Assembly: GCA_963965975.1 (NCBI GenBank)
Contig: OZ014421.1
Span: forward strand, 6,439,413 to 6,503,412
Origin: Xestospongia bergquistia
Taxonomy: Eukaryota > Porifera > Demospongiae > Haplosclerida > Petrosiidae
Reading direction: 5' to 3'
Length of the DNA stretch: 64,000 nt
Both the position numbers and the translations under genes were made by a program. The notes beneath the pieces were generated by a model. The model saw nothing but the letters and a program-made list of their open reading frames with translations. It had not been told where the DNA came from and searched no databases. Positions 1 to 64,000 of this stretch are shown piece after piece; the first letter of the stretch is position 1, and the number at the start of each line of letters is the position of its first letter.

Positions 1-80
1 GTCTAGTCTAAAGAGTGAGGGTATGGCATTCAGACAAAGTCCTTTTTTTCCAAGGTATTTTGAATATATATTAGGTCCAC

Positions 81-167
81 TCAAAAACTGTCGTATCGTG
101 ACAGCAGTTGATTTTGATCAACAATAGAGCCTTCAACAGCTGTGATGACCGTTTTCCAAGTAACATC
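81..167 (-). pseudogene. decayed Death-domain exon fragment (left relic of the array)
   Basis: On the minus strand a short open stretch contains VTWKTVITAVEGSIV and ends in TGA at 81-83. It matches the second half of the Death domain seen in the downstream copies (VTWDSIITAVRSEIVGQ). Upstream of it an in-frame TAA appears and no usable acceptor AG is visible, so the exon is truncated. It probably belongs to a sixth, more diverged unit or an older paralogue. The match is short, so identity rests on the shared pattern and the position next to the array. Confidence 0.42.
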
Positions 168-1721
168 AGATTAATATCATATAATATCAATAGAATAGAC
201 ATTCTTTAAAGGAGACAATGAAAGTATCAGGTGAACAATGTTGAGTTAATACTGCTATTAACTTTGGTACTTGTTATAAGTTAAGACTCAATGATATTAA
301 TGATGATATCTTATGTTCAATATGACAAGAATATAAAAGAGACAGTAATTATTATATTAACAACATGTATAATATAACAACGAAATATCTTATAGCACAA
401 AGAATTTTAATGTTATTAGTAACTATTATCAAGACAGTGTTCCTTTTTTTGATATATTCATTAATGTCATCTCTACTATCAGATCTAGTGATATATTTGA
501 AGTTTTTATATCTTCTACTTACTCTTGATTTCCTTCTATTACTTGACATTTCACTCCAAACATCAATGGAGACATTGAATTTGACTCTCCTTAACATTAT
601 TTTTATTGTTGTAGAATTGATTAATAGAAGTTGTATAATTATATATATAGTGGTAGGTATTTGTATGGTACAGGAAGTCCATACTCTAATATGAAATTAA
701 TACATTAGGTCCTAATGTTTAGAGTTTAGTGTCTAGGATATAGAATTAATTTTTTCATTGTAGTATGCACTTCATATACTGTACAAATATCCACTACCTA
801 TATACTAAGAATTATTAACCTCCATTTTGTATACAATCTAGTTACATAGACATACTGTTGATGTTAATAAAGAGAGTATTATGTACTATTGATATCAGAA
901 CTCCATAGCCTCAAAGTATTTTCCTTGATGTTGTATTATGATCCTTCATCCATTGAAAGACAATTATATATAAGCAGAAAACACTTTGTGGATGACTGGA
1001 ATGTTTAATTATATTTTATAAACATACTTAATTGTATTCACATGTACTGAAACATCCAAATATGGTCATTAGATGAATAGAAGTTCCTTCCCTTCTTTGT
1101 CACTGTAAACTGTATTGAATTATGTCCATGTAGGATGTTTGATAATATAACATTATTATTACAATTTCCCTATTAACAGCAGCTGTATGTGGTTATAGAT
1201 TTAAAGTACATGAACTCTTTGAGAATTTTAAAAGTTTCTTTAAAGGAATATATGATATTTAAGATACAACAATGTGTAAAATATTAAAATCAATAATTGT
1301 AATATATAACATTATATAAAAATAATAAAATGGAGGGAAATCTATTAGACAAAATATTATAACCTAATAATTCCAGTAACAAACACTGAAAGGGAGGACA
1401 CTATCCAAAGAACATGTACCCTACAATAAAAATAACATGTAGTTATTACAACTTATTAAACATTAAATAGTTTGTTATTTATATAGTCTTTGTCTCTTTG
1501 AGTATTATTGTATATAATAATACACTAGTATTGTTAGTATTATTACAAGATTGTGATCAGTTAATTCATTTAATAGAGAAAACACATGTCAGCTATTTGT
1601 AGTGAGTTATTAACTCAATACACAACCAAGAAAGTAATTATTATAAATGTAATTATTTAATCTACTTTAAACACTATAGATTTTATGTCTGTTCATGTAA
1701 TATTATCAACTTACACTAGCT
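168..1721. other. non-coding spacer downstream of copy A
   Basis: Very AT-rich. I see no gene. From about 1130 onward it is homologous to the 3' flanks of copies B (about 7640), D (about 21370) and E (about 28350), so it belongs to the tandem unit. It holds a single copy of the 35-bp unit around 1500-1545 that is expanded below copy D. Open frames around 352-694 look like chance AT-rich frames: they have no recognisable motif and no counterpart in other units. Confidence 0.6.
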
Positions 1722-4700
1722 CTATAATTGACTCATCATTTTAGTACCAATGTCCTTTAAAGACTCATCAGTTTGTTCTAAAAGAAAATCACAGATTTTC
1801 TTTAGTAACTCAATTGGGTGTTCATCATCATCTATCTGTCTTTGTAGCTTCTCTACAATTATATCAGCTTTATCATATAGGTCAGTTGTATTCTTAATAT
1901 CTTCCTTAGCACATGTTGACAACAGATCAGCAGACACAAGTCTGTTAACAATACGATGAGGATTAGCATCGACAATTTTATCACAAAGATCAGCAGAATG
2001 AACTTGAAAGATTTTTGATGCATTAAATTTACCTGTATGATGTAATAAACATATACATTATCTTTCCATACTAAATTATAAACTTACCACTAACAGTGTT
2101 ATTGTCCTCTGTAATAGACACTGTAACACTTTTATTACTACCTATGTAGGGAATAGAATAGAACAATAAGTCCATTTAGAAATCATAGTGTAATTAGGTA
2201 CATGTTAAATAATATTATGGTCAGATAATTAAATTACCATCAGTTTGCTCATTAACTGTGTTCTTATCTGTTTGTACCACACTACCTATAAAATTACAAT
2301 ATAAAATGAACATAGTAAATATCAAATGTATATATGAAGTCTTTGTAGAGTCACATATAATGAAATGGTTAGCTAATGTTTATAATTACATTCTAGCTAG
2401 TAAGATGACTTGGTAGCTAGCTAACTCAGAAGTCAATTCTATTATATGTATAATACTTGTCTAAAGAATGACAATTAATACCAAAAACTATAGAAACAAA
2501 GTAGAGATGCACTGAGTAATTACTACATAAGTATATTTTAGCACTGCTAATTGTACTGTATGTAAGGATTGCTGTACATATTAGACATTAAACTCTAAGG
2601 TTTTATTAAGATTACATATTACTATCATATCTATTATATGTATATATACCTAATTGAGTATGAGGTGAAGTATTAGGTGGTGCTATTAATGGACCATCAG
2701 TTTCTAAACCTCCTGGTTCATTTTTTGAAAGAGGCACTGATGAAGGAGAGTGTAAACATTCCTGTGACACTTGATGAGCTTGAGAGGGTAATTTGTCTGT
2801 TTAAATAAAAGAAATAACATAATATTATTGATCAACTTATATCTCCTATGACAAGTAAATATCACTTGATATGTCAATGACACTACCTTTTAAAATGTAA
2901 GATTCAATTTTTTGGCTGACTTGAGTCTGTCCAACAATTTCACTCCTCACAGCAGTAATGATACTATCCCAAGTCACTTCTTTGTTTTCATTAATCCAAC
3001 ATTGTAATACTTTAGACAATCGTACAATATTATCTACATGTTCCTGTTGTAGACCTTCAAGCTCAGCATTAGGAACTCCCAGCGCTAATCCTATTTCATA
3101 CCACAGATGTTTGATACTAGCTAATAGTTCAAGAAGTTTATGTACATCTGGTGTTGAGTCAAGTGCACAACCTATATATGGACAATGATAAGTGAACTCA
3201 TACTATGTACAATGTTCATGAGCTAGTGTTCTGTTTTAACTAAGCTAACTTGGATCCCACAAACAATTAACAAGACAACATGACTATCTTATTAGATCAT
3301 TGTTGTTAGGAAAACTATATATGATACTCTCAAGGATTACTACATAACTAGTGAAAATTATTTTACAGACGTAATACTTGACAAATTGATCACTATGATT
3401 GTACCAAGTTCATACAAAATACTATTATTAATATCTATATTTTGGTATGCATAATATTTCTCAGCATACATGTGTAATTTTCTACTTTCTTACATGTCAA
3501 CATATAACAATGAATTTTGTAGTTTTTTAAAAAAAAAGAAACAAAGAAAATATTTATTTTACTCAAGACTGTCTACAACTACTATATCAATGACTAAACT
3601 ATTAACATACTCTATTATAAATATCATAATATATCAGTAACTACTGTTAGTGTTAAATGTGACTATAAGAAAGACTTCATATGTGTACTAACTAACAGTA
3701 AAATTGTTATTCTTTAATAAACTTGTGGTATGAGTAGTGAGTGAGTACATGAAATGTGATGAGTATGAGGGAATTTTATTATCTCCATATATGGTATTAT
3801 CATTAATATTGGGGATTTGTTAAAACAAGGAAATACTAATTGTCTACAACTAATGTATTATAAATAAATTATAATAAGTAAGTTACAAAGATTAAATACA
3901 TATCATCTTATTACTAGTTATTAAGTAATAACTTACTAACCTTGTTGTTCAATAGGTTTATCTGAACTAGTCATCTCTACAAGCCATGGTACTTGACGTG
4001 ACTGGTTAATATCAGCCATTAATGCATCGTCTTTACAACATGTTAGCTTCTTCTGATCTTCATTAGGACAACAAAGATGATCACTTGTAATTACTTCATG
4101 TATCGTACAATGAAAATACTCTTGAGGTATTGATAGAGTAAGTTTGTAATGGAACTTCTTAACAACAGCTTTGACTCCTTCTTTAACTGAATGTCTAATA
4201 ACACAACATTTGTTAGAAGGACCAGAGTAATAAATCTCTAGCCAGTAAATAGCATCAACTAATAGAACTGCACCTCCTGGACCAATACATTTCAAACGAA
4301 TAGCATTATGATATTGTGGATTACCAGATCCAAGATCAAAATGTGGTGAAGATTTGCGATTGAGAAGGTTGACGACCAAAGCAGGAAAGAGACCTTGAGG
4401 AAGTGACTTCATATCCCATGTCAAAATGAGAGGGTCTGTATTAGATGTAAAGATGGCTTTAGAACTTTCTGAGAGAGTAGAAGTAGGAAGGACACTTGGA
4501 AGAAAATACTTTCCTGGCTGAGGTAGAGATGCAATGATAAATACATCTTCCATTAACTTTAGAAAATCATCAATTGAAAATTCAGCAGAAAATCCTTGTG
4601 ATAAGCATGATTCCAGCAATCTCTTTTCAAAGGTTCCTTCATTCTTGAGTTGTTTGTGAGCTCCTGGAGGAAGACAGATGGCACACTCATCTTCTAAATG

Positions 4701-7279
4701 ATCCACAGCATCAGCAAAAGAGATACTGATCAACTCAGACAGTTTATCAAAAAGTGGCTGTGGATGTAGGAATACAACATTAGGGAGGACTTTGTGAAAG
4801 TAAAGGAAGATGGTCAGATCATGGTAATACTTCAGGGCTGCTTCAACATCATGAACATCCATCTTTAATGGTGTACCAATCTCCAAACATTTAGATTTGC
4901 TGATGATCATGGTATTATGGGTCTTGTGTAGTTGGTCTAAATCTAACTGGAACAAGAACCATCGAGCTGGAATTTCTGCTTCAATGTAAAACTGACATAT
5001 TCTGTTACGAATTATATTGGCCATTTTAACCTCATCATCTCCTCTACCAATAGCGTTGACTGGAAAGATGATCTTCTCTCTAGATTCACGATAATTTAGT
5101 CGTACCTCATCAAATCGTTTCAGAGTGGACCAAAGGATAGCATCTTTCTTATCCAGAGACTCACTACACTCACTAATCTTATCATAGTATGTCCCCAGTA
5201 CTATATGGTGAGGCTCAGTGTGGGAAAATTTGCTGTAAATGTTACGAAGATTAGGTGGATTTACAGATGATAGTGAACGAAATGATGCTTCAAGAAGTTG
5301 TAGGTGTGTCATCTGTCGTTCCACTGGCTCACCAATTTCTTTTCCTCTAACACTGAAGTAAAATTTGGGTTGATCTTCAAGCTTCTCATTTAACTTGAGT
5401 GTAAGAATGTTGATTGGATTATAATGTAGCAGAGCAGGAACAATATCTAAGAATGCAGCCTGACCTCCAGAATCTATAACATAGATCCAGTGAGTGTTAT
5501 AAAGCTCATCAGACTTTGATACAGTAGGTAATAGTTGAGCCACCTCTTCTCTTGCAGGAGAAAACGTAGTAGTAACTTCAGGGGTTTCTTTGATAGGTGT
5601 AGTCAATACAGGATTTTCATCACCTATATCGTCATCATCAGTGTCATCATCACCAGATTCATCACCATGTAAACTGTTCTCTACATCTTCTCCTTCTGAC
5701 ACTGATGGTTTACACTTGATACCTCCTTTCATCGTTCTAGTAACCATAGCTTTTAGAGACTCATAGTCTACCTTATCCCAACACTGAGTAGTAGATGAAC
5801 CAGTTGGTTCTCCTCCTGCTACAAGACCAGCAATCTCTACCTTCCTTACTTCAGGTGCTTTGATGACAGGAGTACTATGATGGTTGTCAGGTGGAGGTTC
5901 ATTGAGTAATAACTTGATAATAGAGGACTTTCCAGTAGCTGGTGCACCAGACAAGGTAAGTTTGGTCCATTTAACAGTGACATAGCCTTCATCAAGAGCT
6001 TTATCCAGTAAACCAGAATAATCTAATGATAATAATAATATAAGTTTCTATTATTATAATATTAATATACTTACCAGGTAATTCATCTTCATAGAAAAAG
6101 TAAACTTTACTTTTTAATTGTGACTCAACTTCAGGACATTGTGCTGTATATTTCCCACTACGACTAGATGTATGTGGAGGGTACAAGCTCAAAATTGTAG
6201 AAATTTCATTTGTCATTGATAGGAGGTCGGTGGTCTTTGATTTTAATTTGATAACCTTTTCTAAATGAAACACAAAATAGCATCCAGTGGTAAACTTTTT
6301 TTTACTAGAAGAATGTTCTTTTTGAGTTGCCCACATGATAAGTGTATCAGATCCAATTTTGTATGTAACAGGTGGAGGTAAACGTTGGTTTTCTAGACGA
6401 ATACAGTCAATAAAAAAAGTCTTTGGTTTTCCTTGAAGGGTAGGGCACTATTGTATTTTGTCTACTAGTTCATAGACATTAACATGTTTCTCATCACTAC
6501 ATTTTACATAGTGGTTATTACCTCCAGCAGCTGATATACAACAGACAAAACTGTCATAAGCTGTATGGTCCATAGTAGCTATCTCTTCTACTAGTTGTAT
6601 CATCTGTGAACTAGTAACTTTGTTATAAGAGCGAACTGTGTATTGTAAGTAGTTGAAAGTAGAGATGAAATTCTGAGTATTAAATTTACGACCTTTAAGC
6701 TCTCTACCATTCTCGTATTCTTCAATCACAATAACTAATGCAATACCATGTGGTCTGGCATTCATAGGATAAGCTGGTGTTGGTGTCTCTTTTATATCTT
6801 TAGAGTGACTGACTACATACTCCACTGGAAGGAAGACTCCATGTCCTTTAGGACAAGTAAAATATGTTTGATCAGCATAAGTACCACTAGGACGATGGTT
6901 GTCAGTAGAGACAGGAGTGTCCTGTGTAAATGACAATATAAATAATGTCCTTTACATAATTGATCAAACTTACTGTTTGTATTCCAGCAAATAAATGTGT
7001 ATCACTAATAGGAGGTAATGTTCCTAACCATCTTACAACACCAGCTATAACAGGATCTGAGACATCTGATAACCAAGGTTGACCTCTAGTTTCGAATCTT
7101 TTATCATCTTTGGTAACCATGTTAACATTATCAGCTGCATAGTTCCAAAATTCAGTTGGTATAGTAACTCTATCTCCTACAGAGAGGAGGATAGGTTCAT
7201 CAACATAAGGTAGAGAGACAGGTACAGATAATAGACTCTCCTGTCCTACAGCCCTTGCTACCTCGCTTGCTACAGCCAT
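1722..7279 (-). CDS. copy A: CAP-Gly / caspase-like / Roc-COR / Death / CARD protein, one premature stop
   Basis: Predicted exons (minus): 7279-6974, 6921-6075, 6022-3941, 3171-2887, 2796-2650, 2285-2238, 2141-2088, 2032-1722. They total 4,080 nt, or 1,359 residues if the internal stop is read through. The order is CAP-Gly (exon 1 and start of exon 2), caspase-like p20/p10 (exon 2), Roc GTPase with P-loop GAPATGKSS and G3 DSGGQ, then COR (exon 3), Death (exon 4), linkers (exons 5-7) and CARD (exon 8). The caspase-like region has SAAG where caspases have SHG, and FFIDCIR near the usual catalytic Cys. A TAG at 6448-6450 replaces the CAG found in B-E, just before the p10 part. Everything downstream stays in frame, so the lesion is recent, polymorphic or an assembly error. 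A likely role in cell-death or immune signalling is inferred from the domains. Confidence 0.8.
6448..6450 (-). other. in-frame TAG in copy A
   Basis: After VDKIQ the other copies read CAG (Gln); copy A reads TAG, a single C-to-T change. It would truncate the protein after p20, removing Roc, COR, Death and CARD. No splice sites that would remove it are evident. Confidence 0.85.
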
Positions 7280-7362
7280 ATCAATATTATCATAATAGAA
7301 TGCAATTATCTCTAATATTACAATTATATCAGGTAGGTGTAAAAAGAAGTTTCTTCTTATAG

Positions 7363-7615
7363 TTACATCATATTGACTATGATTCTTGTGGTCAAACCTC
7401 TGAAGAAAGAGAGGTATGGCTCAACAGTCATGAAGATGCTATAACAGCAATGAAGAAAGACAGAAGTCATATAGGTAATATTGTACTACAGTCTACAGTA
7501 TAAGATGATATATTATATAGGATCAAGATATGTTGAGTTATTTCTTCACTCTAAGTCATCTCCTGTTCAACAATACTCCTCATCAGTCATCACAAGTTCT
7601 TTCCTTCTTAATTAG
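7363..7615 (+). pseudogene. relic of the last two exons of a quasi-RRM (hnRNP H/F-like) gene, upstream of copy A
   Basis: Two exon-like blocks on the plus strand (7363-7474 and 7521-7615) are joined by a 46-nt GT..AG intron. They read through SHEDAITAMKKDRSHIG and then RYVELFLHS and end in a TAG. The pattern EDA..AM.KD...RYVELFL is typical of the end of the quasi-RRM in hnRNP H/F and GRSF1-type proteins. No upstream exons of such a gene are present, so this is a 3' fragment carried along with the tandem unit. This copy has no internal stop; the copies upstream of B, C and D do. Whether it is still spliced onto anything is unknown. Confidence 0.55.
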
Positions 7616-8198
7616 AAATTTTTGTCTATGTAAACTGTGTTCAGTTATGTCAATGTAGGATGTTTGTTAATATAACATTGTTATTACAATTTCCCTATTA
7701 ACTTTATAGATTTAAAGTACATGAACTTTGCGAGTTTTAAAAGTTTTCTTTAGAGGAATGTATAAAATTTAAGATACAACTATGTCTAAAATATTAAAAT
7801 CAATAATTGTAATATACAATATTATATAAAAATATAAAATAGAGGGAAATCTATTAGACAAATATAATAAAATATTATAACCTAATAATTCCAGTAACAA
7901 ACACTGAAGGGAGAACTCTATCCAAAGAACATGTAACCTACAATAGAAAAGAACATGTAGTGATTACCTTTGAGTATTATTGTATATAATAATACACTAG
8001 TATTGTTAGTATTATTGTATATAATAATACACTAGTATTGTTAGTATTATTACAAGATTGTGATTAGTTAATTCATTTAATAGAGAAATCACATGTCAGC
8101 TATTTCTAGTACATTTATTGAGTTATTAACTCAATACACAACCAAGAAAGTAATTAGCATAAATTTAATTTACTTTAAACATTACAGATGTTACGTGT
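7616..8198. other. spacer between copies A and B
   Basis: AT-rich and non-coding, homologous to the spacers below copies A, D and E. It contains two units of the 35-bp minisatellite (about 7974-8053). No gene is seen. Confidence 0.6.
7974..8053. repeat. 35-bp minisatellite, two units
   Basis: Two near-identical 35-36 bp units beginning AGTATTATTGTATATAATAA. The same unit is single below copies A and E and expanded to about eight below copy D. Confidence 0.75.
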
Positions 8199-8622
8199 GT
8201 ATGAGGCGCCGTTTGTGTCAAAATTGAAAAATTATCATGATATAATAAATAAGTCATTATTTATTATTGTTGATTTACTTCTTATTTATGGAGCGCCATT
8301 TGTGTCAAAATTAAATACATTCAATTGTACATTTAACATGTTATGAATTACATTTTATTGTTACTTACCCGCGCGAGTACCACGAACTGTCTCTTAGAAT
8401 CGAGCGTCAGCGAGATGTTTGCAGTTAGGTTGGGTCCTTGATTTTGGTTGTAAATTGTAGGTCTATTATTTAGGGAAGTCGAGGACAGACATTAAAACTC
8501 CATATAACCCCATTATATTGAAATTGGAATGTCCGTCTGAGACTTCCATGTATTTTAATAAATAATGACTTATTTATTATTTCATGAAAATTTTCCAATT
8601 TTGACACAAACAGCACCCCATA
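8199..8622. mobile_element. MITE-like element with about 65-bp imperfect terminal inverted repeats
   Basis: A block of about 424 bp interrupts sequence that is continuous below copy D (22,145-22,160). Its left end contains GTTTGTGTCAAAATTG, and the right end carries the same motif reversed. Both ends continue into AT-rich arms that mirror each other (AATAAATAAGTCATTATTTA and its complement). It has no coding capacity. Flanks show an ATGTGT-like direct repeat, but the target-site duplication is not clear. The G+C-rich centre differs from its surroundings. The superfamily is undetermined. Confidence 0.65.
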
Positions 8623-8658
8623 CATGTGTTCATGTAATATTATCAACTTACACTAGCT

Positions 8659-11600
8659 CTATAGTTGACTCATCATTTTAGTACCAATGTCCTTTAAAGA
8701 CTTGTCAGTTTGTTCTATAAGAAAGCCACAAATTTTCTTTAGTAACTCAATTGGGTGTTCATCATCATCTATCTGTCTTTGTAGTTTCTCTACAATTATA
8801 TCAGCTTTATCATATAGGTCAGTTGTACTCTTAACATCTTCCTTAGCACATGCTGACAACAATTTAGCAGAGACAAGTTTGTTAACAATACGATGAGGAT
8901 TAGCATCCGCAAGTATGTCACAAAGATCAGCTGAATGAATTTGAAAAACTTCAGATGGATTATATTTACCTGTAGATGTAATCAAACATATACATTACCT
9001 TTCCATACTAAATTATAAACTTACCACTAACAGTGTTATTGTCCTCTGTGATAGACTCATTAACACTTTTATTACTACCTATGTAGGGAATAGAATAGAA
9101 CAATAAGTCCATTTAGTAATCATAGTGTGATTAGACACATGTTAAGTAATATGGTCAGATAATTAAATTACCATCAGTTTGCTCATTAACTGTGTTCTTA
9201 TCTGTTTGTACCACACCACCTATAAAATTACAATATAAAATGAACATAGTATACATCAGTGTATATATGGTGTCTTTGTAGAGTCACATATAAAGAAAAT
9301 GATTAGTTAATATTTATAATTACATTCTAGCTAGTAAGATGGCTTGATAGCTAGCTAACTCAGAAGTCAATTCTATTATATGTATAGTACTTGTCTAAAG
9401 AATGACAATTAATACCAAAAATTATAGAAACAAGGTAGAGATACACTGAGTAATTACTACATAAGTATATTTTAGCACTGCTACTTCTATTGTAAATAGG
9501 GATTGCTCAGCTGTACACATCCTTACCCTAGATATTAAACTCTAAGGTTTTATTAAGGTTACATATTACTGTTGCATCTATTATATGTATATATACCTAA
9601 TTGAGTATGAGGTGAAGTATTAGATGGTGCTATTAATGGACCATCAGTTTCTAAACCTCCTGGTTCATTTTTTGAAAGAGGCACTGATGAAGGAGAGTGT
9701 AAACATTTCTGTGATACTTGATGAGGTTGAGAGGGTAATTTGTCTGTTTAAATAAAAGAAATAACACAATATTATTGATCAACTTATATCTCCTATGACA
9801 AGTGAATGTCACATGTCACTGACACTACCTTTTAAAATGTAAGATTCAATTTTTTGGCTGACTTGAGTCTGTCCAACAATTTTACTCCTCACAGCAGTAA
9901 TAATACTATCCCAAGTCACTTCTTTGTTTTCATTAATCCAACATTGTAATACTTTAGACAATCGTACAATATTATCTACATGTTCCTGTTGTAGACCTTC
10001 AAGCTCAGCATTAGGAACTCCCAGTGCTAATCCTATTTCATGCCACAGATGTTTGATACCAGCTAATAGTTCAAGAAGTTTATGTACATCTGGTGTTGAG
10101 TCAAGTACACAACCTATATAGGGACAATGATAAGTGAACTCACACTATATACAATGTTAATGAGCTAGTGCTCTGTTTTAACTAAGCTAACTTGGATCCC
10201 ACAAACAATTAACAAGACAACATGACTATCTTATTAGATCATTGTTGTTAGGAAAACTATATATGATACTCTCAAGGATTGCTACATAACTAGTGAAATT
10301 CATTTTACAGATGTAATACTTGACAAAGTGATCACTATGATTGTACCAAGTTCATACAAAATACTATTATTAATATCTATATTTTGGTATACATAATATT
10401 TCTCAGCATGCATGTGTAATTTTCTACTTTCTTACATGTCAACATATAACAATGAATTGTATAGTTTGAAAAAAAAACAAGTTATATTAATATTTTACTC
10501 AAGTCTATCTACAACTACTATATCAATGACTAAACGAGACAGCTAATAATTGTGGATGTGTCCATCATATTAATTATTCACAAGCAGCACACAAGACTTT
10601 GCTTAGATATAAATTGGGAAGTCATTCAAGAAACATTTATATAATTCATTTAAGCTGATATCTAATACAATACCACACACTGGTAATAGACTATTGTCAT
10701 GTACACCTGAGGTTTAATACAAGACTACCATCATATAATAAAGCTAACAATAGACAAAGTCTGTTGTCTATTATTTACTTTTTTAAGCAGGTTCTCAGTG
10801 GTAATGACAAACTAACTATCATTATAATTTGTTAGCTACTATATACTGCAGTGAGGATTTGGTACTTTTGTGCTTTTCATTTATTTAACAACTCGAAAGG
10901 TGTGTAATATAGTTAACTCATGATGTGAACGTTAGTATAATTGAACTTTACTACCTTATAGACCACCATTATATAACTATGAATAACTTTATATATTATG
11001 TAAAGATGGGTGGTTATTAAAAATTTATAAAGTGCTACAAATTAATTGTATTTTTCACCTTATTACATGACAACATATAACAATGAATTTGTAGAATTTG
11101 TAGTTTTAAACTTTGAACTTAGTAGTTTGAAAAAAAAGAAACAAAGAAAATATTTATTTTATTCAAGCCTACCTACAACTATTATATCAATGACTAAACT
11201 ATTAACATACTCTATTACAAATATCATAATATATCAGTAACTACTGTTAGTGTTAAATGTGACTATAAGAAATACTTCATATGTGTACTAACTAACAGTA
11301 AAATTGTTATTCTTTAATAAACTTGTGGTATGAGTAATGAGTGAGTATATGAAGTGTCATAAGTATGAGGGAATTTTATTATCTCCATATATGGTATTAT
11401 CATTAATATTGGGGATTTGTTAAAACAAGGAAATACTAATTGTCTACAACTAATGTATTATAAATAAATTAAGTTATAAAATAAATAAATAAATAAATAA
11501 ATTATAATAACTAAGTTACAAAGATTAAATACATATCATCTTATTACTAGTTATTAAGTGATAACTTACTAACCTTGTTGTTCAATAGGTTTATCTGAAC

Positions 11601-14600
11601 TAGTCATCTCTACAAGCCATGGTACTTGACGTGACTGGTTAATATCAGTTATTAATGCACCTTTCTCACAACATGTTAGCTTCTTCTGATCTTCATTAGG
11701 ACGACAAAGATGATTGCTTGTAGTTGCTTCATGCATTGTGCAATGAAAACGCTCTTGAGGTATTGATAGAGTAAGCTTGTATTGGAACTTCTTAACAACA
11801 GCTTTCACTCCTTCTTTAACTGAATGTCGAATAACACAACATTTGTTAGAAGGACCAGAGTAATAAATCTCTAACCAGTAAATAGCATCAACTAATAGAA
11901 CAGCACCTCCTGGACCAATACAGTCTAACTGGATAGCATTACGATATTGTGGATTACCAGATCCAAGATCAAATTGTGGTGAAGATTTTCGAGTGAGAAG
12001 GTTGACAACCAAAGCAGGAAAGAGACCTTGAGGAAGTGACTTCATATCCCATGTCAAAATGAGAGGGTCTGTATTAGATGTAAAGATGGCTTTAGAACTT
12101 TCTGAGAGAGTGGCAGTAGGAAGGACACTTGGAAGAAAATACTTTCCTGGCTGAGGTAGAGATGCAATAATAAATACATCTTCCATTAACTTTAGAAAAT
12201 CATCAATTGAAAATTCAGCAGAAAATCCTTGTGACAAGTATGATTCCAGCAATCTCTTTTCAAAGGTTCCTTCATTCTTGAGTTGTTTGTGAGCTCCTGG
12301 TGGAAGATAGATGGCACACTCCTCCTCTAAATGATCCACAGCATCAGCAAAAGAGATACTGATCAACTCAGACAGCTTATCAAAAAGTGGCTGTGGATGT
12401 AGGAACACAACATTAGGGAGGACTTTGTGAAAGTAAAGGAAGATGGTCAGATCATGATAATACTTTAGGGCTGCTTCAACATCATGAACATCCATCTTTA
12501 ATGGTGTACCAATCTCCAAACATTTAGATTTGCTGATGATCATGATATTATGGGTCTTGTGTAGTTGGTCTAAATCTAACTGGAACAAGAACCATCGAGC
12601 TGGAATTTCTGCTTCAATGTAAAACTGACATATTCTGTTACGAATTATATTGGCCATTTTAACCTCATTATCTCCTCTGCCAATTGCATTGACTGGAAAG
12701 ATGATCTTCTCTCTAGATTCACGATAATTTAGTCGCACCTCATCAAATCGTTTCAGAGTGGACCAAAGGATAGCATCTTTCTTATCCAGAGACTCACTAC
12801 ACTTACCAATCTCATCAAAGTATGTCCCCAGTACTATATGGTGAGGATCAGTGTGGGAAAATTTGCTGTAAATTTTACGAAGATTAGGTGGATTTACAGA
12901 TGATAGTGAACGAAATGATGCTTCAAGAAGTTGTAGGTGTGTCATCTGTCGTTCCACTGGCTCACCAATTTGTTTTCCTCTAACACTGAAGTAAAATTTG
13001 GGTTGATCTTCAAGCTTCTCATTTAACTTGAGTGTAAGAATGTTGATTGGATTATAATGTAGCAGAGCAGGAGCAATATCTAGGAATGCAGCCTGACCTC
13101 CAGAATCTATAACATAGATCCAGTGAGTGTTATAAAGTTCATCAGACTTTGATACAGTAGGTAATAGTTGAGCCACCTCTTCTCTTACTGGAGAACGTGA
13201 AGTGGGTAAGGAAGTAACTTCAGGGCTTTTTTTGGTAGGTGTGGTCAATACAGGATTTTCATGACCTATATCGTCATCATCAATATCATCATCACCAGAT
13301 TCATCACCCTGTAAACTGTTGTCTACATCTTCTCCTTCTGACACTGATGGTTTACACTTGATACCTCCTTTCATTGTTCTAGTAACCATAGCTTTTAGAG
13401 ACTCATAGTCTACCTTATCCCAACACTGGGTACTAGATGAACCAGTTGGTTCTCCTCCTGCTACAAGACCAGCAATCTCTACCTTCCTTACTTCAGGTGC
13501 TTTGATGACAGGAGTACTATGATGGTTGTCAGGTGGAGGTTCATTGAGTAGTAACTTGATAATGGAGGACTTTCCAGTAGCTGGTGCACCAGACAAGGTA
13601 AGTTTGGTCCATTTAACAGTGACATAACCTTCATCAAGAGCTTTATCCAGTAAACCAGAATAATCTAATGAAAACAATAATATAAGTTTCTATTATTATA
13701 ACATTAATATACTTACCAGGTAATTCATCTTCATAGAAAAAGTAAACTTTACTTTGTAATTGTGACTCAACTTCAGGGCATTGTGCTGAATATTTCCCAG
13801 TACGACTAGATTTATTTGGAGGGTACATACTCAAAATTGCAGATAATTCATTTGCCATTAAAAGGAGGTCAGTGGTCTTTGATTTCAATTTGATAACTTT
13901 TTCTAAATAAAACACGAAATAGCTTTCAATAGTACGTGAATTTTTTCTAAAAGCATGTTTCTTTTGTGCTGCCCACATGATGAGTGTATTGGATCCAACT
14001 TTGTATGGTATACATGGAGGCCCATGTGGATTTTCAGAACGATCACAGTTAATGAAAAAAAACTTTGGCTTTCCTTGAAGTGTAAAACACTGTTGTATTT
14101 TGTCTACTAGTTCATAGACATTTACACCTTTGTGATCACTACACTGTACATAGTGATCATTGCATCCAGGGGCTGATATACAACAGACGAAGCTGTCATA
14201 AGCTGAGTGATCCATACTAGCTATCTCTTCTACCTGTTGTATCATCTGTGAACTAGTAACATCAGTATAAGGTTGAACTGTGTATTGTAAATGCTTGAAA
14301 GCAGAGATGAAATTCTCTCTATCAAATGATTCTCTGATCTTTCTACCATCTGAGTATTCCTCAATCACCATAACTAATGCAATACCGTGTGGTCTGGCAT
14401 TCATAGGATAAGCTGGTGTTAGTGGATTTTTAGAGTGACAGACTACATACTCCACTGGAAGGAAGACTCCATGTCCTTTAGGACAAGTAAAATAAGTCTG
14501 ATCACCATAAGTACCACTAGGACCATGGTTGTCAGTAGAAACAGGACTGTTCTGTGTAAATAAGAATTTGCATATAAATAACGTCCTTTGATAATTGATC

Positions 14601-14908
14601 AAACTTACTGTTTGTATTCCAGCAAATAATTGTGTATCACTAATAGGAGGTAATGTTCCTAACCATTTTACAACACCAGCTATAACAGGATCTGAGACAT
14701 CTGATAACCAGGTCTGACCTCTATTGCTACTCTTAAGCTTACTAACCACGTTAACACAATCAGCTGCAAAGTTCCAAGATTCAGTTGGTATAGTAACTCT
14801 ATCTCCTACAGAGAGGAGGATAGGTTCATCAACATAAGGTAGAGAGACAGGTACAGATAATAGACTCTCCTGTCCTGCAGCCCTTGCTATCTCGCTCGCT
14901 ACAGCCAT
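8659..14908 (-). CDS. copy B: intact CAP-Gly / caspase-like / Roc-COR / Death / CARD protein
   Basis: Predicted exons (minus): 14908-14609, 14551-13717, 13664-11574, 10113-9829, 9743-9597, 9219-9172, 9078-9025, 8969-8659; 4,071 nt, 1,356 residues. Approximate residues: CAP-Gly 30-137 (GVVKWLG; DQTYFTCPKGHGVF resembles CYLD CAP-Gly domains); caspase-like 152-375 (GIALVMVIEEY, DSFVCC, GKPKFFF). The dyad His is lost (SAPG for SHG), and a Cys lies in FINCDR, one residue short of the usual position. Roc starts near 400 (GAPATGKSS), has an acidic insert, DSGGQ near 560 and GTYFD as the G4-like motif. COR runs to about 1,000. Death is about 1,080-1,170 and CARD about 1,260-1,350. Translation begins at MAVASE, shared by all copies. 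The first intron (57 nt) is stop-free and in frame, so its retention would add 19 residues. Signalling role inferred. Confidence 0.85.
10534..11061. other. insertion inside the COR-Death intron of copy B, flanked by a duplicated intron segment
   Basis: Copies A, C, D and E lack this block of about 530 bp. The intron sequence on its left (about 10,431-10,533) is repeated on its right (about 11,062-11,204), including the A-rich stretch and the CTACAACTA..TATATCAATGACTAAAC segment. This looks like an insertion with a flanking duplication or a partial tandem duplication. No coding frame or terminal inverted repeat was recognised. A short AAAT microsatellite lies nearby at about 11,480-11,505. Confidence 0.55.
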
Positions 14909-15606
14909 ATCACTATTATCATAATAGAATGCAATTATCTCTAATATTACAATTACTCATATATTATCTAAGTAGGTGTATATTTTCTCTCTCAATTCAA
15001 AATAAACTTTCTTCTTACAGTTACATCATATTGACTATGATTCTTGTGGCCAAAGCTTTGAAGAAAGAAAGATATGACTCAACAGTCTTGAAGGTGCTAT
15101 AACAGCCATGAAGAAGATAGAAGTCATATAGTACTACAGTCTACAGTATAAGATGATATAATATGTAGGATAGTGTTCCAAACTATTTTCTGACAAAGCC
15201 TCATACACAGAGAGGAGAAGCAGATTGACAACTGGGCTAGTAGACCTCAAGCTGCTCTTGGTGAAGTAAGTAGTAAGTAGTATGTATGTGTAGAAATCAT
15301 TTATTAGGTAAAGGAATTATATCAGGTCATAAAGGATAAAAAACCATACTGGTGTAATCCATTTATCCAGAACAGAAATTTGCATGAGTATAAGTAATGA
15401 AAATATACCACAATCACAGCATAGACTATAACAAATAGTTTATTAATTAAGGTAACATAAATTTAAAGGTTGGTTTGCACAAGACATACATAGACTTACA
15501 AACTTAACATTAACAAACTGAACATTAAAAGTAATACTTGAAATGAAATGTGTACAACTGTTTGTTAGTGAAATGAAATGTTGTGAATTCCTTTGCTTTT
15601 TATACT
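14909..15606. other. spacer between copies B and C
   Basis: Contains the decayed quasi-RRM relic (15021-15140), then sequence from about 15,180 not shared with the other spacers. A plus-strand stretch at about 15,190-15,270 is open (REEKQIDNWASRPQAALGE) and ends in a GTAAGT donor. It resembles an orphan exon of an unknown gene. The rest shows no gene. Confidence 0.5.
15021..15140 (+). pseudogene. decayed quasi-RRM exon relic, upstream of copy B
   Basis: Homologous to 7363-7474 and preceded by the same TTCTTACAG acceptor, but it has an in-frame TGA and small deletions. The second exon is missing because the sequence changes after about 15,160. Confidence 0.5.
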
Positions 15607-18600
15607 TCATGTAGCTAATTCTGAAACAAATAACAATACGTAATAAAGTGAGTGTTAAAATATATAATACCTTTATATTTTGAAATAATTTTGTCGGCTA
15701 AGTCTTGTTGATTTAAACTGTCATCTCTCAAAATATCCAGGAAAATCTGAAAGGCGTTAACATTGTCTTTGACATGATCCTTTAGATCATCAAGAATCAG
15801 GTCAAGACGTTCTGTACTGGTAGCTCCTGTTTTTTGGTCTTTTACAATCTTGTAAACATTCTCAGAAATAACTTCTTCTTCAACCAATCTTCTTGCTAGA
15901 ACAATGGGTTCAATAGTTGATTCAACAATAACACTGGTACATTTAAGTAAAGCTCGTCTAGCTACATCACTTTTCAGAGTATCATCTGTAGAGTGTAGAG
16001 ACAAAAATACAGCTGTTATTACTATATCAGAAATAGATCACCTATAATGAAATGGTTAGTTAATATTTATAATTACATTCTAGCTAGTAAGATGGCTTGG
16101 TAGCTAGCTAACTCAGAAGTCATTCTATTATATGTATAGTGCTTGTCTAAAGAATGGCAATTAATGTAAAAAAGAAACAAGGTAGAGGGATACACTAAGT
16201 AATTACTACATAAGTATATTTTAGCACTGCTAGGTGTACTGTATGTAGGGATTGCTCAGCTATACATATTAGATATTAAATTCTAAGGTTTTATTAAGGT
16301 TATACATTACTGTCATATCTATTATATGTATATATACCTAATTGAGTATGAGGTGAAGTATTAGATGGTGCTATTAATGGACCATCAGTTTCTAAACCTC
16401 CTGGTTCATTTTTTGAAAGAGGCACTGATGAAGGAGAGTGTAAACATTCCTGTGACACTTGATGAGCTTGAGAGGGCAATTTGTCTGTTTAAATAAAAGA
16501 AATAACACAATATTATTGATCAACTTATATCTCCTATGACAAGTAAATATCACTTGATATGTCACTGGCACTACCTTTTAAAATGTAAGACTCAATTTCT
16601 TGGCTGACTTGAGTCTGTCCAACAATTTTACTCCTCACAGCAGTAATAATACTATCCCAAGTCACTTCTTTGTTTTCATTAATCCAACATTGTAATACTT
16701 TAGACAATCGTACAATATTATCTACATGTTCCTGTTGTAGACCTTCAAGCTCAGCATTAGGAACTCCCAGTGCTAATCCTATTTCATGCCACAGATGTTT
16801 GATACCAGCTAATAGTTCAAGAAGTTTATGTACATCTGGTGCTGAGTCAAGTACACAACCTATATATGGACAATGATAAGTGAACTCATACTATGTACAA
16901 TGTTCATAAGCTAGTGCTCTGTTTTAACTAAACTAACTTGGATCCCACAAATAATTAACAAGATAACATGACTATCTTATTAGATCATTGTTGTTAAGAA
17001 AACTATATATGAAACTCTCAAGGATTGCTACATAACTAGTGAAATTCATTTTACAGACATAATACTTTACAAAGTGATCATCATGATTGTACTGAGTTCA
17101 TACAAAATACTATTATTAATATCTATATTTTGGTATGTATGAATATTTCTCAGCATACATGTGGAATTTTCTACCTTCTTACATTACAACATATAACAAT
17201 GAATTGCGTAGTTTGAAAAAAAGAAACAAAGAAAATATTTATTTTGTTCAAGTCTATCTACAACTATTATATCAATGACTAAACTATTAATATACTCTAT
17301 TACAAATATCATAATATATCAGTAACTACTGTTAGTGTTAATGTGACTATAAGAAAGACTTCATATGTGTACTGACTAACAGTAAAATTGTTATTATTTG
17401 ATAAACTTGTGGTATGAGTAATGAGTGAGTACATGAAGTGTCATAAGTATGAGGGATTTTATTATCTCCATATATGGTATTATTATTAATATTGGGAATT
17501 TGTTAAAACAAGGAAATACTAATTGTCTACAACTAATGTATTATAAATAAATTATAATAACTAAGTTACAAAGACTAAATACACATCATCTTATTACTAG
17601 TTATTAAGTGATAACTTACTAACCATGTTGTTCAATAGGTTTATCTGAACTAGTCATCTCTATAAGCCATGGTGCTTGACGTGACTGGTTAATATCAGCC
17701 ATTAATGCATTGTTGTTACAACATGTCACCCTCTTTTGAGCTTCATTAGGACAACAAAGATGATCACTCGTTTTATGTATTGTACAGTGAAAATGCATTT
17801 CAGGTATTGATAGAGTAAGCTTGTATTGAAACTTCTTAACAACAGCTTTGACTCCTTCTTTAACTGAATGTCTAATAACACAGCATTCGGAAAAAAGGCC
17901 AGAGTAATAAATCTCTAACCAATAAATAGCATCAACTAATAGAACAGCACCTCCTGGTCCAGTACATTTTAAACGAATAGCATTACGATATTGTAGATTG
18001 GCAGGTGATGAAGACTCAAGATCAAATCTTGGTGAAGATTTGCGATTGAGAAGGTTGACAACCAAAGCAGAAAAGAGACCTTGAGGAAGTGACTTCATAT
18101 CCCATGTCAAAATGAGAGGGTCTGTATTAGATGTAAAGATGGCTTTAGAACTTTCTGAGAGAGTAGCAGTAGGAAGGACACTTGGAAGAAAATACTTTCC
18201 TGGCTGAGGTAGAGATGCAATAATAAATACATCTTCCATTAATTTTAAAAAATCATCAATTGAAAATTCAGCAGAAAATCCTTGTGACAAGCATGATTCT
18301 AGCAATCTCTTTTCAAAGGTTCCTTCATTCTTGAGTTGTTTGTGAGCTCCTGGAGGAAGACACATATCAAAATCATCTTCTAAATGATCCACAGCATCAG
18401 CAAAAGAGATACTGATCAACTCAGACAGCTTATCAAAAAGTGGCTGTGGATGTAGGAATACAACATTAGGGAGGACTTTGTGAAAGTAAAGGAAGATGGT
18501 CAGATCATGGTAATACTTCAGGGCAGCTTCAACATCATGAACATCCATTTGCAATGGTTCACCAATCTCCAGGCATTTAGATTTGCTGATGATCATGATA

Positions 18601-20979
18601 TTATGGGTCTTGTGTAGCTGGTCTAAATCTAACTGGAACAAGAACCATCGAGCTGGAATTTCTGCTTCAATGTAAAACTGACATATTCTGTTACGAATTA
18701 TATTGGCCATTTTAACCTCATTATCTCCTCTGCCAATTGCATTGACTGGAAAGATGACCTTCTCTCTGGATTCACGATAATTTAGTCGTACCTCAGCAAA
18801 TCGCTTCAGAGTGGACCAAAGGATAGCATCTTTCTTATCCAGAGACTCACTACACTCACTAATCTTATCATAGTATGTCCCCAGTACTATATGGTGAGGC
18901 TCAGTGTGGGAAAATTTGCTGTAAATGTTACGAAGATTAGGTGGATTTACAGATGATAGTGAACGAAATGATGCTTCAAGAAGTTGTAGGTGTGTCATCT
19001 GTCGTTCCACTGGCTCACCAATTTCTTTTCCTCTAACACTGAAGTAAAATTTGGGTTGATCTTCAAGCTTCTCATTTAACTTGAGTGTAAGAATGTTGAT
19101 TGGATTATAATGTAGGAGAGCAGGAGCAATATCTAGGAATGCAGCCTGACCTCCAGAATCTATAACATAGATCCAGTGAGTGTTATAAAGCTCATCAGAC
19201 TTTGGTACAATAGGTAATAGTCGAACCACCTCTTCTTTTGCTGGAGAAAGTTGAGTAGGTAAGGAAGTAACTTCTGGGCTTTCTTTGGTGGGTGTGTTCA
19301 ATGCAGGATTTTCATGATCTATATCGTCATCATCAGTATCATCATCACCAAATTCATCAGTCTGTAAACTGTTGTCTACATCTTCTCCTTCTGACACTGA
19401 TGGTTTACACTTAATACCTCCTTTCATTGTTCTAGTAACCATAGCTTTTAGAGACTCATAGTCTACCTTATCCCAACACTGGGTACTAGATGAACCAGTT
19501 GGTTCTCCTCCTGCTACAAGACCAGCAATCTCTACCTTCCTTACTTCAGGTGCTTTGATGACAGGAGTACTATGATGGTTGTCAGGTGGAGGTTCATTGA
19601 GTAATAACTTGATAATAGAGGACTTTCCAGTAGCTGGTGCACCAGACAAGGTAAGTTTGGTCCATTTAACAGTGACATATCCTTCATCAAGAGCTTTGTC
19701 CAGTAAACCAGAATAATCTAATGAAAATAATAATATAAGTTTCTATTATTATAACATTAATATACTTACCAGGTAATTCATCTTCATAGAAAAAGTAAAC
19801 TTTACTTTTTAATTGTGACTCAATTTCAGGACATTGTCCTATATGTTTCCCACTATGACTAGATATATGTGGAAGGATCATGGTCACAATTGCAGATACT
19901 TCATTTGTCATTGAAAGGAGGTCAGTGGTTATTGATTTGATTTTGAAAATCTTTTCTAAATGAAACACGAAAAGGGATTCAATGGTACTTGGACTTTTTC
20001 TAAAAGTATGATTCTTTTGAGTTGACCACATGATAAGTGTATCAGACCCAATTTTGTGTGGAATACTTAGAGGTGTACGTCGACTTTTTAAACGGCCACA
20101 GCTAATAAAAAAAATCTTTGGTTTTCCTTGGAGGGTAGGACACTGTTGTACTTTGTCTACTAGTTCATAGACATTAACATGATTGTAATCACTACATCGT
20201 ACATAGTGGTCATTATTTCCAGGTGCTGATATACAACAGACAAAACTGTCATAAGCTGTATGATCTATAGTAGCTATCTTTTCTACTAGTTGTATCATCT
20301 GTGAACTAGTAACTTTGGTATAAGATTGAACTGTGTATTGTAAGTGCTCAAATGTAGAGATAAAATTCTGAGTATCATGTTTAGCTCCTCTACGTTTGTC
20401 ACCATCTGAGTATTCTTCAATTACCATAACTAATGCAATACCATGTGGTCTAGCATTCATAGGATAAGCTGGTGTTGGTGTCTCTTTTATATCTTTAGAA
20501 TTACTGACTACATACTCCACTGGAAGGAAGACTCCGTGTCCTTCAGGACAAGTAAAATATGTTTGATCAGCATACGAACCACTAGGACCATGGTTGTCAG
20601 TAGAGACAGGAGTGTCCTGTGTAAACAATAATTTGTATAATAATATGTCCTTTACATAGTTGATCAAACTTACTGTTTGTATTCCAGCAAATAATTGTGT
20701 ATCACTAATAGGAGGTAATGTTCCTAACCATCTTACAACACCAGCTATAACAGGATCCGAGATATCTGATAACAAGGGCTGACCTTTCTTCTTCCATCCG
20801 ACTACATCATCATTAATCACGTTAACACAACCAGCTGCATAGTTCCAAAATTCAGTTGGTATAGTAACTCTATCTCCTACAAAGAGGAGGATAGGTTCTT
20901 CAACATAAGGTACAGAGACAGATACAGATAATAGACTCTCTTGTCCTGCAGCCCTTGCTACCTCGCTTGCTACAGCCAT
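15607..20979 (-). CDS. copy C: CAP-Gly / caspase-like / Roc-COR / Death protein with a different C-terminal CARD
   Basis: Predicted exons (minus): 20979-20674, 20616-19770, 19717-17624, 16859-16575, 16484-16338, 15985-15671, 15620-15607; 4,008 nt, 1,335 residues. The first five exons match the other copies: CAP-Gly, caspase-like with SAPG for SHG and FFISCGR, Roc with GAPATGKSS and DSGGQ, COR, Death, linker. The two short linker exons and the standard CARD are absent. A diverged CARD-like exon (ERLDLILDDLKDHVKDNVNA, F.IFLDILRD) replaces them, followed by a 14-nt exon ending ELAT. Homology to the other units stops near 16,040, inside the intron, marking an exchange breakpoint. The 57-nt first intron is in frame and open. 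The changed CARD could alter adaptor choice; this is inference. Confidence 0.83.
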
Positions 20980-21082
20980 ATCACAATTATCGTAATAGAA
21001 TGTAATTATCTCTAATATTACAATTACTCATATATTATCTAGGTAGGTGTATATTTTCTCAAAAATAACTTTCTTCTTACAG

Positions 21083-21336
21083 TTACATCATATTGAACAT
21101 GATTTTTGTGGCCAAATCTCTGAAGAAAGAGAGGTATGACTCAACAGTCATGAAGATGCTATAACAGCAATGAAGAAAGACAGAAGTCATATAGGTAATA
21201 TTGTACTACAGTCTACAGTATAAGATGATATATTATTATAGGATCAAGATATGTTGAATTATTTCTTCACTCTAAGTTATCTCCTGTTCAACAATACTCC
21301 TCATCAGTCATCACAAGTTCTTTCCTTCTTAATTAG
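21083..21336 (+). pseudogene. quasi-RRM relic upstream of copy C
   Basis: The same two-exon relic as at 7363-7615 with the same acceptor and the same TAG end, but the first block contains an in-frame TGA where the copy-A relic has TGG. Confidence 0.5.
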
Positions 21337-21734
21337 AAATTTTTGTCTATATAAACTGTCTTCAGTTATGTCCATGTAGGATTGTTAGCTTATATATTAT
21401 AATTTCCCTATTAATATTCCTTATTAACTTTATAGATTTAAAGTACATGAACTTTGAGAGTTTTAAAAGTTTTCTTTAGAGGAATGTATGAAATTTAAGA
21501 TACAACTATGTCTAAAATATTAAAATCAATAATTGTAATATACAACATTATATAAAAATATAAAATAGAGGGAAATCTATTAGACAAATATAATAAAATA
21601 TTATAACCTAATAATAACACTGAAGGGAGAACTCTATCCAAAGAACATGTAACCTACAATAGAAAATAACATGTAGTTATTACAACTTATTAAACATTAA
21701 AGAGTTTGTTATTTACATAGTCTTTGTCTCTTTG

Positions 21735-22003
21735 AGTATTATTATATATAATAATACACTAGTATTGTTAGTATTATTGTATATAATAATACACTAGTAT
21801 TGTTAGCATCATTGTATATAATAATACACTAGTATTGTTAGTATTATTGTATTCAATAATACACTAGTATTGTTAGTATTATTGTATATAATAATATTGT
21901 TAGTATTATTGTATATAATAATACACTAGTATTGTTAGTATTATTGTATATAATAATACACTAGTATTGTTAGTATTATTGTATATTATAATACACTAGT
22001 ATT
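21735..22003. repeat. 35-bp minisatellite, about eight units
   Basis: Tandem units beginning AGTATTATTGTATATAATAA and ending CACTAGTATTGTT; one unit is shortened and others carry single changes. Each unit contains a small inverted repeat around TATTATTGTATATAATAATA. Unit number differs between spacers (1, 2, about 8, 1), so it has grown after duplication. Confidence 0.8.
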
Positions 22004-22185
22004 ATTACAAGATTGTGATCATTTAATAGAGAAATCACATGTCAACTATTTCTAGTACATTTTATTGAGTTATTAACTCAATACACAACAAAGAAAGTAA
22101 TTATTATAAATTTAATTTATTTAATTTACTTTAAACATTATAGATGTTATGTGTGTTCATGTAATATTATCAACTTACACTAGCT

Positions 22186-25100
22186 CTATAGTTGACTCAT
22201 CATTTTAGTACCAATGTCCTTTAAAGACTTGTCAGTTTGTTCTAAAAGAAATCCACAAATTTTCTTTAGTAACTCAATTGGGTGTTCATCATCATCTATC
22301 TGTCTTTGTAGTTTCTCTACAATTATATCAGCTTTATCATATAGATCAGTTATATTCTTAACATCTTCCTTAGTACATGTTGACAACAATTTAGCAGAGA
22401 CAAGTTTGTTAACTATACGATGAGGATTAGCATCCGCAAGTATGTCACAAAGATCAGCAGAATGAATTTGAAAAACTTCAGATGGACCTATATGATGTAA
22501 TCAAACATATACATTACCTTTCCATACTAAATTTATAAACTTACCACTAACAGTGTTATTGTCCTCTGTAATAGACTCATTAACACTTTTATTACTACCT
22601 ATGTAGGGAATAGAATAGAACAATAAGTCCATTTAGTAATCATAGTATAATTAGGTACATGTTAAATAATATGGTCAGAAAATTAAATTACCATCAGTTT
22701 GCTCATTAACTGTGTTCTTGTCTGTTTGTACCACACCACCTATAAAATTACAATATAAAATGAACATAGTATATATCAAATGTATATATGAAGTCTTTGT
22801 AGAGTCACATTTATACCTATAATGAAAATGGTTAGTTAATATTTATAATTACATTCTAGCTAGTAAGATGACTTAGTAGCTAGCTAACTCAGAAGTCATT
22901 CTATTATATGTATAGTACTTGTCTAAACAATGGTAATTAATACCAAAAACTATAGAAACAAGGTAGAGGGATACACTGAGTAAATACTACATAAGTATAT
23001 TTTAGCACTGCTACTTGTACTGTATATAGGGATTGCTGTATGTATTAGACATTAAACTCTAAGGTTTTATTAAGGTTACATATTACTGTCATATCTATTA
23101 TATGTATATATACCTAATTGAGTATGAGGTGAAGTATTAGATGGTGCTATTAATGGAACATCAGTTTCTAAACCTCCTGGTTCATTTTTTGAAAGAGGCA
23201 CTGATGAAGGGTCATGTAAACATTCCTGTGACACTTGATGAGCTTGAGAGGGTAATTTGTCTGTTTAAATAAAAGAAATAACACAATATTATTGATCAAC
23301 TTATATCTCCTATGACAAGTAAATATCACTTGATATGTCACTAGCATTACCTTTTAAAATGTAAGACTCAATTTCTTGGCTGACTTGAGTCTGTCCAACA
23401 ATTTTACTCCTCATAGCAGTAATGATACTATACCAAGTCACTTCTTTGTTTTCATTAATCCAACATTGTAATACTTCAGACAATCGTACAATATTATCTA
23501 CATGTTCCTGTTGTAGACCTTTAAGCTTAGTATTAGGAACTCCCAGCGCTAATCCTATTTCATGCCACTGATGTTTGATACCAGCTAATAGTTCAAGAAC
23601 TTTATGTACATCTGGTGGTGAGTCAAGTACACAACCTATATATGGACAATGATAAGTGAACTCATACTATGTACAATGTTAATGAGCTAGTGTTCTGTTT
23701 TAACTAAACTAACTTGGACCCCACAAATAATTAACAAGACAACATGACTATCCTATTTAGATTATTGTTGTTAAGACAACAATATATGATACTCACAAGG
23801 ATTACTACATAACTAGTGAAATTCATTTTACAGACGTAATACTTGACAAAGTGATCACTATGATTGTGCCAAGTTATAAGAAACTACTATTATTAATATC
23901 TATCTGTTGGTATGTATGAATATTTCTTAGCATACACAATTTCTACCTTCTTACATGACAAAATATAAACAATGAATTTTGTAGTTTGAAAAAAAAACAA
24001 GTAATATTAATATTTTACTCAAGTCTAACTACAACTACTATATCAATGACTTAACTATTAGTATACTCCAATATATGTGACCTGATTTGCAAAAAGGGAC
24101 CACTTCTGTCAAAACATCTGTGACTTGACTTTTGAACAAACTACTGTTAAAACATCTCAAACATCTCAGTTTTGTATACATACAGTTGATACATATGCAT
24201 AACTATTCTACAAGTATGTAAAACTGTTTATTGTTATGTTTTAACAGTGTGTTTTTCACAAATCAGGTCACAAATGTTGTGACAGTAGTGGTCCCTTTTT
24301 TTGCAAATCAGGTCACATATATATCACAGTATACCAGAAACCACTCATAGTATTAAATGCTCTAAGAAAGACTTCATATGTGTACTGACTAACAGTAAAA
24401 TTTTTATTCTTTAATAAACTTGTGGTATGAGTAATGAGTGAGTACATGAAGTGTGATGAGTATAAGGGAATTTTATTATCTCCATATATGGTATTATTAT
24501 TAATATTGGGGATTTATTAAAACAAGGAAATACTAATTGTCTACAACTAATGTATTATAAATAAATTATAATAACTAAGTTACAAAGATTAAACACACAT
24601 CATCTTATTACTAGTTATTAAGTAATAACTTACTAACCTTGTTGTTCAGTAGGTTTATCTGAACTAGTCATCTCTACAAGCCATGGTACTTGACGTGACT
24701 GGTTAATATCAGTCATTAATGCATTGTCTTTACAACATGTTAGCTTCTTCTGATCTTCATTAGGACAACAAAGATGATCACTTGTAATTACTTCATGTAT
24801 CGTACAATGAAAATACTCTTGAGGTATTGATAGAGTAAGTTTGTAATGGAACTTCTTAAAAACAGCTTTGACTCCTTCTTTAACTGAATGTCGAATAACA
24901 CAGCATTTGTTAGAAGGACCAGAGTAATAAATCTCTAACCAGTAAATAGCATCAACTAATAGAACAGCACCTCCTGGACCAATACATTTCAAACGAATAA
25001 CATTACGATATTGTAGATTGCCAGATGATGAAGACTCAAGATCAAATCGTGGTGAAGATTTGCGATTGAGAAGGTTGACAACCAAAGCAGGAAAAAGACC

Positions 25101-27985
25101 TTGAGGAAGTGACTTCATATCCCACGTCAAAATCAGAGGGTCTGTATTAGATGTAAAGATGGCTTTAGAACTTTCTGAGAGATTAGAAGTAGAAAGGACA
25201 CTTGGAAGAAAATACTTTCCTGGCTGAGGTAGAGATGCAATGATAAATACATCTTCCATTAATTTTAAAAAATCATCAATCGAAAATTCAGCAGAAAATC
25301 CTTGTGACAAGCATGATTCCAGCAACCTCTTTTCAAAGGTTCCTTCATTCTTGAGTTGTTTGTGAGCTCCTGGAGGAAGGAAGATGTTACACTCATCCTC
25401 TAAATGATCCACAGCATCAGCAAAAGAGATACTGATCAACTCAGACAGCTTATCAAAAAGTGGCTGTGGATGTAGGAATACAACATTAGGGAGGACTTTG
25501 TGAAAGTAAAGGAAGATGGTCAGATCATGGTAATACTTCAAGGCTGCTTCAACATCATGAACATCCATCTTCAATGGTGTACCAATCTCTAGGCATTTAG
25601 ATTTGCTAATGATCATGGTATTATGGATCTTGTGTAATTGGTCTAAATCTAACTGGAACAAGAACCATCGAGCTGGAATTTCTGCTTCAATGTAAAACTG
25701 ACATATTCTGTTACGAATTATATTGGCCATTTTAACCTCATAATCTCCTCTACCAATTGCATTGACTGGAAAGATGACCTTCTCTCTAGATTCACGATAA
25801 TTTAGTCGTACCTCATCAAATCGCTTCAGAGTGGACCAAAGGGTAGCATCTTTATCATCCAGAGACTCACTACACTCACTAATCTTATCATAATATGTCC
25901 CCAGTACTATATGGTGAGGTTCAGTGTGGGAAAATTTGCTGTAAATGTTACGAAGATTAGGTGAATTTACAGATGATAGTGAACGAAATGATGCTTCAAG
26001 AAGTTGTAGGTGTGTCATCTGTCGTTCCACTGGCTCACCAATTTGTTTTCCTCTAACACTGAAGTAAAATTTGGGTTGATCTTGAAGTTTCTCATTTAAC
26101 TTGAGTGTAAGAATGTTGATTGGATTATAATGTAGCAGAGCAGGAGCAATATCTAGGAATGCAGCCTGACCTCCAGAATCTATAACATAGATCCAGTGAG
26201 TGTTATAAAGCTCATCAGACTTTGATACAGTAGGTAATAGTTGAGCCACCTCTTCTCTAGCTGGAGAAAGTTGAGTAGTAATTTGAGGGTTTTCTTTAGT
26301 AGGTGTGGTCATGATCAATGCATAATCTATATCGTCATAATCAGCATCATCATCACCAGATTCATCAGTCTCCTGTAAACTGTTGTCTACATCTTCTCCT
26401 TCTGATACTGATGGTTTACACTTAATAACTCCTTTCATTGTTCTAGTAACCATAGCTTTTAGAGACTCATAGTCTACCTTATCCCAACATTGGGTACTAG
26501 ATGAACCAGTTGGTTCTCCTCCTGCTACAAGACCAGCAATCTCTACCTTTCTTACTTCAGGTGCTTTGATAACAGGAGTACTATGATGGTTGTCAGGTGG
26601 AGGTTCATTGAGTAGTAACTTAATAATAGAGGACTTTCCAGTATCTGGTGCACCAGACAAGGTAAGTTTGGTCCATTTAACAGTGACATAGCCTTCATCA
26701 AGAGCTTTATCCAGTAAACCAGAATAATCTAATGAAAATAATAATAATATAAGTTTCTATTATTATAACATTAATATATTTACCAGGTAATTCATCTTCA
26801 TAGAAAAAGTAGACTTTCCTTTTTAATTGTGACTCAACTTCAGGACATTGTGCTGAATATTTCCCAGTACGACTAGATTTATGTGGAGGGATCATGCTCA
26901 AAATTGTAGATACTTCATTTGTCATTGAAAGGAGGTCAGTGGTCTTTGATTTTAATTTGATAATCCTTTCTAAATAAAACAAGACATGGGACCCAATGAC
27001 ACGTGAACTCATTCTAAGAGTGTGTCTCTTTTGAGTTGCCCACATGATAAGTGTGTCAGAACCAATCTTATATGGAATAGAGGGAGGTGCATCTGGATTA
27101 GGTAGTCGATTATTTGAAATGAAAAATAGCTTTGGTTTCTTTTCAAGTGTAGGACACTGTTGTACTTTGTCTACTAGTTCATAGACATTAACATGTTTGT
27201 TATCACTACATTTTACATAGTGGTCATTACCTCCAGCAGCTGATATACAACAGACAAAGCTGTCATAAACTGTATGATCCATAGTAGCTATCTCTTCTAC
27301 TAGTTGTATCATCTGTGAACTAGTAACATTGGTATAAGGTTGAACTGTGTATTGTAAGTAGTTGAAAGTAGAGATGTAGGTCTGAATATCACGTTCACCT
27401 ACTTCACGCTTTCTACCATCCTTGTATTCTTCAATCACCATAACTAATGCAATACCATGTTGTCTGGCATTCATAGGATAAGCTGGTGTTGGTGTCTCTT
27501 TAGAGTGACAGACTACATACTCCACTGGAAGGAAGACTCCATGTCCCTCAGGACAAGTAAAATAAGTCTGATCAGCATAGGAACCACTAGGACCATGGTT
27601 GTCAGTAGAAACTGGAGTGTCCTATGTAAACGATAATTTGTATATAAATAATGTCCTTTACATAATCAATCAAGCTTACTGTTTGTATTCCAGCAAATAA
27701 TTGTGTATCACCAACAGGAGGTAATGTTCCTAACCATCTTACAACACCAGCTATAACAGGATCTGAGACATCTGACAACCAGGGCTGACCTCTCTCCTTC
27801 AAACTGATAGCTTTCTTATCAATCACGTTAACACTATCAGTTGTATAGTTCCAAAATTCAGTTGGTATAGTAACTCTATCTCCTACAGAGAGGAGGATAG
27901 GTTCTTCAACATAAGGTAGAGAGACAGGTACAGATAATAGACTCTCCTGTCCTGCAGCCCTTGCTACCTCGCTCGCTACAGCCAT
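22186..27985 (-). CDS. copy D: intact CAP-Gly / caspase-like / Roc-COR / Death / CARD protein, no dyad Cys
   Basis: Predicted exons (minus): 27985-27680, 27621-26784, 26728-24638, 23635-23351, 23260-23114, 22739-22692, 22598-22545, 22487-22186; 4,071 nt, 1,356 residues. The domain order is that of copy B. The caspase-like part has SAAG for SHG and FFISNNR where the other copies have a Cys, so both expected catalytic residues are missing. The P-loop reads GAPDTGKSS (Asp for Ala), which still fits GxxxxGK[ST]. Intron 2 uses a GTAAAT donor instead of GTAAGT. I chose MAVASE as the start because it is shared by all copies, although the frame opens 9 codons further upstream. The COR-Death intron holds a MITE. 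Signalling role inferred. Confidence 0.85.
24076..24317. mobile_element. hairpin MITE in the COR-Death intron of copy D
   Basis: About 242 bp with perfect 36-bp terminal inverted repeats starting TGTGACCTGATTTGCAAAAA. Homology between the arms continues imperfectly to about 85 bp, so the element can fold as a long hairpin. The flanking TATA steps are compatible with a TA target duplication. It has no coding capacity and is absent from the same intron position in A, B, C and E. Confidence 0.8.
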
Positions 27986-28086
27986 ATCACTATTATCATA
28001 AATAGAATGCAATTATCTCTAATATTACAATTACTCATATTAGGTAGGTGTAGTATATTTTCTCAAAAATAACTTTCTTCTTACAG

Positions 28087-28341
28087 TTACATCATATTGA
28101 CTATGATTCTTGTGGCCAAACCTCTGAAGAAAGAGAGGTATGACTCAATAGTCATGAACATGCTATAACAGCAATGAAGAAAGACAGAAGTCATATAGGT
28201 AATATTGTACTACAGTCTACAGTATAAGATGATATATTATATAGGATCAAGATATGTTTAATTATTTCTTTGCTCTAAGTCATCTCCTGTTCAACAATAT
28301 TCCTCATCAGTCATCACACAAGTTCCTTCCTTCTTAATTAG
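28087..28341 (+). pseudogene. quasi-RRM relic upstream of copy D
   Basis: Homologous to 7363-7615 with the same splice-site remains; the first block has an in-frame TGA and further substitutions, and the second block has lost RYVELF to RYV-stop. Confidence 0.48.
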
Positions 28342-28985
28342 AAATTTTTGTCACTGTAAACTGTATTGTATTGAGTTATGTCAATGTAGGATGTTTGATA
28401 ATATAACATTGTTAGTTTATATATTATAATTTCCCCCTATTAACAGCTGTATATGGTTATAGATTAAAAGTACATGAACTCTTTGTGACTTCTAAAAGTT
28501 TCTTTATGAAATTTAAGATACAACAATGTCTAATTATTAAAATTGTAATATACAACATTATAACAAAATATAAAATGGAGGAAAATTTACTTGACAAATA
28601 TAATAAAATATTATAACCTAATAATTCTAGTAACAAACATTGAAGGGAGGACACTATCCAAAGAACATGTAACCTACAATAGAAAAGAATATGTAGTTAT
28701 TATAAGTTATTAAACATTAAATAGTTTGTTATTTATATAGTCTTTGTCTCTTTGAGTATTATTGTATATAATAATACACTAGTATTGTTAGTATCATTAT
28801 GAGATTGTGATCAGTTAATTCATTTAATAGAGAAAACACATGTCAGGTATTTCTAGTATATTTTATTGAGTTATTAACTCAATACACAATCAAGAAAGTA
28901 ATTAGTATAAATTTAATTATTTAAATTACTTTAAACATTATCGATGTTATGTCTGTTCATGTAATATTTTCAACTTACACTAGCT
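28342..28985. other. spacer below copy E
   Basis: AT-rich 3' flank homologous to those below A, B and D, with one minisatellite unit near 28,753-28,795. No gene is seen. Confidence 0.6.
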
Positions 28986-31900
28986 CTATAGTTGACTCAT
29001 CATTTTAGTACCAATGTCCTTTAAAGACTTGTCAGTTTGTTCTAAAAGAAAGCCACAAATTTTCTTTAGTAACTCAATTGGGTGTTCATCATCATCTATC
29101 TGTCTTTGTAGTTTCTCTACAATTATATCAGCTTTATCATATAGGTCAGTTGTACTCTTAACATCATCCTTAGTACATGTTGGTAACAATTTAGCAGAGA
29201 CAAGTTTGTTAACAATACGATGAGGATTAGCATCCGCAAGTATGTCACAAAGATCAGCAGAATGAATTTGAAAAACTTCAGATGGACCTGTATGATGTAA
29301 TCAAACATATACATTACCTTTCCATACTAAATTTATAAACTTACCACTAACAGTGTTATTGTCCTCTGTAATAGACTCACTAACACTTTTATTACTACCT
29401 ATGTAGGGAATAGAATAGAACAATAAGTCCATTTAGTAATCATAGTGTAATTAGGTACATGCTAAGTAATATGGTCAGATAATTAAATTACCATCAGTTT
29501 GCTCATTAACTGTGTTCTTGTCTGTTTGTACCACACCCCCTATAAAATTACAATATAAAATGAACATAGTATACATCAAATGTATATATGAAGTCTTTGT
29601 AGAGTCACATTTATACCTATAATGAAAATGGTTAGTTAATGTTTATAATTACATTTTAACTAGTAAGATGGCTTAGTAGCTAGCTAACTCAGAAGTCATT
29701 CTATTATATGTATGGTACTTGTCTGATGAATGGTAATTAATACCAAAAATTATAGAAACAAGGTAGAGGGATACACTGAGTAATTACTACATAAGTACAT
29801 TTTAGCACTGCTACTTCTATTGTAAATAGGGATTGCTCAGCTGTACACATCCTTACCCTAGATATTAAACTCTAAGGTTTTATTAAGGTTACATATTACT
29901 GTCATATCTATTATAGGTATATATACCTAATTGAGTATGAGGTGAAGTATTAGATGGTGCTATTAATGGAACATCAGTTTCTAAACCTCCTGGTTCATTT
30001 TTTGAAAGAGACACTGATGAAGAGTTGTGTAAACATTCCTGTGACACTTGATGAGGTTGAGAGGGTAATTTGTCTGTTTAAATAAAAGAAATAACACAAT
30101 ATTATTGATCAAGTCTTATCTCCTATGACAAGTGAATGTCACTTGATATGTCAATGACACTACCTTTAAAAACATAAGATTCAATTTCTTGGCTGACTTG
30201 AGTCTGTCCAACAATTTTACTCCTCACAGCAGTAATAATACTATACCAAGTCACTTCTTTGTTTTCATTAATCCAACATTGTAATACTTTAGACAATCGT
30301 ACAATATTATCTAAATGTTCCTGTTGTAGACTTTCAAGCTCAGCATTAGGAACTCCCAGTGCTAATCCTATTTCATACCATAGATGTTTGATACCAGCTA
30401 ATAGTTCAAGAAGTTTATGTAGATCTGGAGTTGAGTCAAGTGCACAACCTATATATGGACAATGATAAGTGAACTCATACTATGTACAATGTTTATGAGC
30501 TAGTGCTCTGTTTTAACTAAACTAACTTGAATACCACAAATAATTAACAAGACAACATGACTATCCTATTTAGATTATTGTTGTTAAGAGAAAATTATAT
30601 ATATGTGACCTGATTTGCAAAAAGGGACCACTTCTGTCAAAACATTTGTGACCTGACTTTTGAACAAACTACTGTTAAAACATCTCAAACATCTCAGTTT
30701 TGTATACATACAGTTGCTATATATGCATAACTATTCTACATGTATGCAAAACTGTTTATTGTTATGTTTTAACAGTGTGTTTTTCACAAATCAGGTCACA
30801 AATGTTGTGACAGAAGTGGTCCCTTTTTGCAAATCAGGTCACATATACATTCTCAAGGATTGCTACATAACTAGTGAAATGTATTTTATAGATGTAATAC
30901 TTGACAAAGTGATCACTATGATTATACTGTGAGTTCATACAAAATACTATTATTAATATCTATCTTTTGGTATGTATGAATATTTCTCAGTATGCATAAT
31001 TTTCTACCTTCTTACATGACAACATATAACAATAAATTTTGCAGTTTGAAAAAAAGAAACAAAGAAAATATTTATTTTACTCAAGACTGTCTACAACTAC
31101 TATGCCAATGACTAAACTATTAATATACTCCATTACAAAACATTATACCACATCAGTGACCACTCATAATGTTAAATGTGACTCTAAGAAAGACTTCATG
31201 TGTAAAATTGTTATTCTTTAATAAACTTGTGGTATGAGTAATGGAGTGAGTACATGAAGTGTGATGAGTATGAGGGAATTTTATTATCTCCATATATGGT
31301 ATTATCATTAATATTGGGGATTTGTTAAAACAAGGAAATACTAATTGTCTACAACTAATGTATTATAAAATAAATTATAATAACTAGGTTACAAAGATTA
31401 AATACATATCATCTTATTACTAGTTATTAAGTGATAACTTACAAACCTTGTTGTTCAATAGGTTTATCTGAACTAGCCATTGCTACAAGCCATGGTACTT
31501 GACGTGACTGGTTAATATCAGTTATTAATGCACCTTTCTCACAACATGTTAGTTTCTTCTGATCTTCATTAGGACAACAAAGATGATCACTTGTTTTATG
31601 TATCATACAATGAAAACACTCTTGAGGTATTGATAGAGTAAGTTTGTATTGGAACTTCTTAACAACACCTTTGACTCCTTCTTTAATTGAATGTCGAATA
31701 ACACAACATTTGTTAGAAGGACCAGAGTAATAAATCTCTAGCCAGTAAATAGCATCAACTAATAGAACAGCACCTCCTGGACCAATACAGTCTAACTGGA
31801 TAGCATTACGATATTGTGGATTACTAGATTCAAGATCAAATTGTGGTGAAGATTTCCGAGTGAGAAGGTTGACAACCAAAGCAGGAAAGAGACCTTGAGG

Positions 31901-34774
31901 AAGTGACTTCATATCCCACGTCAAAATCAGAGGGTCTGTATTAGATGTAAAGATGGCTTTAGAACTTTCTGAGAGAGTAGCAGTAGGAAGGACACTCGGA
32001 AGAAAATACTTTCCTGGCTGAGGTAGAGATGCAATAATAAATACATCTTCCATTAACTTCAGAAAATCATCAATTGAAAATTCAGCAGAAAATCCTTGTG
32101 ATAAGCATGATTCTAGCAATCTCTTTTCAAAGGTTCCTTCATTCTTGAGTTGTTTGTGAGCTCCTGGAGGAAGATCAATATCACACTCCTCCTCTAAATA
32201 ATCCATAGCATCAACAAAAGAGATACCGATCAACTCAGACAGCTTATCAAAAAGTGGCTGTGGATGTAGGAATATAACATTAGGGAGGACTTTGTGAAAG
32301 TAAAGGAAGATAGTCAGATCATGGTAATACTTCAGGGCAGCTTCAACATCTTGAACATCCATCTTTAATGCTGCACCAATCTCTAAGCATTTAGATTTGC
32401 TAATGATCATGATATTATGGATCTTGTGTAGTTGGTCTAATCTAACTGGAACAAGAACCATCTAGCTGGGATTTCTGCTTCAATGTAAAACTGACATATC
32501 TTACGACGAATTATATTGGCCATTTTAACTTCATCATCTCCTCTGCCAATTGCATTGATTGGAAAGATGACTTTCTCTCTACCTTCACGATAATTTAGTC
32601 GTACATCATCAAATCGCTTCAGAGTGAACCAAAGGATAGCATCTTTATCATCCAGAGACACACTACACTCACTAATCTTATCATAGTATGTCCCCAGTAC
32701 TATATGGTGAGGCTCAGTGTGGGAAAATTTGCTGTAAATGTTACGAAGATTAGGTGGATTTACAGATGATAGTGAACGAAATGATGCTTCAAGAAGTTGT
32801 AGGTGTGTCATCTGTCGTTCCACCGGCTCACCAATTTCTTTTCCTCTAACACTGAAGTAAAATTTGGGTTGATCTTCAAGCTTCTCATTTAACTTGAGTG
32901 TAAGAATGTTGATTAGATTATAATGTAGCAGAGCAGGAGCAATATCTAAGAATGCAGCCTGACCTCCAGAATCTATAACATAGATCCAGTGAGTGTTATA
33001 AAGCTCATCAGACTTTGATACAATAGGTAATAGTTGAGCCACCTCTTCTCTTGCAGGAGAAAATGGAGTAGTAACTTCAGGGGTTTCTTTGGTAGGTGTG
33101 GTCAATACAGGATTTTCATTATCTTTATCATCATCATCAGTATCATCATCACCAGATTCATCAGTCTCCTGTAAACTGTTGTCTACATCTTCTCCTTCTG
33201 ATACTGGTGGTTTACACTTAATACCTCCTTTCATTGTTCTAGTAACCATAGCTTTTAGAGACTCATAGTCTACCTTATCCCAACACTGGGTACTAGATGA
33301 ACCGCTTGGTTCTCCTCCTGCTACAAGACCAGCAATCTCTACCTTCCTTACTTCAGGTGCTTTGATGACAGGAGTACTATCATGGTTGTCAGGTGGAGGT
33401 TCATTGAGTAGTAACTTGATAATAGAGGACTTTCCAGTAGCTGGTGCACCAGACAAGGTAAGTTTGGTCCATTTAACAGTGACATAGCCTTCATCAAGAG
33501 CTTTATCCAGTAAACCAGAATAATCTAATGAAAATAATAATATAAGTTTCTATTATTATAACATTAATATACTTACCAGGTAATTCATCTTCATAGAAAA
33601 AGTAGACTTTACTTTTTAATTGTGACTCAACTTCAGGACATTGTGCTGTATATTTCCCACTTTGACCATGACGTCTAGACATATATGGAGGGTACATACT
33701 CAAAATTGTAGATACTTCATTTGTCATTGAAAGGAGGTCAGTGGTCTCTGATTTTAATCTGATAACCTTTTCTAAATAAAACACAAAATAGCTTCCAATA
33801 GTACGTGATTTTTTTTTAAAAGTATTTCTCTTTTGAGTTGCCCACACAATGAGTGTATCAGATCCAACTTTGTATGGTATACTTGGAGGCACACGTGGAT
33901 TTTCTAAACGATCACAGTTAATGAAAAAAATCTTTGGTTTTCCTTGGAGGGTAAAACACTGTTGTATTTTGTCTACTAGTTCATAGATATTAACATATTT
34001 GTAATCACTACATTTTACATAGTGGTTATTGGTTCCAGCAGCTGATATACAACAAACAAAGCTGTCATAAGCTGTGTGATCCATACTAGCTATCTCTTCT
34101 ACTAGTTGTATCATCTGTAAACTAGTAACTTTGTTATAAGGTTGAACTGTGTATTGTAAGTGCTTGAAAGTAGAGATGAAATTCTGACTATCAATTGTAA
34201 GTCCTCCAGTCTTGCTACCACTTCTGTATTCTTCAATTACCATAATTAATGCAATACCATGTGGTCTGGCATTCATAGGATAAGCTGGTGTTGGTGTCTC
34301 TTTTATATCTTTAGAGTGACTGACTACATACTCCACTGGAAGGAAGACTCCGTGTCCTTCAGGGCAAATAAAATAAGTCTGATCACCATAAGTACCACTA
34401 GGATAATAGTTGTCAGTAGAAACAGGAGTGTCCTAAGTAAACAAGTGTTATTATAAATGTATACTCATGAACAAGCTTACTGTTTGTATTCCAGCAAATA
34501 ATTGTGTATCACCAACAGGAGGTAATGTTCCTAACCATCTTACAATACCAGTGATAATGGGATCTGAGACATTTGATAACCAAGGTTGATCTTTAGTTTT
34601 ATTACTAATGCTATCATTAACACTATCAGCTGCATAGTTCCAAAATTCAGTTGGTATAGTAACTCTATCTCCTACAGAGAAGAGGATAGGTTCTTCAACA
34701 TAAGGTACAGAGACAGATACAGATAATAGACTCTCTTGTCCTGCAGCCCTTGCTACTTCGCTAGCTACAGCCAT
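28986..34774 (-). CDS. copy E: CAP-Gly / caspase-like / Roc-COR / Death / CARD protein, one frameshift
   Basis: Predicted exons (minus): 34774-34481, 34432-33577, 33524-31447, 30448-30164, 30073-29927, 29539-29492, 29398-29345, 29287-28986. The total is 4,064 nt, one base short of whole codons. A single A is missing near 32,439 (TCTAAATCTAAC in the others, TCTAATCTAAC here). This shifts the frame in the COR region after RWFLFQLD; the frame then runs on intact in the next phase. The caspase-like part has SAAG and FFINCDR, and the P-loop is GAPATGKSS. The exon 3 donor is GTTTGT where others have GTTAGT. This is the only copy without the quasi-RRM relic upstream; it abuts SPG11 head to head. It may be a recent pseudogene or carry a sequencing error. 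Confidence 0.78.
30604..30843. mobile_element. hairpin MITE in the COR-Death intron of copy E
   Basis: About 240 bp, the same family as at 24,076 (terminal TGTGACCTGATTTGCAAAAA and its complement), with a few substitutions between the two. It lies at a different position in the homologous intron, so it is an independent insertion. TA-rich flanks; no coding capacity. Confidence 0.8.
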
Positions 34775-34822
34775 AACTAGTGAGGTTAACTTTTAATCAG
34801 CAGACACCACGCCCACTTTATC
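34775..34822. promoter_or_regulatory. 48-bp head-to-head interval between copy E and SPG11 (putative bidirectional promoter)
   Basis: The ATG of copy E (minus) and the ATG of SPG11 (plus) are 48 bases apart. The interval includes CCACGCCCA, a KLF/Sp-type motif, and no TATA box. With so little room, transcription start sites probably lie in or very near this interval, or 5' UTR exons overlap the opposing gene. It replaces the longer upstream spacer found at copies A-D. Confidence 0.5.
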
Positions 34823-37800
34823 ATGGACACTCTTCCAGTTGTTGTAAAGAAAGGTAGACATCAGTTAGAAGATCTAGCTAAGGCAGGTTGTCAACAACGT
34901 TGGTTATGTCCACATGGTAAACTGTTAACGTTTGTGGACTCTCGAGGAGCTCTTAGAGTCCATGATCTATGTAGTCCTGGTATCCAACGTACCATTGATA
35001 ACCACCGTTATATCAGGTAAGTAATACATTGGTTAGTACTACTGGTGGTACATTGGTCAATATTGTTCTATAGCTGTCTCTGGATTAACAAGACTAGTTC
35101 CACTACTGAGCTCTCCTCTCATTCTCCTCAAGAGAGCTTTCTCCTTGCAGTCACGTCATCTCAAGATATCCATCTTTACTCCATACAACATGTCCCAGCT
35201 CTGTATGAAAGTGAAGGAGAGGGAGAGGATGGAGATAAAGTAGCGCTATTACCTTTTAAACAACTTTCATCAATGACCAAACGACAGATTACTAATATGT
35301 TGTCAAAAGCTCAGCTTGGTAAGTAACCAATCAAATTGTACCAGTCACATGGATCTATGAGTTGTCATGATTTAAAATAACATATAGGTATAGTATACTG
35401 CTATAGTCATGTGACATGATGTTTCTCTTTTTTTCATAGGTACTAGTGTTAAAACCCTTTCTCTTATAGGGTCCTATGAAGTAGACATTGTTCTTTTAGC
35501 TAATAACACTGCCTTAATTAGACTGTCCTCTCATTCTACATCTCATCAACTTAATTTATCAGCTATCTTTAATATTGAACCAAACATGGAACAGTTTCAA
35601 GATGATTTATTACCTCATTATGTGGGTGGAGTCTCAGCTGTCTGCCTTAGATGGCCACTTTTATTTACAGTCACTGAAGATGGTATAGTATGTATCCATT
35701 TGAGAGTACTCATTATATATTCATAATGGGTGGAGCTTAAATAATTTTCATTTAATAATGCATATTAAATTCTATTGTACCATTATCTATGTTCCTTGAC
35801 TCCACCCCCTAATATACAGTGATATATAATGTAGTCAATGCTAACTGTATAGCAGCTGTAAATCCATTGGAATATTGTCGGATGTATTGTCCACATCAAC
35901 CAGGTACTAATATCATTCTGTCTATATCACATGTGTTATTACTTCTATAGAAGTGAATAATTTGCTACAAACTCTTTCTTCCTCCACTTTCAAAAATCTT
36001 GCTGTTACCCCTGACCTCATGAAGGTAGCAGTTGCCACGGATACACACCATATACTGACAGTCAACCTACCCATCTATTTTACATCATTCCCTGACCATT
36101 ACTCAAAGACCCATCGTCACAAACCTACTAAACGCTCACCACAATCTCATCGTGTCTTTCAAAACACCTCCATAGCACAAGAAGAAGAGCAAGAGAGATT
36201 ACAATATGGCGGTATTACCAAGCGACATAAAGCACTTGGAGTTAATTATTTGGGTTCCTTTGCTGGTCAATATGCTGTTAGGAAACATTTTAAACAACTG
36301 TCGTCTCATGTGGACCAGCTGGACTTATCTTCTGAGGAGAAATATCTTAGTTTTGCAGGATCTTCAAAACTTCAAACTGGTAGCGAAAGACTTATAAAAC
36401 AGGTTGAGGAACGGAAATGGTACATGTCTGATTATGGGTCTTCGTTGCTAGGGAGATTATCAGGAGAAGATCATGGCTATGAAGTACCTTATGTTACAAG
36501 TATGAAGAAATTTGGTGCCTCTCCTTCCACTGGAATCAATGCACTTAACCACACCCCTGGCTCATCCCTCTCTCATATGACTTATCCTATTCATTGTATA
36601 CTGCCATCACCTGACAGTCATGTGACTGCTGACTCCAACCTTTTACATTTAGATTATAACAACAGTATAGTTGTGGCTTATTATAATGAGAATGGTAACC
36701 AAGATATAGACCATGGTACTGGTATGAGTCCTATGGTACAGGAATCTGGCCTGAGTGTGTCTGTTATTGTAGTCTATAAAGTACCCCAACGAGTGCATAC
36801 AATAGCTAAGTAAGTGGGTGTGGTTTAGATAATCAGATAATTGTTTCTTTTTCCAGATTGCCTCGTCTTAATTGGTTGATTCTTCCTGTTAAACCTGACA
36901 AACCAGTTTATCTAGTTTCTGAGTCATCGCTATCTCTAGCTGCATTTACTATGTCACAAGAAGATTTTGTAGCTAAAGTAAAGATGATTGATGGATGGAT
37001 GAGTGAATAGATGGATGGACAGATGGATGAATGAATGGACTCATGGATGGATGAATGAATGAATAGATGGATGGATGGACACGTTCATCCTCTTATGGAC
37101 ACACTCTAGGTTCTAATGTATGGCAGTGCTGCAGTAGCAGAGGAGGTGTGTCACCTCAATCATTGGGACCAATGTTCATTACCTCTTAATGCTCTAGAGA
37201 CTGCATTACAACTTAGACAGTTGGATATTGTATCCTTCTTCCTCAGAAATAGAGGTACAACTCAATTTTCTTTCGCTTTTAAATCCATCTTTACAAGCAG
37301 GTGATAATTCTGATGATAGAGGGAAAGATTCTTCTCTTCCTGTGTCTACTTCATCTGTCTCTCCACTTCCTCTTCCTCCCGAACAATTAGATGCAGCTGT
37401 AGAACTATTGACAACATCCATCAAGTAAATTCATACATCCACCATTCATCTATCAATCCATTTCTCCAACTATCTTTCCATTTCTTTTGTGCATTGTTAG
37501 CTATATGTCCATTTTGATATCCATATATCCATTTCCATCCATTATTAAACTATACATCCATTCCTCACAGACGTAACCACAATAGTGAACACAATCGTCA
37601 ATATGCTGGTCAACTCTTGGGCATGACTTTAAACTTCCTCTTACGAATCATCAAATCCCATTCCCAAATTGATCAACTTGATTTGAAACATAGAATTGAT
37701 AGTGATAGTTATGAAGAAGGAACTGATATGGATCATCCACCTAATCTTCGTCAACGCCTCATTAGTGATGAATCTGGTAGTATTTGTCAGATATCCTTAT

Positions 37801-38028
37801 CTGATGTAGTAATCTCTCCAGCTGATATAACATCATATATACATCATCTTCGCCAATATTTACCACGAGGAATATCTTCATCAGTTCAAGGAGATTTAGA
37901 GGAGAGAGAGAATAAGATGAGTGAGGAAAAAAGTGGAGAGTTTAGTACAGTTTTACAGGCCATGGTGTGCAAGGAATCATGGCAACTGCAGTCTGCTGAG
38001 GTAGACAAATTGTTGAACTCAACTTAGG

Positions 38029-38069
<41 letters not shown>

Positions 38070-41000
38070 TTATATCTTTCTCTCTTCAGGAAATAATCCA
38101 GCGAGCATTAACAAATGGTAAATTACCTTTAGCACAAGCCTACTTAGTGCAGAAAGCAGTGGAATGGGAGGAGTCACCACACCCCCAGGATCAAGTGGTA
38201 AAGTTAACATTATCAAACACAAATGTATCTTCATTTTCCCTATAGGGTCAAAGCCACACCCTCTTAGACGATGTCACTCTGACCAGTTTAACTAGTGTGG
38301 GAGTGGGGCTAGTTATGAAAGCTCTGTCAGCAGAGAACATAAAACTTGCTATATCTTACATCAATCAAATGGTATAATAACTTTAATTGTAATAATAGTT
38401 ACTTAATTGTAATAATAGACTAATGTTACTTAAAGTCTGTAGTGCTGTCACAATAAATAAGAATTATAGTCCTATCGTGTAAATCTTGTATAATGATAGT
38501 TAGATATGTCTCTTCCTTCTCTTGTTTAGGGTGCTGATGTAAAAGACAGTTTACATTTTATTTTCCTTCACACAGTACAGAGACAACTTCGTGACTTTTT
38601 AGTAAGTACAAACAATAATAATAGTAATGTTACAGTTAGTATTAGAGTATGACCTTTGAACTATTGGTAAATAAAATATCGACAATTGATTATATTTTGT
38701 CCAACAGGCAGAGGAGTTAGTTAGTGAAGGATGGTTGAGTTCAATGGAGTCAGATGCTCTAGATTATCTTCATATATTAGAATCATATTATCCAATGGAT
38801 TGTTATGAAAGTGCTAAAGTTACTTACAATATGAGAAATAGACAATCTGGTATGCCGTTTAGTGGTTCCTCAGAGGGTATGGCTTTTTCTAACAATACTG
38901 GTAATGTGATAGAGTTATATCCAGAATATTTTGGAGGGGTGAGTAAGAGGAGTCAATCTATTTTAGTAACTATGATGTCACAAATAATTAATATTAGTGT
39001 ACTTTATTTCCATTCCAGGACCAAGCAGTAGTATGGGAACCAGACTTATCATCCACTCCCTTATCTCCTACTAGTGCACAACAACATGGGTTATATATCC
39101 AGGTTCCCATGTATGTGGTGTTGGAATGGGACTCAGAGACTCGGCAAAGAGTTCTTTTTGATGCATTAGTTTTATCAGGAGCTTCTAAAGGTAAGTCAAT
39201 TTCGTAAGAAATATCTTGTCAGGTTAATCTTTTGGCAGATTTTTCTCATAGCAGTAAACTTGTCTATCCAAATGAACAGCTGCTCTATCAATTAACTCAT
39301 CATAATTTGGGGATGTCCCTTCAATTAGTACCTCATATAGAACCAGAGGTAGTCAACCAGCTGGTAAGATCACTACCTGAATCTCACTTAGACCAGTATA
39401 GCAAGGACATCATACTGGATGAACTGGCAAGGTCAGTTGTTTACATGTATTGTATGCATTTATACATGTACATGTAAACATGTTTAGATGTTCATGTATA
39501 CTTGTTTAGATGTACATGTATAACTGTTTAGATGTATAGTTATGTACATGTAGTATGATGTTAAAGATACATGTAAACATGTTTAGATGTACATGTAATA
39601 CATGTAGATACAGGTAATGTATGTATACATGTATGCACAAGTTATTATTATTAGACATAATTTCTATTTTTTGTTAATTGTTAAAATAAATGGTAAAGGA
39701 AAATGTAAAAAAATGGCACAAAGCAACTGATATCCTAATCTCTTACAACTGAGATAGTTCAATATCACACACTATTATAATGACTACCATTGTTACTGTG
39801 GTTCTGGTTGAACTAAACCAGCTAGATACAGGATCATTTTTTGCGCCAAATTTATCCCTACTGTCTTAATATAACACTGTATCAGGTCATCAAGACGACT
39901 ACCAAATTTCAAACGTAATTCAGAATATTTTACTGGTGTTGTTGAACGTGGACCAACGACCATTATTTCCCCTAGAGCTTCCTCTCCAGGTGGTTCTGTC
40001 TCCAGATCTGGTTCGTCTGAGAACTTACAATATTTTGCTCCATCTAGTTTCGTCCGAGCAGTTTCTAAAGGTACATAGACTAGCGTCTCTGGACAGAGAA
40101 GATACGATGAATGATAGTGCCTCTTATAGTTCATTTTGGGACAGTCATGGACGTAATACCCCATGTAGTAATATTGTAGTGCTGGGTTCTTACGATAGAG
40201 TTCTTGATTCATACCTATCTCATGAACGGCAGAGTAGACACCAGGTGCTATAAAACGATAATTGGGGTCATAGTACAAGTAATTACATAAAACTCCTTTG
40301 GGGATAACGTCCACAACTCCTACCATAACGAGATTGTCATCTATCCAGTATTGTTGGTGATACGAGCCATAAGCAATATCTATCCCCGGGGGACTGTCCT
40401 CGGGGAAGAGAGGAGTCTCCACACAAAACTGCTGGAATTGGTCTTCAGCACATTTTTCTTCTGGTTCTTTATGAATGATCATTTGGAACTTACGAAATAC
40501 TTCATAGCTTTTGTCGTAGGTATCCCAGAAATCTTTACCAATGGGATTAACACAGACCAGTTTGATTACCAGCTTGTGTTTACAGTTTTTAAGGTCTGGC
40601 GGTTTTATTACCTCCATTAGGTCAGTTCCTTCTATTTCTCTCTCGTTTGCATCAGTTTCCATAGGATGAGGACTTGAGGACAAACGATTTGTTGATTTTT
40701 CTGTCTTACCATCAACTTCAAGAGTGACCGACTCTTTCTTGGATTGTTTCATGGCCTTTTTTTCTCGACGTACTTCCTTTGCTTTCCGACAAGGAGGTTT
40801 ATTAGGATCAGGACCAGATCCTGGGGTGACTACTTTCTTTGTTTTTTTTGCTGACTCTTGTGATCCCTTTTCCATATCAGTAGAGGATGCACCCTCACCA
40901 ATGACAACGCCTGTTTCATCTGATGACACTTTCTCCTCTGTGTCAGTTTGTAATGAAGACTCCATACCAGTGGCTTGATCGTTATTGTCCTGTGGCAAAA

Positions 41001-42940
41001 TGACTCCTTCTGGAGTAAGTACAGCTCCATCTGGTATGCCATTTAATAGGTAATCGTTCAAACGTCGTACAACTCGCCTCTGCTGTTTAGAGATACGAAA
41101 TGTTTTACAATCTAATCTCAGTACATATTGTGGACAGCACGTGATCTTATTGGCCGGGAGATAGACGAATTTACCTGATCTTTGACAGCCTCTGTCCACT
41201 AAGTCTTGAAAATCTTGAGCAGACATTTGTTTTGCCCAGACCCCTTCTAAAAGGAATTGTTCATTTTGACTGTGGCAGTAACCGCAGTGACTTGGGTAAG
41301 GTCCTCCAGGTTGATAAGCAAACTGTACTTCACTAACAATAGCTTTCTTAGGGACTGGTTCCTCCTCAACTTTTTCTTCTGCCATCTTATCTGGAGTTCC
41401 ACCCATAATCCACTAATTAGTGGGTGCGGTCAACTATTTAACAAGCTATGAATATTAGTATAACCTTACATAATTAAAATAGTTATTGTTAATAATTCTT
41501 ATACTAGCTTTACTACACACACTGTAGGCATGGATTTTACTATTTTCCAAATGATGAGCACCTGACAAACCTGTTATACTGGTTAAGTCGACAACATAAC
41601 CTTTTTTCACAACCACACCCCTTATATTGTGAGTCTTATTTAATTAATGTATGAGTAATTATAACTCCACCCATATAGCTACCGATCAATCAGGTGCTTT
41701 GGTGGGCAAATTTCATCATGCCTTTGTTGGTCATCTGATTAATGTACAATTTATTGGATTATTATATTTATATCTGGACTACTTCAAGTAAGATGACACA
41801 TACCCTCTTAACAAACCACCAACCATTTCAATATATGTATACTATATCACTACATAATATTGTATTACTGGTCACATGCATTGAATTGATGATTGTATTG
41901 TATTCTTGTATACCTCAGTACATTTCAGTATACTTTGTCCCTATATAGGCTTGCTCTGGATAGAAAGAGTATTCATCAGTTGGGACTTAATTCATCAGAT
42001 ATACCTCCGTGGGTACAGCTGTTGGTACAATGTCGGCTGACAGGGCAGAATCCTACAGGTTAGATTGATTGTAATATTTTGTAATCACCATGGAGATGAC
42101 ATTCATTTCTCTCTAGAACCAGAAAATGTATTTTTAACCAGTTTATCATGTAGTCGACTGCTCTTTAATTGTTCTTCAGTGAATGATGGGTTAAAAAATG
42201 GTCACCTCTTGATGTCATTGGCCATATTAATGTATGCTCCTGCATCATTAACTGATGTAAGGAAAAAGAGAGCCACATGACTAATGACAACAGTAGCTCA
42301 TTAAACTCATAAAAATGCATTATTTTTTAGGCGATGGACTCATCTAACGCACATGAGGCATGGTTTGTCGATGAAAACACTTTACGACAAGTTCTAGGAG
42401 CTTATCCCACTCTTCAAGCGGCCATTTTTCCTTCTCGTCCAACCAAATTGACTCCTGCTCAGTCACAGGACATCACTGTCTATGAGCTATTAAAAGTACT
42501 TGTTAAAATTCATTAATCTAATGCTCCATTAATATGTTTCACTAACAGTAAATTTCCAGGAAATAACCACTTTATTTATTATGTATCCATTATTGCTTTT
42601 ATGCATCCATCTTAGGGTACTGTCTCATTTGATATATCTCGTCTCTTCAAGTGGCAAAGAACTAACAAAATAGCAGCTGCTGATGAAGATATTGAAGGTA
42701 CTATTGATCTGTTCTGTCTGTATATCTATCTGTCTTGCATCTTGTAGCTCCACAAGAACCACCCCATTTCTCTCAATCATCTCTCTGTCATCAATATGCG
42801 CAGACAGACAAACTGAGTTACATTTACTACTTGTATGAAGGACAACCATCATTTGCTTTTGCCAACTTTGTAGCAGCAAAATTAGCTAATCGTTCTAACT
42901 TAAACAAAAGGTAAAATGTATTTAATTTATTTTGTGTGTA

Positions 42941-42977
<37 letters not shown>

Positions 42978-45900
42978 GCACACACACACACACAGAATTG
43001 ATAAAGCTGTTTCACAAGCCTATCGTATTGGCATTTCTGATTTCTCAGATTCTCGCCTTGTCTCCACTTGTGTTGCTTTCATTGAGATGCTCAGTCGAGA
43101 CTCTGCTAACCTTCGTTTAGATACCCAGGCTGCTATGAGAATTTGTAATTATTTAGATTCTAAATTGGACTTAGATGGGTCTCAAAATATGGATGGAGTT
43201 AAAGGTGTGGTCATTGATCCCAGTGAACAAAGGGCAACCATTAAAAAGAAGATTGGTAAAGGAATATGAAATATTTTAAACATTTATAACTTGTATGTTT
43301 CCATAGCAACTCAGTTCCTTCAGTTATACCAATCACCTGATAATTATACTCTTGCTGGTTCGTTGTTGCACAAACTGGAGAAAGCCACAGCACATGAAGT
43401 GATGTCAAATGCTCTAAGCAGGTTAGGAGAACTAGTTTTACTTGTGTAGTATGCAGGTTTAGAAAACTAGTTTAGTTATTGTGTTCACATGTTTTGTTAT
43501 AGTTGTGGAGTTGAAGCAGAAAATTTTTGGGTTCTTGTTCAAATGTTCTGTCAATACCATTCTCTCCCGCCCACAACTGCATATCTTGTTGAGTGTGCCA
43601 AAGAGGGGGAGTGGCTTTCTCTTCTTTGCCACTCCCAATTATATGGGATTGCAACAACTGAGGTACTTGAGAACCCTTATTATAAAAATCAAAATTTTAC
43701 ATTTTAGGTTCTCTTCGTTGTCGAGAAATATTTTTCTGATCCTAGAATAAAAGAACATCTTCAGCTGGCTATCTCCACAATAGAAACCACACCCCCTCCT
43801 CCATCTCCAGCCTTTTCTGACAAGAGTGGAAGTGGGCGTGGGCGTTCTCGATCTAAGCGGAAGTTTATTGGGGGGCTTCCTTCAACAAGTGGACAGAAAA
43901 ACGAGAACGATGGATTAACACCACGTGATGTACGAGCTAACTTCTATAGTAAAGTAAGGACAATTCTTTTAGCTTGTATAATATGAGATTTGTTACTACT
44001 CAGGTTGGTCTTGTGAATCAACAAAAGCCACAAGAAGCCACATCCTCTCCTCTAATTAGGGCAGAGCCTAATCCAATGGACTCATTAGCTCTTGGTTTGA
44101 TGTCCCCTGTAACAGAAGGTACATATATTTATATAGAAGTAGGTGGATACTTTTAATTCATTTCCTTTTTTTAGTTCCTCTTCCTCTTCCAATTACTGAA
44201 AAGGAATTACCTGAAGATCTTTTATCTGTTTTGTTTCAATGTCAGGATCATACTCAACCTTGGCGTGCTTTATTAGCTCATAGTATTGTCCTACAACGAC
44301 CTTTATTGGCACTTCTAGCAGCTTATTATCCTGTAAGTGTAAATAGATGGACATACAAGTGGACATACATACAGGTGGACTAGCGACTTCATAGTTTATC
44401 AATTGTTTCTTTTTTAATCTATAATGAAGGATAGCTGTATTTTGGATTGTATGTGTGTTTGGTTATGTGCTACAGTAGGTTCTCAAACATTACAAAAAGT
44501 AGCCGAGTCTTTAAACAGTAAGAGACTCATACATGTACATGTACATGTAATGATATTGTTTTGTCCTTTAGTCTCCAAGACAACTGAACAAGAACTTCAT
44601 TTTTCAGCTGGTAAGTTTGTATGGATAGAGATAGCTAAGCTTGACTCTCTCTTATTAGCTTTACAATGGAGAAGTTGGACAGTAGATGATCTTGGGCTTC
44701 TGTTTTTGGCAGCCATTTTGGAGACACCCTGTCCTGCTGGTCAGTTTCCACTCATGTTCCAATACTTTGATGATGTAAGACTAATAAAAACTTTTATTAT
44801 ACTTATTAGCAGCTGATCTCTGCTTACTTCACAGAAAAATCCTCTCATACCATTCATGAGGTTTCATGAAGAGTTTATCCTACGATGTGATCTCTCAGAA
44901 TGTAGAAAACAACTCAATGAATTTGCGCTACAAATTGATAAGGTAACTCTGTGGGTGTGGTAATGGGTGTGGTCACTTTCTTTATAGTGTGGTCGTCTTG
45001 GTTATTATCCTGCTTTGGTTGGTGATAGTCAGTGGGTGGAAGAGGTTGCTACAACGTTTGCTAATCGCATGCTTGTCACATGTCCAACTCCTTTTGAACG
45101 AGCGCAACTTTTAAAGTTATTAGCCGAGAATGGATTTGGCCAGCATTTTGTGTGTCAAAGTATGAATGAATGCACCAGAGAGATGGATGGATGGATGAAC
45201 AGATATATTGTTTAAATGATTTCATTTTTTTCTAGTTCTTAATTTCTCTCAACTCTATCAAATCTCATCTATCTTAGACAAAACTGGTCTATCTTCTGTG
45301 CCAGCATTTAAAATCACTGATACCTTCTCTCCCTCACCTTCATCTTCATCTCCGTCTCTTCTTGAGATGTACAATGTGAGAGTAAGGGTAAACTGTGAGA
45401 ACATATTAAGAGAACTAGTTGATAAAGGACAATTTACAGCTGCTCGAGAATATGCAAAAGTTGCTGAAGTACCAGTAGCAGAGGTTACGTTAAAAGAGGT
45501 ACATTAGATGGTTGGAAAGCTAGAGAGATTTGAGTATTCCATATTGTGTTTAATTGGTAGGTGGAGTCTAAACATCGTAAATTAATTGGTACCAGCTACT
45601 GGCAATATCAACCTGCTCGTATTAGTTTCTGGCAACAATGTCACAGATCATTTATAATTGATCATGTGAGCTCTGAATCAGCTGCTGAGTTCTTTGAGGT
45701 ATGTACCCCTCCTGACATGAGAAATCTCTTGACTCTTTCATCTCCAGTCTGTAGTGAAATCCTCTCCATCTATAAGTCCCAATGAGAGAACATTATTGTT
45801 AGTTTTGGCTTTAATATGGAGGAAAGAAATGGGTGTGATTTCTCCTGAACAAGAAAAGGAGAATGAACGAGAAATTTGGTTATCCCATTTGAGAGCTGTC

Positions 45901-47933
45901 TCAGGACAGCTTAAGAGCAAGGTGAACATGGCAGTCTGATAAACCTCCTTAATTGTTCCTCAATTAATTATTTTATTACAGGGACATCAACCATCCTTGC
46001 CGGAACTGATCACTGATCCATCCTTAAGTCCTACATTACATCCCAAACAGCAGCCAGCAACTTTGTTACCTATCTTGTTAACATTATCTGTAGCAGCATC
46101 ACCTGAATGGTCACAATGTTCGCAAGTAAATCAATTAATTCTAGCAGATACAGTTCCATTTGTACAAGAGAAAGTCGGAGAACCTAGACTTAACCAGGAG
46201 GTAAGAGTTATTATTTTTTCTGCTTTTTTTCTCTTCCTCTTGCTTGCTTGTTCTTTGAGTCATTGAACAAACTGAGACTATTTTTATATGAAGGGATACT
46301 ATGATAAACATAATAGAATAACAAACAGATTAATAACGGAATAAACAAACAGATTAATAATGGAATAACAAACAGATTAATAACAGAATAAACAAACAGA
46401 TTAATAATGGAATAACAAACAGATTAATAACAGAATAAACAAACAGATTAATAATGGAATAGCAAACAGATTAATAACAGAATAAACAAACAAATTAATA
46501 ATGAAATATACGAACACTGCGTCAATTTTAAATATTAAACAACATAGTTGTAATGGCTGCAAACTCATCTTTACTACTTTTTGATCTCTTGTTTAGGAAT
46601 CTGATGTTCTTGATACAGTAATTGGTCGACTACTCAATGCTGGATGGCTCTCTCAAGCCAGAGATTTAGCAATTTTGTTTGAGCATGATTCTCCTGATCT
46701 CACTATTGTATTAGTAAGTAAAAGAACTGATACATATTGTATTATCTGAGTACCTTAGTGCTGTATACAGCTGGCTCAACGTAAACTCTCACCAGATCAT
46801 CTTACTCAAGAAGTACTTGATCTCTTGGCCAATCAATCTCCTCGTCGTTTTTCTAGTCCAATGTATGTCTCTGATGAGAGTGGAATTAAGGATAAGGTTT
46901 CCATAGAAATTATAAGAATGTTACAGCAATTGTCTGATCGAGCTACTCATGCTCATAAGTGTTGTCAATGCATTATCAGTTGTTTTAAGATTTCTGTGGT
47001 AAGTTGAGAGAAAGTGAAAGAGGCTTTTTTATTCTCTTACTGTAGGCACTGAAGAAATCATACAGTTCAGTTGTTACCTCTGAAGTTTTTGATACATTGG
47101 CTGAACTGTTATCAAGTTTAAATACTGACAAATATACTCTCGCTAAATCCTTTGTGGACTCCTCTAACATTCAACCTAAAGAGGTCAGCACAAAGGTGTA
47201 CACATTGTGTTATTATAATCATATATAGATGGCTGGTTTTCTTAGTGATTGCATTGCAGCTTCTTTGCAGTCTTACATGGGAGGTATCAAGGCATCTCTC
47301 TCTTCCTCTCTCTTATTATTTTATTTATCATTAGGTGAGGAACATGAATATTCTCGTGTGAAAGTCTATGAGCCTAATATGTCAACAAGTAACTTTATGT
47401 CACTGGCACAATTATGTCAAGACCATGCCCTCTTGGGATCTCATCTTCTCTCTATGACCAATTCTTTGGCTAGTTCAGAACATCCTTCTGAAGCTTGTGA
47501 GAAGAAATGACCAACTTTTCTATGTATATTTCAATGAGTTGACTTTAGGTTTATCAATTCAAGTTGAGATGTTAATTCGAGCACATGATTGTTACTCATT
47601 GTGTTGTTCTGTTGATGGTATAGGAGAAGTGTTAAAGGTTGCTCGTGAAATTACCACCTCTCTTTACCAAGGAAAATATTACAAGTTAATGGTAATCAAT
47701 GGAAGGATAGATGAATGAATGGAAGAATGGATGAAAGGATGGATAGATGGAGAAATTGATGACTGCTAAAAGTATTTGTATTTATTATTTACTTTGTAGG
47801 TTCGACTTTTAACTGGTGTTGGTCGATTTCATGAAATGTCTTATATTATACATCTTCTTTTAGAATGTGATGAATTTGAATCTTTAGTTCATCATGGAGT
47901 TGAAAAGGTAAGTCATGTTTTCTTGTTTCTTTT

Positions 47934-48005
<72 letters not shown>

Positions 48006-49091
48006 CCTGTTTTTGTAGGTAGAGCAGTTACGTGTAGCCTTAATGGATTATCTTCGTAAAAACTGCAAACATGATCATGAAAAGAGACAAATGGTTGCTC
48101 TGAAATTTGGAATGTTTCGAGAATTAGCAAAAACAAGAGAAGATCAAGCTATGAGAGATATTAAAAAATTAGAACACAAAAATTTGAGTAAGAAAATAGA
48201 GGGAAAAAAAAGAGAGAGAAGATATATTTTTGTTCTCTCTAGGCTCAGATAGTATTCAAATTTTAAAGCGAATTTTTGCAGATTTAAGAGATGCTTCTAA
48301 AATTTATGCTCAGGTATATCCATTAGTAACAACATTACAATGACTCTCTCTACAGAACAATTGTCTATCAAGTGCTGAACATTGTCTGTCTCAGGCGAGG
48401 TTAGTAGCCCTCCAGCTGTCTCTTTTACAGTCTGGTAAACAAATTCTTAATATGGATACAAAAGGAGTACACAAATTTATGGAAGAACAACCTTTTACTG
48501 AGGTATAGGAATGAATGTATGAGAATAAGAATATCAATTTATGGGATGATGGGAATGAATAAATTTGCATCACTATTGAATTAGGAATTGTGAGACATAA
48601 GTGGAATGCATTTATAAACTTGGAATGAAGATGTGAATAGGAATGGAATAATAGGATTAGAATAATGAATTATCATAATATTCTACTCAGGCTCTGATTG
48701 TAGCTGATGCTTATAAACAAACACTATTAGCTGACTGGGTCAATCCTCTATATCGAAGAGTAATCTTAGCAGGGGACACAAGATATTTAAATGAGTTCCG
48801 TTCAGTATTCCCATTGTCACCAAGTATAATCCAAGAACTAGCAAGCAGGTATGTGTATAGAGTGATAGGAATACAGCAAATATTACTATGGATCCTCTTT
48901 TTTCTAGGTACTTGCTTGATAAGGCACGCCCACCTGACTCTGTTAATAATATGAAGAGAGTTCTTACTTATTGCACAAGTCTCACTTTAAAACACAAACT
49001 TGTTCATCAATTAGGTCTTCATGATGTCACAGGAATACTAGACGGTAGTACAATGGATGAAGGATTTCTCAAAGACTTATCCAAGTTATAG
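34823..49091 (+). CDS. SPG11: spatacsin homologue
   Basis: A long gene of several dozen small exons. The first is 34823-35016 (MDTLPVVVKK start, GTAAGT donor) and the last begins near 48,908 and ends FLKDLSKL-stop. The C-terminal third matches the spatacsin C-terminal domain: LSDRATHAHKCCQC, then YTLAKSF, then VRLLTGVGRFHEM, then ALMDYLRKNCKHDHEK, then AEHCLSQARLVALQLSLL and VLTYCTSLTLKHKL. The N-terminal part is a less conserved region of probable beta-propeller type. In animals spatacsin works with spastizin and AP-5 at late endosomes and lysosomes and is needed for lysosome re-formation. Introns are mostly 50-300 nt and hold microsatellites. One of about 2.1 kb (39432-41527) contains ATE1 on the other strand, and SPG11 resumes at exon 41528-41630 and then about 41,681. 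I see no frame break, but not every exon was checked. Confidence 0.88.
36985..37085. repeat. ATGG/ATGA microsatellite in an SPG11 intron
   Basis: Runs of GATGGATGGATGAATGAATG-type tetranucleotides between coding exons of SPG11. Confidence 0.75.
38029..38067. repeat. (CT)n microsatellite in an SPG11 intron
   Basis: About 19 CT dinucleotides shortly before an acceptor at about 38,089; may serve as an extended polypyrimidine tract. Confidence 0.8.
39440..39625. repeat. ATGTACATGTA-rich repeat in the ATE1-hosting intron
   Basis: Irregular copies of GTTTAGATGTACATGTA and related palindromic ACATGT steps follow the donor of the large SPG11 intron. Confidence 0.6.
39793..41406 (-). CDS. ATE1: arginyl-tRNA--protein transferase, intronless and nested in SPG11
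   Basis: One uninterrupted frame of 537 residues. N-terminal region: HCGYCHSQNEQF, later RSGKFVYLPANK and TCCPQYVLR, the cysteine pattern (CxxC..CC) of the ATE1 N-domain. The C-terminal region has NYLYYDPNYRFIAPGVYSAV, YYYMGYYVHDCPKMNYK and LLCPETLVYVPLE, hallmarks of the arginyltransferase C-domain. The enzyme moves Arg from Arg-tRNA to N-terminal Asp/Glu (or oxidised Cys) for the N-degron pathway, in cytosol and nucleus. The middle is a charged, Lys/Glu-rich linker. The frame starts at MGGTPDKMAEE; the Met seven codons later (MAEE) is an alternative start. It lies wholly in SPG11 intron 39432-41527, antisense to it. The lack of introns in so intron-dense a region suggests a retroposed copy that stayed functional. 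Confidence 0.93.
   Translation of the reverse strand: MGGTPDKMAEEKVEEEPVPKKAIVSEVQFAYQPGGPYPSHCGYCHSQNEQFLLEGVWAKQMSAQDFQDLVDRGCQRSGKFVYLPANKITCCPQYVLRLDCKTFRISKQQRRVVRRLNDYLLNGIPDGAVLTPEGVILPQDNNDQATGMESSLQTDTEEKVSSDETGVVIGEGASSTDMEKGSQESAKKTKKVVTPGSGPDPNKPPCRKAKEVRREKKAMKQSKKESVTLEVDGKTEKSTNRLSSSPHPMETDANEREIEGTDLMEVIKPPDLKNCKHKLVIKLVCVNPIGKDFWDTYDKSYEVFRKFQMIIHKEPEEKCAEDQFQQFCVETPLFPEDSPPGIDIAYGSYHQQYWIDDNLVMVGVVDVIPKGVLCNYLYYDPNYRFIAPGVYSAVHEIGMNQELYRKNPALQYYYMGYYVHDCPKMNYKRHYHSSYLLCPETLVYVPLETARTKLDGAKYCKFSDEPDLETEPPGEEALGEIMVVGPRSTTPVKYSELRLKFGSRLDDLIQCYIKTVGINLAQKMILYLAGLVQPEPQ
42942..42993. repeat. (CT)n/(CA)n microsatellite before an SPG11 exon
   Basis: CT repeats run into CA repeats and end directly at the CACAG acceptor of the next exon, so repeat length could influence splicing. 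Confidence 0.8.
46287..46505. repeat. tandem repeat in an SPG11 intron
   Basis: About five copies of a unit near 42 bp made of alternating half-units (AACAAACAGATTAATAATGG and a variant with AACAG/ACGG). It lies within the intron upstream of the exon at about 46,597. Confidence 0.75.
47937..48001. repeat. (TC)n microsatellite in an SPG11 intron
   Basis: About 30 TC dinucleotides shortly upstream of the TTTTTGTAG acceptor at about 48,018. Confidence 0.85.
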
Positions 49092-49310
49092 TTGTGTGTG
49101 TGTATTATAAAGGTGTGCATTGTACTTGAATTTTTGTACTATAATTGTTTACGGAAGTATCTTCTAAAATAATTATTATTTATAATAATAAATTCATTAT
49201 AAAATTATATTAAATTATAATAATTGTATTATTATAGAAATTTAATAGAGTTAAAAATCTGCTCGCAACTTAGCCACACCCAACAGCATGTTATTGCATG
49301 TCTTATCAGA

Positions 49311-52300
49311 ATGACATACTCTTCTCTCTTCAGTCTTGTAAGAGGATCTCCAGCTGTTCAGTGGTGTTATGCCAACCTGTTACATCGCCAAATTATCAGA
49401 GGTATTATTACAACAGCTATTATTTCTTTATTATATGTTAAACAGCAAGATATCTTAGTATTAATCCAGCTACTGTTGTGTCAAAGACTCCAGTCAAAGT
49501 TCACAAACAATCTAGTCAAAGTCCACCCAAGTCTATAGTTCATTTTAATGAAACCTCTTCCCTCAAAACATCAGAGAAAATTCTTGGTAGACGAAATCGT
49601 TGTGAGAGACTCTCGTCACTCCATGATGAATATTTCATAGTGTCAATGATTAATGTATTAATAAGTCAAGGGAAGGTAAGGGATGCCCCTTAATTTATTG
49701 TATTAATTAATAAAGAGTCTCTAGGTGGAACATGCTGAACCATTGTTTAATATTTATCGTCGTGAAGGTCACCAATTTGATGTAGAAGTTTATAATCAGC
49801 TGCTGTTTGGCTGGGCAGAGCAAGTTTGTCTACCTCATCTATTTCTGCATCTCTCTTTCTCTCTCCTCTCAGGGAAATCATTTAAAGACAACCATACTTT
49901 ATCGTACTATGTTACATGATGGTATTGTTCCTAACCACCACACATATGCTGCTCTCTTATATCTTTATTCAAAGTAAAGCACACACCCTATAAAAACACA
50001 CTATGAAAGATCTATTGTAGAAATGATGACAATGTTCAAGTACGTAAGCTCATCAAAGACATGAAAAAACAGGTTCAATTTACATCAATCATGTGACTGT
50101 CATGTGACAAGTACATTATATAGGGCTATGTTGTATCACATCTATTACGTCAGGTCAAACTCCCTAACAACCAAATTTCTAGTCTAGTTAAGGTCAGCTG
50201 CTTCTTAAATGAGATGATCCTTATAATTATTGGCCTAATTACATTCATCATTTTCTTAATTGTTTATTGTAGCTATTTAAGAAATTAAAAATAAAATCAA
50301 CATTACCTCCAAAACAAAAAGTCCAGTATCCTTCTCTTGTATTGTCAGCTTACAATACTGAGCAGTCATCTACCAATATTGTGGTAACTATATTGGTCTT
50401 TTGTGGCAGCTGTTAAGTACATCTCTTGATTATATAGTTGAGTTCACAAATCTCAACATTATTTGATTCCCAGACCTTTCAGAATAGGATTCAGTCCCAG
50501 TTAGAAGTTGAACTAAGAGTGAGTGAAGACGAGTTTTGTTAAATAGCTATCTTTGTTCTGTTGTTAGGGATATGAAACCATTAAATCAGTTGCAAGACCA
50601 CTTTTTGATGAAAATAAACCTTGCAAGGTTGTAATTAGAAGTAGTTGCTGTTTGTTGATCTCTCTCTCTCTCTCTCTCAAGGTATCAGATATGCTTAACA
50701 AGCTATATTCAAAGTGGGAGAAACAGCTAGCAGCTGCTATAGGGTCAGAACTTGAAGACTATGACGCGTGTTTGCAAACTATGGAAGAGAGCTGGTGTAA
50801 GATAGAGAAATAGATATTCAGACAAATCTATTCTTATTACAGACAGTCTTCATTTTCTGCCAAAACATTTACCTTTTCTTGCTACACTTACTTCTAAACA
50901 ATGGACACAAATTATAATGGACGAAGTACAGCTACATATCATATTATACAGCTGGTTATTACATAATTATAGATGATAGCTAAACTTGTTGTACAACCTG
51001 ATGGTCAACCAGTGTTCTATCTGTGTAAAACAATTCTAGGACCAGCCTGGAGGAAATATGTCATTGCTCAGAAAAAGGAAAGAGGAATTACAGATAAAGT
51101 AAATTAGTAAAAAATTTCAAATTTTCAAGTTTTATTGGTGCTACTGATATTTTTAACAAAGTATTTGTTTTAAGGTTGACTTTTTATATCGTGATTACAT
51201 CAAGTTCATTCTTTCTCCTCAAGACCATACTCACTTGAACTCACGAGAATTTTGGAACCAACTACAAAATAAAGACTTTGAAAATGGAACTCCTGTAAGT
51301 CCCTCATTAATTATTCATAACTTATCATATCAATAAGGAATGTAACATCCCTTCCTGGCCATACACAGTTGGAATTTATGTAAGTATTAAATGTCATGTG
51401 ATTATCATGTGACTACTTACTTAGATTGGTTCTACATTAGTTGATATTTTGCTGCAAACACTAAAATTACCTAACAATATAAAAGATTTAAACAATGATG
51501 AATTTAAGTAAGAATTCATAACAGCAGATTGTATTGACTGATTGTATATATTTTAAAATTCCAGTGATGATATACCTGCTTTTGAACATGTTTATGAGTT
51601 TCGTGACGACAAGAAAACAGGTTTTGTCAGGCCACACCCATCTCTTTACTCACTCGTTAAACAACTACACTCAAAGGCTGAAGCTATGAGCTTTAAAATG
51701 GAGTCTTCCGAGCTACCAATGTTGGTACCTCCTCGGCCGTGGTCATCAGTGACTGAAGGAGGTTACCTAGTAACTCCTTGTAAGAGAATGAAGTAGACAG
51801 ACAATGTCGTCTGATCATTGTTCTACTTAATTATATCTTACACCTCTCTCTGTAGCATCCATTGTTCGTTGCTATGACGATACATATCAGCACCAGTTGT
51901 TACTTGAAGCTACAGATACCATGACCCCTGTATTAGACTCACTTAATTACCTTGGCTCTTGTCCTTGGACGGTCAATACAAGAGTATGTGATAATAATAA
52001 ATTCAATATTATCGTATGTATTAATTAACTTTATAGATACTAGATCTCATTATTGATGTGTTCAATAAAGGAGGAAATGAAACACTTGATATACCGTCGT
52101 CAGATATGCCAGAAATTCCAGATTTCCCTTCGTAAATATTCCTATTAATTAACTATTCAATTATTCATCTATATATTGCTTCATGTACCCATCAATACAT
52201 TGTCTATCTCTTTATAGAGAGTGTGATGAGGAGACAAGACAAGAGATCACAAAGAAAAGGAAAGAAGTTAAAAAAATACACAATGAAGCTTTCTCATTGA

Positions 52301-54452
52301 GAATGGATATGTTATATAAACTTTCCATGAGCCATCATGTCAGTTGATGTAGTCACTCATTCATCCATTATATAATTATGCATCCATTTATCTACTTAGC
52401 TCTCTATCTGTCCATTTTATTTCACAGTACAGAGATACTATCTTTTGGTTACCTCACAACATGGACTTCAGAAGTAGAGTCTATCCTATTCCTCCCCATA
52501 TTACTCACTTGTGTTAGTGGCTTGTATTATGTAATAAAGGTATTATTGATTTTAATCTCTATAGCTAGTGATGTCGGACGAGCTCTGATTCAGTTTGGTG
52601 TAGGATATCCACTTGGTAAGAGAGGGTTAGAATGGTTGAAGATCCACCTGGCAAATTTACATGGTGCCAAGAGCAAGTAAAACAGAAAGAGAAAAAATTA
52701 TTTTTTTCATAAACTTTGTTAGAGCATCTTTATCAGAGAGAATAAAATTTACTGAAGAAATGCTTCCAGAGATTTTTGATTCCAGCGACAAACCATTTGA
52801 GGTTTTTGTAGAAGAGAAATTTTTATTTTATCTTCATTTCCTTTTTAGGGCAACTTATGGTGGCAAGATGCTGATGAGCCCTGGCAGACATTAGCCTGCT
52901 GTATGGAATTGACAAATGCTTTGAGATCTAATGATCCAGAAAATTTTATCTCGCATATACCAGTTCATCAGGTTAAAAAAACTGGACAAACAAGTTTCAT
53001 AACCACAACCAGTTTTCATTTTGTTTTCCTATAGGATGGTTCATGCAATGGCTTACAACATTATGCTGCATTAGGTAGAGATTTATATGGAGCTAGACAA
53101 GTATGTGAAAACAATGAACTCTGATTGATATGTTTGAATTTCTGTAAAGGTCAACTTAGTTCCTGCAGAGAAACCCTTTGATCTCTACTCTGGAGTAGCT
53201 TCACTAGTATGTCACACTCTTTGTGTTAATGTTTTGTATTTAAGGAATTGTAGGTTGATAAAATGAGATCACAGGCTGCTAAAGAAGGTCATGAGGTTGC
53301 ACAGCTTCTTGAAGGGAAAGTATCTCGAAAGGTTAAAATATAAAATTTGATATTGTTATATTAATTTTTTGTGTAGGTTGTGAAACAAACTGTAATGACT
53401 GTTGTGTATGGAGTTACTTGGGTTGGAGGAAGACAACAGATTGAAGTGTGTTGTCTAATTCTTTGTGTTATCTCTTTCTCTCTCTCTAGAAACAACTCAA
53501 AGGAAATATTCCTGATGATGCTCTCTACAAATCAAGCAGCTATTTAGTTGATCTGGTCTTCTCCAGTCTCAGAGAAATGTTCTCTAATGCTAGAATGATA
53601 CAAGTATAACAACTAATTTCTTTAATACATTTTGGCTCTCTTAATTAGGATTGGCTCACCAGTTCTGGTCGTATGATTGCCCTAGCTGGCCATCCTGTTG
53701 AGTGGGTGACACCACTGGGTATGCCAGTTGTACAACCTTATCATAAATCTATTTCTAAAGAAGTTAGTCAATGAATGGATGGATAAACAAACCATTATTC
53801 TCTATAGCTGAAAACAAGATTACAAAGTATACAACGAACTAATAGTGCTGACTTTACTCGACCACCAAATCCTGCAAAACAAAAGAGCGCAATGCCTCCT
53901 AATTTTGTCCATTCTCTAGATTCAACACATATGATGCTAACAGCTCTACACTGCCAGAGGTAAGAATACTTGGAAAGACTCTAGAGTCTTGTAAATCTTT
54001 TAGATCTGGAGTTCCATTTGTTGCAGTTCATGACAGCTATTGGACTCATTCTGCATTTGTTGACCAAATGAACAAGGTAAACCTGCCTATAGTAAAGTAC
54101 CAACAGACATCCAGTGACCCTGTTGTTTTTATAGATATGTCGAGAGCAGTTTGTTGCACTTCACAGTGAACCTATACTAGAAGATCTTGCTGCATTCTTT
54201 GAAAAGAAATTTGGAGGTCTTCCGTAAGTTAAGAGATACTTTTAAAAAGTGTGTAACTTTGTGTTAGTTTTTATGATGGTGGTAGTAAATGGACAAAAGG
54301 TAAACCAGGAAAGAAAAACTGTAGTTTTAAAGAGGACTTGCCGTCTAGAGGTTAGTTATTGAATATAACAACTTACAAATTAAATGTTATATTGCTGTTT
54401 AGGAGATTTACAATTAAATTGTGTTAATGAATCCATTTATTTTTTTAGTTAA
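49311..54452 (+). CDS. POLRMT: mitochondrial DNA-directed RNA polymerase
   Basis: A gene of many short exons, starting at the ATG at 49,311. The first exon gives a presequence-like stretch with Arg residues and no acids ([20 protein letters not shown]). Near 49,725-49,975 are pentatricopeptide-like repeats ([34 protein letters not shown]). The polymerase domain is of T7 type: motif [21 protein letters not shown] (about 53,037), motif [16 protein letters not shown] (about 53,325-53,420), motif [10 protein letters not shown] (about 54,028). It ends in YFFS, the family's conserved C-terminus, with TAA at 54450-54452. It transcribes mitochondrial DNA and makes replication primers. The start is 219 bp after the SPG11 stop, same strand. 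The exact start and some small exons are uncertain. Its terminal exons are duplicated at 58,635. Confidence 0.9.
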
Positions 54453-54510
54453 TTAAAAAATTAACAAAAATAAAAAGTAATTTTTATTTGATTACGTGGG
54501 TGGGCTCGTT

Positions 54511-54524
54511 GTTACCATGCCAAC
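54511..54524. promoter_or_regulatory. X-box-like RFX site upstream of gene X (unit 1)
   Basis: GTTACCATGCCAAC fits the RFX X-box form GTNRCC-N(0-3)-RGYAAC with one mismatch. It lies about 32 bp before the gene X ATG at 54,556, and also 59 bp after the POLRMT stop. Confidence 0.45.
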
Positions 54525-54555
54525 GGAAACACTTCATAGTATAATACTTGTGAAA

Positions 54556-55698
54556 ATGGATTTCGATCAGTCTGCAAGTTTAGATGCTGTACTGAAGCAA
54601 TTGTAAGTCGTAGATAGATGGACTCTTGCAGCTGTAAAGTGTACTGAGTGACTGCACATGCCGTAATATTTGATTTTTTTAGGAGACGTTACTTGTCCAG
54701 GAAAAGACAAGAGGACGGATTTGATCTTTCTGGACCAGAGAAGCCTTGGGGTGAATACACGGTGTTCAAAGGGGTACGAAGAAAGCTGAATGGACTTCAG
54801 CTTCATTTACACATGTTTTGTTCATTTCATTGTAACGATCTACATACAATATCTTTTATTTAATTATAGGGTTCTCATTATTTCAACTATCAACAAGATA
54901 GACAACTTCAGTGTATACTAGACTCTTATGCAAAACACAGAGAAGGCAAAGTTAGTTGTGTCGCTTTAAGATCATTACTCTTATCATTTCTCATTGTTTG
55001 CATTATAAGGAGTCTGGTTTTATAGGGAACCTCCTCTCGTCAAGACCAACATTGGGAAGGTGTGTCTATTAGTATGTTATATGTAAATATTATGTCCTAA
55101 TTTTAAGAATAAAGGGACCTTCAGATTTAGGGACTTTAAAAGAAATTCAACAGAGTGTGCAGAATGATTCAGAACATTTAGTTGTAACAATAGCTCAATT
55201 GTTATTGGAAGAAGTGAGTAAGGACAGACAGACAGACAGTACAAATGGATGAATGAATTGAAAATGGATGGACTGACTAACAAATACAGGTTTTTAATAA
55301 AGAAAATATAATATATATATTATAAAGCTCAGATATTATATTGTGTAATGTATCTCTATAGTTAGCTGGAAAAAAACGCCAATGTGGAGAGAACAGGAAG
55401 AAGAAGAGGAAATAAAGATAAATGAAGGTAAGGTCAATATTATAATAAATCATTTTTTCTTAATTTTATTCTATTCTTTACAGTACTAAAAAAAGGATGA
55501 ACCAGTGATGATAACATTGTATCTCAGTCATTCAATTCATTGCCTCTCATATCTCAGATTCCTCAAGTTAAAACTGAGTCATTATCTGAGCCTGTAACAG
55601 ATCTTTTTCCATCTCATAAAACTGAAAAATCAGTTACTAAAACCTGTATAGTTAGTAATATTGATGGAAAGACAGAGGACAATCAGTTTTGGGATTAA
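54556..55698 (+). pseudogene. gene X, broken copy (unit 1)
   Basis: Carries the first exons of gene X (MDFDQSASLDAVLKQL, then RRYLSRKRQEDGFDLSGPEK) and its last exons, ending WD-stop at 55696-55698. Compared with 59,142-60,967 it lacks about 660 bp that hold the Ser-rich middle exons. It has lost one C near 55,377 (frameshift before the PPMWREQ motif) and has a changed start of the last exon. It is therefore probably non-functional, though the 5' exons and the X-box-like site remain. Tail to tail with the apextrin-type gene, 161 bp apart. Confidence 0.75.
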
Positions 55699-55859
55699 AT
55701 CAATTTTTTTAATCATACAACTCTTGGATCTAATGTATGCAAAAAATCAAAATATAAAGAGTTAGCTTAGTACAATCATAATGGTTCGAGTGTTCTAGTA
55801 AAACATTTTAAGTATTTAAACATTATGAATAATCAAAAATACTAAACACTTTGTATAGT

Positions 55860-57817
55860 TCACTTGTAGTAGTAACAAAAGTGAATTAAATGATTTGGAA
55901 AAGTGTCATCAGGATGCATCCCAGAGTTAGAATCAATATTCCTATTGTCCTCGTCATCCCAGCGCACCCATTCGTCTCTCACATTCATACCAAGGACTTT
56001 TTGACAATGTCCACCTTTACGAAGAAGAAAGAATGACCGAGAAGTTGGCAGAGCAATTGGATCATTGTAACTTCCATCAGTACGACAGCAATAATATAAC
56101 CTTGTATTACGGTCATATTGGCCATCAGGAACAGTTCCTCCATGTGAATTAGCATTACGGTTATCTTCATCATCCCAAAAGATAGAACCAACTGAAAAAC
56201 CAGAGGGACATGACCATTTCTTATAAATGCAATAATGCCCCTTTGGCCAGAATTTTCTTCGATAAGAACGATTAGCTTTGGAAGTTATTTTCATACAGAA
56301 TTCATGTCGAAGATTGTTTTTATGAAACCATCCTCCAAGATGAAGTGGATTAGACCATTTGTTGTTTGGATTGGAATCTTCAGTGTCATGTTTCCTATGT
56401 CCAGTCACAAAATCGAATCCTTCTCCTTTTGGACAGCCACTTTTTGCTCGAGGAAGTCCATATGTACCATCAGGCCATGCAAGAGGGATTTTTAGATCAT
56501 CTGTATTGAAAATAATTATAACAAGTTGTACACTAGCAAAAATTATACATACCTGGTGTAATTGTTAAAGACAGATACTTTGCATATGTCCTTAAAGCAT
56601 TGTTCAAATGCTGACATCTGTTTTGCATAAAATTTTCTATCTGCTGGGTGTTACTCAAATCATAAGATACATTTTTCCAATATCCTATATTGTTGCAGAC
56701 AATGGAGATAGAATATAATTTGATGTTGGTAGGCTCAGGAATGTTCTTATCTGTTGAAGGTATGTGCCATAGTCCATTTTTGTCCTTTATGACCTTTGAT
56801 CCCACTGTAATTTCTGTATAGAGACTTCCAAATGTAGAGCTACTAGAGACCTTGCTGTTCAGCTTTTGAAGATTCAAGTTCAAAGATGAACTAAACCCTA
56901 AGTAACTGCCTCCCACTGATACACTGGTTTTGTCCTATTAAAAATTACATAACTGTCATGTATCATTTATAACAACTCTAATTGTACCGTTCTTTCTGCA
57001 AAATCATACAGATCTGAAAGTGTAGACCTGAATCGTTTGATAAAACGACCTCCCATTGTAGCTTTAACAACAATATGCTATAAAAAGAAAACCTTACACA
57101 AGTACAACAATATAGCACCTACCGTTCCCCACTCATTTAAAAACTGATAATATTTTTTAGAGTTCCAAGTCTCGGGTAATCGTTTAAAAGCATAGTAGAA
57201 GTTTTCTGAAACCCCAAATCCATCATCATATGGTATACGTTCAGTGAGATATCGTACTTCACTGCTGTGACAGAAAGCTTCCTTGTCAAAATAGACTTGA
57301 CGTGTATGTTTAATTGCTATTTTCATTTCCTTGTAATCTACACACAAGATTAGATTAAAGTCAATACAACTAACTTTGACTTGCACTGAAAGAGAAAGAA
57401 GCAAGCCCAAAGTCTGAGAACATGAATGAGATAAAGATAGAGACAATAATTATAACAAAACTAACTTCCTCCAGCTGATGTATCAACAGACAAGGACAAT
57501 TTACTCTTATAGCTTTCCATCCCTGCAAATAGTTTGGCTATTTCTTTGTAAGAACATGATGTAAGTGGTATCACTTTTATTTGCTTAGGGGGACTTTTGC
57601 TTTCAGTATTATCCTCATCATCTGAAAGTTGAAGTATTCTACGCGTTCGTTTGAGCCCAGGATCACGTCCAGCATATTGTGGTGATCCATCAGGATTGCC
57701 ATAAATCAAATTATAACCAACTCCAACTAACAGTTCCTCTTCAGTGCAAGCAGAGCATATTGTAGCAGTCAACAATAGTCCACATACTACCGTCAGAAAA
57801 ATGGTAAATTGACCCAT
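55860..57817 (-). CDS. secreted MACPF-ApeC (apextrin-type) protein, unit 1
   Basis: Predicted exons (minus): 57817-57466, 57413-57375, 57337-57123, 57077-56988, 56934-56553, 56500-55860; 1,719 nt, 572 residues. A hydrophobic signal peptide spans about residues 1-21. A MACPF domain follows at roughly 100-330, with the diagnostic W-G-T-H step at the exon 3/4 junction and a Gly-rich segment after it. The last exon encodes a Cys- and Trp-rich ApeC domain of about 210 residues with WPDGTYGLP and two DDEDNRN repeats. Apextrin-type proteins of invertebrates are secreted; MACPF domains form membrane pores and ApeC is reported to bind microbial cell-wall glycans. A defence role is inferred from the family. 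A TATA box lies 35 bp before the ATG. Reading frames are intact. Confidence 0.88.
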
Positions 57818-57851
57818 AGTGAAGAGATGAATGTCTCTTCACAATCAAGTC

Positions 57852-57859
57852 CTTTTATA
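57852..57859 (-). promoter_or_regulatory. TATA box of the unit 1 apextrin-type gene
   Basis: TATAAAAG on the minus strand, 35 bp upstream of the ATG, conserved in unit 2. It implies a very short 5' UTR. Confidence 0.65.
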
Positions 57860-58634
57860 CTTTTGTACCTCATATAGAAGGGTGGTTCTTGAATTTGCAT
57901 ACGATATTTTCACAAAGGATGTGATGATTTGTTCAACTATAGAGATGGCAACTTATTGAAAGGTAGTTGACATGACCTTCACAATGTATTAATTGTAAAG
58001 GTCATATCAGCTGTTAGTATTGTGCTATTCATTATTACAAATTTCTTATGTGAAGGTCAGGTTTTATCTAAGCAGCAATATCAAAGGAGTGGCTTTACTT
58101 ATTTATATGATATCTGTGCAAAGGATATGAAAGCTGTTCAACAAGGGTCTACAACAGTTGACATGACCTTCATAATGTATTAATGTAATGGTCACTGTTT
58201 GTATTACAAACTTCTCATGAGAAGATCAAGTTTTACCTAACTCTAGGTATGTCAACTGTTTTTACAATTTCAATATGTTAGGATGGATAGTTTAAATATC
58301 ATAACCTCTATGAGAATTTGTATTGAAAGCTGTATAAACTGTAAATTAAGTAATTAATCTGAAATATTATAATTATACATATAAAGACATGAATAATATT
58401 AAATATATTGTTATCATTCTGATAATCACAATTATTTCATTATCTGGAATTGTGTCTTTTATAATAATGTGATCTTATTGATATGAGAAATTAATAACAT
58501 ACAATATATTAACTCCTCTGTAGTATCTTATTTAACACGACCATCAAAAGTTAGTATCTTTCTAACAGATAAGGCAAAATTATTAAAGAATTTCAATTCA
58601 TTTATAAAAACAACAATTCAATGTCATTTTTACT
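57860..58634. other. upstream region of the unit 1 apextrin-type gene
   Basis: Non-coding. It contains repeated short blocks such as GTTGACATGACCTTCACAAT (about 57,968 and, changed, about 58,160) and GTGAAGGTCAGGTTTTATCTAA-like steps (about 58,050, 58,225). The same motifs recur upstream of the unit 2 gene. No gene is seen. Confidence 0.5.
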
Positions 58635-59037
58635 CATGACAGCTATTGGACTCATTTGTTGATAAATGACAAGGTAACTCTGCCGTTAATAATGACATCC
58701 AGTGACCCTGTTGTTGTTATAGATATGTTGAGAGAAGTTTGTTGCACTTCACAATTAACCTATACTAGAAGATCTTGCTGCATTCTTTGAAAAGAAATTT
58801 GGAGGTCTTCCGTAAGTTAAGGGATACTTTTAAAAAGTCTATAACTTTGTTGTTAGTTTTTATGATGGTGGTAGTAAATGGACCAAAGGTAAACCAGGAA
58901 AGAAAAGCTGTAGTTTTAAAGAGGACTTACCGTCTAGAGGTTAGTTAATACAGCAGTTTACAAATTAAATGTTATATTGCTGTTTAGGAGATTTACAATT
59001 AAATTGTGTTAATGAATCCACTTATTTTTTTAGTTAA
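58635..59037 (+). pseudogene. POLRMT 3'-end fragment
   Basis: Duplicate of 54,028-54,452 covering the last coding exons. It begins inside motif C (HDSYWTH), with a deletion that shifts the frame and a GAA-to-TAA change after LHN. The later exons and the final TTTTTTAGTTAA are kept. No 5' part of the gene precedes it, so it is a dead passenger of the duplication. Confidence 0.85.
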
Positions 59038-59096
59038 TTAAAAAATGAACAAAAAATAAAAAGTAATTTTTATTTGATTACGTGGGTGGGCTCGTT

Positions 59097-59110
59097 GTTA
59101 CCATGCCAAC
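59097..59110. promoter_or_regulatory. X-box-like RFX site upstream of gene X (unit 2)
   Basis: GTTACCATGCCAAC, identical to unit 1, about 32 bp before the gene X ATG. X-boxes close to the start are typical of ciliary and centriolar genes in animals. Confidence 0.48.
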
Positions 59111-59141
59111 GGAAACACTTCATAGTATAATACTTGTGAAA

Positions 59142-60967
59142 ATGGATTTCGATCAGTCTGCAAGTTTAGATGCTGTACTGAAGCAATTGTAAGTCGTAGA
59201 TAGATGGACTCTTGCAGCTGTAAAGTGTACTGAGTGACTGGACGTGCCGTAATATTCAATTTTTTTAGGAGACGTTACTTGTCCAGGAAAAGACAAGAGG
59301 ACGGATTTGATCTTTCTGGACCAGAGAAGCCTTGGGGTGAATACACGGTGTTCAAAGGGGTACGAAGAAAGCTGAATGGACTTCAGCTTCATTTACACAT
59401 GTTTTGTTCATTTCATTGTAAAGATCTACATACAATATCTTTTATTTAATTATAGGGTTCTCATTATTTTAACTATCAACAAGATAGACAACTTCAGTGT
59501 ATACTAGACTCTTATGCAAAACACAGAGAAGGCAAAGTTAGTTGTGTGGCTTTAAGATCATTACTCTTATCATCTCTCATTGTTTGCATTATAAGGAGTC
59601 TGGTTTTATAGGGAACCTCCTCTCATCAAGACCAACATTGGGAAGGTGTGTCTAATAATTAGTATGTTATATGTAAATATTATGTCCTAATTTTAAGAAT
59701 AAAGGGACCTTCAGATTTAGGGACTTTAAAAGAAATTCAACAAAGTGTGCAGAATGATTCAGAACGTTTAGTTGTAACAATAGCTCAATTGTTACTGGAA
59801 GAAGTGAGTAAGGACAGACAGACAGACAGACAGATGGATGAATGAATTGACAATGAATGGATTAACAAAGAAATAAATAAAACAATGGATTGATGGATTA
59901 ATAGATGAATAGACAGACAGACAGATGGGTCAATAATAAATTATATTTTATAGTGTGGTATTCCATTGAGTGAGTCATTGCCTTCACTTATAAATACAAC
60001 ACCAAGTCATAGAAAGGTTACTAAATAAGAACCATATTAAACAAAGTGTTACTTCATTAAGTATAGACTATTAGCCAGTCTTTGTCATCTAAAAGACCAA
60101 GTACAGCTCATAATCGAAGACGTAGCTGTTCTGCCTCGTCTACTTCCAGAAGTACTTCCTATACAAACACACCATTAAAAACTAGTCAAGCTAGTAGTAG
60201 AAAACCTGTTAAACTGGATGAACTTGCTCAGTATGGCTACTCTCGTTCATCGAAAAGACAATCTGTTTCAAAAAAATGTGGACTTTCTCCAGTCTATATC
60301 CCTCCTGTACGAAGTGTTAATCCTCGTTCCCAGTTCCCTACTCCTTCATTATCTCCCACTAATGATGTTCCCATACTATACAATGAAAACAGTACTAATA
60401 CTGATGTTATCACAGTTAACAAAACTACTCAAACACCGATTACCACTGGGACCCAAACTGACATCTCTTACGTAAGTAAAAATGCCTGAACTGTTTCAGA
60501 TTACATTAATTACTTTAAATGACAAGTGGCTATAATATAGCTTTTGAATAAAGAAAATATAATATATATAATATATATTCCAAGAATTAAAGCTTAGATT
60601 ATTATATTGTGTAATGTATCTCTCTAGTTAGCTGGAAAAAAACCGCCAATGTGGAGAGAACAGGAAGAAGAAGAGGAAATAAAGATAAATGAAGGTACAG
60701 TCAATATTATAGTAAGTCAATTTTGTTTATCTGATCCTATTATTTGCAGTACTAAATGAGAAGGATAAATTTGATGATGATAACATTGTATTAGAGTCAT
60801 CCACTTCATTGTCTCTTGCATCTCAGATTCCTCAACTTAAAACTGAGTCATTATTTGAGCCTGTAACAGATCTTTCTCCGTCTCATAAAACTGAAAAACT
60901 AATTACTACAACCTCTTTAGTTAGTAATACTGTTGGAAAAACAGAGGACAATCAGTTTTGGGATTAA
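59142..60967 (+). CDS. gene X: uncharacterised protein, possibly ciliary or centriolar
   Basis: Exon 1 is 59142-59188, exon 2 59269-59359 and exon 3 starts at 59456. A long exon spans about 60,073-60,471, and the gene ends WD-stop at 60965-60967. The protein starts MDFDQSASLDAVLKQL, continues RRYLSRKRQEDGFDLSGPEK, and has SHYFNYQQDRQLQCILDSYA in exon 3. The middle is Ser/Thr-rich and basic (SRSTSYTNTP, SSRKPVKLDEL) with repeated TQT steps (KTTQTPITTGTQTD). An acidic tail begins PPMWREQEEEEEIKI. I do not recognise the family. The X-box-like site before the ATG suggests, weakly, a cilium or centriole function. It is convergent with the unit 2 apextrin-type gene. Small internal exons are approximate. 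Confidence 0.7.
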
Positions 60968-61128
60968 ATCAATATTTTAAATCATACGACTCTAGGATCT
61001 AATGTATGCAAAAAATCAAAATATTACTTATTATGATCATAATGGTTACAAAAATCAAGCGTCCTACTAACAAGTATTAAAGTATTTAAACATACCAATA
61101 ATCAAAAATACTAAACACTTTGTATAGT

Positions 61129-63087
61129 TCACTTGTAGTAGTAACAAAAGTGAATTAAATGATTTGGAAAAGTGTCATCAGGATGCATCCCAGAGTTAGA
61201 ATCACTATTCCTATTGTCCTCGTCATCCCAGCGCACCCATTCGTCTCTCACATTCATACCAAGGACCTTTTGACAATGTCCACCTTTACGAAGAAGAAAG
61301 AATGACCGAGAAGTTGGCAGAGCAATTGGATCATTGTAACTTCCATCAGTACGACAGCAATAATATAACCTTGTATTACGGTCATATTGGCCATCAGGAA
61401 CAGTTCCTCCACGTGAATTAGAATTACGGTTATCTTCATCATCCCAAAAGATAGAACCAACTGAAAAACCAGAGGGACATGACCATTTCTTATAAATGCA
61501 ATAATGCCCCTTTGGCCAAGTTGGCCTGCGATAAGAACGATTGGCTTGGGAAGTTATTTTCATACAGAATTCATGTCGAAGATTGTTTTTATGAAACCAT
61601 CCTCCAAGATGAAGAGGATTAGACCATTTGTTGTTCGAATTGGAATCTTCAGTGTCATGTTTCCTATATCCAGTCACAAAATCAAATCCTTCTCCTTTTG
61701 GACAGCCACTTCTTGCTCGAGGAAGTCCGTATGTACCATCAGGCCATGTAAGAGGGAGTTTTAGATCATCTGTATTGAGAATAATTATAACAAGTTGTAC
61801 ACTAGCAAAAAATTATACATACCTGGTGTAATTGTTAAAGATAAATACTTTGCATATGTCCTTAAAGCTTTCTTCAAATTCTTACATCTCTTTTGCATAA
61901 ATCTTCGTATCTGCTGGGTGTTACGTAAATTATAAGCTATGTTTTTCCAAAATCCAATATCATTACAGACAATGGAGATAGAATATAATTTGATGTTGGT
62001 AGGCTCAGGAATGTTATTGTCATTTGAAGGTATATGCCATCGTCCATTTTTGTCCTTTATGACCTTTGATCCCACAGTAATTTCTGTAAGAAGACTTCCA
62101 AATGTAGAGGTACTAGAGACCTTGCTGTTCAACCTTTGAAGATTTAAGTTCAAAGATGTACTAAACCCTTTGTAACTGCCTCCCACTGATACACTGCTAC
62201 TATCCTATTAAAATTACAGAATTTTCATGTATCATTTGTAACAACTCTAATTGTACCGTTCTTTCTGCAAAATCATACAGATCTGAAAGTGTAGATCTGA
62301 ATCGTTTGATAAAACGACCTCCCATTGTAGCTTTAACAACAATATGCTATAAAAAAGAAAACCTTACACAAGTACAACAATGTAGCACCTACCGTTCCCC
62401 ACTCATTTAAAAACTGATAATATTTTCTGAAGTTCCAAATCTCAGGTAATCGTTTAAAAGCATAGTAGAAGTTTTTTGAAACCCCAAATCCATCATCATA
62501 TGGTATACGTTCAGTGAGATATCGTACTTCACTGCTGTGACAGAAAGCTTCCTTGTCAAAATAGACTTGACGTGTATGTTTAATTGTTTTTTTCATTTCC
62601 TTGTAACCTGTACACGAGATTATGATTAAAGTCATATAACATATACAACTAACTTTGACTTGCACTGAAAGAGAAAGAAGCAAGCCCAAAGTCTGAGAAC
62701 ATGAATGAGATAAAGAGAGAGACAATAATTATAACATAACTAACTTCCTCCAGCTGATGTATCAACAGACAAGGACAATCTACTCTTATAGCTTTCCATC
62801 CCTGCAAATAGTTTGGCTATTTCTTTGTAAGAACACGATGTAAGTGGTATCATTTTTATTTGCTTAGGGGACCTTTTGCTTCCATGATTATCTGAGACCC
62901 GAAGTATCCTATGTGTTCGTCTGAGCCCAGGGTCACGTCCAGCCTGTCGTGGTGATCCATCAGGATTGCCAAAAATCAAATTGTAACCAACTCCAACTAA
63001 CAGTTTCTCTTCCTTATAACCAAAACATGTTGTAACAGTCAACAATAGTCCACATACTACAGTCAGAAAAATGGTAAATTGACCCAT
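61129..63087 (-). CDS. secreted MACPF-ApeC (apextrin-type) protein, unit 2
   Basis: A paralogue of the 55,860-57,817 gene with the same six-exon layout. Exon 1 is 63087-62745 and the last exon ends at 61129. It has a signal peptide, a MACPF domain with the W-G-T-H step split across the same junction, and a C-terminal ApeC domain with the two DDEDNRN repeats. All exons are open. Changes relative to unit 1 cluster in the region after the signal peptide (a shorter acidic stretch), in the exon before ApeC and around residue 420, while ApeC is otherwise nearly identical. An in-frame Met three codons upstream of MGQF is an alternative start. A TATA box lies 43 bp upstream. Pore formation and microbe binding are known for the family; function here is inferred. 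Confidence 0.87.
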
Positions 63088-63129
63088 AGTGATCATGAAG
63101 AGATGAATGTCTCTCTTCACAACCAACTA

Positions 63130-63137
63130 CTTTTATA
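63130..63137 (-). promoter_or_regulatory. TATA box of the unit 2 apextrin-type gene
   Basis: TATAAAAG on the minus strand, 43 bp upstream of the ATG, at the position homologous to 57,852. Confidence 0.65.
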
Positions 63138-63222
63138 CTTTAGTGTGTCATATAGATCTAAGGAGTGGTCCTTTAGATTTCATATAATATTTTCACAAAG
63201 GAATTTGTTCAGCTAGATTTTT

Positions 63223-63532
63223 ATTTATCTTTCAGTAAGTTTTCATCACTAAAGTTATCAAAAAACATTGTGAAGATCATGTCAACTGTCTTTCAATAAT
63301 TTGGCATCACTAAAGTTATCAAAAAACATTGTGAAGATCATGTCAACTGTCTTTCAATAATTTGGCATCACTAAAGGTTTCACAAAAACATTGCAAAAGT
63401 TATGTCAACTACCTTTCAATAATTTGGCATCACTAAAGTTATCAAAAAATATTGTGAAGGTCATATCAACTACCTTTCAATAATTTGCCATCACTAAAGT
63501 CAACAAAATATTTACAAAATTGTCACATGAAC
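63223..63532. repeat. five tandem units of about 61 bp upstream of the unit 2 apextrin-type gene
   Basis: Units begin CTTTCAATAATTTGGCATCA and include AAAAACATTGTGAAGATCAT followed by GTCAACT. The first and last are diverged. The GTTGACAT..CCTTCACAAT core (reverse orientation) is shared with the upstream region of the unit 1 gene and with about 63,865. Confidence 0.8.
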
Positions 63533-64000
63533 ATCTAAAGAACCTCTTCTTTGCCTGACTTTTTCATGAGAGGGTTTTTTAAATAATAATTGTTGATATG
63601 ACTTTACAATAGTATCAAAAAAGCCCTTCTCATGTGAAGGTTAGGTTTATCTAACCAGCCACATCAAAGGAGTGATTCTTTACATGTTCATGTAATGTTC
63701 TCACAAAGGATATGAAACCCCATTCAACTATAGTGATGTCACTGTGGAGAGAAAGGAAGAAGAGTAAATAAAAATGAACGATGGTAAAGTCAATCTAACC
63801 AGCCATGTCAAAGGAGGGAGTGGCTTTAGATATGAAATCTGTTCAACTATAGTGATGTCAATTTACTGAAAGGTAGTTGACATGACCTTCACAATTAATT
63901 ATAAGGTCGTATCAAACAATAATAGAATGCAATCACCACACCCATTTTATTATCCAGGTATATTAGAGGACACTACTTTAAAGTATGTCAACTGTTCTTA
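63533..64000. other. distal upstream region of the unit 2 apextrin-type gene
   Basis: Non-coding. It contains further copies of short blocks (CTCACAAAGGATATGAAA, AAAGGTAGTTGACATGACCT) also seen at 57,900-58,200. A stretch near 63,740-63,785 resembles the GTGGAGAGAA..GAAGAAGAG part of the gene X terminal exon. No intact gene is seen. Confidence 0.45.

Follow-up and report, generated by a model that had tools for sequence, protein, structure and literature searches.

The minus strand of the window, by which we mean the whole 64,000-nucleotide stretch of DNA that was analysed, carries five tandem copies (c1–c5) of an animal gene between positions 1722 and 34774. Most likely the protein of this array unites a CAP-Gly domain, a caspase without its standard cutting residues, a Roc-COR GTPase and exchangeable death folds, and it resembles an immune sensor. 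We give about an even chance to a more specific reading, in which the tandem genes encode an NLR-like, multidomain scaffold for signalling that is of the Roco type and begins with a pseudocaspase front end. The proposed order starts with CAP-Gly and a caspase that is very probably dead, continues with a Roc-COR GTPase, Death and a linker, and closes with a CARD-like death fold at the C terminus. In such a scaffold the CAP-Gly/pseudocaspase front end would bind a partner or ligand, with the pseudocaspase serving as a binding module and not as a protease. The Roc-COR would be a switch gated by nucleotide, and downstream adaptors would be recruited through the Death and CARD-like domains. The whole protein would then behave much as an NLR or a part of the apoptosome does, presumably in an immune role.

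The five-copy array reported in the first-pass annotation is real, with GT-AG introns at matching places on the minus strand, and its limits fit the start codon of c5 at 34774 and the end of the c1 model at 1722. Every intron in all five models is GT-AG, with phases common to the window copies. Copies c1, c2, c4 and c5 have eight exons; c3 has seven, with other 3′ exons following its exons 1–5. Identity between copies, in 100-column bins, is mostly 86–100% in the Roc-COR and Death exons and 67–99% in exon 2. Four copies had been said to have exons that sum to whole codons, which is true of c1–c4 and not of c5. A single open frame runs through c2, c3 and c4 (the predicted c4 product has 1356 residues), while exon 2 of c1 has a premature in-frame stop and exon 3 of c5 is frameshifted, so three of the five copies are intact. 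The whole array extends for about 98 kb and has 14 copies of exon 2, of which 13 are open; it is cut by the window, which shows the last five. Chance open reading frames are ruled out by five copies with introns at matching places and by the 36 loci described below. The features are as follows.

34481..34774, minus strand: c5 exon 1, CAP-Gly N half; gene model, begins at start codon
33577..34432, minus strand: c5 exon 2, CAP-Gly C half and pseudocaspase; Peptidase_C14 8.9e-23
31447..33524, minus strand: c5 exon 3, Roc-COR, frameshifted; upstream frame ends in a stop at 32437
28986..30448, minus strand: c5 exons 4-8; Death 30164-30448; linker 29927-30073, 29492-29539, 29345-29398; tail A 28986-29287
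27680..27985, minus strand: c4 exon 1, CAP-Gly N half, ATG
26784..27621, minus strand: c4 exon 2, CAP-Gly C half and pseudocaspase; Peptidase_C14 3.9e-21; catalytic positions changed
24638..26728, minus strand: c4 exon 3, Roc-COR
23351..23635, minus strand: c4 exon 4, Death; Pfam Death 25.6 bits, cut-off 22.6
22186..23260, minus strand: c4 exons 5-8; 23114-23260, 22692-22739, 22545-22598; tail A 22186-22487
20674..20979, minus strand: c3 exon 1
19770..20616, minus strand: c3 exon 2, CAP-Gly C half and pseudocaspase
17624..19717, minus strand: c3 exon 3, Roc-COR
16338..16859, minus strand: c3 exons 4-5; Death 16575-16859; exon 5 16338-16484
16040..16048, minus strand: c3 intronic junction of array-like and tail-B-like sequence
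15607..15985, minus strand: c3 tail B; exon 15671-15985 (CARD-like, E 0.0022, below cut-off); last exon 15607-15620 with stop
14609..14908, minus strand: c2 exon 1
13717..14551, minus strand: c2 exon 2, CAP-Gly C half and pseudocaspase
11574..13664, minus strand: c2 exon 3, Roc-COR
8659..10113, minus strand: c2 exons 4-8; Death 9829-10113; 9597-9743; 9172-9219; 9025-9078; tail A 8659-8969
6974..7279, minus strand: c1 exon 1
6075..6921, minus strand: c1 exon 2, in-frame stop 6448-6450
3941..6022, minus strand: c1 exon 3, Roc-COR; COR-A 35.6 bits, cut-off 35.3
1722..3171, minus strand: c1 exons 4-8; Death 2887-3171; 2650-2796; 2238-2285; 2088-2141; tail A 1722-2032

Pfam recognises CAP_GLY on the spliced chains of c4, c2 and the further locus L033 (39.8, 38.7 and 35.6 bits; cut-off 26.5). 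The domain is split by intron 1, scoring only 22.1 bits from c4 exon 2 alone, and intron 2 is 52–55 nt long in all five window copies. Of 36 loci counted on three contigs, 35 have Roc-COR behind a CAP-Gly/caspase unit, 34 by coordinates and one (C13:2286840) by reading of L038, and this order is kept at 39–64% exon-2 identity. The locus count derives from 63 search rows, 37 of which take in the CAP-Gly portion or supply the remainder of a match that does; they make 36 loci, one being in two pieces. Left out were the 25 caspase-only rows, including C11:6709817 (L037) and C9:122883 (L039), along with a single short row for the CAP-Gly half (C2:5376437). Most of the exon junctions read at L033–L036 and L038 match those of the window copies, a comparison that excludes the exon 2 donors of L034 and L036, which were not located, and the exon 1–2 row of L033, where the wrong copy was paired. 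The splicing of CAP-Gly across intron 1, the shortness of intron 2 and the recurring order together strongly support a single predicted chain of CAP-Gly, caspase and Roc-COR. Four other Roc-COR relatives have no CAP-Gly or caspase among frames of at least 90 residues in the 4.2–4.7 kb at and upstream of their start. The label “CYLD-type” is not borne out for this CAP-Gly, since CAP350 (E 0.0016), CLIP-170 (0.0068) and dynactin (0.011) rank ahead of CYLD (0.015), all weakly. GKNDG is the motif of end-binding CAP-Gly domains; it is absent from the four copies aligned, which have TDNHGPSG or similar at that place.

The caspase fold has a Pfam match in all 11 members of set A6, two of which are reference caspases, and c4 exon 2 matches caspase-3 in the PDB (E 5.2e-13). 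Among the 36 CAP-Gly/caspase loci counted, 23 were read, and in all 23 both the canonical catalytic His ([ST]HG) and the canonical Cys (QAC) are changed. Because of this loss the domain is, on its sequence, very probably dead, that is a pseudocaspase, and its reading as a protease very probably wrong. Both residues are retained in eight reference caspase loci (L037, L039 and L073–L078, L073 and L074 being identical), and L081 also retains them, as SHG/QSC; caspases with intact motifs exist in the same genome. Among loci L009–L028, 13 out of 20 retain a Cys one place ahead of the canonical Cys, and all 20 carry a His four positions beyond the canonical His, so that the sequence alone leaves room for activity. 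With this caveat, an active protease was rejected as the likely reading on the loss of the canonical pair.

Over the 14 array copies the substrate-groove loops of caspases, whose borders we took from caspase-3 numbering, are clearly the most variable region (0.45 vs. 0.19), and 1 of 218 circular shifts reaches the observed excess. The dN/dS is 1.28 in the loops, 0.49 outside them and 0.34 in the CAP-Gly half; the caspase fold is under purifying selection. Positive selection on the loops was not upheld: their dN/dS does not significantly exceed 1 (bootstrap 90.3%, interval includes equality), the borders were set after the windowed dN had been seen, and five control pairs of other caspases lean alike, loop columns differing more than the rest in all five (10/91 vs. 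13/154, 11/94 vs. 12/154, 42/79 vs. 59/154, 45/89 vs. 64/154 and 4/64 vs. 2/151 residues).

By analogy with c-FLIP, an inactive caspase fold in death signalling that pairs with caspase-8, the dead caspase might pair with an active caspase and tune or restrain death signalling rather than sense a ligand. Loss of the canonical catalytic positions in a fold still under purifying selection is consistent with such an inhibitor or decoy, as are the CASP8-and-FADD-like regulator among the PDB matches of c4 exon 2 (3h11_A, E 5e-7) and the intact caspase motifs elsewhere in this genome. However, c-FLIP has only DEDs and is not known to contain a GTPase or a CAP-Gly, and the size of the array and the variation of the groove loops agree at least as well with recognition of varied partners. 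We consider the inhibitor unlikely, though it is the strongest of the competing explanations.

The P-loop GxxxxGKS and the motif DSGGQ occur in all five window copies, and the P-loop is retained in six of the eight members of the Roc-COR set A5. Pfam COR-A matches seven of these eight directly after Roc (best 3.5e-10); within the window, at a cut-off of 35.3, c1 scores 35.6 and c4 34.4. The predicted Roc-COR identity rests on profile–profile comparison, in which hhalign, with unambiguous Roc-COR genes from this genome as the reference, gives a probability of 98.3 and E 1.7e-14 over an alignment that covers only the part from near DSGGQ onward. Pfam Roc has no match in the window exons, a PDB search with the Roc-COR gave nothing convincing, and scanning its alignment against a collection of genome contigs did not find a relative. 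The genome holds at least 146 COR-A matches. GTP switching would be the expected activity of the module.

Exon 3 runs into a stop directly at the donor (EQQG-stop or similar) in c1–c4, where it is TAG, and in L033, L035, L036 and L038. Translation of some transcripts, or of all, may therefore finish at this point. There could then be two genes or two main isoforms, a CAP-Gly/pseudocaspase/Roc-COR protein ending at this stop and Death/tail exons that form a gene of their own or a minor splice variant, and the 764–1460 nt of intron 3 in the window, against 52–55 nt for intron 2, point the same way. However, a phase-1 donor with G before and GTTAG after the splice site spells GGT TAG regardless, c5 reads one codon past this point and the L034 frame continues. 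The open frame of the Death exon has no ATG ahead of the domain in c1–c5, so that an upstream coding exon is needed. A same-strand Death exon follows Roc-COR in L033, L035 and L036, the L034 exons after Roc-COR align with the Death exon at 38–39%, and tail B lies after Roc-COR on C2, C3 and C4. We regard the split as improbable. Compatible phase and recurrence support the Roc-COR to Death junction, and we infer a single mRNA from exon 3 to exon 8. The original proposal of one chain is thus strongly supported from CAP-Gly to Roc-COR and, with the stop at the donor against it, less strongly from there to Death.

Pfam Death lies above its cut-off of 22.6 in c4 (25.6), c2 (22.8), L033 (29.7) and L036 (30.0), just below it in c1, c3 and c5 (22.4, 22.3 and 22.3) and clearly below it in L035 (17.6). 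It is absent from both L034 exons, and drops below the cut-off, to 19.8, when the whole c4 chain is scanned. The best PDB match of the Death profile is the FADD Death domain (E 2.8e-4). Pfam CARD at E up to 1 matches 8 of 12 tails (best 8.9e-5) but none of the 12 reaches the cut-off, the c3 tail scoring 18.4 bits (E 0.0022) against 23.9, and tail A has no convincing match in the PDB. Of the folds first proposed, Pfam recovered CAP-Gly, caspase, COR-A and Death, whereas CARD stayed below threshold.

The tail exons have relatives on many contigs. Copy c3 shares exons 1–5 with the other copies and then continues into the tail B exons (15671–15985 and 15607–15620), and its junction, at 16040..16048 in an intron, looked fixed against three outside loci. 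A mobile tail cassette with a fixed border was not upheld, the left limit of similarity varying over 13 further tail-B loci. L064 shares the upstream intron as well as tail B. The combination of tail B and this intron may therefore have come first and tail A later, although the reverse direction may also hold. Comparison of these loci shows that gene families have swapped death-fold tails, the limits of the exchanged parts lying in introns. Pfam had no match in a stretch that lies upstream of a C6 tail gene. It is possible, if rather doubtful, that the genes form an NLR-like class of immune receptors peculiar to one animal lineage and built on a Roc-COR switch, with the former groove of the dead caspase as a variable recognition face and output tails swapped between families by intron recombination; if so, recognition and output could be recombined. 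As an example open to testing, the array would show a protease fold that has become a binding module and receptor families that have traded their output domains.

A decaying tandem array of little function, with relaxed constraint behind the loop variation, would suit the broken c1 and c5, the non-significant loop dN/dS of 1.28 (bootstrap 90.3%), the five control pairs and the exon 1 pairwise dN/dS of 0.48 to 4.03 (mostly near 1), but is very unlikely given the open exon 2 in 13 of 14 copies, pairwise dN/dS of 0.27–0.45 in the Roc-COR exons of c1–c4 and a domain order that persists at 39–64% exon-2 identity.

One familiar related architecture is that of the DAPK1-type Roco proteins (kinase-ankyrin-Roc-COR-Death), in which Death likewise comes after Roc-COR. 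The array protein differs in having CAP-Gly and a pseudocaspase in front and a CARD-like tail behind, and in its tandem array; unlike the DAPK1 type, the c4 chain has no kinase or ankyrin match in a Pfam scan. If it is one chain, it combines elements that known pathways largely keep on separate proteins, namely a caspase fold, a GTPase switch and a pair of death folds, and would widen the repertoire of non-NACHT nucleotide switches known in animals. A literature search, in the portions of the papers available, found no published description of the order CAP-Gly/caspase/Roc-COR/Death/CARD, in agreement with the first-pass annotation. The available part of PMC8195603 treats AP-GTPase/COR and describes bacterial AP-GTPase (Roc)-COR conflict proteins in which, as here, Roc-COR is linked to a caspase-fold domain; there the effector (caspase or other) is C-terminal and LRRs are N-terminal, whereas the array caspase fold is N-terminal and without canonical catalytic positions. 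Roc-COR with Death is likewise already described, in the sea-anemone novel gene NG3 (kinase, Roc/COR, Death, TIR and SH3; PMC5094078, in part), which like the array protein would be a lineage-specific Roc-COR/Death fusion in an early-branching animal, but has TIR and kinase where the array protein has CAP-Gly, pseudocaspase and CARD-like tail. Sponge NLRs (PMC12909245, in part) share with the array genes expansion and a nucleotide switch coupled to death folds, and use NACHT and LRR where the array genes use Roc-COR and CAP-Gly/pseudocaspase; when the c4 chain was scanned with Pfam at E up to 0.5, neither NACHT nor LRR had a match. One figure legend in that paper names COR and CASc among the domains.

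The array family is a very probable pseudocaspase combined with CAP-Gly, Roc-COR and swappable death-fold domains, an architecture of the Roco/death-fold kind whose mechanism we infer. The five-copy tandem array of such genes described in the first-pass annotation is real, with five repeats on the minus strand (c1 to c5) and GT-AG at every intron of the five models, but it was partly misread and extends beyond the window, which holds five of 14 array copies. The exon model of c4 (exons 1 to 8 of 306, 838, 2091, 285, 147, 48, 54 and 302 nt) was transferred to the other copies through DNA alignment; the first junction is in phase 0 and all later ones are in phase 1. The c4 translation runs stop-free for 1356 residues and the c2 model is likewise open. 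The exons of c1 sum to whole codons, yet there is a stop inside exon 2, while c5 has a frameshift within exon 3. The 3′ end of c3 differs after exon 5, and with its own 3′ exons the model is open over 1335 residues:

15671-15985 and 15607-15620, minus strand, 3′ exons of c3

Between-copy identity in 100-column bins is mostly 86-100% in the Roc-COR and Death exons and 67-99% in exon 2, which encodes half of the CAP-Gly domain and the caspase domain. Copies of exon 2 were found across the genome (146 Mb in 21 contigs), in whose coordinates the window is C11:6439413-6503412:

C11:6375560-6473844, minus strand, 14 copies, of which the window holds five
C11, 6283349 to 6340048, plus strand, six copies
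other contigs, 14 copies on C12 and two on C13

A same-strand Roc-COR follows exon 2 by coordinates at 34 of the 36 loci (two by COR-A only, one in part); the one at C13:2286840 was added through reading locus L038, and at C12:5542678 none was present among the matches listed. In the array the two matches lie 55-58 nt apart, a gap that in the window copies represents a 52-55 nt intron. Measured against c4, exon 2 is as low as 48% identical in L034 and 39% in L038. Relatives of the Roc-COR exon at 52-61% lie on C1, C2, C3, C4 and C9 (64 of 620 candidates scored), none adjoining exon 2 matches, and COR-A has at least 146 matches genome-wide. At C3:256000-260400 (L087) a Roc-COR gene that has no CAP-Gly or caspase is preceded by several frames, one of which looks Death-like by eye; this may be a different arrangement of domains around the same kind of switch.

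Of the folds originally proposed, profile searches recovered CAP-Gly and caspase, put COR-A and Death about their cut-offs, and left both CARD-like tails (alternative 3′ exons A and B) sub-threshold. The CAP-Gly domain is interrupted by intron 1 and in c4 scores 39.8 bits spliced, against 22.1 for exon 2 alone (cut-off 26.5); caspase E-values are 1.1e-18 (c2) and 8.9e-23 (c5), and COR-A scores are 35.6 in c1 and 34.4 in c4. Pfam Roc gave no match to the window exons. These copies carry a P-loop, GAPATGKSS (GAPDTGKSS in c4), and a DSGGQ motif, separated by an acidic insert of varying length, and an hhalign comparison with this genome's unambiguous Roc-COR genes gave a probability of 98.3 (E 1.7e-14), the alignment beginning near DSGGQ. 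On the bounded exon, Death passes its cut-off of 22.6 in c4 (25.6) and c2 (22.8) and falls narrowly under it in c1, c3 and c5 (22.3-22.4); on the complete c4 chain it scores 19.8.

The split CAP-Gly domain, the short intron and the recurrence of the pair strongly support CAP-Gly to Roc-COR as one chain, as first proposed. The extension to Death is less clear. Phases at that junction are compatible, and the Death exon frame has no ATG before the domain. A Pfam-recognised Death exon also follows Roc-COR in L033 (29.7 bits) and L036 (30.0), one below the cut-off in L035 (17.6), and L034 has two exons aligning with it at 38-39%, neither with a Pfam match. A stop directly at the exon 3 donor in c1-c4, L033, L035, L036 and L038 (c5 and L034 differ) counts against a single chain; a phase-1 GTTAG donor spells the same stop anyway. 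An isoform may end there.

Catalytic positions were read at 23 of the 36 loci. Reference caspases L037, L039 and L073-L078 have His in [ST]HG and Cys in QAC (L073 and L074 are identical), and L081 has SHG and QSC. Neither canonical residue occurs in any of the 20 loci L009-L028 (0/20 each), and both are also gone from L034, L036 and L038. Judged by these residues, the caspase domain of the family is very probably dead. Two nearby residues speak against a simple form of that reading: 13 of the 20 keep a Cys one place ahead of the canonical site, and all 20 keep a His located four places beyond the lost one. A second caspase-fold gene pair without canonical motifs, L079 and L080 (C11:6713400-6719900), lies near the motif-keeping L037.

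Across the 14 copies, groove loops L1-L4 exceed the remaining caspase domain in amino-acid diversity (0.45 versus 0.19) and dN/dS (1.28 versus 0.49), positive selection on them not being significant; in five control pairs of other caspases the groove-loop columns, there including the inter-subunit linker, also differ more. Pairwise dN/dS of exon 3 in c1-c4 is 0.27-0.45, and substitutions in the Death exon were too few for an estimate. The higher dS of exon 2 (0.17-0.30, against 0.09-0.12 in exon 3) fits less homogenisation there.

Tails could be assigned in 11 of the 14 array copies, as A (seven copies), B (three) and B-like (one). Copy c3 resembles c2, c4 and c5 (90-93%) up to 16034-16040, and its resemblance to loci on C3, C4 and C14 (77-83%) starts at 16047-16048. 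Five tail-A loci on C6 match c4 (75-86%, main piece) from a point between 22789 and 22602 into a 35-nt minisatellite at 21735-22007; just upstream, the c4 intron 23037-22818 is 76% identical to the tail-B locus L064 of C3. The Death region of L035 shares 90-91% DNA identity with the array, its exon 2 just 64% in protein. These borders and this contrast show that back-end modules moved between loci, with limits within introns. Tail types A and B have at least 150 and 138 matches, mainly on C6 (A) and on C1, C3, C5 and C10 (B), a very large death-fold repertoire. The minisatellite, of eight copies, lies downstream of the c4 tail exon, and similar repeats lie behind the C6 tail-A loci.

The suggestion that no described protein has this order holds as far as the literature searched, which gave no description of it; since most subscription papers were outside the search, this absence is weak evidence. 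Related papers cover bacterial Roc-COR proteins whose effectors include caspase, and Amphimedon TRADD-N expansions with Death-like domains (PMC8195603), anemone genes joining Roc-COR with TIR or Death (PMC5094078), NLR expansion in sponges, with one legend naming COR and CASc (PMC12909245), and CYLD CAP-Gly (PMC8511506).

Other frames in the window are:

39793-41412, minus strand, a frame of 539 residues that contains the two domains of arginyl-tRNA-protein transferase (ATE1)
55860-57838 and 61129-63126, minus strand, a pair of similar frame runs, each containing ApeC, the apextrin C-terminal domain (E about 1e-67), and a MACPF stretch (E 8e-6 and 4e-5)

The last two are putative perforin-like genes beside the array.
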